Shown here: positions 1 through 64,000 of the stretch, piece by piece | How positions within the stretch are numbered: the stretch's first letter is position 1 | Layout: the number at the start of each line of letters is the position of its first letter | NCBI RefSeq assembly: GCF_000165425.1 | Contig: NW_001798996.1 | Span: forward strand, 3,072-67,071 | Source of the DNA: Paramecium tetraurelia | Lineage: Eukaryota > Ciliophora > Oligohymenophorea > Peniculida > Parameciidae | Direction of reading: 5' to 3' | Length of the DNA stretch: 64,000 nt | Notes under the pieces: generated by a model | Database searches by the model: none | What the model saw: the letters and a program-made list of their open reading frames with translations, nothing else | What the model was told of the DNA's origin: nothing | Position numbers and translations under genes: made by a program

Positions 1-3000
1 AAGTTCTCTTTTTATATCTTGGTAACTTTTCCATCATAGGCAAGGGTCCATCATTGATTATTTCTTATTTATCTACAAATGATTTATCTTCATCACCATT
101 TTTCTTTTTTTTTTTATTAATAAAAGGGACTATATCTACTATAATATTTTCTTGGTTCTGGATTGAATTTATTTAAAAGTCTTTAAGATATTATCAATAT
201 TTTTCATAAATCCTTTATAGACTATAATATGGTTTTTGACCTTTTCATCGTTACTATCTAATTTCTTGTTATTCTTTTAATTGTTTATATCTGTGTTTTC
301 ATTTTCTCTACCATAATTTCCGTGATTTTCATTTTCATTATTATGATTCTCAATATTTGAGTTTTCATGATTTTATTTTTATTATCTTTGCTTTTTAAAC
401 CTCTGTTTCTCTTATTTTATTTAAGAATCATGCTCCATTTACTATGAAAATCCTTCTTCTTATGTAAGGTATTATGGATTTAATTGCTTTGGATTGATAT
501 CAAATTCTAATTTTGGTAACAAATTAGATTATTCTTTAGGATTATTTGAAAATTAATCTATTTAAAATCGATTTAACTTTAACGCAGTTGAAAATCCTTT
601 TTCATCATCTATTTTCTGTTGAAATAACTACTTTGCTTTCTTTAATGAATCTATCCCATCCTAAAACTTATTGCCTTATATTTAATATAACCCTTTATAA
701 TATTATGCAGCAGGATCATTTTCTGAAATACTTACAGCCTTCTTAAATCTTTCTAAGCATTTTTTTTACAATCCATCCAAAATCAAATACTTTGGATTTT
801 AGGCATCATTTGAATTCAAAATTTTTTCAATATCATTTTCATTTAATCCAGTTTCTTGATTTTCCTCCAAATACAGCCCCCACCTCTCTTCCAATTCTTA
901 AAAAGCGCTGCGTTATTCTTTGAAATTGACCATGGCTTTAGCAATTTTGCAGAACTTTTCAAAGCATCTATCTTCATTTTCCAATTTTTTCATTTCTTTT
1001 TCAATTTCATCTGAATAAAATTATTCATTCACATTTCTTAATATGACAAGGATATCTAAACTTGTTGGATTGTTGTTATTTACCTTCAAACTCTCGAAAG
1101 CTATGATATCTTGTAAGGCATCTGTTTGTAAATTTCCCAAATAAAAATTTTCCTGTTTATTCACAATAAGTTAAGCAGTTCCTTTTCTTCCTTACCTTCC
1201 TGTTCTTCCAAAACCTTATTGTTAAATTCTTATATTCCTAGGTAAAAAGGACATAATCACATGGAGTCCTCCATTATCTTCCAATTCTTAGTTTGTTATA
1301 AGATCTGTTCCTCTTCCAGCCAAATTTGTTGCAATGATAAGAGTACCAGGCTTAACCTCATGATCTATTTTCTAACTATCGTCAAAGTATGCAATAGAAT
1401 TATAATTTTTTTATTTGAGATACATTTAAATTGTATTGACATCTTAAATCGTCCGATTAATAATGAGAACTGCTCTCTTGTTGTTAATCTATTATTAAAC
1501 AGCCTAAAATATAGCATTTTTCCACTCTTCTTCATTAGAAGCTGCATATCCTGTCTCTTCTTTTAACAGTCTCTTTTTAAAAGGGGGTATGAAAACAAAA
1601 TCAACATTGTACTCTTTAGCTAATAAATTCTATGTAACTTATGAACCTAAAGTACCAGTTAATCCTAAAATTTTATTTTTGTATCTTTTAAAAAAGGTAA
1701 TATTCGACAAATAGTTTGTGTTAATTGTCAATGAAGTCATCGGAAGATTATGCTTTAATTATACAAATTGATGTAACCCTTTTTCCCAATGCATATTATC
1801 TCCATGTATCACTCCTGTGTTCTAATAATCAATTATTCGAAGCTTATCATTTTCAATTTGATAATGGCAATCCTTATGGAGTTGATATTTTGCATGAATG
1901 GCATTTTCAATCCATGTTTTCTTCATAAAATCAATATATTTCAATCTATATTTAGGGATAAATTAGTATAATGCTTCTTTTAGTTACAGGTTTAAAGTGG
2001 ATTCAATATATTCATTCAAGTCAACACTATAATAATTATCTTTATCGACAATCATAACTTTATTTTCTGTTGATAAATTTGATTCTGTCTTACAAATTTC
2101 ATCCCAGATTAATCTAAGAACCTTTGTTAAATCAAGCATTCCAGGTATAGGGGCACTTAATAGTGTCTTATGACTATTTCCATCTATAAGCATAGAATCA
2201 ACTTCATCAACAATAATATATTCTTATTTTCTATTACCCATGGTATCTCTTTCTGAGTATTCATGTCTTAAAATATCTGCTTCAAAACTATGGGGATCTC
2301 CATAAATCACAGAGCAATTATAACAGGGTAGCATTCCAATAGTAGATTTCTATGTTTCATTTATATTATGGGATACTGAAACTGAAAAGGATTTATAAAA
2401 TGATTCCAATTATTAAGCATCTCTAGTTGCCAAAACAGGAGAGCTAGTTACAATATCAACATTAGCATTTTTCTTTTTATTCAATAAAATTGCAAGCATG
2501 GCTACTATTAGAGATTTCCCTTCTCCAGTATATATTTAAGCTAACCGTCCTTTATCATGATTATGATTATATAATTCTATTACTGATAATAATTAGGCCG
2601 GCCTTGGATAATATTAAAAGTGTTCCTTTACTTTTATGCATATAAATAATAAGTCTTCATACAATAAATATGGTGAAGGCGTAAAATTTATATAGTTTAC
2701 ATTTAATTGCTATTAGTTTTCAAGCTATGAATATACTTATTATAGTAAGTTTAATAATTCTTAATTAGATCTCTTATTGAGAAAGTCAAATTCTTTAAAC
2801 AGGTCATTTATTATTTATTAATTATTGGTTTGTGCTTACTCTTTATTGGGTTGAGCAGGCATAGGATTTTGAACTACTGGATTTGAACTTGATTCAAAAA
2901 TAATACAGGCTAAATGCTTAAATTAATCAGCAGTTTGAAATTCATGTTGTGTTACTTTCTCAACTAATCCTCGATCCATTTTGTTTTTTTCAACAAATTA

Positions 3001-3541
3001 GAGGATATCTGTTATTTCTTGCTCACTTTTAATTTATTTAGATAAATTCTATTTTAAATTCTATAACTCTTAAGGAGTCCAATCTTACTCAAATTCCATA
3101 TTTTGAGAGCTTTCCTTAATCAAGCTCTCTTACAATTTATTCCAATTTTCCGAGTTATCAAAAAGAATTCGAATGACTTATTCTGAGCTCTTAAATTTTT
3201 GGATCTATTGATCTAAAATTTTATAGCTAGTCTTAGGTGAAATTCATTTGCATGATAATCTCTTAAAAATTCTGATTTTCTTCAGCTGACCACTTTGTAT
3301 TTTCGATCAACTTCTGCATAATTTTAAATTTTTTTTGTTTCCATTTTTGTTTAAAAATAATAGAAATATTCTAATTCTATTATTTTCCAGTTAAATAATC
3401 AATAAAAAATCCATACTTTACATATTTAATAATTTATCATGTTCTTCAATTCCGAATTCCTTCAATAGAAAATCTTTTTATTGATCATGGTTCTTCTTAA
3501 AAATAGAAGGATAGAGGAATCAATCAATTCAAGTAATCCAT
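1..3541 (-). CDS. SecA-type DEAD motor ATPase, C-terminal end at or beyond the left edge
   Basis: Read with TAA/TAG as Gln, this frame carries the SecA helicase signature. A Walker A GEGKS lies near 2520, an IVDEVDSMLID Walker B near 2190, an LTGTLGS motif near 1660, ATNLAGRGTD near 1340 and GRTGRQGRKG near 1200. The order and spacing match the SecA DEAD-like and helicase C-terminal domains, not ordinary DEAD-box proteins. SecA drives preprotein translocation in bacteria and plastids; the role of nuclear ciliate relatives is not known to me. The C-terminal part is Gln/Asn/Lys-rich low complexity. The first exon region (3541-3200) needs two frame changes, and a long A run near 105-117 leaves two competing ends, one with TGA at 36-34. 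Start is uncertain; family call is firm. Confidence 0.75.
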
Positions 3542-3843
3542 GATATTTAATATTTTAATGAGTAAAAATGTGGAAATAAAATAAACCTTTTTACCAATTT
3601 TCTTATGAATTTTGAAACTAAATGATTGTTCAAAATCAAATTTTGGGTAAACATTATAGTTTGATAAATTCAAGTGAAAAATTATTATGGACTAAAAGAT
3701 TTTTCAAATATTATTGATAATAAAAACTAACAAATCAAGTAAGAATAAGGAAAATGCTCAAGATTTTGAAGATTTGAAAAATTTGTAATTGAAAATAGAC
3801 GAAACTATGGATATTTAATTTATTTAATTTAAATTATGCAATC

Positions 3844-6800
3844 TCATTATTTTATTTGGATATGATAAACAAATTCCACTCTTGTAAATACACTTTTTTA
3901 AAGTTAGAAATTTGCCTTTTATAGTTCATTTCCTTTATTTTACGATTGCTGTTCTTCATTAGATTTAAGTTTGCTTATTCTTTTTTCGAGTATTTTTCTA
4001 ATTTTACTTTTGATTAAATTGATAAAATCATAAAGATCAAACAACATATATGAAATTAGAACACTTACTAAAAGAAACATTTAAATCCAGCTCACTATGA
4101 TTATAAAATTATAATCAAAGTATTGTTACAAAATATCCCAATTTACGATTGTGGATGCTGTAAATAATGTTAGGGATGCTTCCATGATTATATTTTTCAT
4201 TTAAATTTCAAATTCTTCAGTAGTCTTTGTGTTAATAACGTAAATTAAGTAGAATCCATTGATTAAGGTCATTAGCAAAGTTTAAAGTATCTGCTCACGC
4301 TAGTAAAATACAAGGACTGATACAATTAAAATCTTTTTAATTAAAAGAAAAAAGGCTTATTTTTGAAACCAATATTGGTCTAAATTTTACCTTTTCCAAG
4401 TAAGTACTCCGTTCATTTAATATAAGATTAGTGCAAAAACGAAAATTAGTATTATAAAAGTAATAGCCAGGCGAACATAAGTTCTATAAAAAGAAAAATC
4501 ATGGTAGGAGGATATTTCAAGCATTGCCATAAAGATCAGATCCCAACTACAAGCAAGCAAAGTACTATGGATAAAACTTCTGTCAATTTTTTTAATCTAT
4601 TTATTGAGTTTTCTTTAGTATCTTTGTAAAAAACGAACAACTTTTGGGAAACCTTATAAAGGTGAACTCATCTCCACGATTGAAATAACTCTTTCCAATA
4701 ATAAACTACTCATATAACAAAATAATAAGGTGAGGAATAAAAAAATTTCACTTCTAAATCCTTCAGTTATATCTGCATTGACTTAATAAAATTAAAATTT
4801 TTCATATGATTCTAGATATGGAAATTTAAGTAATGAAGCCTTCTGGCTAAAATTTACGATGCTATCTAGCAATGATTACATTGATATCAATTCGGATGAT
4901 TGAAAGTAAATAATCAAAGTTTAAGGGTATAAAACATTGATAAATTTAAGATATGATTGCTGCTAAAGGGCATCCAACATTCCCCATAGTGAAAGTGTAT
5001 TTCCTAGTATGATTAAAATAATTGATAAAGCATATATAGATAGAAAAGATACTTTACTAACCAATTATATTGCCTGAGCTATTTAAACTTATTCATCTGT
5101 TAAATAATTAGGTTAATTTAATTGCAAATAATCCATCATATTTACTAAAGGGGCGAGATTATCATTATATAGTTATTCTGTTAGTTTGACTGTTAATATT
5201 GGATACTTGAGTTGATTAGTAAAGATCTCAACTTATATAATGTATTCTACCTGCAATATAACTTAATACTAAGCAGATTGAACCTCCATAATAGTAATAT
5301 TGTAATAAGTTTCATTCAAATCAATGATTGAAAGTTCTATGGAATTTTAAAAATTGATATCAGAAAGTAATTAAACTTCCTAAGAGAATTTGATCCTAGC
5401 ATATTAATATTAATTTTTCTGCTGGATAAATTCACAAATAAGCTGTGGATACTTAACAAATGTGCAATCAGTGCCTTAATTGCAGATCCAATTAATTTCC
5501 ACTTAACATGTTTTAGAGCACCCATCTCCACTATCTAGATTTCCGTCATCACATTCTTCACCATTTTATAAGGTCCCATCTCCACATACATTTGAGCATT
5601 AATTTTCAATTAGTTGAAATCCAAAATTACAAATGTTGCAAGTGCCATCAATGCATTCAAAGCAATTGAGAGGACATGAAAATTTACATAGATAACATCC
5701 ATCATATTCTGAGGTGTTATTATCTTCACATTATTCGCTGCCTGCAATGATGGAATCCCCACAAATTGTAGAACAGGCATTATTCATAAAATAAAATCCT
5801 GGCAAACATAAATCTAGACAGATTCCAAATTCGCAGTTAATACATCCTATTGAGCAAGAATAACGGCAATTGAAACAGCCATCAAATTCGATATCATTAC
5901 CGTCATCGCAATCTTCAGAGTCTTAAACTACAAGATCTCCGCAAGTACCAATGCATTCATTATCAAGTAATTTTAAATTGTTCTTACATGAATAACAAAT
6001 TGTGTTTACACATTCCTAACAATTTTGATCACAAACACATTCTTCAAGACTGTAAGGTGCTATTTAATCTCCACAAATATCTAAACACTTACCTAAAATT
6101 AAAATCTATCCAATTTAACATTTATAACAAACATCATCAATACAAATCTAACATTAAGCTTAACATAAATTTTTTTTCTCAACCTAAAAACAATAATTAT
6201 CTTCCAAATAATAGTCATTCTCACATACTTAGCAGATGCCTGAAATACATTATAAACAATGATCACTGCATTAAATTTAACAACTATAGCAATATGATGA
6301 TAGATAGGAATACTAACACTATTCCTATGAAGTGACAATTTGATAGTTACAAATTGAATCACATTTGCTTGTTAATTAATTTAAAATGAAACCATTTTAA
6401 CATACAATACAGACTTCTAGTAAAGAAACTTAACAATTATCAATTGGAGGATAGCTTTAAGGTTCAGTGTATTCTTCTTGAAAAGTTATAATAGAGGATT
6501 TCTAATTGATTTGTTTTTCACAACTAAATTCATATTCTAAATAAGTCCAACCATCAAAACAACCAAGGCAGATCATATTTTAACAGACTGAACATCCATC
6601 TACACATGAAAACATACAGCCAAAGCAACCATCAAATGGAAATAAATTGCCATCATCGCATTCTTCATCCATTTCAACAAGTTTGTCACCACATATTGTT
6701 GTTTCTAAATTAATTTATTTTTATACTTATAAAAGTTTAAATGTCTCTTACTCCAAAGGACTCATTAGAATATGATTCATCCAAGTTATTTATTATTAAA

Positions 6801-7848
6801 ATTTTGGTATTTTATTCATAATGAGGAAATGTCATATCTATATTAATAAATACATCTTAAGAATTTAAACTACAAATTCCATATAAATAATTAGGAAATG
6901 AAGTTAGTGGCGATTCCCATATTAATTCTCCAGCAGCAAACGTTTAGAAATGATCTGCCCATTCCCAACTGCCAATCCTGAGATACTTTAGTTTTATTTT
7001 CATTTAAGTATGAACTGGCAATTTCAATAAAGTCAATTTCAGGATAGTATCTTTTCCACACACTTCTTTCCCACATATAGTAGGAATCTCTAAAATTAAA
7101 TATCAATCTCATACCCAAACAGTTTTATTTATTTTGGTTTCCATCTTAAATGCTCCATCCATCTGTAACAAAGTGGTCAAAATTAACTTCTGTATAGTAG
7201 GAATGAGCTAGCCTCCAAGTGTTACAATCAGCCTCCGTGTCCTTATTAGTACAAGTAAGGCATTCTGGAGGACACTCGAAAATAAATAGTTCGAAATTCT
7301 TAAAGCCCCAAGATTCCTTTTTTTATGAAAAATCATACATCCCAAGCGTCCCCATTCAATGTACTAGTTAAGTAGATGAAGGTTGACAATCCTGTATGAT
7401 CTAACTCCATTGATATTTAATGAATTGAATCTTTTCTAGTTTCTTATCCACATAAAAAGTTTGTGCCAGCTAAACCTGAATATCTAACTTTGTACACTAA
7501 CACTTGATCTACATACACTTAGAAGTATTCATCGACATCCCATGAATCGATTCTAGGCTAGTTATGACAGTTTACATATAAAGAGTCATAGAAATTTTCA
7601 TTCTATAATGAGGAGGTAATTGTAATAATTTTGTAGCAGCTTGCGTATTTGCAAATCTTAGATGGCCTCCTATAATTTCTTATGAGCCACATTTAGTTAT
7701 TACGGTAGCAGGATCAATGTTTAGAAAGCTCCAATCTAAACTCATAATATGTATTACTATCAGTGTCATCCAGAATAGTATCGCTAAAGGCTGAATAAAC
7801 GAGGGTTTAAGAGCTAGTTATACGTAAGAGGGTTAAAATCAAGAGCAT
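3844..7848 (-). CDS. Large secreted-type cysteine-rich membrane protein with DUF4215-like repeats
   Basis: About 1300 residues. The start MLLILTLL opens a signal peptide. An N-terminal part holds two related globular modules marked by LPxH and by IDSWD or IGSWEW. A middle part (about 6700-5300) has repeated CGDG...EECDDGN...DGC..C units, the Myxococcus cysteine-rich/DUF4215 pattern common in ciliate surface proteins. The C-terminal third (5100-3900) has several hydrophobic segments, so the protein should be multi-pass with a large extracellular head. It ends at TGA 3846-3844. One 22-nt intron with GTA...TAG ends lies just after the signal region. Near 7595-7625 and 6900-7130 frame is kept only with small corrections. 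Function unknown; a surface or mechanosensory role is a guess. Confidence 0.7.
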
Positions 7849-9049
7849 TTATTTACAAGAAAGTATTAAGTAAAAGTTGTGTTAATTAATGAAGATTAAA
7901 AAATACTTTTTAATTAAGGAATTTTGTTTTGTTGAAAGAGCATTCTAATGGATTTCCTAATTTTATTTAAATACATATATATTAAATTATATGGAAAAAG
8001 ACTAAAATTTAATTGATTTTTTATATCAATATATCAGACACCAATAATAGAAATATTGAAATCTAAATTGACAATCTAACTTTATTCTATAAAGTTAGAT
8101 TGTCAATAAATTGAATCAGCATGTTGTGAGTAATGATTGCTCACATCGATTACATTGGTAATGTAAAAAAGAAAATGAAAATATAATTATGAGCGTTAAC
8201 ATGTAAATTGACAGTTAATTATAAGAGTTAATTAAAACAATAACTCATTATTAATCGTTCCTAGTTTTCTATAAGCATACATTTTATTATACTTTAATTT
8301 CATTTATATTAATTAATTTTTGAACCAGTTAAATTGATAATTATTTATGCCATTCTTTCGTTGATGGTGAATTATTTACAATTGTCGTTTCAAAATTCTC
8401 TAACTAACTTAGAATGAATGTAAGCTTTTTAATGAGATAAATAAACTTTTAAATTTAATTAAGTTTTTATTATAAAATATTTAGAACTAATATTTGATAT
8501 ATATTCCGAATAAATTATTTAGGGAAATTGAGAAAAAACTTATTAATAGAAAATCAAATTTTTCCTAATCTTATATCAATAATGGCTATCTTTAAGTATA
8601 AGTTTTTCATAGTCGTCGTTAATGTTGGTTTTATTTAAAATATATTTTATTCAAATTAAAGATTTTTCGAAAACAGTTTTCTTTCATAGGAATCAATTAA
8701 GTTAAATTCTAAAATTGAATTACATTTATAAGGATTTAATAATGAATAGGTATAAACACTAATATTATACTTGTTTCTCAATAAAACTTTCTTAACAATA
8801 GGGTTTAATTAATATATTCCATGAAGTATATTCTTGCATTCTTTAAGTTTTTCTCATATATCCAAAATACCATAAAGAGATATTTTGCCACATGATAATT
8901 AAGAATATCTTTCAAAACATCAAAAAGATGAAAAAGATTTGCCAAAAAAATATAAAGAGTAATTTTAGTGTAAATTTGAATAAAATGAGGTAAATTAGTT
9001 TAATAATTAATATTTAATTTACTATGAAAAATATATTTATGCAATATTT
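7849..9049. other. AT-rich spacer
   Basis: No supportable gene on either strand. It contains the perfect hairpin at 8067-8107. The rest is runs of A/T with frequent TGA in all frames. Confidence 0.6.
8067..8107. repeat. Perfect 18-bp inverted repeat with 5-nt loop
   Basis: Arms 8067-8084 and 8090-8107 are exact reverse complements around the loop TTCTA. It sits in the spacer upstream of the cysteine-rich gene and downstream of the TLDc gene, both on the minus strand. It could be a transcript hairpin or the trace of a small mobile element. No transposase is adjacent. Confidence 0.85.
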
Positions 9050-11389
9050 TCATTTTAAGATAAGTTCCAAAATTTCACACTCTTCTAAGTTAGGTGTTGT
9101 CTAACCAAATAAATGAGTGGTTGTATCTTAAATTTAGTATTAATCAATTTAATAAGCAGTTCCTAAAGCAGAAGAGCCACTCGTGAAATCTGATCCAATA
9201 TAAATATCATATCCTTAACCAAATGATGGCCCATAGGACTAGTGTCTATATATCGCATGGGCTTTATTGGCTTCTTTTATAGGATAAAATTAATTATGAG
9301 TCTATGAAAACAGAAAAGATGACAATGTATCATCTGGCACATAACCATTTTATTTTTCTATCCATTGACAAGGAGAGTAAGCACCAAAGATGTTTCCACT
9401 CTTTGATTTATAAATAATGAGTAAATTCTTCTTTCCATTAATTTTGCTCCAACATTTTGTATGATTCAATCCATCTCTAGTTCCCAAATAAGTAAGAAAA
9501 GAGCATTATATTTTCATTTTAGATTTTTCTTCAATCAATTTACTAACTTCAACATAAAATTGTGGAGTTATAAGCTTAGGTTAATCTCTTAATAATTGCT
9601 AGAATTATTATAACGAATTAATCTCTTAGTTCTTTTAATTTAATTATTCAGAGGATTCCTTTTGAGCTTTGGTAATTTGTTATTTTAATTCCTCTATTTG
9701 TTTATTTAACGATTAATTAGACTCATTCAATTGAGACTTATCCTTTTGAAGTTGTGTTATTTATTAATTTAATTAATCTATCTTAGAGTTAAGAGTTTCA
9801 ATCTTTTGATTAGATTCATCCAATTAAGCCTAGACGGTCTATTGTGATTACTTATATTAATTTAATTCTTGCTCCAAAGTTGAGATTTACTTTTAATGTT
9901 CTTCAACCATGATTAATGACTTCATTTTCTTAGAATATAACTCAAACGACTAATATTATTTTTATTATTAATCTTCTATAAATAAGTAGGATAATTATCC
10001 TTTTTCTTGTAAATCATCAATTTCCTTTTGTAAATTTTTATAAAAATTACAAGAATCTTCAAAGATTGAACAATATTGTTCTAATTGTGAGAATTTCTTA
10101 ATAAATGCTTTAGAATCTGAATTTCTATCGTATTCATTCTCTGAAATGATACCAGTAATACTAAATTCATCACATTAATCTTAATTATGAATTCTAATTA
10201 AATTATGTTTAGTCAATAAGTCATATTTGACGAGATTCTCCAAATTTTACTTTAAATTTTAATAAAATATTAAATCCACTTAATCTTATTCTTATTGCTC
10301 CAATTTTACTTTTTGATTCTTATCTTTCTAACTCAAAAACTCTACTATTTTAAGAACTTCTTATTCATCCAACTCATATATGTCTTCAACAACATTTGAA
10401 TTATCTTTTTTAGTACTTTAATTCATATTTCTTTATCGTTCCAATTATTAGATTATATCTGATAATGTCTAATTATAGATGTCCTTTAATTATTGAATAG
10501 ATTTAATGGCAGAATTAAATTTAGAGTATCTACCATTATTGTATTTAGAAATCATCAATTTTTATTATCCTTTTAATTCCTTCCATTTTGTATTTGCATC
10601 TTCAACTGTGATGTATTCTCTTTTTGGAAATTATTAAATGCATTTCTCGCAAGCCAAGCCACATTATTCTGATTCATTTTAGCTTAAGTTAATCATCATA
10701 ATCTTTTTGCCATGTTGACTACATAAGTATTTCAATGTTGGTGTTTCCTAATAATATTATAAGTAGATTTATACATGCTTCTCAAATCTTCTCTTTGGAA
10801 TGAGTTGTCCAATTTAGAATTGAGACTTGATTTAATAAATTGATTCAAATATCTGAGAAAATTATTATGTATTTGACATCATACTAAGATCACTTTGTAT
10901 TTTATCTAACATCTAAGTAAAGCCTTCTAAATTGAATTCTTATTTGATAGGTTCACAATTAGAATTTCCATTATAAATCTATGATAATGTTTCAATGTCC
11001 TTATCTAAACTCAATTCATCAAAACTTGTTTTCTTTTATTCTATTTCTTGTTCGTTTGAGCTGATACTTTCATTAATTTTATTTTGCAATTTATCGAATA
11101 CTTGAGTAAAATGATCATTGACCTTTGAGACAGAACATTGAAGATTCTAAACACTATTTAAGGTTTCTTGTTTTTTTTTCACTTCTTCATCTTTGTATTT
11201 GTTTTTCAACTCTTTAATCATCTCAATAGCTTCACTCAACAACACAATATTATTTCCTTAAATCCGTTCAATTAAACACTTAACACACAAATATTTCTAT
11301 TTCTGTTCTCTTGCTGCTTTTAAATCAACCGCAAGTATTTCTAATTGATGAGTTTGACAATTCTTATTTCCATTCTCGATAATTGACAT
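9050..11389 (-). CDS. TLDc-domain protein with two C-x2-H/C-x2-C zinc modules and coiled coil
   Basis: 779 residues in one open frame, ATG 11389-11387 to TGA 9052-9050. Residues 1-45 have CQTH...CVKC; a second copy around residue 245 has CSQH...CEKC. Long Gln/Glu/Lys-rich heptad regions follow (residues about 330-580), typical of coiled coil. The last 160 residues form a TLDc domain: a Trp-Ser-Lys-Ile-Asn-Gly stretch, FGAYSPCQW, DTLSSFLFS and FGQGYDIYIGSDF are all family landmarks. Metazoan TLDc proteins protect against oxidative stress or bind V-ATPase; the ciliate role is unknown. The zinc module recurs in the neighbouring genes at 12124 and 20144. Confidence 0.8.
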
Positions 11390-12123
11390 TTCTAGAACAA
11401 TTAATTAAATATTCTTAATTCTCTTAATATCAATAATTAAGAAAAAAATATAGAATTAAGTCAAAACTACTAATTGCTATTGTCCTTTATCTTTTCTATG
11501 CAAATAACGATTGAAGGGATAGAATGTTCATCTATCCTAATTCACACGTAATTTTGTTATATAATCTTCATAGAATAATATTAAAATACAAATTCCAGTA
11601 ATTCAAATTGAATCAGTTTACAATCAATTATTATTGTAATTATCAATTTAATGTATCTTAGCATTCTCCTTTTCTACTTTATATATTAATAAATAAAATA
11701 AAGATTTATTTATATTATTTATAAATACACAATGCTAAATTATGTTAAAATAATGAGAACAAATTATTTAATTTAATGATTTATTATATTTAAAATATTT
11801 TGATTCATTTTTATCTTTTTATTGTTTATAAATTATTACTTAATTCGAAAATAAATGCCTTAGAAGAGTGCCATCTGCATATCTATTATTAAAAATATTG
11901 ATGAAAATAGAAAAGTTGAGTGCATATGATACTGCATTATTTTTATTAAAACTGAAACTGTTTTCAAGACTTTAAATCAAATTGTATCAATAGAGCCTTA
12001 GATTTATTTATGGAATCTTAGATTTTGATTACTGAAGTATGATTCCTTATTATATCGAAATTGTAAGGGCTTCTTGATTTAATGGCTCATTATAAATAAT
12101 AAATCATCATTATTTTATTTATC
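11390..12123. other. AT-rich intergenic region
   Basis: Divergent spacer between the TLDc gene (minus) and the WD40 gene (plus). No gene-like frame seen. It presumably holds both promoters. Confidence 0.5.
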
Positions 12124-14111
12124 ATGCATGAATCAGTGATTCTCTCCAATTCCGAGTTAGATAAATTGTTATAAAACCTGAAGTCAATTTGGCTACCAAA
12201 GAAAGAGAAGGAGGTAGAAATAAGAGTTTACAAACTGATTAACTTAAAATTAGAAGTTCAATCCTTGATTAAAAAAATCACGGAGAAGGTTAATGAAAGC
12301 TTATTACATATCGATAATATGATCAATCAAACAAAAATTGAGGTTTAGTCAATCAGGGGAAATATCGACAGGATCTAAATTAAAGAACTTAAGGATTTGA
12401 ATTCTCTAAAGCAATCTATAAATGTTTTATTGTGTCAGTAAAGTGCAAGTTTAGGCTAATAATTAAACAATTTGTAAATGATTTGGAAGGTTAATATATT
12501 GGAAAATATGGAAAGGAAATTGAAGCAATTGTCTGAGGGTGACTCTAAATGTAGTTTTGATTAATATTTCAATTTATCATTCAGATTAAAAAATAATAAC
12601 AATTGGATTTGTGACAAACATTTTGAGTAGATCTTTTATGTGAATTTGTCAGAAAATGTGAATATTCAAAATAGATTAGCTTGTAAGAAATGCCTATCAT
12701 AAAATCAGGAGTATAAATAATTAGATGAATTACAGCAGTTATGGGAATAAAATGTTCAATAGACTTTGGGGAAATTCAATCAACATTAAAACAGTCTCAT
12801 CGTTTATTGGAACAAATTAATTGACGAACTTCAGAGATTCAATAAAATTGTGTATTCCTCATCCAATCTCAAAAACGACATCCTTCAATAATAGTTTTAA
12901 TTGATGTAAAAGGATTGGCCCTCCTTATCAAAAGTAGAATTACATGACATAGCTTGCAATTAGAATAGATAGCAAAATTAATTCATCTTCTCTTAAATTG
13001 AAGAGGAATCGTTGATCAAAGAAAGCCAACTGCTTCACTTTATCAATGTATTCAAACAATTTGTAAATTAATTAGATAGTACAGATGGCTCCAATCAAAA
13101 TGAAATCTCTCTCTAAAATTCTTAATTGCAATCAAATAGGATTGAACTTGTTAATCCGAATATGAGTTTTAGATTTGAATTAATCAATCGCATTAAGTAA
13201 GACAGATGTTTTTCCTTCGCTTTTTCTTTGGATTCCTCTGTTATGGTGGCTGGATAGAACCGTATGATCAAAGTCTTCGAGTTTAAGGATGGAAATCTGT
13301 TAGAAAAGCAATAATTGACCGATCATAAGGACTATGTGAGATGTCTGTATTTCATGAAAAGACTATGCAATTTATTTCTGGAAGCAATGACAATTTAATA
13401 ATGATTTGGACTTGGGATGACAAAAGAAACTGGTATTGTGAGTAAAGGTTGGAGGGTCACACGGATTACATACGGGGAGGATTAATAATGAATATCAAAG
13501 AAGATTTAATTATATCGGGCAGTGATGATAGCACGATTAAGTTTTGGACTAAAAATAACAATAATTGGAGTCTTCATCAGACATTGAACGAGCATAAAAA
13601 GGAGGTGAAGAGCTTAAGTTTGAATGATTCATAGAATTAATTAATTTCGTGTTCTTTTTGGAATGAAATCCTTGTCACTGAATTTAAGAGTACTCAAAAT
13701 TTATGGGTTACAATATAAAGGATATCAGTGGATATGAATGGTTATAGTTTGTGTTTCATTAGTGACACTCTTTTTACATTTTAACCTCATGAATTGAAAG
13801 TGATGCAGATTTATGAATTAGATAAGAATACTAAACAATTTGTGATGACAAATTTAGTGAAAATTAAGTCTGATGACAACAGATGCGATTTCTTTCCTTA
13901 GTAGTTTAATAAGGAGAAATAGGTACTCTTACATAAAAATGGAAGGACAATCAACATTATTAAAACCATTGATAGTCGACAATTTATTCCTGTTTAATAC
14001 ATAGAAAATTGTGATAATTATCTGTATGGAGCTATGACTCATGATGCTTAATATTTGGTGACATGGGACAATGAAGAAAAAGAAATAAAAATAAGAAAAT
14101 ACAAGGAATGA
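12124..14111 (+). CDS. WD40-repeat protein with zinc module and coiled coil
   Basis: About 660 residues. The N-terminal half is coiled coil with one C-x2-H...C-x2-C module (CDKH...CKKC, near 12610-12690). The C-terminal half holds WD40 blades, clearest at 13200-13650: a DHKDYV start, ISGSNDNLIMIW, then GHTDYIRGG followed by ISGSDDSTIKFW. The protein ends at TGA 14109-14111. Frame breaks once, at the A4 run 13357-13360; a fifth A would restore a normal blade. Start is the first in-frame ATG that leaves the coiled coil intact. WD40 propellers are interaction platforms; no specific partner can be named. Confidence 0.72.
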
Positions 14112-14702
14112 ATAATTATTATTAAATATTATTGTAATTTCTCATTAAATTTGTTCTCTTTCTTTAGAGTAAGATTGAAATTGTTAAAAATATAAGGATA
14201 TTATATATTGATATTTAAATTTCATCCATAACTAATTAAATAATTTTTAGAAAGTACTTTAATTACATAATTTTCAGGTGAAGATCTGACATTCATCATA
14301 TTATCATATTGGTCACTTAAAATACATTTATTTAAATAAACAATAAACAGAATTCTTAATCTAATTTAAGTAAATTCATTCTATTCAAATTACATTAAAT
14401 TGTATTAATAAAAAGAAAACATCTATATTCTGATTAGTATTAATCATATGTGCTTAATTATCCTATTCATTATACTTCTAAAACAACTGTTACTATCTTA
14501 TTCTAAATTAGCTAAAGTTATTATTGACAGTTAATGTAAATTAAAGGAAATTTCTGTCTAATTCAGTTCCAAATTATTGTGTTTATAGTATTAGCAGAAT
14601 AAAATTGATGATAAATCGAATGATGTTATGAATTATTATACACAATATTTTAGAATGTAACATATAGATTAAAAAGATATTTTCAATATATAAATAAATA
14701 AA
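14112..14702. other. AT-rich intergenic region
   Basis: No gene or structured element recognised between the two plus-strand genes. Confidence 0.5.
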
Positions 14703-17700
14703 ATGACAAGAATTCATTTAATACTTAGTTGTTTAATAATCCTTTCCCAATAATGCTCAAATTTGAAGGATAATACGCTTTTTATTACGTCGACTCCTGA
14801 TGAGATGATGAGGATTCCATTGTCATAAATATTTACTTCTAGCTCGTATGATTAGATCACTTTTTCACCTGTTGTCCCATTTTTTACAATTACAGCTCCC
14901 TTAGAAGAAGTGTACAAGATGGGTATCCCTGGAATAATAGGCTTGACAGTATCAGCCAAAATGTTAAAATCAACATCAAGTGCTTAACCATAACACAGGA
15001 TGGCAAATCTACGTTCTGAAAATGGCAAATATTATTCTGAATATGACCTTAATTACTATTCTACTATTCCTAGATTAGATACTCTATATCCCAGCACATT
15101 AAGGGCAAATTCATAATGCTTTGATATTGCATTGATGTCTACAATAGTTGTTACAGAATGCTCTAATGATGATGGAGATTACTTTAGTATTCTGAAAATT
15201 AAGTAATCACCTCCTGCCTATCTACCCATCGAGAAGCCACTCGATTCTTTTAGAAAATTAGATATGATCGATCAATACCTTTTGAGAGGGACAGCGAACA
15301 AATTGGAACTTTATTAAGAATAGGAAGAAGCAATTGTGCTCCTAAATAATTTAGACCAAGCTGCTTTGAGAGTGCTATTGAACAAGGACACCTTTGAGTT
15401 GAAGATAAAGGACTTCCAAACTCATACAAATGGGTGGATTAGTATTTTAAATGGATCTGGAAATTTAATTACCGTGTAGTTTAAAAATGATTAATGGCAA
15501 TTAATTAGCGACATAGATACTCAGATACCAGATGTTTATTCATATGATTATAATGTCTATACGAATACTTATGTTATCCTCTCAAAAACATAGTTATATT
15601 ATAAAGCAATCACAAAATAGGTATTTACTGCAAAAGTTACTGCCAATCCTACCGATAAAGTGCATTTACTAAGAAGCTCTATCATTTTGCTTTAGGACAA
15701 GACTCTTGTGTAATACTCATAACAATTATACAAACTCTATTCTAAGACTCTAAGTGGTTCAAATAATTCAATCAATTCAAATCCACATTCTGATGGATTT
15801 TTAGTTATTGACAATGAGAACTTTTCTGAGTATGCCACAAAGAATGAATACTCATTACAATTTTAAGCTGGCACCTTACCCGTGGCTAGAGACTATAGAA
15901 TGACTAAAATGATTTAGAGTAATAGCTGCGAGATTCAAATCTATTATACATCTATTGATATTGAATGGAAAAATATTTACTCATCCTAGATTCCTTAGGC
16001 TTTAATTGCAACCAGTGTGTTTTAAGACAAAGTAGATGTAAAGTTGAACCCCATATTCCAAGGATCTAACTTAAAGTATGAATTTCTAAACACAGATATC
16101 CTAAATATCAAAGTGGATTAATATTAAGAATTTGAAATATCAAACATAGATGATACTCCTGATGTTATTTATAGGAAAGCATTATCACATTAAAATAATC
16201 CTCAGATCTAGATTATCTAATAGCACAGTGATCAATAAATAAGTGGGTTCACTTGTGAAGTCGAATCGAATCTGAAACTGAACTGTAAATCCATATTTGC
16301 CAAGAGACAATTCACTCAATTGTAAGACTCTGATAAATAACTCTGGTGGTTTAATTAAAATTCGATCTTCTTGGCAATTCTACAAGATTTAACCGTAACA
16401 ATTTACAATGTTAACTATGAAGAGAGTACATTTGATACATTGACAACCATCAATTTAGTTTCTAATGCCAAGTAAATTGTAACTGATGGCATTCACTTGT
16501 TTATATCAATGGAAAAATTAATTTAGGCATATGCAGTAACTGTTGAAAACAAAGCCACATTGATTTATAATTAAGATGTGATTGTGGATATGGATATTTA
16601 TGCAACTCCAGCCTAAAAGAACCTTGTGTTTTTGGAATAAGATGGGGAATTGTAAATCATCTCTTTTGAATTCGAAAAGATGAGTCTAATTTGGTTCACA
16701 CCAGTTGATACCAATTACGATTAAAAGAATTTAATAATTCTGAAAAATCATATTGTGAGAATAATAAAAAAAAAGGGTTCAGAAGAGTACATAGCAACAG
16801 TGTATTATTTAAAGAATCTAAATAATATCTCCCTTGAGAAAAAGATTGCGATTGGCAAATTTAGTGCTGTGAAATTAACGCAAATTCAGGTTAATGCTTA
16901 ATAAAACCTATTTTATCTTGTTGGCTAACAAAATGAATAATACAAGCTACTTGTACACAAGGTGGATGAGCCAAGTATAAATTCGATGTTTTTAAGCTTA
17001 TCATATACATCAACAGCTTAATTCTCAATTGCCAATCAATATTGTTTAGTTACCGATCAAAGTGCAAATAAGCAAGTCTTATACAATCACTATATCACTG
17101 GAAATTATTTCGTTTAGTCTCATTTGAAGGAGAGCTATTAATAAGCTTAGTACTCCAAACTCATCACTCTAACAGTATAAGTGAAGAGTGACTCACAAGG
17201 TATCAATACCGAAGTGGTTCCAGCTCTAATTGTGAACAGAGGTGTTACGATCTTTTAGAATCAGAGCTCATTGAATTTAACATATAAAGCAGATGGGGCT
17301 CAAAAACACTATATAGATTTAGGATAATCATGGTATAATGGTCAAGCATTTGACATATCTTAGAGCGAAGCATCAAAAAATATTACATATGTTTAGACAT
17401 TATCTAAAAAGGCTGAGACCTTGGAATTCAGTCCTTACATTTAATAGTTGAATCCAGACAGTTTAGTCTAATTGATTGGCAACAAAATTGTGTTAGTAAA
17501 GAAGGCTGATTTGACAAAAACTGAAATTACATTGGATGCAACCTACAACATAAATAAATTGTTACTGGTACAGGATCAGTACCTATATGTTGAAACATAA
17601 AAGGAATCTCAAATTTATTTAAAAGTTGTAGAATGCAAGGATTCTAAATGCAAATTTTTAGAATCTGAACTAGCATTTGCAACTAATATCGACAAGATTT

Positions 17701-18719
17701 TCCTTCATAAAAACAACTTCATCATTTATTCTAAACCTATTCTATATGTGTATGACACAAAAGGGGATCCCATCAATGTATCTGCCTTTGAACAATACAA
17801 TAAGATTCCTACATTCTCATCAACATTCTTTGTTGAATTCCAATATTTACAAGATGACGTGTATTAGATTATTTCTGTGGATGTGAGAGGGAATATAAAT
17901 TTTAATAATATTGTGCTATCTAGGACATCAAGTGAGAATTAAGTGTTTCCCCAAGATGTCTTAGGTATATTGAAGACGAATTAATTATATGTCTAAGAAA
18001 ACTCAGTATGTGTGGGAATCGTGTTAAGAAAGGATGAGATACTAATATTCTACAATAATATAGCTACGGTTTCATTTAAATTCGAATTTGATTGCACTAA
18101 TAAAAAATTATGCAATCTCAAGTAATTTACATTGAATGGTGTTTATCAATAATATGGAGAATGGGTATTGTTTAATATCTATCCAATTATATACTCAAAT
18201 GAGAATATTCTATCCCTGATCTATTGGGCTTAATCTAATTATGAAGTACTCATATATGATCTCGAAACTCCAAGTAGCAAGGAACATCCGAAATCAGCCA
18301 TTGCTCATTTGACTGCTCCGATCAGTGAAGAAGATCCAGGTGAGATGTATCATGTTTAGTCATTTGTTTATACTTAAAATGGACAATTACACTTATTGGC
18401 CTCTGCCGAAGACCCGACTAAATTACAACATTACACATTGTAGAGATCCCCTCAGGTTTGTACTACTTCTGCTGAAGAATAGGTTAACGAAGTCATCAAA
18501 TTAAATCTACATAATTCCATCTCAAATGTTAATCTTAACCTGAATATCACTATTACCGCAACATAAGATCCAGATGATGACGATGATGAAAAGAAGTTCC
18601 CCATTTGGGCCATAATTCTTATTGCGTCAGGTGTATTAATTATAGGAGTTGTGATATTCATTTATTGCAAGAAAAAGAGTTAGACTCAAGTTGATGATGA
18701 GAAAGTGTTGTTGGGATGA
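14703..18719 (+). CDS. Type I transmembrane protein with very large ectodomain
   Basis: 1338 residues in one uninterrupted frame, without introns. The N-terminus MTRIHLILSCLIILSQ is a clear signal peptide. About 1250 residues of mixed beta-rich sequence follow without a domain I can name. Near the C-terminus an acidic DDDDDEKK stretch precedes one hydrophobic segment, IWAIILIASGVLIIGVVIFI, then a short basic tail (CKKKS) and TGA at 18717-18719. The topology is that of a cell-surface receptor or adhesin with a tiny cytosolic tail. Ciliates have families of such proteins of unknown function. Confidence 0.8.
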
Positions 18720-18937
18720 TTGTTATGTGATTTAGATCGTTTATATTCAAAATATAATAATATATATGTTATTGAGTTCTTGAAACGCATGTGTTTGCAT
18801 GCGGTGTTACAACTGGGTTTATTATTATGATTGTTAGAAATAAAATATTAAATATTTATAATAAAGGAAGTCCATTAAATAAGATTGTATATTATTGAAA
18901 AGTTATTAATTAATTTAAAAGAAATAAAGAGTGTGAT

Positions 18938-20076
18938 ATGATTGAATATCCTTTACAATGCCAAGTGGATGGTCACGAGTTCAGTCCTGTCTTGGGATGT
19001 TGCAAGTGCAGAACCTGTAAAAATTTAAAGCCCTATTGTCAATATTGCATAATCGACTTCCATGCTGAACATCTAAAACAATTATAACCATTGTCAAAGA
19101 TCCCTGAATGGATTCAATAAAAGATCCTAATTCAAAAGAGTGTTGGCAAATATATTAGAGAAATATCAATGTTGGCATAAAACTTAGACGATATGCTCTA
19201 TCCCTTGTACATCCAGTCAGAAACAAATTTAGCATATCTAAATTTAAAGAACTTGAACTTGTTAACTATTAAATTACTGAAAATAGATACGATTGAAACG
19301 AAAATAATACCAAAATTAAATGATTTAATGACATACATAGAAGCCTTGAACAAGGAAATCAAAACCCTTGACTCCACTGTTGATTTCGAAAATCAAACAT
19401 CCTCCTTTACAGTTACTTCTGAGTAGAGAGAACTAACCTAAAGACCTTAGGAGAATTTACAATAAGAATCGAATCTCAGTGGTAATTCACAACAAAAAAT
19501 GGATTTCAGATACACCGCTGAAAAATTGAATATCAATTTCACCAAACAAAACTTGGAGAAGGTCAAAAAAATTAGTATAGACAACGGTGGTAAAATCATT
19601 AAAAGTGGACCTGATTTTTCAAGACTCATAATATGTGAACCTGAAATTCCTAATAATCTGATCTCAAGGTTCGCTCTCCAAATATTAAAGCACAAATGGG
19701 TTTGTGTTGGAGCTTGTCATAAATCAATCATTCAGAAATAAAAAAACGATTTGAATCTGTGTAAAATTGGGCATGGGTATGATAGTTCTTATTTATATTT
19801 AGAGCGTATTTGATAGAAAATTCTGGGTCTACCTATTCTCATCTTGATAAGGAAGTCAACAATACTGAGCACCCCTTTAAATTTTTCAAAAATGATATCA
19901 TCATCATTGAAATAAATATGAAGGAAGGAAAAATTATATGGAGAAAATAATCGAATCTAATATTATGGGTAAAATAGTTTGTTTGAATGTAGAAAATGAC
20001 AATAGATACAACCTTAGATTTGCATCCGTGCGTTCACATATTCAATTCAAAAGTATAAATCATAGACGAATACTGA
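18938..20076 (+). CDS. B-box-like coiled-coil protein with SPRY-like C-terminus
   Basis: 362 residues after removing introns 19777-19802 (26 nt) and 19969-19992 (24 nt); both are GTA...TAG and both restore frame. Residues 1-50 are Cys/His-rich (QCQVDGHEF, then C-x2-C, C-x2-C and HAEH), like a B-box zinc finger. A helical middle follows. The C-terminal 150 residues contain WVCVGACHKSI, GHGAYLIENSGSTYSHLD and LHPCV, a pattern resembling ciliate B30.2/SPRY-type modules. Architecture suggests a TRIM-like scaffold without a RING finger. The splice model is strong; the SPRY assignment is inferred from motif spacing only. Confidence 0.75.
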
Positions 20077-20143
20077 TTTTTATTTTCCATCAAATTTTTA
20101 CAAGATATTTACTATTAATAAAATATATATATGTGGATTTTAA

Positions 20144-21430
20144 TCATCCTGAAAGTTCATATATCTCACATTCAGCAATTAAGGGTTATGGACTTCCAAA
20201 AAATGTATTTGGATTAAAACCCTATAATTCAACATTGTACGTCTATCCCAATTTACATAATCCTGATTAAAAAGTTGGTCCAATTTGAAGATCAAAACCG
20301 CTTCCAAATGTAGGGCCACAATTTTACGAACAATAAATTGCAAACCTTTTTTTCTATTCTTTCAGTGGGTATAATTAGATTTACTAATCTTTATATGAGA
20401 ATATGAATGATGAATTCGTAGGATCTTCCACATAATTATTAAGATGTGATTCCCATTTACAAGGTGAATAGCCTCCAAAGATTACATCCTTTTTGGTTTT
20501 AAATATCATTAACAAATTTGATTTAGTATTAATTTTGCTCCAAAAAGAATTTGAATTGAAACCATCCTTTGTGCCCTAATATAGTAATTTAGCCTGGCTG
20601 ATCATCTTTGGATTCTTATCTGTTATTACTTTCACCAAATCTAAGAATTATTCTTCTGATACAACCGTGGATTTCGTTGTATCTAAGAGTCCTAACATAT
20701 AACTTTTGCTCATTTTAGAAAATAAATTTAAGTATTGTTGTAAGCAATCATCTATTTAAACTTTGAGGTTGTCCATTTGAAAGTTGTTCTTTAATTATTC
20801 TTACAACAATTTTTTATACTTAGATATGGTTTCATCTAGGTAACCATTCAATCCATTGGTATCTCCTTAATTGACTTCATTCAAATGTTATGATAGCTTC
20901 TATTCTATCTATTGATAGATGTCTATTTGTCCAATTTATTGTGAATTACCTAATTCTTCCAACAATTTTACAAATTGAGGATATTTTATTTTCTAATTAT
21001 GTTTTTAAGAATACTTGAACCAAATCATTTTTGATGTTAACTCTCGTTTCAATGATTAAGTCAACTTGCATTTTAGCTTTTGCTATAACTTGATCAATAA
21101 AAACTTGAAGTTGTCTCAAAGATGATTCAACATTTGCAAGTTCCTATTTCAGCTCATCTCCTGTTAAATTTGCTAGGTTTTAGAATATATTGCTAAACTT
21201 CTCCTAAGATGTCAATTTTTGAATTAAGGAATCCGGAGATGTTAAGGCCTATAATTCATAAAAATGCTTACTTTCTATATAGAGATGATTTATCCAAAGT
21301 CAACTTTATTCGAATTGTCTTGTAATTAATAAATGCATTCTCCACAAGCCAACTTAGCCTAACCTTAATTTAGGATTATAAATTAGTGTGCAAACCCTTA
21401 ATGTGATTAACAATATGTTTGTTGCTTCAT
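20144..21430 (-). CDS. TLDc-domain protein with N-terminal zinc module
   Basis: 413 residues after removing introns 21249-21271 (23 nt) and 20993-21014 (22 nt). The N-terminus has CQSH...CGEC, then coiled-coil helices, then a complete TLDc domain: FWSKINTKSNLLMIFK, FGGYSPCKWE, FGSGFDLQIGP and a final AECEIYELSG. It is a shorter relative of the gene at 9050-11389. It converges with the plus-strand gene ending at 20076, leaving a 67-bp spacer. Confidence 0.82.
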
Positions 21431-22155
21431 ATCTAAATTATAAATAATTATTAACAAACTATTAATATATTAATTGGTCTTATCAAACTATCTGAAAAAA
21501 TCTGACAGCCATTTAAACTAACAAAAGCTGTAAAATAGTAAATAAGACTTCATGTTGTTATTAACTTGATATTTTTACAAAAATAACTTAGTAATTCGTC
21601 ATTAAATTCACATCTTTATTAAAAAAGCAGGAATAATTTTATAGAAATACTATTATTTATAAAATTCCTTTATATAATTAAAAAATACTTATTATTATTT
21701 TTAATCAAACTTTCAATTAATATTAAACTATAATTATTATAAATTATGGTAGAAATGTTTGTTCTAAAAGAACTTAATTTTATATCCCTAAATTGAATTA
21801 TTATAAATATATATGTTCCTTTTGTAACAATTATTTAATCAATTTCTCAATATTTAAAAATTATTGAATTATGTTCTTTAACTTATCATTGAATATCAAA
21901 AAAATAGAAACAATTTGCTTCTGTATTTGATGATGTGAATATTGGTTCATCAAAGGAAGGACAAACCTATTTCTTGAAGCTACAATTTTTGTATAAATTA
22001 ATATTTAAACATCCTCATAAATTCTTTAGAATATTATTATTCTCAAAATTTTTGAGAAACTAATGTATAACATCTAATCGTTATTTATACGCATATCCAT
22101 TAATAACATGATTATCACTATTACATGTATTATATGAATGACTGAATTCAAGTCG
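21431..22155. other. AT-rich intergenic region
   Basis: No supportable gene. It includes the promoter side of the TLDc gene starting at 21430. Confidence 0.5.
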
Positions 22156-23190
22156 AAATTTGACAAAAAGAATATCCTTAAAACTTCTATTCTCTGGTTG
22201 AAGAAAGAAAAATTTATTGTATTATGACAAATATATCATTTATCCAAAGAAATTCGAAGGAATACATTTAATGCAAGGGAGAAATTTATAGAAAAATATC
22301 AATTTCATTTTAACATATTGATGAGTTTAAAAATTCAAGTTAAGCTAGCTTTGAAATTCTGAGCCCTGAATGATCAGATGATACTACAGAACCTATTATC
22401 CTTTAAATCTGACGAATCCTCATGGCCTAAGTTCCTTAATTCATTTAGTGCCACATCACTAAACCTTTCCAAAAGTATGGCTTTATAAATGTGAACTTTA
22501 AGTAAAGTCTAAGATTGAAACCTGATCTGAACTTATTCTTAGAGATTTGATTTTCTATTAGGCTTAAATAAGGATTTTTGATGATTAGTATTTTGATTGA
22601 GATATATTTTTACTAGTACTTTAGGAGTGTGGAATTTACCAATATTGCGTTTCTCAAAACTGAATACTACCTAATACTCTAATTTATTTTTATATCTAAA
22701 TTATTGGCCAAATTATCAAATTCCAATTTTAGTTCCCTTGCTGTTGATACAAATTCAAATAATCTGTCGAAACTATGGTTTAACTATTTTTGAAGATTAA
22801 GCCTGTGTAAGATCCAAATCCTACCTGTACTCTTTTTTTATATTTTATAGGGATATTAGAATAACCAATTAGAAAATATATTAATACGAGAATATTTACG
22901 AACTTATTTTATTCTTATAATATATATTTATTAAAAAATTTCTTATTAAGTAACTTAAAACTGGCCTCGATTGCTATTATTCTTTGAGGGGCCTTCCCAT
23001 CCTCGTGAACTAAATCAATATACGTAATATATAGAACTCTGATGCCATATTCAGTTTTTGGATTTTTTTCAGATAACTTTAGAAATTCTAAATAAACTTT
23101 AAATAAGAACGATATTTTTAATATATTGGGATTTTACAATAAATAATCATATTAATCATCTTATTATTAAAAATCGAGACTTCATTTATT
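22156..23190 (-). pseudogene. Decaying or misassembled reading frame, unknown
   Basis: Two long TGA-free segments on the minus strand read as protein. The segment 23100-22840 includes KLSEKNPKTEYGIRVLYI and APQRIIAIEASFKLL. The segment 22830-22156 includes LFEFVSTARELKLEFDNL and MRIRQIQRIIGSVV. They lie in different frames, and a one-base change in the A run near 22830 would join them. No start codon is in frame at the upstream end. I recognise no family. It may be a remnant gene or a real gene with sequence errors. Confidence 0.35.
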
Positions 23191-23351
23191 TAGGAATAAA
23201 ATAAAATTATGTTTAAACTCAATATTATATTTTTAATTCTAAAAATATTTCTAATAGCTACAAACTATTTTTCTTTAAATCATACGTAATACGATTTAAA
23301 ACCTAATAGCCATTAGCTAAAAATTGAAATAAATTTAAATCCAAAATTTTA

Positions 23352-23698
23352 ATGAAAAAAGATTCTTCCACCAAAAGGCCATATGAGAAAGTCTCAAAAA
23401 TAAAAAGACAGAACCTTGTCAAGCTAGTGTTCCATCAAGGAATCAAAATAAAACATGTATTATTTAATTCTAAAAATAGGCTGCCAAACAGCTCAAAATA
23501 AACTATGCCGCTGCCAAGACTGTTATCAGTCAGCACAGATGCAATGTTATACTACATAATATACAATACAAGTCCAACCAAAGGTGTGGATTTTAGAAAA
23601 TCAATAATACTAACAGATCATTCGGCTTAATATCAAAACTAGCTGGAGAAATCGTAAAAGCTACTAGCCATACCATACCGGAGTAAAAGAATGTTTGA
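23352..23698 (+). CDS. Small helix-turn-helix protein, copy A
   Basis: 107 residues once the 23-nt intron 23457-23479 is removed; splicing joins ...GIKIKH to AAKQLKINYAAAKTVI. The N-terminus is basic (KRPYEKV). The two helices around the splice point form a homeodomain/transposase-type HTH, and a Cys-containing tail with RC-x-F and SKLAG follows. Copies B (52175) and C (59824) share these motifs and the intron position. Flanked by spacer on both sides, so a stand-alone gene. DNA binding is inferred; whether the family is a domesticated transposase fragment is open. Confidence 0.7.
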
Positions 23699-24594
23699 GA
23701 TTAACAAATTTTATTTCAAAAACTTCTTTTTCAACTATGAATTACAATCTCTTGTAAACAATATTTTTCACATTAATTTATAAATAATAAGAATAATATT
23801 CTCGAACTAATAAGTATCTTTTTAATTGCTATGTGAATAGCAATGCAAAATGAAGACTTATCAGAAATTATAGAATTTCTTATCCTTCTCATTCTACGGA
23901 TAATCATATTTAAAATTATTACTTTCAAATTAACATTAATATAACTTAATATGGAGTGTTTTAACTTCTTCCTTTAGAGTAAAATAAAATTCATCTTAAA
24001 ATAATAATAATAATAAAATACAAGAATTGAAAAGAGCATTCTATTTTAAAGTAATAAATTATATAAATTATTGCAAAACCCTAAAATTTTTTGTAGTGAA
24101 GAAATACTAAAATTATTAATAATTGTACTAAATTGATGGGTAAATTGTCAATAAATGAACATTTACGAATTTTTACTCAATCACATTTTGATAAAATAAT
24201 TGATTTAGTCCGCTGTTGATTTATAAATATATAAAATATTTAATTTTTTAATTATGATTGTAATAACAAATTATACAATTATACAAATATGGAAAATTTA
24301 TTCATTTCTAAGAATTTAATAATCTATAAATGAACAAAAAATTATTAAATGACTCTTCCTCAATTTTTTTCAATTAACAATCTAAATCCCATGTATAATT
24401 CAAGCACAATTAAAACCCCACTTATTTTAATCTCTATCTGAAAAAGTTAATGAATTAAGAGGATTACCTCAAATATTTTATGTGAATAGTGATGATTCAA
24501 CATGAATAATTCATAAATAGAATTCTTTTAATTACAGAATAAGTAAAAAAGTTGATAGAAATTGATTAAACAAAAAAAAAATAAATTAAATTAC
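23699..24594. other. AT-rich intergenic region
   Basis: Very A/T-rich with no gene-like frame on either strand. A run of TAA trinucleotides near 24001-24015 is the only regular feature. Confidence 0.5.
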
Positions 24595-25615
24595 ATGGGT
24601 CCCTATCTTACAACACCAAATACTTAGAAAGAAACGTATTAAGGAGAAAATGAGAAATTCATCTTCGCTGCTACCCATATGCAAGGTAAGATTATATAAT
24701 ATTTTGATAAGGTTGGAGAAACAACATGGAGGATGCTCATATTTCATAATTGGATATTGAGCCAGGAGTGTCTTTATTTGCTGTGTTTGATGGTCATGGA
24801 GGGAAAGAAGTAGCTATCTATGCTGAAAAACATTTTCAAGAAGAATTATTGAAAAATCCAAATTACAAGTAGAAAAACTACAAGCAAGCTTTAATTGAGA
24901 CCTTCTTGAAAATTGATGAATTATTATTTCAACCACAAGGACAAGAAGAATTGATAAAGATTAAAGGAAGTGGTGATGGTAACATTTTAAATTCATATGT
25001 TATAGAATTATAAGCTGGAGCAACTGCCAATGTTGCTTTGATTGTAAATAAGACTATTTATCTGGCTAATGCTGGAGATTCAAGAGCCATGCTATGTAGA
25101 GACAATAATCCTTTGGATTTGAGCAAAGATCATAAGCCAGATGATGAAAAAGAAAAGTAAAGGATTGAAACAGCTGGAGGTTTTGTGTAAAATGGAAGAA
25201 CAAATGGTATATTTTAGTTTAAGAAAAGGAAGTTTATCTTTGAGTAGAGCAATTGGAGATTTAGAATACAAAAAGGACTAGAAATTTAGATAGGATGAAT
25301 AAGTAATTATAGCAGTACCAGAAGTTAGAGTGGAAGAAATTCAAGCAAATGACAAGTAATCTGTATATTTAAGATCGAGATTCTTATTAATGGGATGTGA
25401 TGGAGTCTTTGAAATTTGGAGTCATAAATAAATAATCGATTATGTTAATTCTCAAATGAGGTAAGTAGTGACGAAAGAAGATATTAGGATTGCAGCAGAA
25501 GGATTACTTGACTCTGTAATCGCAAAGGATACATCAAGTATTAATAATAATTATTATCAAAGATGGTACTGGATGCGATAATATGACATGCATCATAGTA
25601 TATTTTAAGTAATGA
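24595..25615 (+). CDS. PP2C-family protein phosphatase
   Basis: 306 residues after four introns (24686-24711, 24979-25005, 25207-25228, 25538-25562). It is a compact PPM/PP2C Ser/Thr phosphatase, metal dependent. Landmarks in order: GWRNNMEDAH, FAVFDGHGG (metal-binding Asp and Gly), AGATANVALI, NAGDSRAML, LSLSRAIGDLEYK, LLMGCDGVFE and GTGCDNMTCIIV. All key Asp residues are visible. Three of the introns end in AAG instead of TAG. A further 18-nt stretch near 25356-25373 could be an in-frame intron, because splicing it removes a poorly conserved insertion. N-terminal MGPYLTTP suits a short myristoylation-type start. Confidence 0.9.
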
Positions 25616-25669
25616 GGATTTATAAGATGTTATTAAATATCCTTTTATTTTATTCTATATTGTTGATAC

Positions 25670-26659
25670 TCAAGCTTATTAAGCTGGTCTTGGACCTCCT
25701 CTTGTTTTTTATCCTGCAGGTTTTTCATTGGCCCCGTTCGATTGATTGTTGTTTCCACTTGTGTTGTTATTTCTTCTATCATCTCTTTTAGCATCTCTTT
25801 CTTCTCTATTATCTCTTTAATTTCTGTTGTCTCTATTATCTCTGTTATCTCTATTATCTCTGTTATCTCTGTTGTCTCTGTAATCTCTTCTGTCTCTATT
25901 ATCTCTATTATCTCTGTTATCTCTTCTGTCTCTATTATCTCTATTATCTCTATTATCTCTGTTATCTCTATTATCTCTTCTGTCTCTATTATCTCTTCTA
26001 TCTCTATTGTCTCTATTGTCTCTGTTATCTCTATTATCTCTATGATCTCTATTATCTCTATTATCTCTATTGTCTCTATTATCTCTATGATCTCTATTAT
26101 CTCTATTATCCCTATTATCTCTTCTTTCTCCTTTATTTCTTTAGCTGTCATTTCTTGGTTTTCTGCTTCCACTTCTTTATCTGTCATTTCTTTCTCTGGT
26201 TGGTTGGACTTGATCAGCAGGTAAGGGTTCCTAATATAAGAATTATTTATATACAAGGAATCCAGGCTCTTTTCTGTCTTATTCAGTTGGTGTCTTGGTT
26301 AGTTTGATTTGGAGGGAAGCCAAATTTTTAGTGACACTGACTTTGACTAATCCTTCCTCTAATGGTTCGTATTCTTCATTAATCTGAACAGCCTAGATTT
26401 TGTTTATTTAATATAATCCAGCAATTCTTTTTCTAACAACATCAGCAATGATGACGGCTTTGGAGATGGCATTTTCAATAGCTGTGATGAAGATAGTATC
26501 TTCAACGGGAGGTTGATCTTCTCTACGAGGACCTTACAAAAGCCACAAAGCTTTTCTGACTTGGCTTGACAATTAAGCTTTTGTAGCTACTCTAATGACA
26601 TTAGGATTAGGCTTTTAATCCTCAACAACAATCCTGTGATACTTTCTTTTTGTGGCCAT
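25670..26659 (-). CDS. Alba-domain nucleic-acid-binding protein with RDN-repeat tail
   Basis: 321 residues after removing intron 26231-26254 (24 nt). Residues 1-110 match the Alba fold: IRVATKAQLSSQVRKAL, IFITAIENAISKAVIIADVV and KRIAGLYQINKIQAV. After the intron comes an Arg/Asn/Asp tail, more than 30 units of RDN or RDH from a 9-bp DNA repeat, then a Gly/Asn end with TRGGPRP and TGA 25672-25670. Alba proteins bind RNA or chromatin; Arg-rich tails, usually RGG, add RNA affinity. Here Asp alternates with Arg, which is unusual. Both strands of the repeat are free of TGA, so long antisense ORFs appear that are not genes. Confidence 0.8.
25815..26130. repeat. 9-bp coding minisatellite in the Alba gene
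   Basis: Tandem units read as tctctatta/tctctgtta variants on the plus strand, encoding Arg-Asp-Asn on the minus strand. Units differ mostly at third positions, so the array is kept at protein level. Local base composition differs sharply between strands (C/T on plus, G/A on minus). Confidence 0.85.
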
Positions 26660-26720
26660 ATTAAATATTAATACAAATCTTTTTTTTGAGTAGCAAAAAA
26701 ACTGTGTAATATATATATTA

Positions 26721-28811
26721 TCATTTTTCTATCTTCATTCCTTTATACCACATACAATTAATGACTCTGCCATCCTTGTAAATGTATTTTCCTTTACCAT
26801 GACGCTCCCCATTCAACCATTCTCCAAAAAATAATTTACCATTGTGGTATTCCACCCTTCCTTCTCCAACTTGTTTGTCTAACTCAAAACTAAACTTACA
26901 TGATTTTCACTTTACTTTCCAATAAATATGTTCCCATCTGGACTTATCAGAGTTCCTCTTCCATGCTTCATCCCCTTCTTAAATGACCCTTCATATCGAG
27001 ATCCATCAATATTGACTTACAAACCCTCTCCATCTATTTAGTTGTTCACAAAAGTGCCTTAATAATAAGATCCATCCGGTTGTATCAACTTTCCAAAGCC
27101 TTGCTTTTTCCCCTCCACAAATTGTCCTTCATAATAGAGCCCATCCGGCCATTTTTATTTGCCATATCCATTTTATTTATCATTCTTCCAATTTCCTTCA
27201 TAAATAACTCCGTCGCTGTTAGTAAATACACCATGTCCATTAGCCTTATCATGTTTCCATTCCCCTTCATACACATCACCTTCGCAACTAATATATCTTC
27301 CAAATCCATTACATTCATCATCCTTCCACTCTCCATCATAAATTGATCCTAAATAATTTTATCATTCATTAATTTACCATCTTTCCATATCAATTTCCCC
27401 TATCCTTCCCTCTTCTACTGAAACAGCTCTCCTATGTATATACTCTCTAATAATTCACTTAATATTTACTGTCTGACAATGTTAACTAATACACCTTCTT
27501 GCCGTGAGATCTATCGCTACCATTCATAGATGTATCAGTGATATGGCTATTGTAAATTGACCCATTCCTGTGTTCGATTTCAGTATTCTTATGCAAAAAA
27601 TTGTCAATTATTGCCTTGTCTTCCTATAAGTCTAACCATTTCACCCTTTTCCCTTCAGCCCACTCTCCATACCTATATTCACCAGAAGGAGCCTAGTACA
27701 ATCCAATTCCATGTTGTTTTCCAAGTTTCCACTCCCCAATATATTTCCTACCATCATTCCAAATAAATGTTCCTAATCCTTATTTTTTATCATCCATATA
27801 ACTAATGTAACTCTAATTTAATACCCTCCTTCATATGATCTGCCATCCGCCCAAATAGTCTTGCCCATTCCCCACATCTTATTATAGACCCATTCTCCTA
27901 CATAGCTTCTCCCATCAGTCCAATGATGTGAGCCATATCCATGTATGTCATCCATTTCAAATTCCCCTTCATAATAGGATCCATCTTGGAAAACTAACTT
28001 GCCTTTCCCATTCTTCTTCCCTTCATAGTATTCACCCTCATAGGAAGCACTGTCGATCCAAGATTCCTTCCCGTAAATATGTTTTACACTATTTTTCCAA
28101 TATCCAACATAGGTGGCACCTTATTAATAAAAGTATTCTCCAAATCCGAAAATATCCCCTTCATGCCAATAACCACAGTAAATATCTCCGTTCTAATAAG
28201 TTTTCTTACCAAACCCATGTTGTTTATTATTCTTCCACTGGCCTTCAAAAACAGATCCTAATTTTGCTTTAATTTTGTTACATACCATCTTAAAATTTTC
28301 CAATACCCAAGCCATGCTTCATGTCATCAAGCATTTGGCCATCATATTCGATTTCTTCTGAAATGATGCGTTAAAAGCTAAATTTTGTTTGTATTTGTTA
28401 TGTGATCTTTTCGGATGTGTATATTTTATCCAATGATTGATTTAGTAAATGCTCTAAATCTTCTTGTGGGATGGTTTTTGAACTCTAAACAATTTGATTA
28501 TTCTCAATAACGCAATCTATGTTCTCGCCATCAATCTTGATTACTTTTCCAAGCATTTTATGATCTTCCCAATATCCTTCAAAAATAATACCTTTTTTAG
28601 ATTGGCTAAATTACCATTTGGATATATTTGAATTCCTTTGCCATGTCTTTAATTGTTTTTCCATTCGCCCTGATATATGGAATCTAATGATTCAGGCATA
28701 AAATACACCATCTCCTAAGATGACTTTCTAGTAAAGAGAATATTCGGATTCCTGTTTGAAGGATGCGGCTGATTGTTAGGAGGTACAATTTTGAAATTCT
28801 TGTCTAGACAT
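26721..28811 (-). CDS. MORN-repeat protein
   Basis: About 660 residues made of MORN repeats: YQGEWKNNQRHGKGIQIY, YDGEWKDDECNGFGRYI, YEGQFVEGKKQGFGKLI, FFGEWLNGERHGKGKYIY and many more. Introns 28684-28706, 28258-28285, 27802-27824 and 27349-27377 join repeats in frame. MORN proteins organise membranes and cytoskeleton, often in cilia and basal bodies. The repeat series is broken by one-base slips at 28593-28598 (T6), near 27482-27486 and near 26895-26902; at each, one inserted base restores a perfect repeat. End is TGA 26723-26721. Confidence 0.82.
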
Positions 28812-28847
28812 TAATGATAAATTAAATTATAACTATCAATTATAAAT

Positions 28848-30306
28848 TCATTATAATGTGGATGCTAATTGAATTATATGGTCATTTTATCTGAGTTTTT
28901 CCAAATGTTTGAAACCCCCTAATTTTTCAAATATTTATTTTGAGTTCTCATCAATAAATAAGTGAAGTACTGCTTTTAAAGCCAAATAGATTGCGTTTGG
29001 ATCATAGATCTCTCTAAAGAAGTCGACTAATAGATTGATGACTCCATTGTTGATTAGGTCCCCATAAAATGTAGGATCACAATTGACAATGTAAGTGGAC
29101 ACAAAGTAGCCTAATTCCAATTTCATTTTAAGATCTGCCTTCTCATACTATTCATAAATGCCTTGAAAGAGCACTCTCAATTCATTATGAAATCCTCGAT
29201 GCGTGGCTAGATTAGAGAACGTAGAATAGACCTTGACCTAATGATTAGAGTTCTTGATTCGGAACAATTCATCCACAATTGGATACCCAAGTAGTAGCTA
29301 TAAAAATAAATCAAGCTACATACATCAAGGACTTCATCTGATTGGTGACCTGAGAGATAGTTGATAAAGTTAATTGAATGATTGGGGTTAGAAAACAATT
29401 TCATGCAAAAAGCTCTGTAAATAGTTAAGAATTGTGCACAATTGTAATCTTTAATCATCTCGCAGAGCCCATTTACACTCTCAAATCTGATACAATTGAA
29501 TATAAAGTCTAGGATTTTTTGAAAATTCTCGTTTCTAGAGTTGGAACAAAAGTTCTTTATTATGGAGGCTGCTAAATTCATAATCATTTCTGAATTCTGT
29601 CTTTTCAAACGATATAGGAATGCATCATAGAAATTTGAATCGAGGAGAATTCGATCGCAGGCCTGTTCTTCTACGGTCATATTGTAAATCAATTCAAAAA
29701 CTCTATGCAAGATGACTTCATATTTTGATTTAATGAGAAGGTTGATTTGGTTAAGGAAATGACCATTGCCGTAATCCAATAAATAATTGACGCAATCATC
29801 TGCCAGTGTTAGGTTGATCAAAATCCATAAACTGTTGTTTGTTAACTCCACTGTGTTGACATCATCTGCGTAGGTTGGAGAGCAGTACTTAATCAATTCA
29901 GGCATTAAATTGTCTTGCTTTAGAGATGATAGTTTACTTTTGATGGAGTTGTAGAAGTCGTTGATGTACTCTTGAACCTTCATTGAAGCCACCTTCATGC
30001 TTAAAATTTTAATTTATGAGAGAACCTAAATGTAATTTATGTTGATGTACTAGGGTATTTCGCTCTGGAAATAGTTTGTACTCCTCATATAATTCTTCCA
30101 GCTTTTGAGCGATTTCAGAGATTGTTAATCCAGATTCAAATAATTAATTTAACTCTTTGATTCAAAATATACTCATTACTCTCATTGAATGGATTGCTTT
30201 CGTAATTGTGATTGCTATTTGTTATAATCCTTTTCTTTTTGAAGATCTCTTCCCTCGCAGATTTTTAAATGGAATTTCTAAAATACTCCCTCTTTAATTT
30301 AAGCAT
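28848..30306 (-). CDS. Importin-alpha-like armadillo-repeat protein
   Basis: 460 residues, exactly in frame after removing introns 30155-30179, 30026-30050 and 29298-29323. The N-terminus is a basic helix (LKREYFRNSIQKSAREEI followed by FKKKR), like an importin-beta-binding domain. Helical repeats follow, with NNSLWILINLTLADDCVNYL and MNLAASIIKNF typical of ARM units, then LGYPIVDELFRI and a last repeat ending at TGA 28850-28848. Expected role: adaptor for nuclear import of NLS cargo. The repeats are divergent, so another ARM protein is possible. Its ATG is 11 bp from the ATG of RSP9 on the other strand. Confidence 0.68.
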
Positions 30307-30317
30307 TAATTATTATA

Positions 30318-31236
30318 ATGAATATTTCATTCAATGATTTGAAATTTGTACAACAAATAGGCCAGACCCTTAATCTTGAAGAGAGGTACTCAATTTTATT
30401 CATACAACCAGAATGAGGATACAATTGGCAATCCTTAAGATCCAGGAACATTATGTTTTTGATGAAGTTCTATTTTGGGGCAGAGTTGAGGGAGTCGAAA
30501 AGGACTATTACATAGCTCTTGGAATTCAATATAAGGGCCAGTACGACTTCCCATTGAAAAAATTCTTTTGGAGGTACAAAAACATCCATTTTTTAATAAA
30601 GTTCCAATAATTATCATTTTGCCGAATTACCAAAATATAATGAAGAATTTGCACAAAGAGCTGAAACCTTAAGAGAGCCCTTTACAGGATAGCATGAACA
30701 CATAGTATTTAGAACAGATGAAGAAATTAATTTTGAGGACTCACTAGAAATTCCTGCGTAACTGCCAGCTAAAAATTTCTCAGAATTGGAGAGACTATCC
30801 TATGTAGTTTAATCAATTGAATTTCAATGTGCCTCAATTCCAGTGGGCTCATACAGATTGACTCCAACCCATGAATTAATCAAGACAACATTCAAGGGAG
30901 TCACTGCAGAATTGAAAAATTACTAGCATTTCAGATAACCCATCAGAAAGGATAAGCAAGATCTCATAGGTTTGCCATATTGATATCCTTTATAGCTCGT
31001 GATGAAGCACTATATAGACCTGACTTCTTAGATTCTTTAGTTGACGATACACCTTATAATTAATGGTCTGTTCAGACTGACTCCACTAAAAGAAATGTAA
31101 ATCACAATTTAATTTGTAGATCACAATTAGAAACTTAATTTGGCCAGGATATTTAAGTTACAATAATGACTATACATTTGGATATGCTTATTTTGGGGAT
31201 GGGATTAAAAATTCGGATTTTGAATTTTTATTATGA
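30318..31236 (+). CDS. RSPH9: Radial spoke head protein 9
   Basis: 271 residues after four introns (30386-30411, 30574-30601, 30970-30995, 31097-31119), close to the usual RSP9 length. Diagnostic stretches: VFDEVLFWGRVEGVEKDYYI, FAELPKYNEEFAQRAE, GSYRLTPTHELIKTTF, ALYRPDFLDSLVDDTPYNQW and the C-terminal WPGYLSYNNDYTFGYAYFGD. RSP9 is part of the radial spoke head that passes central-pair signals to axonemal dyneins. The third intron begins GTT, not GTA. The gene shares an 11-bp spacer with the divergent importin-alpha-like gene, so the two promoters must overlap the 5' ends of both. Confidence 0.93.
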
Positions 31237-31292
31237 TTTCCAACATATAATATATTTTGTTATGTGTTTTATTATTATTATTATTATATAGG

Positions 31293-31620
31293 TCAATGTC
31301 CTAAACATTGATTGATTGCTTCTGAAGCATGTAAATTTACCTATTAAGCAACATAATCATAATAGGCTCTTGATCTGTGTGTGTAAAATCCATAGACTTA
31401 TGAACCAAATATCATTGATCCAACGAATCTAACATATTTACTAAAATTACCTTGGTCCTGTTCTTAAGTATGTAAATCTTCTTAACACAAAGTATGATAA
31501 AACTGCTGTTCCCAATCCAAATTTAAATCCAGTGCTCTCCTCCTATTATAAATCCAAGAAGGCAGTCTTGATATTTTGAACATCGTGAATGTCATATTAG
31601 AAATCTTTTTCTGCACTCAT
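31293..31620 (-). CDS. Small membrane protein of about 100 residues
   Basis: 101 residues after removing intron 31429-31450 (22 nt). It begins MSAEKDFQYDIHDVQNI and has two hydrophobic segments, FGLGTAVLSYFVLRRF and FVGSMIFGSQVYGFY, separated by TYLRTGPR. Size and layout suggest a two-pass organelle membrane protein, perhaps mitochondrial, but I do not recognise the family. It converges with RSP9 (57-bp spacer). Confidence 0.55.
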
Positions 31621-31845
31621 TATTAATAAATATATATATTAATGTAAATACTCTAAAATTAATAATCACTATAAAATATAAATGTGTCCTCAAACCCAAG
31701 AGATAATAACTAAAACTAAGTGGCGAAGTACATATTATCTGTTTATGCTTAAATTGTAGGATTCCCATAGGTATAAAGGTTAAAATTAATCAATCCAAAA
31801 GTAAAGATACTCCCTTCTCAATATTTCAGTCAAGATAAAAGCCAT
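31617..31845 (-). CDS. Possible very small protein upstream of the membrane protein
   Basis: MAFILTEILRREYLYFW... continues through a candidate 22-nt intron that begins with GTACTTCGCC and ends in TAG near 31709-31730. The frame then ends with TGA overlapping the ATG of the next gene. About 70 residues, no family recognised. Codon quality is gene-like, but the start is a guess and this could be 5' sequence of the neighbour. Confidence 0.28.
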
Positions 31846-32032
31846 AATCTACTTAAAGTAGAATTCTAAATTAGTAAGTCTCACAATATCAATCCTCTTT
31901 TTTATGATAATATAAAAATAATCTAAAATTAGATTTGATTCTTTTATTATTCCTATTAGTATAAACCTTTTGTGTTTAATTCCTTTTAAATTCACTTAAT
32001 TTCAATATCCTTATAGATTTCAATTTCTAATT

Positions 32033-34669
32033 TCATATTTGAGGGTTTAAGAGTAATGATTTCTTTTTCTGTGATGCTATGTTCTAAATGAGTTGTCGTT
32101 CAAATTTCTTAATGCCACCAAGATATGCATTTATTATAATTTATTAATATTTAGAATAATTTATAAATAGAAACATTATATCACATTTAAGCTTCATAAT
32201 GTTGTTACATAAAATAATTGAAATACTGAGTTTTCATCAGGTTTTAGATGAACTTTCTATCTTATTCATCATTGTTGTAACTTAACAAAAATTCAATATA
32301 CTCAAATTCCAAACCATTTTCAGCCTATTTTTATGTTTTAAACAATTACTATTACACCATCTACATTATAAGCTGGTAATCTGGAAATGATATAATCATT
32401 AATAATCTTTTTGAAACCCTAGAGAACCTCTTAACTTGTTCTTTGATCAATTTCATCAAAGTAAAACTTAATGACCTTCTTATCGTCAAATTTATTGAAC
32501 TGTCTTTTACTTGGGCTAATTAATATATATAGCAAAAACATTACCTTTGATTACGCATCTGATTATAATTTTCAAGGGTTCCCTATATTTATTGCAAGAG
32601 CCCGCGAAAAGAAGGTATAGCTGTTCCTTCCAAAATGTTGCTAGCCTTACGTAGAAACTTATTTTCTTGATCTCCATCCAAAAATACGAACAAGTGATTA
32701 ATGCAGTAATTAGTAAGTTCCAATGATTAGAAATCAATTTCTGGGAGATTGACCCCAATAATTATTGGAACTGGTGATTGAATCATTTCTAATAGTTGTT
32801 CAGGTACATTATAAATGATTGCTTGTGTCCATTCTAATGGGCGAATTAGGTGATGGAAAAAATGGCTATTTAGTGTCAAATATGATACACGATAGATGTT
32901 AAGATGCTACTATTTTAACACACAAATATAATTGAGACTTCAGACATCATCGCTAAGAATATGGTTAAGATTTCATTGTAATTTAAAACTTACAGGGTTA
33001 CATTTGCACTCCACAATCGCAAATCAATATCCAAATTTAATTGATTTGGAATTTTATACTTGAGCAAACTAGCCAAGGTTGGGATTTCTAACATTTGATG
33101 TCCCTACATAGGTGTGATGGCTTAGATTTTATCCAAGAATTTAGTCAATTCATCTCGAAATTCCTAAATGATATTGAGTTATAACATACAAGTATGATTT
33201 ATTAGCCATCAATTTCTTTCGGAATTTCATTTTCTTCTTAAATATTCATCATCCATCTATTTGATCTATTGAATTTAATTAATTCTAAATAATCTAAATG
33301 CTTAATTACAAATAATTGAAATGAGTAGATCTTGGAATAATTCATAAAATGGGAAGTAAGTCAAAAAGCAATACGTTTTCTTGTATTTCCAGAAAATTCT
33401 TTTCTCTCTGTTTTCAAAATTCGATACAATGTGATCAGGAGTGGTTTCAACGTAATCATCGACAGTTAGGTAAATTCCATAGAGCAGCTTTTCAGGGTTA
33501 GCCTGATACATTAAATTCTGATTAGTATACTCAACGAAATCTTAGGTGGTATCATGATTTTTAATGGCAAACACTGAAAATTTGTCCAATAATTCGTACT
33601 TATTACAGGAGTAAATGATTCTGAAATAATGAATTTAAATACTGTTTTAATCTTTCAACTGAATCATTGGTCTCTATTCTTTTAATTTGATTTCCAAAAG
33701 GATAAACAAAACCTTTGATAATCTCTTCTTATATAGAGCTAATGGAAAGTGGATGATAGGTACATATTTAACTAATCGCTTTTATACAAGATACTTGTAG
33801 GTAGAATCCCCTCTTTAATATTAGGGTCTTATTCAAATTCTCCGAATTCCTTCTTTTCGCAACCCAAGATATAAAATTGTTCATACAATTTCAAAGCAGG
33901 TTATTACACATCTTAAATATCTTCAATAGATTCAATGCAGGATTAATTTCCAACTGAGTTTATTTTTAGATCTTATCCTTCTACATGGTCGGTGTCGGTG
34001 ATGGATGATTTATTACTCAAAAAATTGAGTTGCATAGATTTTCTTAACGAATTGTCCCCTTCTCCAATTTTTTGGCCCTAATAATATGGTTTGTTGTAAT
34101 ACAATTCTATTTGTTTTTTATGGAATTCCATCTGTGATTGCATCTTTTATCTAGATATTCGTTAAGCCCTAGAGATAAGTGGATGATTTTTTGACATTGC
34201 TATTGGGTGCACCGTGTAGTTGTTGATGATCAGGACTGACTTCAATTCTAAGATCGGGTTTTTTGGGTTATGTGTTATCTAACTTAGTCGGGGAGTCCTG
34301 ACTGGTAATGGGATCATAGTCGGTGTTAAGAATTGAGCCAATATTGAGTTGGGAATCCTCTTTAGTGTTTAATTGTTCTAATTCTTTTTTATAGAATTCA
34401 GTTTATGTGTGAGTAGATTGGGTCTACACTACAGGTTAAGAAAGTAGACGGTTTATCAGATCTTTCAACTAAGTGTTGTCTTTCTCAAGGAGGAGATTTC
34501 TCTCCTACTCGAATTCTAATTTCTACATATTGGCAATTAGAATTACTCTTTTTAAGTCTGCGATGATTTTATCGACATCATCATTGTGCTATACTTTGGA
34601 TTTGCTCAGTCCAGGGGGAGTTTGATGTGGTTTATCTTTGTCCTGTGTGGAGGGTTGAGAATGTTGCAT
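32033..34669 (-). CDS. DENN-domain protein
   Basis: The N-terminal 200 residues are Gln/Ser/Thr-rich with a short coiled coil. A uDENN region follows (YVPIIHFPLALYKKRL, then YCFLTYFPFYELFQDLL near 33320). The cDENN core is clear at 32830-32600: EQLLEMIQSPVPIIIGVNLP, then LFVFLDGD. A dDENN-like end has FIQNLMKTQYFNYF near 32230 and the protein stops at TGA 32035-32033. DENN proteins are exchange factors for Rab GTPases, acting in membrane traffic. Several short introns must lie in the middle and I did not place all of them. One frame slip sits at T4 34145-34148. Divergent partner is Fab1, 25 bp away. Confidence 0.72.
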
Positions 34670-34694
34670 AAAATAATTAAATAATCAAAATTAT

Positions 34695-37600
34695 ATGGAT
34701 TAGCAATTATCTGGGGTGCTCATAAAGAGGGATAAATGGAAGGCTGAGAGTAAGGTGACGAAGTGTGAACATTGCGACAGACAATTCTACTATTTGTTTA
34801 GAACCAAACACCATTGTAGGAAATGTGGATTGGTATTTTGTTCGGAGTAACATTATCTATATATTATGGAATAGTTGTAGCAGCAACTTCATCGATGGCA
34901 TTCATTTCGCATAAAACACAGAGAAGAAAGTAAGATTGTGTGGAGTTTGTTATGATTAAGTATTAAAATTGTTGAAAGCATAAGGATACAAATTAGAAAA
35001 TGCATTTGAAACCAGAGTGGTCAGTGTGTCTATTGACAAGGGGTAATTGAATTTATCGAGAAGAGAATCGATACATAAATTGGATGATCAATCCTACTCT
35101 ATCTCCAGATCACAAACCACTCAAGTGACTGAAGAATAGGAGGATAACATGAATAATGATTAGGAATTCAATCCTGAGATCATTTAGGTGAGTATACAAA
35201 GTTATTTTCCCCCTGAAGAGTAGAACAAAAATAAGGAATCTGAATTATTGAAATCCTAATTGTCACTCCTGAAAGAAAAGTGTTATTCTTAAATGGAAAA
35301 TATTTGTGATCATAGTTTAAAGATCTTCATTCAACCTCAACGCAATCACGACAACCACTTCGAAGGACTCAAATCAACGACATTTGAATTTGTGAAGCGA
35401 GCAGTTGAGGACATTTAGTTTTCATCTCTCAACTCCGACCCATTGGACATCACTTGCTATGTGAAAACCAAGTTGCTCCCATACAAGGATTACTCATTGA
35501 CTTGTTACTTCCCAGGAATTGTTATCAGAAAGAACATTGCGTTGAAGAGAATGTAAACTGAACTCTACAAACCTCGTATTTTGATTATCCATGGGAATCT
35601 GGATTTCATAGAAGAGACTTAACAATTTGATGATTTCATATTGAAAGAAAAAAGAGTGCTCCAAGATTACATCGAGAAAATTAAAGAGAACTTCAAGCCT
35701 ACCATTATCATCGTTGAGAAATCAGTCAGTAAAGTGGCATTGGATATTTGTTGCAAATTCAACATCACAGTTGTTCAGAATGTGAAGATCCATCAATTAA
35801 GAAAGATAGCCAAATGCACAGGTTCTAAATTTGTGCGTCTAGACAAATTGGATGGCTATATACAGAAGGAGACATAGGTGACTGGGAATTGTGAGAAGAT
35901 TTTCTTTCGCAATTTCCCAAGGCCAACTCTTGACAAATAGGATGTAAGTGGAAAGGATAATACACTGATGTTCATTGAAACAAAGGACGGCAAGAATGGA
36001 GTGACAATTATGTTATCAGGACCACAGGAAGATTTACTATAAAAATGGAAATAGTGCATTGTTGGATGCATGAGATTGGGCAAACACTTCGATGTGGAAA
36101 GATACATAATAGTGTGTGAGTAGAAATTAAGATAAAATAAACAATTCAATTTTTGTGTGGGTGATTTTACAAAGTTTTTACATGAAAAGGTGAATCTCAA
36201 AGAAGTCATCAAACCTGATCTAGCTTATGTAAAAATTAATTATGCTAGAGCAGACATTCACAACTTTAATGATATCAAGGACATGAATGCCCTATTGGCT
36301 TATTAAAAAGAGTTTCCACCTCAGAAGGATAAGGTGGTTGACTTCTTTGCTGATATGTGCAACATGCCAACTGAGAAACCCAAGGCTTATTATCAATCAA
36401 ATGATGATATGTCCATAGGTGCATTCATCATTCTCAAAGTGGCTAATCTGCAATTCAGATGCGAATATTGTAAATTGCCCCGGAATAGTCATGTTTCCAT
36501 CTATTACAATGCTGGCAGATATGTGAAATTCAGTGTGGATGGGTCGATGAATCAAATCAAATAGATAGTGTTGCAGAAGGAATAATCGCAAGTTCAGCAG
36601 AGTGATGAGAATAGAACATTTCTATTGAAAGACTTGCCAAGCATCATCAAACAGAATCATTCCAATGAAAAGATATAGATTGAAACTTACTTCGAATGCA
36701 ATCTCTGCATGCAACAACTAACAGATAGGGTCATCTTGAGTTAGAAATACTTGGAGTACTCCTTCTTAAGATTCTTGTAGCAATTGTTCCTCACTCAAAA
36801 CAATAGTACAAATCAATTTCAGAATGCAACATCATGCAATCACACTCAAGTGTAAAGAGTCTACTCCTATTACGGGTATCAGATGAAAGTGATGGTGGGG
36901 GAATTCGATGTCTATCAAACTACCTTGTTGAATTTCTCTGATAGTTCATTAAGTGATCATCTAAAAATTTGGGAGTAGAACTACATCAGACAACACAGAG
37001 ATGAATTGATGAATAAGTTGAATACCTTTGGAATTACATTGATCAATCTCATACCCAAATCATTAGCCAAAGGCGAGATTGATTTACTCATCAAATCAAT
37101 TAAACAACTCAAGGAGGAATGCGAGAAGATACTGGCTGAAACACAATACACATCAATCTTTTAAGTTCTCAAGTAGTCCCAAGACTTTGGACTCCAGTAC
37201 AAGAACATCATGCAAAGTATCCAAGAACACAAGAAGAAGAAGGAATTGAATCCAGATTTTAAAAATATCATACAGAATGCTGCTGTGAATTTGAAGAATC
37301 AAGATTCCATCTTAACCAATAACACCAATACCATCAAGACTACTTATGAATTAGAGAAGGTTGATTCTGGAAACAATTTAAATGAAGTCAAGCAGTATCA
37401 TTCGAATTAAGAATTAGAAGAACACCATCTCCAATCAGGATAAAAACATTCATTATAAGAAATTGAAGAAACAAATCATAGAGAAAGTTCAGGAAAGAAT
37501 GATTTGAGTGATCTTATCATACCACCCAATTTTTCATCTGACGCTGACATCCAATAGTCACCTCTATTTGTTAGAAATCACAGAAGAAATGGATCTGAGA

Positions 37601-39170
37601 TTCAAAACAACTACGTCATTAATTTAGTTGATGCCAATCAAGGGTTACAACAATCCATTCAAAAAACTCATCATGATTCCAATAAAGACCTTGACAATGT
37701 GAATATTAACCAATCTAACAATTTCATCCCTGCTGTCGATGTCAATTAGAATAATAACTTCTAAAAAGAATGGAATATAAGTTCCTTCCTTGCAGAATAA
37801 TAGAAATTGATCAAGTCTCAGATGATTTATGTAAATGTTTATTCTTTACTCTAGGAATTTGTTCCAATCTACGAGAATCAGCCCTTATCCTATTTATCGT
37901 TCACACTCAATCACCCCAAATACATCAATGAAATTTATCAAAAAGAAAGTAATTATGCCCATTATTAACTTAAGATTTTGGCATGATTGAGTCTGTTCAA
38001 AAATCATCTGAGTAGGCTAAACTGTTCTTCTAATAATTATTATCCCCCAAGGAACAGAAGTAAGAAGTTGAAAACATCAGATACATGAGTGTTGATTTAG
38101 GTAACAATAATTTAAATCAATAATAAATATATTAGAAATAGGATAATAGGGACATCTTTGTATTGAAAATCAATTACGATGTTGAAAAAAAGAATGAAAA
38201 ATCAAATACTTTGATAATGCAATAACAATAAATCTAAAACAACCTATCCTCTCAATTTGATGATGCTCAAACACTATAAGAAAAATCATTACCATTAAAT
38301 AATCCTTAATAATTTGTACCCACTGCCCAAGCTAGAAAAAACAAGTGGATTGAAGTGTTAATCTACTTTCCTACTCAATTTGAAGCTCTTAGATTACTTG
38401 CAGGAATCACCTTAGCTTAATTCATCAAATCCATCTCATCCACTAATATTTGGAGTGCATCTGGAGGTAAGTCTCAGTCTAAATTCTACAAATCCAATGA
38501 CGAGCTATTTGTATTCAAAAAATTAGAATAAGACAAAGAGTTTATGATGTTTAAACAATTTGCCCTAGACTATTTCAAACACATGTACAGACACTTTTAT
38601 GAATCCAAACCCTCTCTATTAAGCAAAATCTTTGGAATGTTTGAAATTAGAGACAGAGGACAAACCGAGTACTTTTTAGTCATGGAAAATCTGTATTTCG
38701 GAATGGGTGATCCCTCTAATCTCCTGGTGTATGATCTCAAAGGAAGTGAAACCAATAGACTAGAGAAAAAGAAGAAAGGAGTTCTTTTAGATACGAATTT
38801 CAGAATTGACAGAAATTCAGAACCCATACCTATTCTCAAGGAAAATTACAGATACAACGACAGAGCATTCCAAGTACTCATTTCATTCTTATTGTAGATC
38901 GATTGTAAATTCCTAAATAAGCAAAATGTTATTGATTATTCATTATTATTGATCATCGACTAAAAGTAAAAGAAATTGAGGATGGGTATCATTGATTATC
39001 TAAGATTTTACACTTGGGACAAGGAAACCGAACATTATTTAAAATATTTATTAAAAGGAGGAATGGTATTGCTTTGAACTAATAGTTTATAGGTGCCCAC
39101 CATTGTTAATCCTGGAGATTATAAAAAAAGGTTCATTAATGCAATATTAAAATATTTTATACCAGTGTGA
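34695..39170 (+). CDS. FAB1: FYVE-type phosphatidylinositol 3-phosphate 5-kinase (Fab1/PIKfyve)
   Basis: About 1473 residues with introns 34847-34874 and 39066-39092 removed and one base added near 37972. Domain order matches Fab1. A FYVE zinc finger comes first (CEHC, KHHCRKCG, CSDC, CGVC; the usual WxxD is replaced). A TCP-1/GroEL-like domain follows (about residues 200-430: YFPGIVIRKNIALKRM, LIIHGNLDF). A long linker precedes the C-terminal PIPK kinase with ASGGKSQSKFYKSNDE, DLKGSETNR, VIDYSLLLI and MGIIDYLRFYTWDKE, ending near VPTIVNPGDYKKRF. Enzyme: makes PI(3,5)P2 on endosomes or lysosomes, controlling membrane traffic and osmotic balance, relevant to contractile vacuoles. Confidence 0.93.
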
Positions 39171-39264
39171 ATAAATAAATTATTAATACTTTTCTTTTCA
39201 ATAATATTAGTAAAATTTGTCAACATATCTGATATTTTAACCCATTCTGCTGCCGATTTCATTA

Positions 39265-39464
39265 TCAATAACATATTATTGACATCAACCATGATTCACT
39301 TCTACCTTCTTTTGCCTGTTTGTCTGATCCTTTATTTTCAACATACTTGAGCTTTATAAAATAGATATTCAATAATACTTTAGTTATCTAACCTATTACA
39401 TAAGGTTTTTCAATATAATCTCGTTTAGTTACCAACTTAGATAGAAAGTAGTAATTGAAAACAT
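39265..39464 (-). CDS. Possible small ORF, unknown
   Basis: A protein-like minus-strand frame includes KRDYIEKPYVIGQITKVLL and KGSDKQAKEGRSESW and ends at TGA 39267-39265. The ATG at 39464 needs a one-base correction to join it. An alternative frame continues toward 39170, antisense to the Fab1 3' end. No family recognised. Confidence 0.3.
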
Positions 39465-39619
39465 TTATATTAATATTATAAAATCAATTACTTGCTTTTT
39501 AATATAAAATATATGACTCTATTCATTTTTCTGGCCTGATTAGATCGTAATTTAACTTTTCTCGAATCAAGAATAAGCAAAAATTGAAAAAATTACAATA
39601 GAATTTTTTTTAATATATT

Positions 39620-39916
39620 TCACAAATTTCTAAAACCACCATCTTTTTTAATTTCTAAAGTGAGGACAATAGCACTCTAATTATTCATTTAGCAATATTC
39701 GTTAAGTAATTGATTTGGATTTAACCTAATCCGGTCATAAACCAAAGTTATTGCTTCTTAAGGCATTTCAAGTAAGCTTGAGAGGTTTTCTATTATTGTT
39801 TGAATTTCAACAGTGGATTCGCAATTTATAACGTAATTTTTGCTCTTTTCTGGATATTCAATCATAATTTATATCATATCTTGCTCACCTTTATCTGTAA
39901 TTTTCTAATCACTCAT
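39620..39916 (-). CDS. Ubiquitin-like protein 1, Gly-Gly near the C-terminus
   Basis: 98 residues, no intron. A 13-residue N-terminal extension precedes a beta-grasp-like sequence: MIQIMIEYPEKSKNYVI, ESTVEIQTIIENLSSLL, AITLVYDRIRLNPNQLL and AIVLTLEI. It ends KKDGGFRNL, so the di-glycine is followed by four residues, as in Ubl precursors that need trimming. Ubiquitin landmarks such as the I44 patch are not conserved. It may be a SUMO-like or other Ubl modifier, or a non-conjugated Ubl. A second Ubl gene lies at 47597. Confidence 0.6.
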
Positions 39917-40263
39917 GTTTTTTTGTATTCAAGTAATAATTGTTAATTATTATTAACAAAATAATATAAGTGTATTGGTTAAGTACGACAAAACTTCAAA
40001 ATTTAATCTTGATTCAGAAACAAGAAGATCCAGCAAATGATTAGCTTGATTTATATATTATAATCCTATAAAAGTTCGAATTAAATAAATTGGTGAAAAT
40101 TAGAAAACTTAAGTTTGGAAGGTTATGTTAACTTTTATTCAATTATACATATCTATTGAAATGGAAAGATACAACTAAATCATATATTTATTGTTATAGA
40201 ATACCAAGAATTTATACTTAAGAATATCAAGGTATTTATAATAACTACTATTATGTAAATATC
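39917..40263. other. Spacer upstream of 5S gene 1
   Basis: AT-rich. The ten bases TGTAAATATC just before the 5S gene are also present before 5S gene 2. Confidence 0.5.
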
Positions 40264-40383
40264 GTTGTCGGCCATACTAAGCCTAAAGCACCGGATCCCA
40301 TTCGAACTCCGAAGTTAAGCGGCTTAAGGCGAGGTTAGTACTAAGGTGGGGGACCGCTTGGGAAGTCCTCGTGTTGACAACCC
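40264..40383 (+). rRNA. 5S ribosomal RNA, copy 1
   Basis: 120 nt starting GTTGTCGGCC and ending GTTGACAACCC, with the conserved AACTCCGAAGTTAAGC and TTAGTACTAAGGTGGGGGAC stretches of eukaryotic 5S. The internal control regions for TFIIIA are intact. A T8 run follows directly as the RNA polymerase III terminator. It is 5.7 kb from a second copy in the same orientation. Confidence 0.97.
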
Positions 40384-40391
40384 TTTTTTTT
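40384..40391 (+). terminator. RNA polymerase III oligo-T terminator
   Basis: Run of T immediately after the 5S 3' end. The second copy has the same arrangement with one T fewer. Confidence 0.85.
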
Positions 40392-40444
40392 ATTTATTTA
40401 TTATTTCATAATTATTTAATTTTTTTAATTAAATCGGAATTAAT

Positions 40445-41261
40445 TCAATTTTTATTACAAATTTTAAATCCAAATATAAGACAAAATATTTATAATTTAA
40501 CTAAATTCTTTATGAATAGGTCTTATCGGTCACTTTCAGACAAATAAATATGTAGAGTCTCCATATTTCTCAATTTAAGTGTTATATTATATTAAATATT
40601 TAACCATTATACTCTTTATCTTTTGTCTAATAATAATATTTGATTGTTATTAATCTTTTTCTATTATGCTTCTAGTAACAGCAAATTTTCAATGATCATG
40701 TTCTTCTGTTTATACATTGACCAATAAGAATTATTCAGCTCTTTTTATATAAAGAAATCTATAATATTATTAGAATACTATACATATTCTTGCAATTCTT
40801 CTTTATACTGTTAGCCTTACTAATTTCATAATTTATTATTCGAGATTTTATCTCTATTTCTTCGACTGTTTTGCTTGATTGAAATCCAGCCATAATCTCA
40901 ATTTACATATAAGTACCCTTGCCAATAGTAGTCTTTATGCACTATTTTAATTTGAATTGGGAATCTGTTGCCGAGAATAACCAATTTTGCTAAAGATTTT
41001 CTGAACATAAGATTGTTTAATAATAATCACTTTTTTCCTATTTCTATTAAGATACTTCTCATTTTTAATAATTCTAAGGATACTCCTTTTCTTCCATTAA
41101 TCTCTCAAACTTTTATATTACATCTATTATTAATCCCATAAGTTCAATTTTAATTTTCTCCTATGATTTGACAGGTCCTATTTGAAGTGGACAACCTGTA
41201 TACCCTCAAATGTAAATAAATTATGACTTTCCTAGATTTGTTGATTCTTATTTTCGTTCAT
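40445..41261 (-). CDS. Putative coiled-coil protein, unknown
   Basis: Begins MNENKNQQIQESHNLFTFEG. An intron of 26 nt (GTATACAGG...AAATAG) leads to KIKIELMGLIIDVIQKF and a helical Lys/Glu-rich region. Later come LAKLVILGNRFPIQIKIV, YMQIEIMAGFQSSKTVEE and a possible 20-nt intron ending AAG, before ELNNSYWSMYKQKNM and TGA 40447-40445. One or two single-base corrections are needed near 41040 and 40930. No family recognised; it may be a cytoskeletal protein. Confidence 0.45.
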
Positions 41262-41527
41262 TTCAATAAATTAAAATTTTTCATGTTAATTTATTGTTAA
41301 AATTAGTTTAGTTTAGGATGAAGCATACAATAAAACAAACATTTAATATTTTATTAAATAATAATTGAGTCAACAGCATCTTGAAACCAATCCACAAGAT
41401 AACATATAATAATAAGCGAAATAATTGAGTATTTATTATTTTTTGTTTATTAAATTTGCAAGAAAAATCTTGAGAAGTATTCCATTATATTATAAATTGA
41501 GAAATGCGAAAAAATGTCGTACTAGAT

Positions 41528-43672
41528 ATGAACAAACCCTTAAAATATCCATCTAATGATGCATCTGTTTGCTGGCCATCTTTTTAATCCTGCAATTTCA
41601 GCTCTCTGCCATTAAACAATTCCGCTGAGAGCAATCCTCATATGCCACTAAGCAAGTTTAGTGACTCTGAAAGCGAAAACAATCGTGTTCCCAAAAAATT
41701 AGAAAAACTTTGCTCCAATCATTGCTACAGTAAGGAAGAAAATCGAAAATCTCTTCTTATCCAATATGAAAAGTTCTGGTATTCAAAAATTATTTTATCC
41801 AACATAATAAACCTTACACTCTTAGGTTTTGCCTTCTATTTACCTTACCTTTACTTCGAGAACTCTATGTAATTAGATTATGATAATTTCTAGTGAATCA
41901 AACCCATTGCATTTTTCAATTCTTCTTTTTTTATTGATTTTGGAATTGTATACTCAATTCATCAAATTACTTTGCAAATTTCTGAAAGACTAGACCTTTT
42001 CGGTATCATTACTTAATATTACAATCTTACTAACCTATACAATCTGTCTAAAAACAAACAATATCATTTTATTTACTATTTTATATTTCCTGATATTCTT
42101 AAGAATTTTGAAATTTATTTAAAAAATGCTAAGTTTAATCTTATTTTTTAATTATTAGTAACACAATATATTTATGAATTAGGTAAATTATTATCACAAA
42201 GATAATTGTCGTAACATTATTCCAGATACACTACTTCGCATGTGTTTGGGGAGTATAACTAAAAATGACAAGTTAAGAAGACTTTATTTATTTAGAATGC
42301 TTTTATAAATCATTTCTTATGTTTTATTTAAATATTAATCAAATAGAAAATTAAAATCATTTATTGATAATAATCCATTTGACGATTAGCATAATAACAC
42401 TTATTTTTGTATTTATAATTTTTTAATAATCCCAATAACAATTGTCAAAATATGAATTGGCTTTAAAAAATTATCAATTATTCTTAAAATGCAACACGTT
42501 AGAATTTAAAGTCAAATTACTCTTGTTTCATTATTCAGCACTGTTTTTATAATTAGAAAATCAATTGAATGCCAAAGATGATATAAAGAAAAAGTATTTG
42601 CTTGAATATTTAAAAATGAAATTGGTAAGTCAAGAGCTAGGACAATTTAATTTTCTATCTTAAGCTGCTTTAAACGAAATCAGTGTAAAAGGAGTGTTTG
42701 GATAGAATTTGAAAAAATAAGTATTTTAAATTTATAATTTTGAAGAATCAATAAGCTGAGATTAATGGATTATACATTATATTGGTTGGAATTGTCAATA
42801 TAGAATTTATGGGGATTAAACTTTAGGCTGAGAGACGGAAGATTATTAATTTGTGTTTAATTGAAATGATGAACGATCAAAAATAGGGAAGAGTCCAATT
42901 CGAATAAGCTGATAACAATGATATTTTGTACTTTTTTATTGATCAAGAGTAATTCAATGGTTGTTTACAACAATAATTTGAGAAGGTAATTAACAATATA
43001 ATAATATTAAGGAGAAGTATTAAATGATAAAGGAAGATATTATCTTTAATAATAACACTAAGTAATTGAATTTCCAATGTCACTTTTGTAAATAATTTCA
43101 TCCAACTTTTAATTGTGTTTGTCTGAATATTAAAGGAAGATTCACTTATGATAAAACCAATTAGGAGAGAGGTCCTATGTTTAAGAGGAAGAATAACAAT
43201 AGAACTAAGGCAGCCATCTATTAATAAGTAATTTATGACTGGAGCTTAGATAACTCACTAGGGAACGAGCAATTACAATGTATTTGAAATGAATTCAGAC
43301 AGTTTCGAAGCCTTTTCGGATTTTTCGAGTGATAAATTAAGTTTGTCGAATTAGCATATGCATCATGAATTGATTGGTAAGCAGACCTCCATAAGTCAGA
43401 TTCAGAAAGATATGCTGTAAATAGATATTATTTCAGATAAGATTACTGACCCTATCATAAGCAGTACTTTTATCAAGCACTTTCAAGTTCATGAATCGAC
43501 TCAAAAGCATCATGCAGAAATGATTCAGGCTGGATTTTAAGAGCTCGATGTGCTTATGGATGTTGACAAATTTTGGGAATATGAACATTACAACATTAAT
43601 TTCAACTTAAATAATGTGATTCAGAAATTAAATAAATAGAAATTTTTTGAAAATTTTTTATAATAATAATGA
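41528..43672 (+). CDS. Multi-pass membrane protein with cytosolic tail, unknown
   Basis: N-terminal 110 residues are soluble, then hydrophobic segments (ILSNIINLTLLGFAFYLPYL; FSILLFLLILELYTQFI; SLLNITILLTYTICL; LFTILYFLIFLRIL). A 25-nt intron ends at the TAG near 41892. The second half is helical and soluble, with CHFCKQFHPTFNCVC, a possible metal site, and SDSFEAFSDFSSDKLSLS. Introns of 25, 26 and 22 nt near 42721, 42986 and 43230 join it in frame, ending at TGA 43670-43672. A T6 run at 42419-42424 breaks frame once, so two separate genes cannot be excluded. Confidence 0.45.
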
Positions 43673-43705
43673 TTTTCAATTTTTGTAAATATAAAATAAT
43701 AAAAA

Positions 43706-44277
43706 ATGTCTCATCGATTGCTTCACAAATTTTAAAACAAATCAGTTCAACAGATAGTTTAAGAATTGATGTATGATGAATACTTAGAAAGAGATAACAT
43801 GTTAAGAAATGCCTTCAATTCGTCTCCTTTGAAGGCTGTGAAGAAAAAAATAGTATTTCCTAAGAATACATCCAATTTATAACCATCATCTAGTTTGATT
43901 ACTTAACAGAGTTATCAATGCAAAATCATTGGAGTAGTGGCTTGTTAAAAGAAGAAACACCAGGAAGCGAACAACGATGTGTCAGTAAATAAGTTATGCA
44001 TTTTAGTCCAAAGAATGTTAAGAAGGCAAGTAAGCCCAAAGAATTGAGGGGATTGTCGATATCGATATCTGATCATTTGGATAATGTGGTGAGGGAGAAG
44101 AGCATTTTGCCTCGGATTCAAAGGCAGACTCAGAAGAGCTCGGCTTTTAAAGAGGATGATTTTGAAGGGTATAGGTTGTAATCGGAAGAGATGACCCTAG
44201 AAATCGATGAATATATGAGGATGAAGAGGGATAAGGACTCTTTTTAATTGCCTAATATTTACTCAAGAAATTAATGA
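43706..44277 (+). CDS. Basic protein of about 190 residues, unknown
   Basis: Starts MSHRLLHKFQNKSVQQIVQE 33 bp after the previous stop. It continues with SSPLKAVKKKIVFPKN, then, after a one-base shift near 43915, MQNHWSSGLLKEETPG and KPKELRGLSISISDHLDNVV, ending NIYSRNQ at TGA 44275-44277. Ser/Lys-rich and probably unstructured. No domain seen. Adding one base makes the length a multiple of three, supporting a single missing base. Confidence 0.5.
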
Positions 44278-44459
44278 TTATTTTTATTATAATCTCCTTA
44301 TGATGCGATTTAATAATATTTATTGTAATAATATATTTTATTATAAGTTGTTTGGAGAGTCACCATCAAAATGTATGACTGACCTACTTTAAGGCGGCTA
44401 TGTATAAATTAATTAAATAAAAATTAGAATTATAATTTAAAATAAAAAAAGGGGAACGA

Positions 44460-45188
44460 ATGTCCAAAAAGAAAAAGGGCTTGTATTTCATTGAATAGAT
44501 TCTCGATTATCAACAATATAATGGATAAAAATATTATCTTGTTAAATGGTAGGGATATAACAACAGAGATTGTACCTGGGAGAAACCAGAGAAGATTCCC
44601 AATTTGCCTTATTTCTTGAGTGAATACGAATAGAACGTCAAAAATTTGGGATCCAACTTCTATCACGTTGAAAACGATGAACCACCCATGCTAGAAGATT
44701 TTATCGGAGTGCCAAGTCAATAAAAAAAATCTGTATTGCAATAATAATAAGAATAAATAAAGAAACTTCAAGATTAAGTGAGCATATTAAAGCAAGAATT
44801 AAACCAAGTTAAAAAACAGCAGGAAGACATTTTGTAGTTGGTGTAGACTCTTCCCTCCGAAAAGAAACCGCTCTAGCCAAATTAATAACAGGATTCTGAG
44901 AATATCTAGGATTCAATTTCCGAATTATCTCAAAAGAATACTGAGGTCAAGTAACCCAATGAGGGAGGGTTCGAATATGGTGATCAATTGGATAAAATCG
45001 GATAGGCTGCATAGATCAAATAAACAGGCATCAAAATGTATTATTTGTTATGGCAAAAGCGGCCTAATGGTACTACTAAAATCAATATATTAGGAATAAT
45101 TCCAAAAAATCGATGGGTGAACAGTGAGTATCTATAAAAATATGATATCAAATCATTGTGTTACTATCTATAAAAAAAATTATTATGA
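44460..45188 (+). CDS. HP1-like chromodomain protein
   Basis: 242 residues, one frame, no intron. Residues 7-50 form a chromodomain: GLYFIEQILDYQQYNGQKYY followed by LVKWQGYNNRDCTWEKPE. The aromatic cage positions (Tyr, Trp, and Trp-Glu in TWEKP) are present, so H3K9me or H3K27me binding is expected. A coiled coil with poly-Gln sits in the middle. The C-terminal 75 residues (MYYLLWQKRPNGTTKINI, then IIPKNRWVNSEYLQKYDI) resemble a chromoshadow domain, which dimerises HP1 proteins. In ciliates such proteins act in heterochromatin and in programmed DNA elimination during macronuclear development; that role here is inference. Confidence 0.85.
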
Positions 45189-45952
45189 ATTTATGTTTAT
45201 TTCAATAAATATTTAATCAAACAGATAGACTAAGCTTATAACTCTGAAATCTTTATTAAAATAGAAAAGATATCAAAAATATGAATTACTTTATTTAATT
45301 TATTACAAATGAACAATATTGTATAGATGTTCAATATATTGGATGGATACCAATAGAATGCATTTGATCTACATCTAGACAAAATGCAAGATATGTAGCC
45401 TAAATTACTGTAATATATAAATTAATTAACAGTTCTTCTATGTGATTAAACTATGTTGTAAATTTCTTATGTTATCAGGATATCATAAAGTTTCATTATT
45501 TAGATTCTAGAATAAAATGATATCTATGGTTTCATCATACACAAGTTGATTCCTGTAAATTGTATTTTTTCAATAGGAATGACTTGAATAGTTTAGGTAG
45601 ATGGAAAGTCAATCTTCAATTAATAATGTCGTGATAGAGAACTTATGAATGAATAAAATTTATATTAATCAAGAAGTTGATTTAATTTATATACAATCAC
45701 TAATGCTGTCGATAAATAATCTTGCCAGAATAAATTGCAAACCAAAAATTTGCCATGAATTCGTAATAATTAGAGCTTTCTAATTAGATTCACATATCAA
45801 ACAGAATATCAACTATAATTTTAAGCTTAATTTCTTTCAATTCGTGCAACGATATAAGAATCAAGAACTCAAATTTATTATTATTCTTTAAATATTTCAG
45901 ATAGTATTTAAGAAAGCGGGATGTATAAATAATGAAATGAATTGTAAATATC
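45189..45952. other. AT-rich spacer before 5S gene 2
   Basis: No supported gene; apparent ORFs here run into or antisense to the 5S gene. The last ten bases before the 5S gene match those before copy 1. Confidence 0.5.
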
Positions 45953-46072
45953 GTTGTCGGCCATACTAAGCCTAAAGCACCGGATTCCATTCGAACTCCG
46001 AAGTTAAGCGGCTTAAGGCGAGGTTAGTACTAAGGTGGGGGACCGCTTGGGAAGTCCTCGTGTTGACAACCC
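45953..46072 (+). rRNA. 5S ribosomal RNA, copy 2
   Basis: 120 nt, identical to copy 1 except T instead of C at RNA position 34. A T7 terminator follows. About 40 bp of downstream flank is also shared with copy 1, as are ten bases upstream. Confidence 0.97.
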
Positions 46073-46079
46073 TTTTTTT
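46073..46079 (+). terminator. RNA polymerase III oligo-T terminator
   Basis: Run of T directly after the 5S copy 2 gene, followed by the same AT-rich flank as copy 1. Confidence 0.85.
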
Positions 46080-46211
46080 ATTTATTTATTATTTCATAAT
46101 TATTTAATTACATTATTAAGTCATAATGAATATACATTTTTAGCTTTAGCATATAATTATAATATAGCATTTGATACAAATAATTATACATTCAAATTTA
46201 AATAATTAGAT

Positions 46212-47173
46212 TCATTTTAGTTCAATTGGAGAGATAAGGCCATAAAACATGATGTTAGAGGCTGTTATTACACTATATGTTTCCAATTAAAACTAAAAAT
46301 ATATTTAAATTATTTACCCTTCCTTTTAAAATTTATAATGTCACCATCACCAGTGTCGTTCCATACAAAAAGGCCACAATAGAATTGACAAATAACCAGT
46401 AATCAAATACCAAGGGCAGTAGACTAAAAACACAGCATAAGGCAATGGCGACTAAATTATTATCATGTATTTACCTAGAGGAAGAATTCTTTGCTTTTCA
46501 ATTGCTATGTAAATGAACAGAGTCAAGGTGATTAAAATATTAAATAGAAACTGTTGTAAGGCAAATTAAGTAACTAAATCGGCAGCTAGCAAATATTATA
46601 AATATATTGCTTACTAGTAAGTTAAATCCCATTTGAAACGTGAATTCTTTCGTTGCTGAAGGATCTGCAAAACGTCAAATAGGTCTAGGTAGTAAAATAC
46701 ACTTGAAACAACAATATCACGCAATTCTAAGGATACTATGGAATATAATTATTTGAATCTACCTGTCTAGAGAATTTGACAGTTCCAAATTTAGCCATTC
46801 CATACATCAAAATTACTGATATGTGAAATAAGTAAGGAGATATTAGGTCAATAAAGGTGGGCATTTCCCCTTTTTGAAGGGCATATAGGACAAAGAACTG
46901 AAATAATGACCAGATTATAAAAGTCAATAAGACTTTCAATAGGCACCTCTTTTACAATTTGAAATTTTATTAATGGATTAGGCCTGAAGCAGTATTATTT
47001 TGTATGTTATCCTGGTCTTAACTCATTGCTGGTTCTTGCTGAGCTGAATTTATTTCAACTAATTGATGTGTTAGACTTTGTTGGAGGTTTTGATCTTAAT
47101 TTGAAAATTGAAAAGCACTTTTTTAAGGGCAAGATATCAATTGTTATCGAGAATGGTAAAGCTTATTTCCCAT
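46212..47173 (-). CDS. Multi-pass membrane protein, unknown
   Basis: Starts MGNKLYHSRQQ with a Gln-rich cytosolic N-terminus of about 70 residues; MG could be myristoylated. Hydrophobic segments follow: LLTFIIWSLFQFFVLYAL, LISPYLFHISVILMYGMA, QFLFNILITLTLFIYIAI, AIALCCVFSLLPLVFDYWLF and IVAFLYGTTLVMVTL. Introns near 46740-46766, 46455-46477 and 46293-46317 fit GTA...TAG; one base is missing around the first. The end ASNIMFYGLISPIELK stops at TGA 46214-46212. The pattern suggests a five- to seven-span protein, perhaps a receptor-like or TMEM-type protein. Confidence 0.5.
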
Positions 47174-47596
47174 TAAATAATATTTAATGATATTCCATAT
47201 TAATAAAATGAGTTACTATATGATGAATTACAAGATATATATGAGATTCCAAGACTATTTATTTTATACTTCTTTTTTGAATAGGTAAAACAGAAGGGAA
47301 TAGGAGATGTGACAGCATTTCATTATAGAGATTTGAGTTTTGTAGAATCAATATTTTTTTTCATATTATAAACAGAATTTATACAATTTAATGAAATTCA
47401 AAAATATTATAAATTATTTTCTTAATAATGGTTAATAGAAATATAAATTTATAATACTAGACTGAAGAGTCTTGAATGTTTTATTATTGAATTTCTATTA
47501 TTGTAGATATTTTTCTCTATCATTTAACATTCATATGCAATTAATATATTTATATTAATTAATATTTATTTTAGGATAAAAATTAGAAATAACTCA
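47174..47596. other. Divergent AT-rich spacer
   Basis: Between the membrane protein (minus) and Ubl 2 (plus). No gene-like frame seen. Confidence 0.45.
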
Positions 47597-47848
47597 ATGA
47601 ATTAAGCTATTACAGTGATCATAACATTTGCACAGAAAAACAAAGTTTATAACATAGAAATAGATCCATTAACAAAAGTCTAAGAGTTAATCAATGAATT
47701 TCATGAAATGCTCCATCCAGCAGGAAATGAGAAGATATAATTAAAGTATTAAGGAACACAACTAAGACCAAACCAAACATTTGAAGAGCAAGGAGTAAGA
47801 AAAGGAACTTAAATTGAACTGCTGGTTGAAACCTAGGGTGGTCTCTGA
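47597..47848 (+). CDS. Ubiquitin-like protein 2 ending in Gly-Gly-Leu
   Basis: 83 residues, no intron. The beta-grasp outline is visible: AITVIITFAQKNKVYNIEID, TKVQELINEF, EKIQLKYQGTQLRPNQTF and EQGVRKGTQIELLV. It ends ETQGGL, a di-glycine one residue from the end. A hydrolase removing Leu would expose a conjugatable Gly-Gly. It is compact and lacks an N-terminal extension, unlike Ubl 1 at 39620. Which Ubl family it belongs to cannot be settled by eye. Confidence 0.65.
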
Positions 47849-48115
47849 TTTATCAATTAAACGATGATTATTGTATTGTTAATTAATATTATAATGCAAA
47901 GAAAATAAGTACAACTCATCTTCGTTAATTCATCTTTGTTCATTCATCTTACACTCAACCAATTTAGAGATTCTACAATCATTCTATTACTTTATTTAAA
48001 TTATTAATAACAGCACATATATTACAATAAAAATTCTACTCATAGGAATCTTTATCAAAGGTTTTCGTTAAGTAAATTAAGTAATCTGCGAAGAATAGAA
48101 TGTATTAAGGAGAAC

Positions 48116-48657
48116 CATGGTTTTTAAATAAGTATTTGAGAGTGAAGATAATGTTAATTTCTATTAAAAAATTCTTCAATTAATATAATAATCTTGGATT
48201 GATGATAAACACCAAACGAAGTATATTGTATAAATAGGAGTGCAATACAATAACCCCTGAAAGGGAATTTGAGTGAAAGCAAGGAATAAGCATGTGACTA
48301 AAATAAGATAATTAAATGCTCATCGTTTTTTTGAATTCATGCTGATTTAAGTCACAATAAAGGAATAAATAGAACATATAAAAGGTGTATTATGTACCGC
48401 AGCAGAATATGAAGGAGATTAAGTTCATCAAAACATATTATAAATTATTTACTTCATTGTTGTTTAATACTATAAATTAAATCTATTAATGCAAATCACG
48501 CTGACTGTAAATACCACCAGGAGTATTGTAATAACAGAAGATACATTTAATTAATTGATGCTTAATATGGGAGGTAAATTATCATTTAAAATTAAAAATG
48601 AATAATTCCAACTATCTAAATACAGATTTTAATCTCAATGGATTTGATATTATGTTT
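48116..48657 (+). pseudogene. Possible small gene or remnant
   Basis: ATG 48118 begins MVFKQVFESEDNVNFYQKIL and reads to ...YIVQIGVQYNNP before TGA. Protein-like text continues in other frames: GNLSESKEQACDQNKIIK, then MLIQVTIKEQIEHIKGVL up to TGA near 48655. The frame switches twice without clean introns. It may be a relic or a poorly sequenced gene; no family recognised. Confidence 0.25.
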
Positions 48658-49009
48658 AGCATACCCATAATATCTTAATATATTGCTTTAGTATTATTAT
48701 AATTTCTATTCAATAAAGCTTTCAAATAAGTAGTATTTATAGTTAAACCCATTTTGTTATTCAAATATTATCTTTTTTTTCTATATTGATGTATATGGTT
48801 CTCATTTAAACATGGAGACTTTATGAATAGATATTTGTTATATAGTATTTGAGCACTTTCACATAGGATCGTTTCCTTTAAATGTGTAAACAATTATCAA
48901 ACTACTTTAGAAATTCCTTCTCAAATTCATGGAGCTATAAAGATAATACAGTGGATTATTAATAATTGATAATTAGATTGCAATAACAATTGATGGATAG
49001 AATTATAAT
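48658..49009. other. AT-rich intergenic region
   Basis: Nothing recognised. It lies 3' of the CFAP77-like gene. Confidence 0.45.
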
Positions 49010-49646
49010 TCAATATCTAGATTTAGTTTTTGCTTAAATATTAGCAAATTGGGACAATTTTTTAAGTTATTCTGGCTGAGATTGCATTAATTGATTCTTT
49101 TTGATCGTTTCCTTTAGTAGTTTGCTTGATTTGGTTTCTACTGAAATTCTACTCTTTGCAGTTGATGGTCTGTTAGAATACGCTTCGGCTTATTTCTTCT
49201 CAGCTACTGCTCCGTAATCAAAAGCCAGAACATTTTTTATGGGAGAAGGAGTTCTGATTTTTAGAAATAACATTATACCTATTTTTTCTGCCGAACACTT
49301 GCTATTTAGGAATCTCAGTCATTTTTGGTTTACCTTAAACAACTTTTTATCTGATGTCATGTGATTATCTGAACTCTTAGAATTCTTTGGCTGTGCACAA
49401 ATTATGTTTAATGCTCATTATATTTGTTTTTTTGAAATCCTTTTCTGGCCTAATATCCATAGAGGCAAAGTGTTGCATATGACACAATACTTCTCCCAGA
49501 GACTCTTCTTTTACAGCCACAGTTCTAGATCCAAATGCACAATCGGGAATTGGGTAGGTACTTGGTTTTGCTTTGCCAACATCATCCTTTACAATTAGAG
49601 GATTTGCTGAGAATTTTTGCCAAGGGTAAACAGTTTTATTTGACAT
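49010..49646 (-). CDS. CFAP77-like ciliary protein (DUF4483-like)
   Basis: 203 residues after removing intron 49254-49278 (25 nt, ending CAG); the splice restores frame exactly. The N-terminal part has STYPIPDCAFGSRTV, ESLGEVLCHM, then DFKKTNIMSIKHNLCTAKEF and FRQSHDIRQK. This order (Pro-rich loop, short G motif, EvL, asparagine in a helix, taKE...yR...DIR) resembles CFAP77/DUF4483 proteins, which bind inside axonemal doublet microtubules. The C-terminal half is basic and Ser-rich (RPSTAKSRISVETKSSKLL). Assignment rests on pattern memory, not a search. Confidence 0.5.
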
Positions 49647-49868
49647 AATGACTAAATATATTAATTACTAATTTTATTAATAAATAAACACAGATATATA
49701 TATATTATTAATAACAACATTATTAATCTCAATATTTACATTCGAAAGCTCTCAGAAGAGAGATATTAAGGTTAAATAGAGTAATATAGAAAAAAAATCA
49801 GCTAATAACGATTTTAATGAAATTTATCAAGTGATTTTTATAAAAAACCAAATTATTTCGCTATAAAG

Positions 49869-50294
49869 ATGGGTTGCTCAATAAAGAATATTTAAATTAC
49901 AGATAACTAATCTAATTCTTCAGAGATTTCACAAGACTTGTAAGAGGTGGAAATATCTATACTTTCTATTCATAATGGAATAGAGTGCTTAAAGTTGAAT
50001 ATTTAACTTGAAAAATAAAATTATCCGGATGATATTATCATGAATGAAATCTCAGAACAAATGCCGTCAAATTGGAGTTCTTAAGAATCGAGTATTCAAT
50101 CAGATCGTCCATCGATGAAATCCTGCTTAAAACAATTAAGCAGCAGTCTATCATTATCAAAACAAACACCTGAAAAAAAAGTTCATTTTCATGTTTCTAA
50201 GTCAAAATTTTCATAATAGAAGAAATAAAAAAAAAGAAGAAGGAAAACTGTCAACCGCCCTTAGAAATAAATTAATTTAGATGAAATATTTTGA
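49869..50294 (+). CDS. Small protein with MGCS start, unknown
   Basis: 141 residues in one frame. MGCSIKN is a good dual-acylation start (Gly2 myristoyl, Cys3 palmitoyl). The body is Ser/Gln-rich; KKVHFHVSKSKF precedes a strongly basic C-terminus with KKQKKRRRKT, a possible nuclear or membrane-surface signal. No domain recognised. Long homopolymers (A8-A9 near 50175 and 50229) make the frame sensitive to errors. Confidence 0.5.
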
Positions 50295-50911
50295 AAATAC
50301 ATATTAGAACATTAATATCAATTTAGATATTTTTATTATATTATCTTAATTAACTATCAATTCAACAGAAAAATGTAGAAACTTTATATTAGATTAACAA
50401 ATTTGGTTTATTGCCTCTATTTTTTAATCATAGACAATAAACTCCAATATTTTCGTGCAATGATTTTTAATAATTAAAATGTAAAATAATTATTTTGATA
50501 ATAGTTCACCTTTAGAATAACCCTTATATATTTATAATTATAGAAAATTTTAATAATTTGTGACAAGTCGTATTAATTATTTTTATCAAATGTTATAAGA
50601 TGCAAATTGGGTAAAATTAAATTTTTAATTTTTTGAAAAAAGCCTGATAACAACAAATTATATATATATTAAACAGATAATTTATTTCAATTACTTAATT
50701 ATTAATATGCATCTGCTTCATTTAATTACACTAAATCTAATAAACCATATATGTGCAAGCATTCTCCTCCAATATTCGTGCTCTTAACATGTACTCACAT
50801 AACCCAAGGACTTTTTTCATTAATATCAAAATCTTTGATACTGCCTCTTTATAATGACGGTAGTTTCTTTGGTTTAGAAGATAACAGAATAAAGATCTCC
50901 ACTTTCAATAG
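50295..50911. other. AT-rich 3' spacer
   Basis: Convergent spacer between the MGCS gene and the WD40 gene; no gene-like frame. Confidence 0.45.
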
Positions 50912-51925
50912 TCAAAAGATATCAATAAGGTCTAATTACAATGATTAAACTTTTTAAAGATTAGCGACTTCCTTGACATATTCTTGAATTCCAATTTATT
51001 TGTGTTTATCAATGATGTGTACACTTCCAGCTAATGAACCCCTTGCGATGTTATTTTCATCATATTGACCCCAACTTACACAATGGATATCCTTCTTATG
51101 TAATTCTCTGTCTATACTTTATCTAAACTCCAACATTTCCCTCCTCCTATTCTCTAATCCCAAAATAATTTATCTGTTTTAACAATAAGATTCTAATTAT
51201 TCTGATTAAGACATGTCTTCAAATTCTGCTTGATTCCCCTTCAAGACCGTTCTTCTTATCTAATTTAATTGAATCGTTTTACATATGCTGCTTAATTCTC
51301 TTGCTTGTGAATAAACGATTGATAATCATTAATATCCCACAATACAATTTTACAATCCTTGCCTCCGCTTCCTAATTTTTATTCTTATGACCAATCCAAA
51401 GCAGTTGAATGACCCTGTAGGTATATCTGCATGTGGGTCTTTTGTATTTTATTGTGCTTTTTTTTTGTGACAATCCACACAAGCACATTGCTATTGTAAC
51501 TCTTCGTAGCAATTAATTTTTGAGTAGAATTGCATTTGATGATATTTACATCTCACCGATGAACAATTATTTGGCTTATTTTAAAATGAGAATTATTATA
51601 AAATTGCAATTGCTGGAACACAAAAGTAACTTAGTGATTTATGTGATATTTCACTTATGGGATGTCTGGATACTCATTTTAGATTACCTACAGTAGTCAC
51701 GATTAATTGACAAAGCGTTTATTTCCATATATTGGTAAATTCATCATAAATTCCATCTGTTTTAATGGCAAAATATACTTTTTGTCTAGTGTATTTTTTG
51801 GATTCAATCACAATTAGTCCCCATTTCCAAGAAGTAACTGGCCAGTCTATGGCGTTTTATATGTGAGATCTGTAATGCAAGCCCTACAAATCTCAATTGT
51901 ATTATTTAGGAGTTAAATTATTCAT
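50912..51925 (-). pseudogene. RBBP4/MSI1-like histone-binding WD40 protein, disrupted
   Basis: Recognisable RBBP4/MSI1 segments are all on the minus strand. The N-terminal binding helix reads HIQNAIDWPVTSWKWG (compare HALEWPSLT...W). A blade reads NIIKCNSTQKLIATKSYNSN followed by VLVW. Another reads GHSTALDWSQE, then KIVLWDIND. The last blade includes HKKDIHCVSWGQYDENNIAR. This family chaperones H3-H4 in CAF-1, HAT1 and PRC2 complexes. Frame is interrupted by in-frame TGA at 51895-51893, where Trp is expected, by another near 51560, and by at least two frame changes. Either a decaying copy or a poorly sequenced gene. Confidence 0.6.
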
Positions 51926-52174
51926 GTTGGATATCAATAATATTGAAATTTATATTTATTTTCCTTTGATTAGAAATATTAAGCATTTTCATGTTCAATT
52001 AGGCTTCTCGACATTTATTGTATATCTAACTGGGATGATGACTGTTTTTTGAATTGACTGAACACGTTGAGGTAATTAAGATGACTTTTCTTAAATTCGG
52101 ATATTATAAATTAATTCTAAACAAACCATACTTCCCAAATCATTCTGTATTAATTAAACAAGATTTTTTACAAA

Positions 52175-52599
52175 ATGGATTAAACTTACAAAAGAAGCAA
52201 ACGAACATACATCAAGAGTTCTTTGTAAACCAGAAAACTTTTAGCTGAACTAGTCTTAATTTAAGGACTCAAAATAAAAAATGTAAGAATTTCTCTATCT
52301 CTATAAAGGCCGCTAAGAAATTACAGATCAAGTATGCAACTGCGAAATCGATCATCCTATATTACAGGTAGAATGTAATTAAGAAATAACAGAATTACAA
52401 ACCAACAAAGCAATGTTCTTATGCTTCAATTAAAAGTGCTATTACTTATACTATTGTATCGAAATTAGCAGGGTAGCATGTAAATTCAAGATGTATTCAC
52501 TTCTTAAACGTTACAGAATCTAAAAAATGAATAAATATATATTATAAATGAATTATTATTGGTGTGATTTTCATAGTAGAGGAAAACATCAAAAGTTGA
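52175..52599 (+). CDS. Small helix-turn-helix protein, copy B
   Basis: Begins MDQTYKRSKRTYIKSSLQ. The 26-nt intron 52283-52308 joins LVLIQGLKIKN to AAKKLQIKYATAKSIIL, the same intron position as copies A and C. Then come KQCSYASI and IVSKLAGQHVN, matching RC-x-F-x2-I and SKLAG in copy A. The C-terminal end is uncertain; the continuous frame stops near 52599 (about 132 residues). Flanking DNA is spacer. Predicted DNA-binding role from the HTH only. Confidence 0.68.
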
Positions 52600-53008
52600 T
52601 TCCATAAGTAGAAGGTCCTTGAGTTTGTAATGTTATTTTAGTATTTAATGGTAAGTAATTTATTTCTTAAAATTTTAATGATAAATTCTAAAGGTCATTT
52701 TTATTTTATGTTATTTAGAAATCAGGATATCCGATTGGTGGATGAATCAAGTTTTTGGTCTTAAATTTCATAAGAATAATCTTAATTCAAAGTAAGTAAT
52801 TAAAAAAGATTATAAAATTAATTGTAATTAAACTGTTCCTTATATATGTAAATCTTGGTTCATAGTAGTCATGCGGGAACAATAAAATAATATCAGAAGT
52901 ATTTCTATTATTATATATTAAATTATACAATAATTTGTAATGGGTCATTGTACAAGTTAAATTTAACATAACAAATCTCCTCAAAAATAAAATCCGAAAA
53001 CACTTTCA
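52600..53008. other. AT-rich intergenic region
   Basis: Nothing recognised; upstream side of the C2-like gene. Confidence 0.45.
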
Positions 53009-55990
53009 ATGGGAACAATGAAATTCAATAGTGAGCTATTTAATATTAGATTGACTCATCCATCTAAGTCATGCTATCTTAAAATTGATATCGGTGGATA
53101 TTTCAAATGCGATACTCCGAAGCATTTCGACTTAGAGGGCAAACATGGTGTAAGATTGCATAGTTATATAATAATAGTGGAAGAGAAAAATAACATTGCA
53201 ATTAGAAGCGAGTGAATTATAATTGAAGGAAAAATATTTGGTTTTCTTTCTGTATGAGGATGATAAAGAACTGTCTCAATTGAGGATTGCCTTGTATGAC
53301 ATTATTCAGGGGCCTCAATTTTTTGATTACCAAATAGGTAAGGGCAGATTGTCGTTTAATATGATAATGGCTTAGATCCTTTAATTAGAGATAAACCCTT
53401 AAGATATGATATGCACAATGAACACATGCATATAAGAGAAATAATATGTATTCAATTTGAGGTTGGTGACTCGAAAGATGCAATTCCTCTCAGAAAATTC
53501 AGAGAAGTTTAATAACCCTGCTTTCATAAGAGGCAGAAGTGCATCATACAATAGCATTCAGGATGAGTTATTCAGAATACAATGGCTGAGCACAGAAATG
53601 CCTCGATTGATAGTGGAATTGCCAATGAATGAGATCTCAAGTTCTTCATTGTAGGTTTGCATTTGGAGTATAAATAAATCCTTAGAGGATCATTCCCCAA
53701 CTCGAAAGTCTGTCAAATCTCTAAATTTTCATGTGGAATCAATAGAACAAGTGTTGTTTGCTGAATCGAACATCGCTCTAAATTATTTGCTATAGAATCA
53801 GGAGGAATAGATGGATGATCATAGTATTCACAGATGCAATATAACCAAAGGATTGTGGTTAAGAGGGAATAAGATCGGACAGATGCAATCAGACTTTAGG
53901 ATTAAGATTCCGGTGTATTTGAAATAATAGATGATTGGGTTGAGAACGGAGAAGGGATGCACTATAGGGACAGGTATATTAGCAAATTAAAGCATAAAGG
54001 AAATTAGTGAAGTAGTAAATCACTTTGAGAAATTGAGTTAGGTAATGTTTAAATTATCATCCAACAATCAAGATTCATAAAAGTAGCAATTGATGACTGA
54101 ATTGCAGAACTCGGCTTAGTAATTGTTGGTAGTGGTGAGTAAAAGTGATAAAGATTCACAATTGCGATAATTTTATTACAAGAGTTATGATGATTTGATG
54201 AAGGGCTAGGAGATATTCATAAAAATTGCAGAGAATCTCTTGAATTTTGTGGACAAAATAGAAGGTAATATTAGAGAGATCTATTATGACATTTTATTAA
54301 TTGTATGCACTAGAGGTGAATTAAGTTTAGGGTCAATGGGATATTTTGATGATTGCAAATAATTAAATAAAAAGCAATTGAAGTTTAAGAGTCAAATCTG
54401 TTGTCATTTTTAATAATTTCTATATAACACATTAAACATTGCTTTATAAAAGATCTGTTTGAAAGCTATGTCTCCTAAAGAGAAGGCATTCGTTGAAAAA
54501 TTCTTGGTGAGTTCATTTTTCAAAGTTCCTGAATTTAGGGAAGCCTTTGTTAATGCGCTGCAAAATCCAAATGATCCTGAATTATCGGAATGGCGTGGGA
54601 CTGATTATTAATTAGATGACCCTGAGAATTTCAGAACTGAACAAATCACGGTGTTATTTGATTGGCAGAGTTACTTTTACAATTATTTGCCTTCTAATTT
54701 AAATATCAATGCTGTTACATTGACTTCAGATGAAGAATGGCGTAGGATCATTGCTAAAAGAAACACAACATTCTTCTTCCTTGTTTAAGCTTTATGTTTA
54801 CATATCTAATAAAAGTTCTAAAAGGACATCATTCCGTGGAAGGATATTCCTGGATATCGAAAGATTTTGAAGACTCTATTGTGTGAATTAAAAATAAGGG
54901 AATCATATCCTGATGCTATGATCAATGCAATCACTCAGGTTGTTACTAATGGAGGTCCGTTGAATGTTATTATTATGATATTGTACAATAAAACTAAGTA
55001 AATACTTTGTAGTATATATATTAATAGCATTTTTTCGAGTGATAGAGTTGTCCATGTGATGGATTTGATAAGTTAATGTATATAGCAATGTTAAGCCATT
55101 CCAACTAACTTTGATTACCCATTTTTTTTGAATGGATTGAGAGTGGCAGTTACTCAAAGTGAAAACGCTTATGTGATCGCCAAGAGTTTGCACTTAATCT
55201 ATAATAACTATTTAGTATTCCCATTAGAATTTAAAAAAGCCATCGTGGACTTTCTATTTGAAGGTCAGTGTTATGAATTGTTTTTGCATTGGTCTAAGAC
55301 CGTTAGGAGTGTTTATATCAGTCTACTGATCTATCGAATTTATCATCTCCATAGAAATAACAAGATTCAAATTACAGATGAAAATTAATTTGACAAATAG
55401 TACTTCCAAATTACTAAACCAAAAAGATTGCAGAGTTATTACGAGAATAGAAAGGAGGAGACTCAATTGATGGTATCTGATTAATTATTTTTAGTTAGAG
55501 TGACTATATTTATTTGAAGTATTCTAGATTTATGATGAATATTGAATCAGCCAAAGCCAAATTCTTCAGTAAATCTTTAAATAAAGAATTGCCGTTGGTG
55601 TAAAGGATGAAGATGAAATTAGAATAAAAACTGAAAGTCGAAGGTTCATCTTTTAGAGATTTGGTCATTTGTGAAGAATAGAGCAAAAATCCAATCACTG
55701 AAATGGATAAAAGAATAATCTACGAGAGAAAGATAGAGTTCAGGAATCCAAACAAAAAGAAAACCATTATCCTCAATGATAGTCATATCAGATATCTTTC
55801 TACTGCTTTGACTGAATACAACGAAATGCAAAAACAATACACTAAATGGAGATAATAGAACATTGCCTCTGTTTAGGCTTCCATTCAAGGAATGACTGAT
55901 GAAGAAAAAGCTGCAAAACTCACCTAGTTCCCAGTTCCACAAATAAAGCTCATGCAAACCTATGACATGAAGGAAGGCAAACAGGATTGA
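53009..55990 (+). CDS. C2-like large cytosolic protein, partly DUF1765-like
   Basis: 977 residues after removing intron 53150-53177 (28 nt) and a 20-nt element at 55500-55519 (GTG...AAG) whose removal restores frame. N-terminal 140 residues look like an NT-C2 or C2 domain: FNIRLTHPSKSCYLKIDIGG, KHGWKRKITLQLEASELQ and LVFFLYEDDKELSQL. The middle is helical. A conserved-looking block at 54500-54780 reads SFFKVPEFREAFVNALQN, SEWRGTDYQLDDPENF and VLFDWQSYFYNYLP, recalling fungal DUF1765 proteins. The C-terminus is charged and helical. Likely a lipid-binding scaffold; function unknown. Confidence 0.65.
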
Positions 55991-56073
55991 CATTGTATTA
56001 TGTTTTCACTAAATTATTTGATAATATTATGTTTAACATTTTCATTGGCATTTTTGGTCCCAATAATCAAATG

Positions 56074-57400
56074 TCACTGCAATATAATGTTATTATATTG
56101 CTTATTTGGTTAACTTTGATTTTACATCATGTTGACCGTACTAGTTGTTTCTAGTTTTGGTTAACATTGAATAAACATCTGATATTAAAACATTTTAAAT
56201 AAATGACTAATATCTGCTAATGTATACAATTATCCCATGTTATTTGAACATCCCAAGCACCTTGGACACAATTGTGGATTAAATTGAACACCAGGTTAAT
56301 TTGAATTACAAATAAATTACTATTCCTATTATTAAATAGTTCCCAATTATTCTTATTACTCATTCACGCCTAATAATAACTATTATTATTGATTAATCCC
56401 AAGCTGCCCATATTCCATTACAAATTTTTAGAAGGCTTCGCTTTAATATTAATACTATTGATGCAACAACTCTTAAGGGTTATATTAATTTTCATTTTTA
56501 TTTGGTTCTTCCTTGACAAATACTTCCTCGGATACTTAGTTCTTTTTTTCATCCATATCTATATTTTCTTATTTCACATTAATCGATGTGCATTTCTTCA
56601 CCTTAGACCGAGTCATTCTATCAGCAGCATCCAATTTCAAAGTCTTTAGTTAGGATTTCTTTATTTTAATAGAACTATTTATAAATTTATATTATTTGTT
56701 TTTCTTTTTCTTTTTATATTTTGTAATATTTAATGAATCTTAAGAATCTTCCTATTGGTCATCTTCATCAGATTCCTCTAGATCAGATTGATACTTTCTT
56801 TTTAGGTTGGCATAAAATCTATTTTTAACCATATTTTCCTAATAAATAAGTAAAGGATATTACAGGACGACCATTTAAAAAAGTGGAGATATAACTCCAC
56901 TTAGTTCCAAACTTCTTGTATAGTCTCAAAATTATTTTATCCTCCTCATCAGTCCATTTCTCATTGTTAATATGTCCTTAGAGCTGATTTAGATAACGTT
57001 CTCTAACTTGCTTTCCAGTTCTCCAATTCATAACTGTGCATATCTTACTCCATTTTTTCCCATACTTCTGCACCAATTCCTTTAATTATTCATCCTCCTC
57101 TTGGGACCACAATTGTCTTTAAAGCGTCTTAAATCAAATAAAAAATATTACATTTTCTGGATGTAATGATTGCCATTTCATCATGCACTCAAGTGGGTTT
57201 GGTCCGTTTAAATACTTACTTATCGATTTCCAATTCCCCTATTGACAATCGTACTGTTCGTTCAGTTTCTCAACCTCTTCAGCCGTCCAAACATAATTAC
57301 ACTTTTTAGTTAATAAATTAGAACAAACCTCATAAATGCCTTCCGAATTAACTCTGCTTTTCATCTAGTTGGATGCAGCACTAATCTCAGATGTAATCAT
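56074..57400 (-). CDS. Three-repeat (R1R2R3) Myb DNA-binding protein
   Basis: 425 residues after introns 57128-57151 (ends AAG) and 56839-56863. Repeat 1 (from residue 37): WTAEEVEKLNEQY...NWKSISKYL. Repeat 2: LWSQEEDEQLKELVQKYG followed by KWSKICTVM. Repeat 3: KWTDEEDKIILRLYKKFG followed by KWSYISTFL, then MVKNRFYANLKRK. Tryptophan spacing is that of animal c-Myb and plant 3R-Myb. A basic KYKKKKKNK stretch and a Gln/Asn-rich tail with CNSNQPG and CPRCLGC follow. Likely a transcription factor, perhaps of cell-cycle genes as in other 3R-Mybs. The ATG overlaps the stop of the upstream frame. Confidence 0.9.
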
Positions 57401-58557
57401 TTCTTTTTTAAAAAATATTACATAAAATCAAACTCGATATCACATTTAATACTAAGAAATGACAAATTATACTTTATTCCAATCTTTAATTTCTAATTAC
57501 ATACATGTATACAAACACAATCTACAATCATGCAACTCTAAACAGAATCATTCAAATAATAAATCATTAACGTAATATTTTCAATTCCCATTAAAATCAT
57601 CTCAAATATTATTATATTTATATCAAAAAAGCTCCATAATTTCGTTTCCAAATTAAAGATAAGCTTAATTGGCTCTTTTAAAATCACTTCTTCTATCCCA
57701 AAATCAATAATACTTTTCAAACCTATTATAATCATTGACATCACCCTCCTCTTTGTGTCATTCTTTAAATGGCTAATTTGTTCACACTTCCTAAAGCCTT
57801 CTCCCCCTTCATACAAATCCGTCTATTGTATTAGAAAATGTAATTCTAACTTTTCATTTTCTTTCAAAAAATAGATTGCCAAAATTTTCATTATGTCATA
57901 ATAATACTCTAATGTTTCTCGGGATAATTGAACCATTATTTGTATTTTATTCGAACATAACTCGCTGAATTATAGGTAACTTTGCACCATTTAACAAATT
58001 AGGTCTAACTCTAAACTCAATTTATAATACAAAACTTTTTAGAAGAATAGAAGCAATCTCAAAAAATGTCAACATTATAGAATATTAGATTTAGGTTAAA
58101 GATTTATACCTTTTAACAATCATCTATTACTACTATTTCTCTACCGTTATTAATTGTAATATACATATATTCATTATCATATATTAATATATAAAGCACT
58201 ATATGATCAGCAACATTTAAGCAGCAGCGGTGACTTAGATTAAATTTATTGACAGCTCTCCACAAAAATATTGAAATAGATTTATGTTATCAATTGTTTA
58301 AATGTATGCTGTCCTGGTAGTGCACTTGTGTTCCCACCTTTCTTTAATTTAATTTAATTTTGTATTTTTTTCTAAATCCTCATTCTCAAGGACCATGGTA
58401 TCAATAGTCTTATTGTCTTCCCCACTTGGTTTTTTTTATATTTAATGGCAAACAAAACCAAATGTCCTATGTAATATGTCCTTTCCCTCTTTTCTATTAA
58501 TCTAAATTGTCTATCAATTATGGTTTAGTGTGGCAAATTTCTATGTTCCCTCCTCAT
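57397..58557 (-). CDS. Putative gene upstream of Myb, unknown
   Basis: Protein-like minus-strand text begins MRREHRNLPHQTIIDRQF (ATG 58557). It passes through PSGEDNKTIDTMVLENED and IKERWEHKCTTRTAYIQ after a slip in an A run near 58430, then a frame change leads to LELDLICQMVQSYLQFSE. The last 180 codons (57936-57397) are one clean frame: ETLEYYYDIMKILAIYFL, HLKNDTKRRVMSMIIIGL and LWSFFDINIIIFEMIL, rich in hydrophobic helices. TGA 57399-57397 overlaps the Myb ATG. No family recognised. Confidence 0.4.
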
Positions 58558-59823
58558 CTTATTTTTCCTTTTTACAACTTACACTATCTAATATAAATAT
58601 TCTTATTAACAATTTTAAATTTCTATTTCTTAAAATAAATCTTAATCCTCACTCAATAATAATGATATTCAATTTAACTGATTCTTACTTGTAGCTTTGT
58701 CTTACTAATCCTTCATACTACATCTTTATCTTAATTGCTCGTTGTTTGCTTATATTAATTGATATTAAATTATCAAACCTTATTTTATTTCATCTAAAAA
58801 TTTATTATTTTTTAGTTTTACTTAAATTGAGTGGAATGATATTTATATCTTTCAGCTTAATTTTCTCATTCATTCCAAAACAATATTAAATTTGTATTAT
58901 TATTCAAAATTTTCAGAAATGATAATTTCAATTCTGATGTTTAGCGTGAACACTAACTTTAGAAGTAATTAAAACTTTAATACAATTAATTCTAAGATTA
59001 AAAGAAAGAATAGATTATTTGAATAATTGAGTAAGACTGATTTGAGTAAATAAATTGATTTATTTAATTATTAAAATCTAAATTCAATATTAATATAGAA
59101 ATTTTAAGATTTTTTTACATAAACTCAACTTAAGTGACAGGAATATTGGTGTTCTAGTGAATACTTAAAGTAATTGAAATAATGGAATGTTGAGCGCAAA
59201 GTGAAAGAAAAGCTGAAAAGTTAGCTTGTAGAAATCTTTATTTAAGATAATCAATTTTTGCAAAGCACTTAGTATTTTCTTTAAATTTGAATAATTCATT
59301 TTGAAATATTTAAGAAATTAGCAAGTAAGCCTATAATGGAATATTTTTGAAATTCGTTTATGGTTACTTAAATTTGATAAAAATCGAACTTGACACTATA
59401 TTTAATCAAAAATATGGATTCAAAAGTTTGTGAAAGAGTAAGAAAATTTCTTTATTTATTAAATAATAATATATATTAATAATAACAAATCCATATAGAC
59501 TTTTCTCATACAAGGAGTGATTTTAGAATTAGAACGCCATGAATCCAAAGTATTGAAATTATCAGAAATTTGAATCAGAAAAGAAAATCAAAAATATTTA
59601 TTAAATTCATAAGTTCGCCAAAAATTTTGATTGGTTACTTTAACATCGGTTATTGTAATAATAAAAAGCTCGAAAATCTGTAAACAATAGAAGATATTAT
59701 TGGGGATTCTTATTAATAATTATCAAAATATGAATAAATTCGAGGATTGATTTTTCTTTATAAATTAAAATCAGCCAAGTCTTATCTAATAATTTTTATT
59801 ATTTTTCAATTTGGAAATCTTAT
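58558..59823. other. Long AT-rich intergenic region
   Basis: Over 1.2 kb with no supported gene on either strand. Mostly A/T runs; nothing structured noticed. Confidence 0.45.
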
Positions 59824-60154
59824 ATGAAACAAAGTACTTAATCTATTCTCAAGTTACGCCCCTACAAGAAAGTGCCTCAAGATAAAAAAAAGCAACTAGT
59901 TGAACTGGTATTTTAGAAAGATTGGAAAATTAAAAAGGTCTCTATTTATTATTTAGCAATAGGCTTCACTCTACCTCCATATCAATTACGCTACTGCTAA
60001 GAACGTCGTTCTGAAATATAGAAAGTTTTCCATTCAAAAAAAAACCTCAAAGCTTCCAGAATCCAAGAGATGCTAGTACAAACTAATTGGATTATCCAAA
60101 TCAAGAATCTAAGTTATAAGTAGTAAGGGAGGAATACAATAAGGGGATGTATGA
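59824..60154 (+). CDS. Small helix-turn-helix protein, copy C
   Basis: 101 residues after removing the 25-nt intron 59938-59962 (GTC...TAG). The sequence before the intron, RPYKKVPQDKKKQLVELVF with KIKK, and after it, ASLYLHINYATAKNVVLKY, align with copies A and B without gaps, and the intron sits at the same codon boundary. A later KRCQYKLIG matches the Cys motif. The TGA at 60152-60154 may be in intron sequence, because readable text (YVETIQPEKVVYSPQED) continues to about 60415. The most divergent of the three copies. Confidence 0.6.
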
Positions 60155-60831
60155 TTTCAATATTTTATATATATATATATAAATTATAAATGGATCTCTA
60201 TTTGCAGAATCTTTGTTGACACCTTCAATATTATAACATACCTAATTGAAATGACAAATTCACTCTTAAATTAAAAACCTAAGCTAAAGTAGTTACCGTA
60301 ACTTCTCATTATAACTGAATATCTAATATGTAGAAACAATTTAGCCAGAAAAAGTTGTATATTCTCCTTAGGAAGATTAGCAATGTAAATAGCTATTTAT
60401 GCTATTTAAATTGCTCCATATTAACTTTTTCTATTTTATAAATCATCATATTAATAAAATAGAAAAACTACATTGTTTATTCTTTAATTATAAATACGAT
60501 TTAGATTAATTTGAAATAATCGTATTCTATTTTTAGATCAAATTCAAAAATAATAAGCCATTCATCTCGATCAATAAATGATTTAATACTGATATTGATG
60601 ATGTCCATTATAACTAACATTTTAATACTATATCTTTAGTGTATTTGAGTTAATCTAATTTGTCCTTACATAGATCATATTGAAATCACTCCAATGATAA
60701 AATATATTGATTTGCTTTTTTGGTATTTAAGAATCATAGTTTATTACTTTATATTTTAGTAATTTTCTTTGAATTGAATATTTCAAAATAGCAAATTTCG
60801 ATTATTAATTTAAGATTAGGAGAATTTCCAA
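60155..60831. other. AT-rich region with possible extra coding text
   Basis: Starts with a short TA dinucleotide tract near 60166-60182. Between 60257 and 60415 the plus strand reads as plausible protein, perhaps a 3' extension of HTH copy C. The rest is spacer before the ABC transporter. Confidence 0.35.
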
Positions 60832-63800
60832 ATGTAAAGGGAATTTTAGGGATTAAAACAATTTCTATATTGTACAAATAAAGAGTGAAATTCGACATAT
60901 GGATTCCTGATTTTATAGAATAAAATTAAATTAAGAATGGAGAATGAATAAACTAAGAATCGCTCATTTGTGAATTAATGCAAAATTGTTTTCCAGAAGA
61001 ACTTTTTGCTTTACTTGAGGGAGAAATAAGTTTATGGAGATTTCTTCCCTCCATTTATTTGTTTCATCCTATTATACTCAGCAAGTATTATATTGTAGGA
61101 TAATAAGAATCTAGTAGTGAGATTGCAGTTTCATAAACTAGTGCTTAATTTTTGCCAATGAGTTTGTTATTACTGACTCGAAATGTGATAACTGCGATGA
61201 TAAGTGAAAAATCAGAGAGATAAAAAGAAACTTAAAAAGTAAATATCATTATGTAGAAATATAGATTATGGGTTTGAAACCTAATTCGTACTCATTTGGA
61301 TGGATCTTAACTAACTACGTTAGATTATTCGCGGTGTCATTCTTTTTCTTGATTTTGGTTGTACCAACAGGAGTAATGAAAACTAATGAGATTAACCAAA
61401 ATTCTCTGACGATGAGTGAAACCATAATAGGGTTTGGAATGTATGGGTTGGCTCAATTGCAATTGTGCTATTTGATTGCTGCCATCTTCGAGACCCCTAA
61501 AACAGGCGCAGATTTAGCAGTGGTTATAAATGTGTTTGGGTCGATTGGAAGTCAACTTTTGACGATAGAATACATATAATAGTATGAATTTATTTAAATT
61601 CCAGACATTCGTATGTGGTTTATATCCTGAGCTTGATTCCCTCATTTTGTTATAATGTATATCCATATGTATCAATTACTGGTGTTGTTGAGTTTGATTT
61701 TGGAAAAAGAGAGTATTTTGGAGTACTTCTATTTGATATCCTATTCTATGGAATACTAGCGTAATATTTAGATTAAGTTGTACCTAATGAATATGGGACA
61801 AATAAGCATCCATTGTTTTTTTTAGGAGTAAAGAATGAAAATTAAATGAAGAAGAAAAATCATGTTGAACACACTTATGTTGAGCCCTTAAATGAGGAGA
61901 TGTAAGATGGCTAAGATGAAAGCTCTGCTATTTTCCACGAACAACTGAAGAATCGCATAGTAAGCAATATATCTCTATATATAGTAAAAAGCTGTGTAAA
62001 TAGAGGATTTAAAAAGATATTTCGGAGATACAAAGGCAGTCGATGGATTGACTCTCTCCATATATGAATCCTAAATTCTCTGTTTGTTGGGACACAATGG
62101 AGCTGGGAAGACAACTGCAATTTCTTTGTTGACAGGTCTAATCAAGAAGGATTATGGATAAATTAAATATTATGGAATTTCAACTGATGAAGATTTGGAT
62201 GGCATTAGAAGCTTTTTAGGAATTTGTCCCTAGAAGGATGTCTTGTATAATAAAATGACTGTGGTTGAACACTTGACCTATTATGGCAGGATCAAAGGAC
62301 TTGATGGTTAGACTTTAGAGAATCAAATTGAAGAAGTTATAGAAAAGTGTGCATTGGCATCAGAGAAAACAAAACAGGCGAGTTAATTATCAGGTGGAAA
62401 TAAAAGGAAATTGTGTTTGGCTATGGCTTTGATTGGTGGATCTAAAGTGATCTTCTTGGATGAACCTACTTCAGGAATGGATCCAGTCACAAGAAGGAAA
62501 ATATGGAATATTCTATTGCAAATGAAAAATGAAGGGAAATGTTTAATCCTGACAACACATCATTTGGATGAGGCTGAAGTGTTGTCTGAAAGAATTGCCA
62601 TCATGGCCAAGGGAAAGTTGTTGACTGTGGGAAGTGTTGATTTTGTTAAGAAGAATTTTGGTATCGGTTATCATTTGAATATTTATAATTTAAAAAATTC
62701 ACTAGAGATTTGGGAAGATAAAGTTGAGAAAATCAAGTCATTAATAATGAATTAAATAAAAGATGCTCGCTTAGAACCTTAAACAGCCAATTTGTGTGTA
62801 AGCTTCTCAGTTCCATTTGATAGCAAATCCAGCTTATTAAATATATTTGAAATTCTAGAGAATGATCAATCTATTTAAATCAATTTATTGATGAACACTT
62901 TAGAAGAAGCCTTCATCAATATTGGTATGGATGAGGAAGCATTCTTAAAAAAAGCTCAGATGAATGGATCAATTTAAATTAACAATTAATTTGAATAAGA
63001 GGTAAATCTTAATGATGAATTTGCAAAAATCATCCCTCCTAATTGTCTTAAGAATGATCCCGTCTACTCATTCGCTTTGCAATTCAAAGCCTGTTTCCTA
63101 AGGAAATTATTTGGAATGAAGGGGAAAAGATTGGCAGTTCAACTATTTTTTTCATCAATCTTTTGTGTCCTTGGTCCACTATTAGGTAGCCTGACTAAAA
63201 GCACTGTTAAACCAATTGATGACGAAGATGATCTTAAATCGTACTATTTAAGAGAGTATATCATCTCATTTAGTATTTACCTTTGTGCTTTCATTGAACT
63301 TGTGATGGCTATGAGTATATCCAGCACTAGTATTGGTAGTGTGCCAGTTCAGGAAAGATAGCAAAAGCAAAAATATGCTCTTAATGTAATGGGATGTAGA
63401 ATCGAACCTTACTGGATAGCTAATTTCGCATTTGATAGTGGTGTGGCTACTATTCTGTTTCTAATTTACTCACTAACAACACTAGCACTATAAGTGGAAT
63501 AACTTAACTACTTCGTTGTATATGCTTTGTTCTTCTTTTGCTTTTTAACCTATGTAGCCTTATCATACCTATTATCATGGCTATTTACAGAATTCCTGTC
63601 CTCTTTGAAATATATGATGTTACTGATGATCTTTATATTTTATATGCCAGGCATGATCTGCTTCTTTTTGGTGAAGTAAACAATTTTCAAATGGACTCTT
63701 TGTTTCCTCTTACCAAGTGTTTCATTATTATCAGGATTAACAGCAGTCTTGGATCTCAACTATAATCCCTCCATTATTGAAGTTCCTAGTTTCTTTATTG

Positions 63801-64000
63801 AATACCCATGGGTGTTTGTTTGCATACTTATATTTCAAACCTTGCTCTACTTAGCATTGGCGATTCTTATAGATCATCGACAATTATTATCAGTAAATCA
63901 ATAACCAATCATTGTCGAATCCAAAGATGGAGATGTCATCTAAGAAGCCAAAAGAGTTTAAAATGAATCCTGTTAAGATAGAGTCATCGCTAGGAGGATC
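60832..64000 (+). CDS. ABCA-type ABC transporter, cut by the right edge
   Basis: First half-and-more of a full-length ABCA. The N-terminal end (MQREFQGLKQFLYCTNK) needs one correction near 60890-60950. Transmembrane domain 1 includes MSLLLLTRNVITAMISEKSE and the helices after intron 61235-61260. Then comes the ABCA-like YLDQVVPNEYGTNKHPLFFL. NBD1: Walker A LLGHNGAGKTTA, signature QLSGGNKRKL, Walker B VIFLDEPTSGMDP, H-loop LTTHHLDEAE. A second transmembrane domain follows (63060-63880) and NBD2 lies beyond the edge. Further introns are at about 61582-61604 and 61961-61985. ABCA proteins move lipids across membranes. Confidence 0.9.

Follow-up and report, generated by a model that had tools for sequence, protein, structure and literature searches.

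Does this stretch of Paramecium tetraurelia DNA (64,000 nucleotides in full, hereafter the window) hold three dispersed copies of one small gene, and what kind of protein would these genes encode? An earlier note on the DNA had placed intron-containing genes of about 100-130 residues at 23352, 52175 and 59824. The spliced model of each was recovered at its place, and the three genes are real; their measured lengths of 101-109 aa correct the earlier range. They probably belong to a family of ~100-residue nuclear DNA-binding helix-turn-helix (HTH) proteins of a Paramecium-type ciliate.

Structure of the three genes

Gene 1, 23352-23698, plus strand: spliced model, 107 aa
Gene 1 exon 1, 23352..23456, plus strand: N-terminus, RPY, putative helix 1, GIKIKH
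Gene 1 intron, 23457..23479, plus strand: 23 nt, GTA..TAG, phase 0, not a multiple of 3
Gene 1 exon 2, 23480..23698, plus strand: AAKQLKINYAAAK, RC motif, C-terminal region, TGA stop
Gene 2, 52175-52530, plus strand: ATG at 52175; spliced model, 109 aa
Gene 2 exon 1, 52175..52282, plus strand: N-terminus, RTY, putative helix 1, GLKIKN
Gene 2 intron, 52283..52308, plus strand: 26 nt, GTA..AAG, phase 0
Gene 2 exon 2, 52309..52530, plus strand: AAKKLQIKYATAK, QC motif, C-terminal region, stop
Gene 3, 59824-60154, plus strand: spliced model, 101 aa
Gene 3 exon 1, 59824..59937, plus strand: N-terminus, RPY, putative helix 1, DWKIKK
Gene 3 intron, 59938..59962, plus strand: 25 nt, GTC..TAG, phase 0
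Gene 3 exon 2, 59963..60154, plus strand: ASLYLHINYATAK, RC motif, C-terminal region, stop

The order of the motifs is the one previously described: RPY, RTY or RPY, then GIKIKH, GLKIKN or DWKIKK ahead of the intron, and behind it AAKQLKINYAAAK, AAKKLQIKYATAK or ASLYLHINYATAK followed by RC, QC or RC. By homology, AAKQLKINYAAAK in exon 2 of gene 1 would correspond to helices 2-3. An intron of 23-26 nt lies at the same phase-0 site in each gene, again as claimed. It recurs in the paralogues on contig C205: that of gene 1 (88% aa identity across the protein) has an intron of identical site and length, that of gene 2 likewise has 26 nt, and that of gene 3 has a GTT..TAG intron of 22 nt at the identical site. 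In gene 3 itself a 19-nt alternative acceptor is possible, which also keeps the frame. A fourth copy lies on the opposite strand ~4 kb beyond the end of the window (G000:C43:71333-71662).

The genes belong to a large family

When spliced gene 1 was used as a query against the window's own genome it found gene 2 at E=1.8e-6, and gene 2 found gene 1 at 6.9e-7; because each finds the other, their likeness is more than chance. Gene 3 is the outlier. The gene 2 query reached it at 0.016 only, it was not among the matches listed for gene 1, and neither gene 1 nor gene 2 was among those listed for gene 3, whose query matched C205 and C72 copies with E-values from 3.8e-18 to 5.7e-14. A member on contig C212, however, found genes 1, 2 and 3 at 4.3e-5, 2.0e-8 and 1.9e-5. 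Judged by these matches, gene 3 is tied to genes 1 and 2 via family members outside the window.

The search of the 69 Mb genome with six queries, one of them the domain of a sister group of HTH proteins, resulted in 69 distinct loci at E<=1e-3. This tally, which was compiled by hand from the rows of the six queries, without the C212-member search, agrees with the large family that had been predicted, the sister group counted in. We modelled 30 short members of 94-150 aa, three of which are cut at the 3' end by the sequence piece examined. At four loci no best model had the family intron, and these stand outside every intron count: C212:243640 (L084), C33 (L092), C183 (L088, longer piece L101) and C189 (L094, sister group). 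The locus on C12 gave no model as L085 but did so once a longer piece (L100) was used; it is in the tree and outside the 30. Matches at C61:81996, C212:272176, C57 and C154 were left out of the modelling. The accessible part of the literature searched contained no description of this short HTH family.

A phase-0 intron is present at the common site in all 30 modelled members, with lengths of 22-30 nt throughout (GT..AG was required by the search). This uniformity of site is favored by the procedure, since models were chosen by their fit to the family profile; the four loci named above gave no model with it. As a control, the same modelling placed an intron at the site in none of seven intronless sister-group loci (L016-L018, L024-L027). 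The lengths lie within the Paramecium norms of GT..AG introns of ~20-34 nt in genes with TGA as the only stop, as given in the available text of PMC11334263, PMC5485702 and PMC5014332. Twenty-six of the 30 introns start with GTA, as opposed to GTC in gene 3, and 23 end with TAG. The reading frames need the intron in 22 of the 30 models, where its length is not a multiple of 3, which supports the introns proposed earlier; seven members have a translatable multiple-of-three intron. Furthermore, among 13 paralogue pairs there are six in which the difference in intron length is not divisible by 3, and therefore at least one copy in each of these pairs needs splicing to join its exons.

Probable helix-turn-helix identity

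None of 20 short members scanned singly reaches any Pfam cut-off. Their top score, obtained with Sigma70_r4_2, amounts to 19.7 bits against a cut-off of 25.7, and none passes the gathering cut-off of 25 bits for HTH_28 (PF13518), the top being 14.2 bits. Seven sister-group proteins from this genome were scanned and reach 24.3-38.3 bits with HTH_28, six of them above the cut-off. A profile built from 17 short members was compared by hhalign with 12 HTH segments of the sister group; the two align in 46 columns with 43% identity (E 3.7e-14), so that the short family matches this group along the whole HTH. This profile-profile link supports the HTH character proposed before, and the assignment of the short members is supported by homology only. 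There are also differences: the HTH segment ends with GR in 16/16 sister rows, a feature absent in 31/31 short rows, and the short members carry their own Cys/Gly C-terminal piece. AlphaFold gave for exon 2 alone (three window sequences) a poor and uninformative model, one long helix followed by coil at pLDDT 53, and a sequence search of the PDB with gene 2, the short-family profile and the sister-group profile found nothing above chance.

The earlier comparison with HTH_psq (PF05225) found no backing. There were no own-genome matches at E<=0.001 in an exon-by-exon search, in which an HTH-splitting intron could hide a gene, and the matches of four of the seven sister proteins, at E 0.038-0.052, stay below the cut-off. 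The resemblance lies in the general pattern, in which a single lineage has expanded a small HTH; HTH_psq is the source of pogo-derived regulators in animals, according to the accessible text of PMC10027918.

The short proteins could also derive from a transposase of the Tc1/mariner or IS-like type, whose N-terminal HTH became a host protein after loss of the catalytic part. We rate this origin, which the earlier note had raised, as possible, unproven and rather less probable than its opposite. It would explain weak sub-cut-off matches of sister-group members to HTH_Tnp_1 (PF01527), to HTH_SB, the Sleeping Beauty-type HTH (PF25787), and to an IS481 leucine-zipper model, and the sub-cut-off matches to HTH_Tnp_1 at E<=1 in 3 of 20 short members. 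However, unlike such transposases, these are short stand-alone genes under purifying selection in which no catalytic domain is seen; the three window proteins end at 101-109 aa. None of 20 window frames scanned (632 listed) matches a transposase model at E<=0.001. HTH_28 was found in all 14 control prokaryote genomes, above the cut-off in ten, and is therefore no marker of transposons. The sister-group profile has no confirmed relative among viral or prokaryote contigs, where 0 of 21 and 0 of 36 pattern matches, respectively, were confirmed.

Selection and the proposed function

Neutral evolution (omega=1) was rejected in all 14 paralogue pairs tested, with p 7.8e-6 to 1.8e-12 (dN/dS), so that every pair shows purifying selection. 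Omega was 0.099-0.218 in the 11 unsaturated pairs; that of pairs f/go, l/lo and r/ro is unreliable because their dS is above 7. Calculated by region in 13 pairs (f/go, not a best pair, left out; saturated l/lo and r/ro kept), omega was 0.135 in exon 1, 0.079 in the first 20 codons of exon 2 and 0.253 in the remainder. The most constrained part is thus the putative recognition-helix segment, and the C-terminal part is less so. All 30 short members have identical residues at seven positions of the HTH (Tyr, Leu, Ile, Ala, Leu, Tyr, Lys), and a C-terminal Cys is present in 28.

We propose that each protein has one three-helix HTH domain, with helix 1 encoded by exon 1 and the other two by exon 2; behind the domain comes the conserved C-terminal piece with its Cys and Gly motif. 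The IxYAxAK helix would be seated in the DNA major groove, and the C-terminal piece may bind a second copy or a partner. The members would be regulators of transcription or chromatin which recognize nearly the same motif in DNA but have different partners or timing. The diversified regulator set suggested earlier, if taken to mean diversity in the DNA that is read, is disfavored, since conservation is highest in the putative recognition-helix segment.

HTH folds can also bind RNA or protein. The domain may hence serve protein or RNA contacts, for example as an adaptor that acts in chromatin or in the rearrangement of the genome while the macronucleus develops; the constraint on the C-terminal piece and the missing GR at the end of the HTH segment fit such a role. 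We consider it unlikely, as the slowest-evolving part is the putative DNA-reading helix. That the genes are decaying duplicates or chance reading frames is very improbable: the GTC donor of gene 3 departs from the canonical GTA/TAG in the available text of PMC11334263, and its branch in the HTH tree is 0.25 versus 0.09 for its C205 copy, but purifying selection includes the gene 3 pair (omega 0.19, p 4e-7), and in what is accessible of PMC5014332 GT..AG alone is named as conserved for this ciliate class.

Possible significance

A large HTH miniprotein family that is under strong constraint and escapes the Pfam cut-offs would be, if regulatory as proposed, a candidate set of gene-specific regulators. 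A bolder reading, which we regard as a long shot, is a hidden core class of regulators: at least about 30 HTH miniproteins whose helix for DNA reading is almost fixed and whose C-terminal module has not been described before. Because that helix hardly varies, many paralogues would compete for a single shared motif in DNA, and expression would be set by dosage and partner choice. Retention of the multiple-of-three introns would then separate helices 1 and 2 by 8-10 additional residues in seven of the 30 members and act as an off-switch.

According to the accessible part of a 2025 review (PMC12716044), the basal transcription factors of Paramecium are highly divergent or, as far as similarity searches show, absent. 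We extend this, beyond what the review claims, to gene-specific regulators, which we take to be equally poorly known. The mating-type regulator mtB of Paramecium is described as a putative transcription factor. A link of the family to mtB and mtC is a lead; the accessible part of the literature searched gave no sequence or domain for either.

An older duplication joining the C43/C205 and C72/C212 blocks is not supported, because the next relatives of the two flanking genes lie on other contigs (C164 and C178; C172 and C159), none on C72 or C212. The C43 and C205 copies themselves are collinear with these two flanking genes, a pattern that duplicates from a whole-genome duplication should show. 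Judging from the dN/dS values, selection has kept the duplicate copies of the family working, and the C43/C205 duplicates would be a good case for how duplicated regulators are retained.

The family of small helix-turn-helix genes

Read in the ciliate code (TAA and TAG as Gln) and with one intron removed, three small helix-turn-helix (HTH) genes lie at the positions claimed for them in the earlier note:

23352-23698, plus strand, gene 1, 107 residues, intron of 23 nt
52175-52530, plus strand, gene 2, 109 residues, intron of 26 nt
59824-60154, plus strand, gene 3, 101 residues, intron of 25 nt

All end in TGA, and their lengths stay near the lower end of the 100-130 residues that had been estimated. 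The motif order RxY, (G/D)xKIKx, intron, A(A/S)xxLxI(N/K)YAxAK, (R/Q)C is common to all three, as described there, and each intron separates KIKx from A(A/S) in phase 0. Gene 3 deviates in having a GTC donor and a second in-frame acceptor, which gives an intron of 19 nt. The gene 2 query matches it at only 0.016 in a pairwise genome search. In own-genome searches gene 3 was absent from the matches of gene 1, and genes 1 and 2 were absent from those of gene 3; it is connected to both via members beyond the window.

The window corresponds to positions 3072-67071 of contig C43 in a genome of 69 Mb and 231 contigs. Its genetic code, very short introns and block duplications are consistent with a Paramecium from the aurelia group. 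In this genome genes 1, 2 and 3 found at least 27, 43 and 23 matches at E<=10; two additional member queries gave at least 34 and 47, and a domain query from a related group of HTH proteins (the sister group) at least 54, while another member query gave at least 49 at E<=1. These counts are lower bounds, and an intron-split gene is matched exon by exon. At E<=1e-3, merging six of the seven match lists by place, copied by hand and omitting the further-member list with 34 matches, resulted in at least 69 distinct loci, and at E<=1e-5 in at least 55, with the sister-group query included. The large genomic family that had been proposed is real, and it is larger than could be seen from the window. 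Tandem pairs of members occur at C191:263400-264700 and C153:184660-186000; the whole pair is duplicated between both contigs.

A shared intron

Thirty members of the family of genes 1-3 (the short group) were modelled with no or one GT..AG intron, and for each the model that agreed best with the family profile was kept. The intron sits at the common site in phase 0 in all 30, is 22-30 nt long, starts with GTA (26), GTT (3) or GTC (1) and ends with TAG (23), AAG (5) or CAG (2); four further fetched loci yielded no model with the family intron. Because this choice of models favors a uniform site, the facts that are independent of it carry the weight. In 22 of the 30 the intron is not a multiple of three, so that the exons are in different frames; GTA prevails even though the search demanded only GT; and for 6 of 13 paralogue pairs the difference in intron length is not a multiple of three, so that one copy or both must be spliced. 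Identical modelling placed an intron at the family site in none of seven intronless sister-group loci.

The lengths agree with published norms, which are 20-34 nt for >95% of Paramecium introns (PMC11334263) and 20-30 nt for ~98% of those of P. tetraurelia (PMC5485702). The former calls GTA/TAG canonical, from which the GTC donor of gene 3 departs; according to PMC5014332, conservation in this ciliate class is limited to GT..AG. Translatable introns that are multiples of three, counter-selected in Paramecium according to PMC5485702, occur in 7 of the 30 loci (L005, L006, L007, L008, L009, L013 and L083); if retained, they would lengthen the link between predicted helix 1 and predicted helix 2 by 8-10 residues.

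The family site is also used in five of six short sister-group loci fetched (on C200, C170, C31, C171 and C229), four of which match the short-family profile weakly, at 9-21 bits; the best model for the sixth, on C189, has no intron there. Hence the intron may predate the split of the groups and have been lost in the intronless proteins, or it may have arisen twice.

Relationship to known HTH domains

None of 20 short members scanned singly reached any Pfam cut-off. The top scores were 19.7 and 18.3 bits for Sigma70_r4_2, also an HTH model (cut-off 25.7), and 17.6 bits for HTH_Tnp_1 (cut-off 24.1); HTH_28 scored at most 14.2 bits (cut-off 25), and several members had only chance-level matches to unrelated models, or none. 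The HTH_28 cut-off was passed by six of seven sister-group proteins scanned and by 22 loci of the genome. A profile-profile alignment of the two groups spans 46 columns at 43% identity. An unrooted tree built from 47 HTH segments (50 columns) separates the groups with an ultrafast bootstrap of 100; several deep nodes within the short group are weak. GR ends the HTH segment in 16/16 sister-group sequences but in 0/31 of the short group, which has instead a C-terminal piece with a near-invariant Cys (28/30) and a common Gly (25/30). PDB sequence searches gave no convincing match, no relative in the viral and prokaryote collections could be confirmed with the sister-group profile, and AlphaFold modelled exon 2 alone with low confidence. 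Judged from sequence, the family belongs to a known fold class, within which it forms a branch that carries a C-terminal piece of its own and lies below the Pfam cut-offs; the excerpts of the literature searched contained no description of it.

It is possible that the family derives from a transposase HTH. An Oxytricha paper lists HTH_Tnp_1 as the one other transposase-like domain found in Paramecium and Tetrahymena and not in Oxytricha (PMC3558436). Against this origin, no catalytic domain was seen, the window proteins stop at 101-109 residues, and of the 632 window frames listed, 20 were scanned and none had a transposase match.

Selection and putative role

Fourteen paralogue pairs were analyzed with a GY94 codon model (F3x4, code 6, own script). 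Purifying selection was supported: neutrality was rejected in all 14 (p 7.8e-6 to 1.8e-12). Three pairs were saturated; the other 11 had dS of 0.57-1.82 and omega of 0.099-0.218. For 13 pairs taken together, of which two were saturated, omega was 0.135 in exon 1 (which carries predicted helix 1), 0.079 in codons 1-20 of exon 2 (the putative recognition-helix segment) and 0.253 in the rest. These codon estimates indicate that the entire protein is constrained, most strongly in its putative DNA-contacting part.

The proteins are most likely small nuclear DNA-binding regulators, in which the C-terminal piece perhaps mediates dimer formation. Since paralogues differ little in the putative DNA-reading helix, they would be expected to recognize similar DNA, with differences in their partners, dosage or timing. 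The same low variation makes it less likely that the diversified regulator set that had been suggested is diversified in DNA specificity.

Duplicate blocks and other genes

Genes 1, 2 and 3 and a fourth copy, on the opposite strand ~4 kb beyond the window, lie at 26, 55, 63 and 71 kb of C43; their closest relatives lie at 185, 212, 219 and 223 kb of C205, with order and orientation conserved. The closest relatives of the DUF1765 gene after gene 2 (C205:213361, 86% identical) and of a gene with a Cpn60 domain located between gene 1 and gene 2 (C205:196992) are on the same contig. Whole-genome duplication is the best explanation for the C43 and C205 copies. Another set of family members occurs on C72 and C212; neither of these flanking genes linked it to the C43/C205 set.

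Other genes in the window include:

34-3243, minus strand, 1069-residue frame with SecA DEAD, SecA P-loop and SecA cross-linking domains, above cut-offs
3844-6831, minus strand, DUF4215 repeat protein, five stretches (domain scan)
9050-11527 and 20144-21115, both minus strand, two TLDc-domain frames within ~12 kb (domain scan)
25670-26734, minus strand, Alba-domain frame (domain scan)
34759-39077, plus strand, Cpn60_TCP1 frame (88% identical to its C205 copy), then an adjoining PIP5K frame (Pfam)

The last layout is that of Fab1/PIKfyve lipid kinases. The SecA-domain frame places parts of a bacterial-type translocase within a ciliate-code gene.
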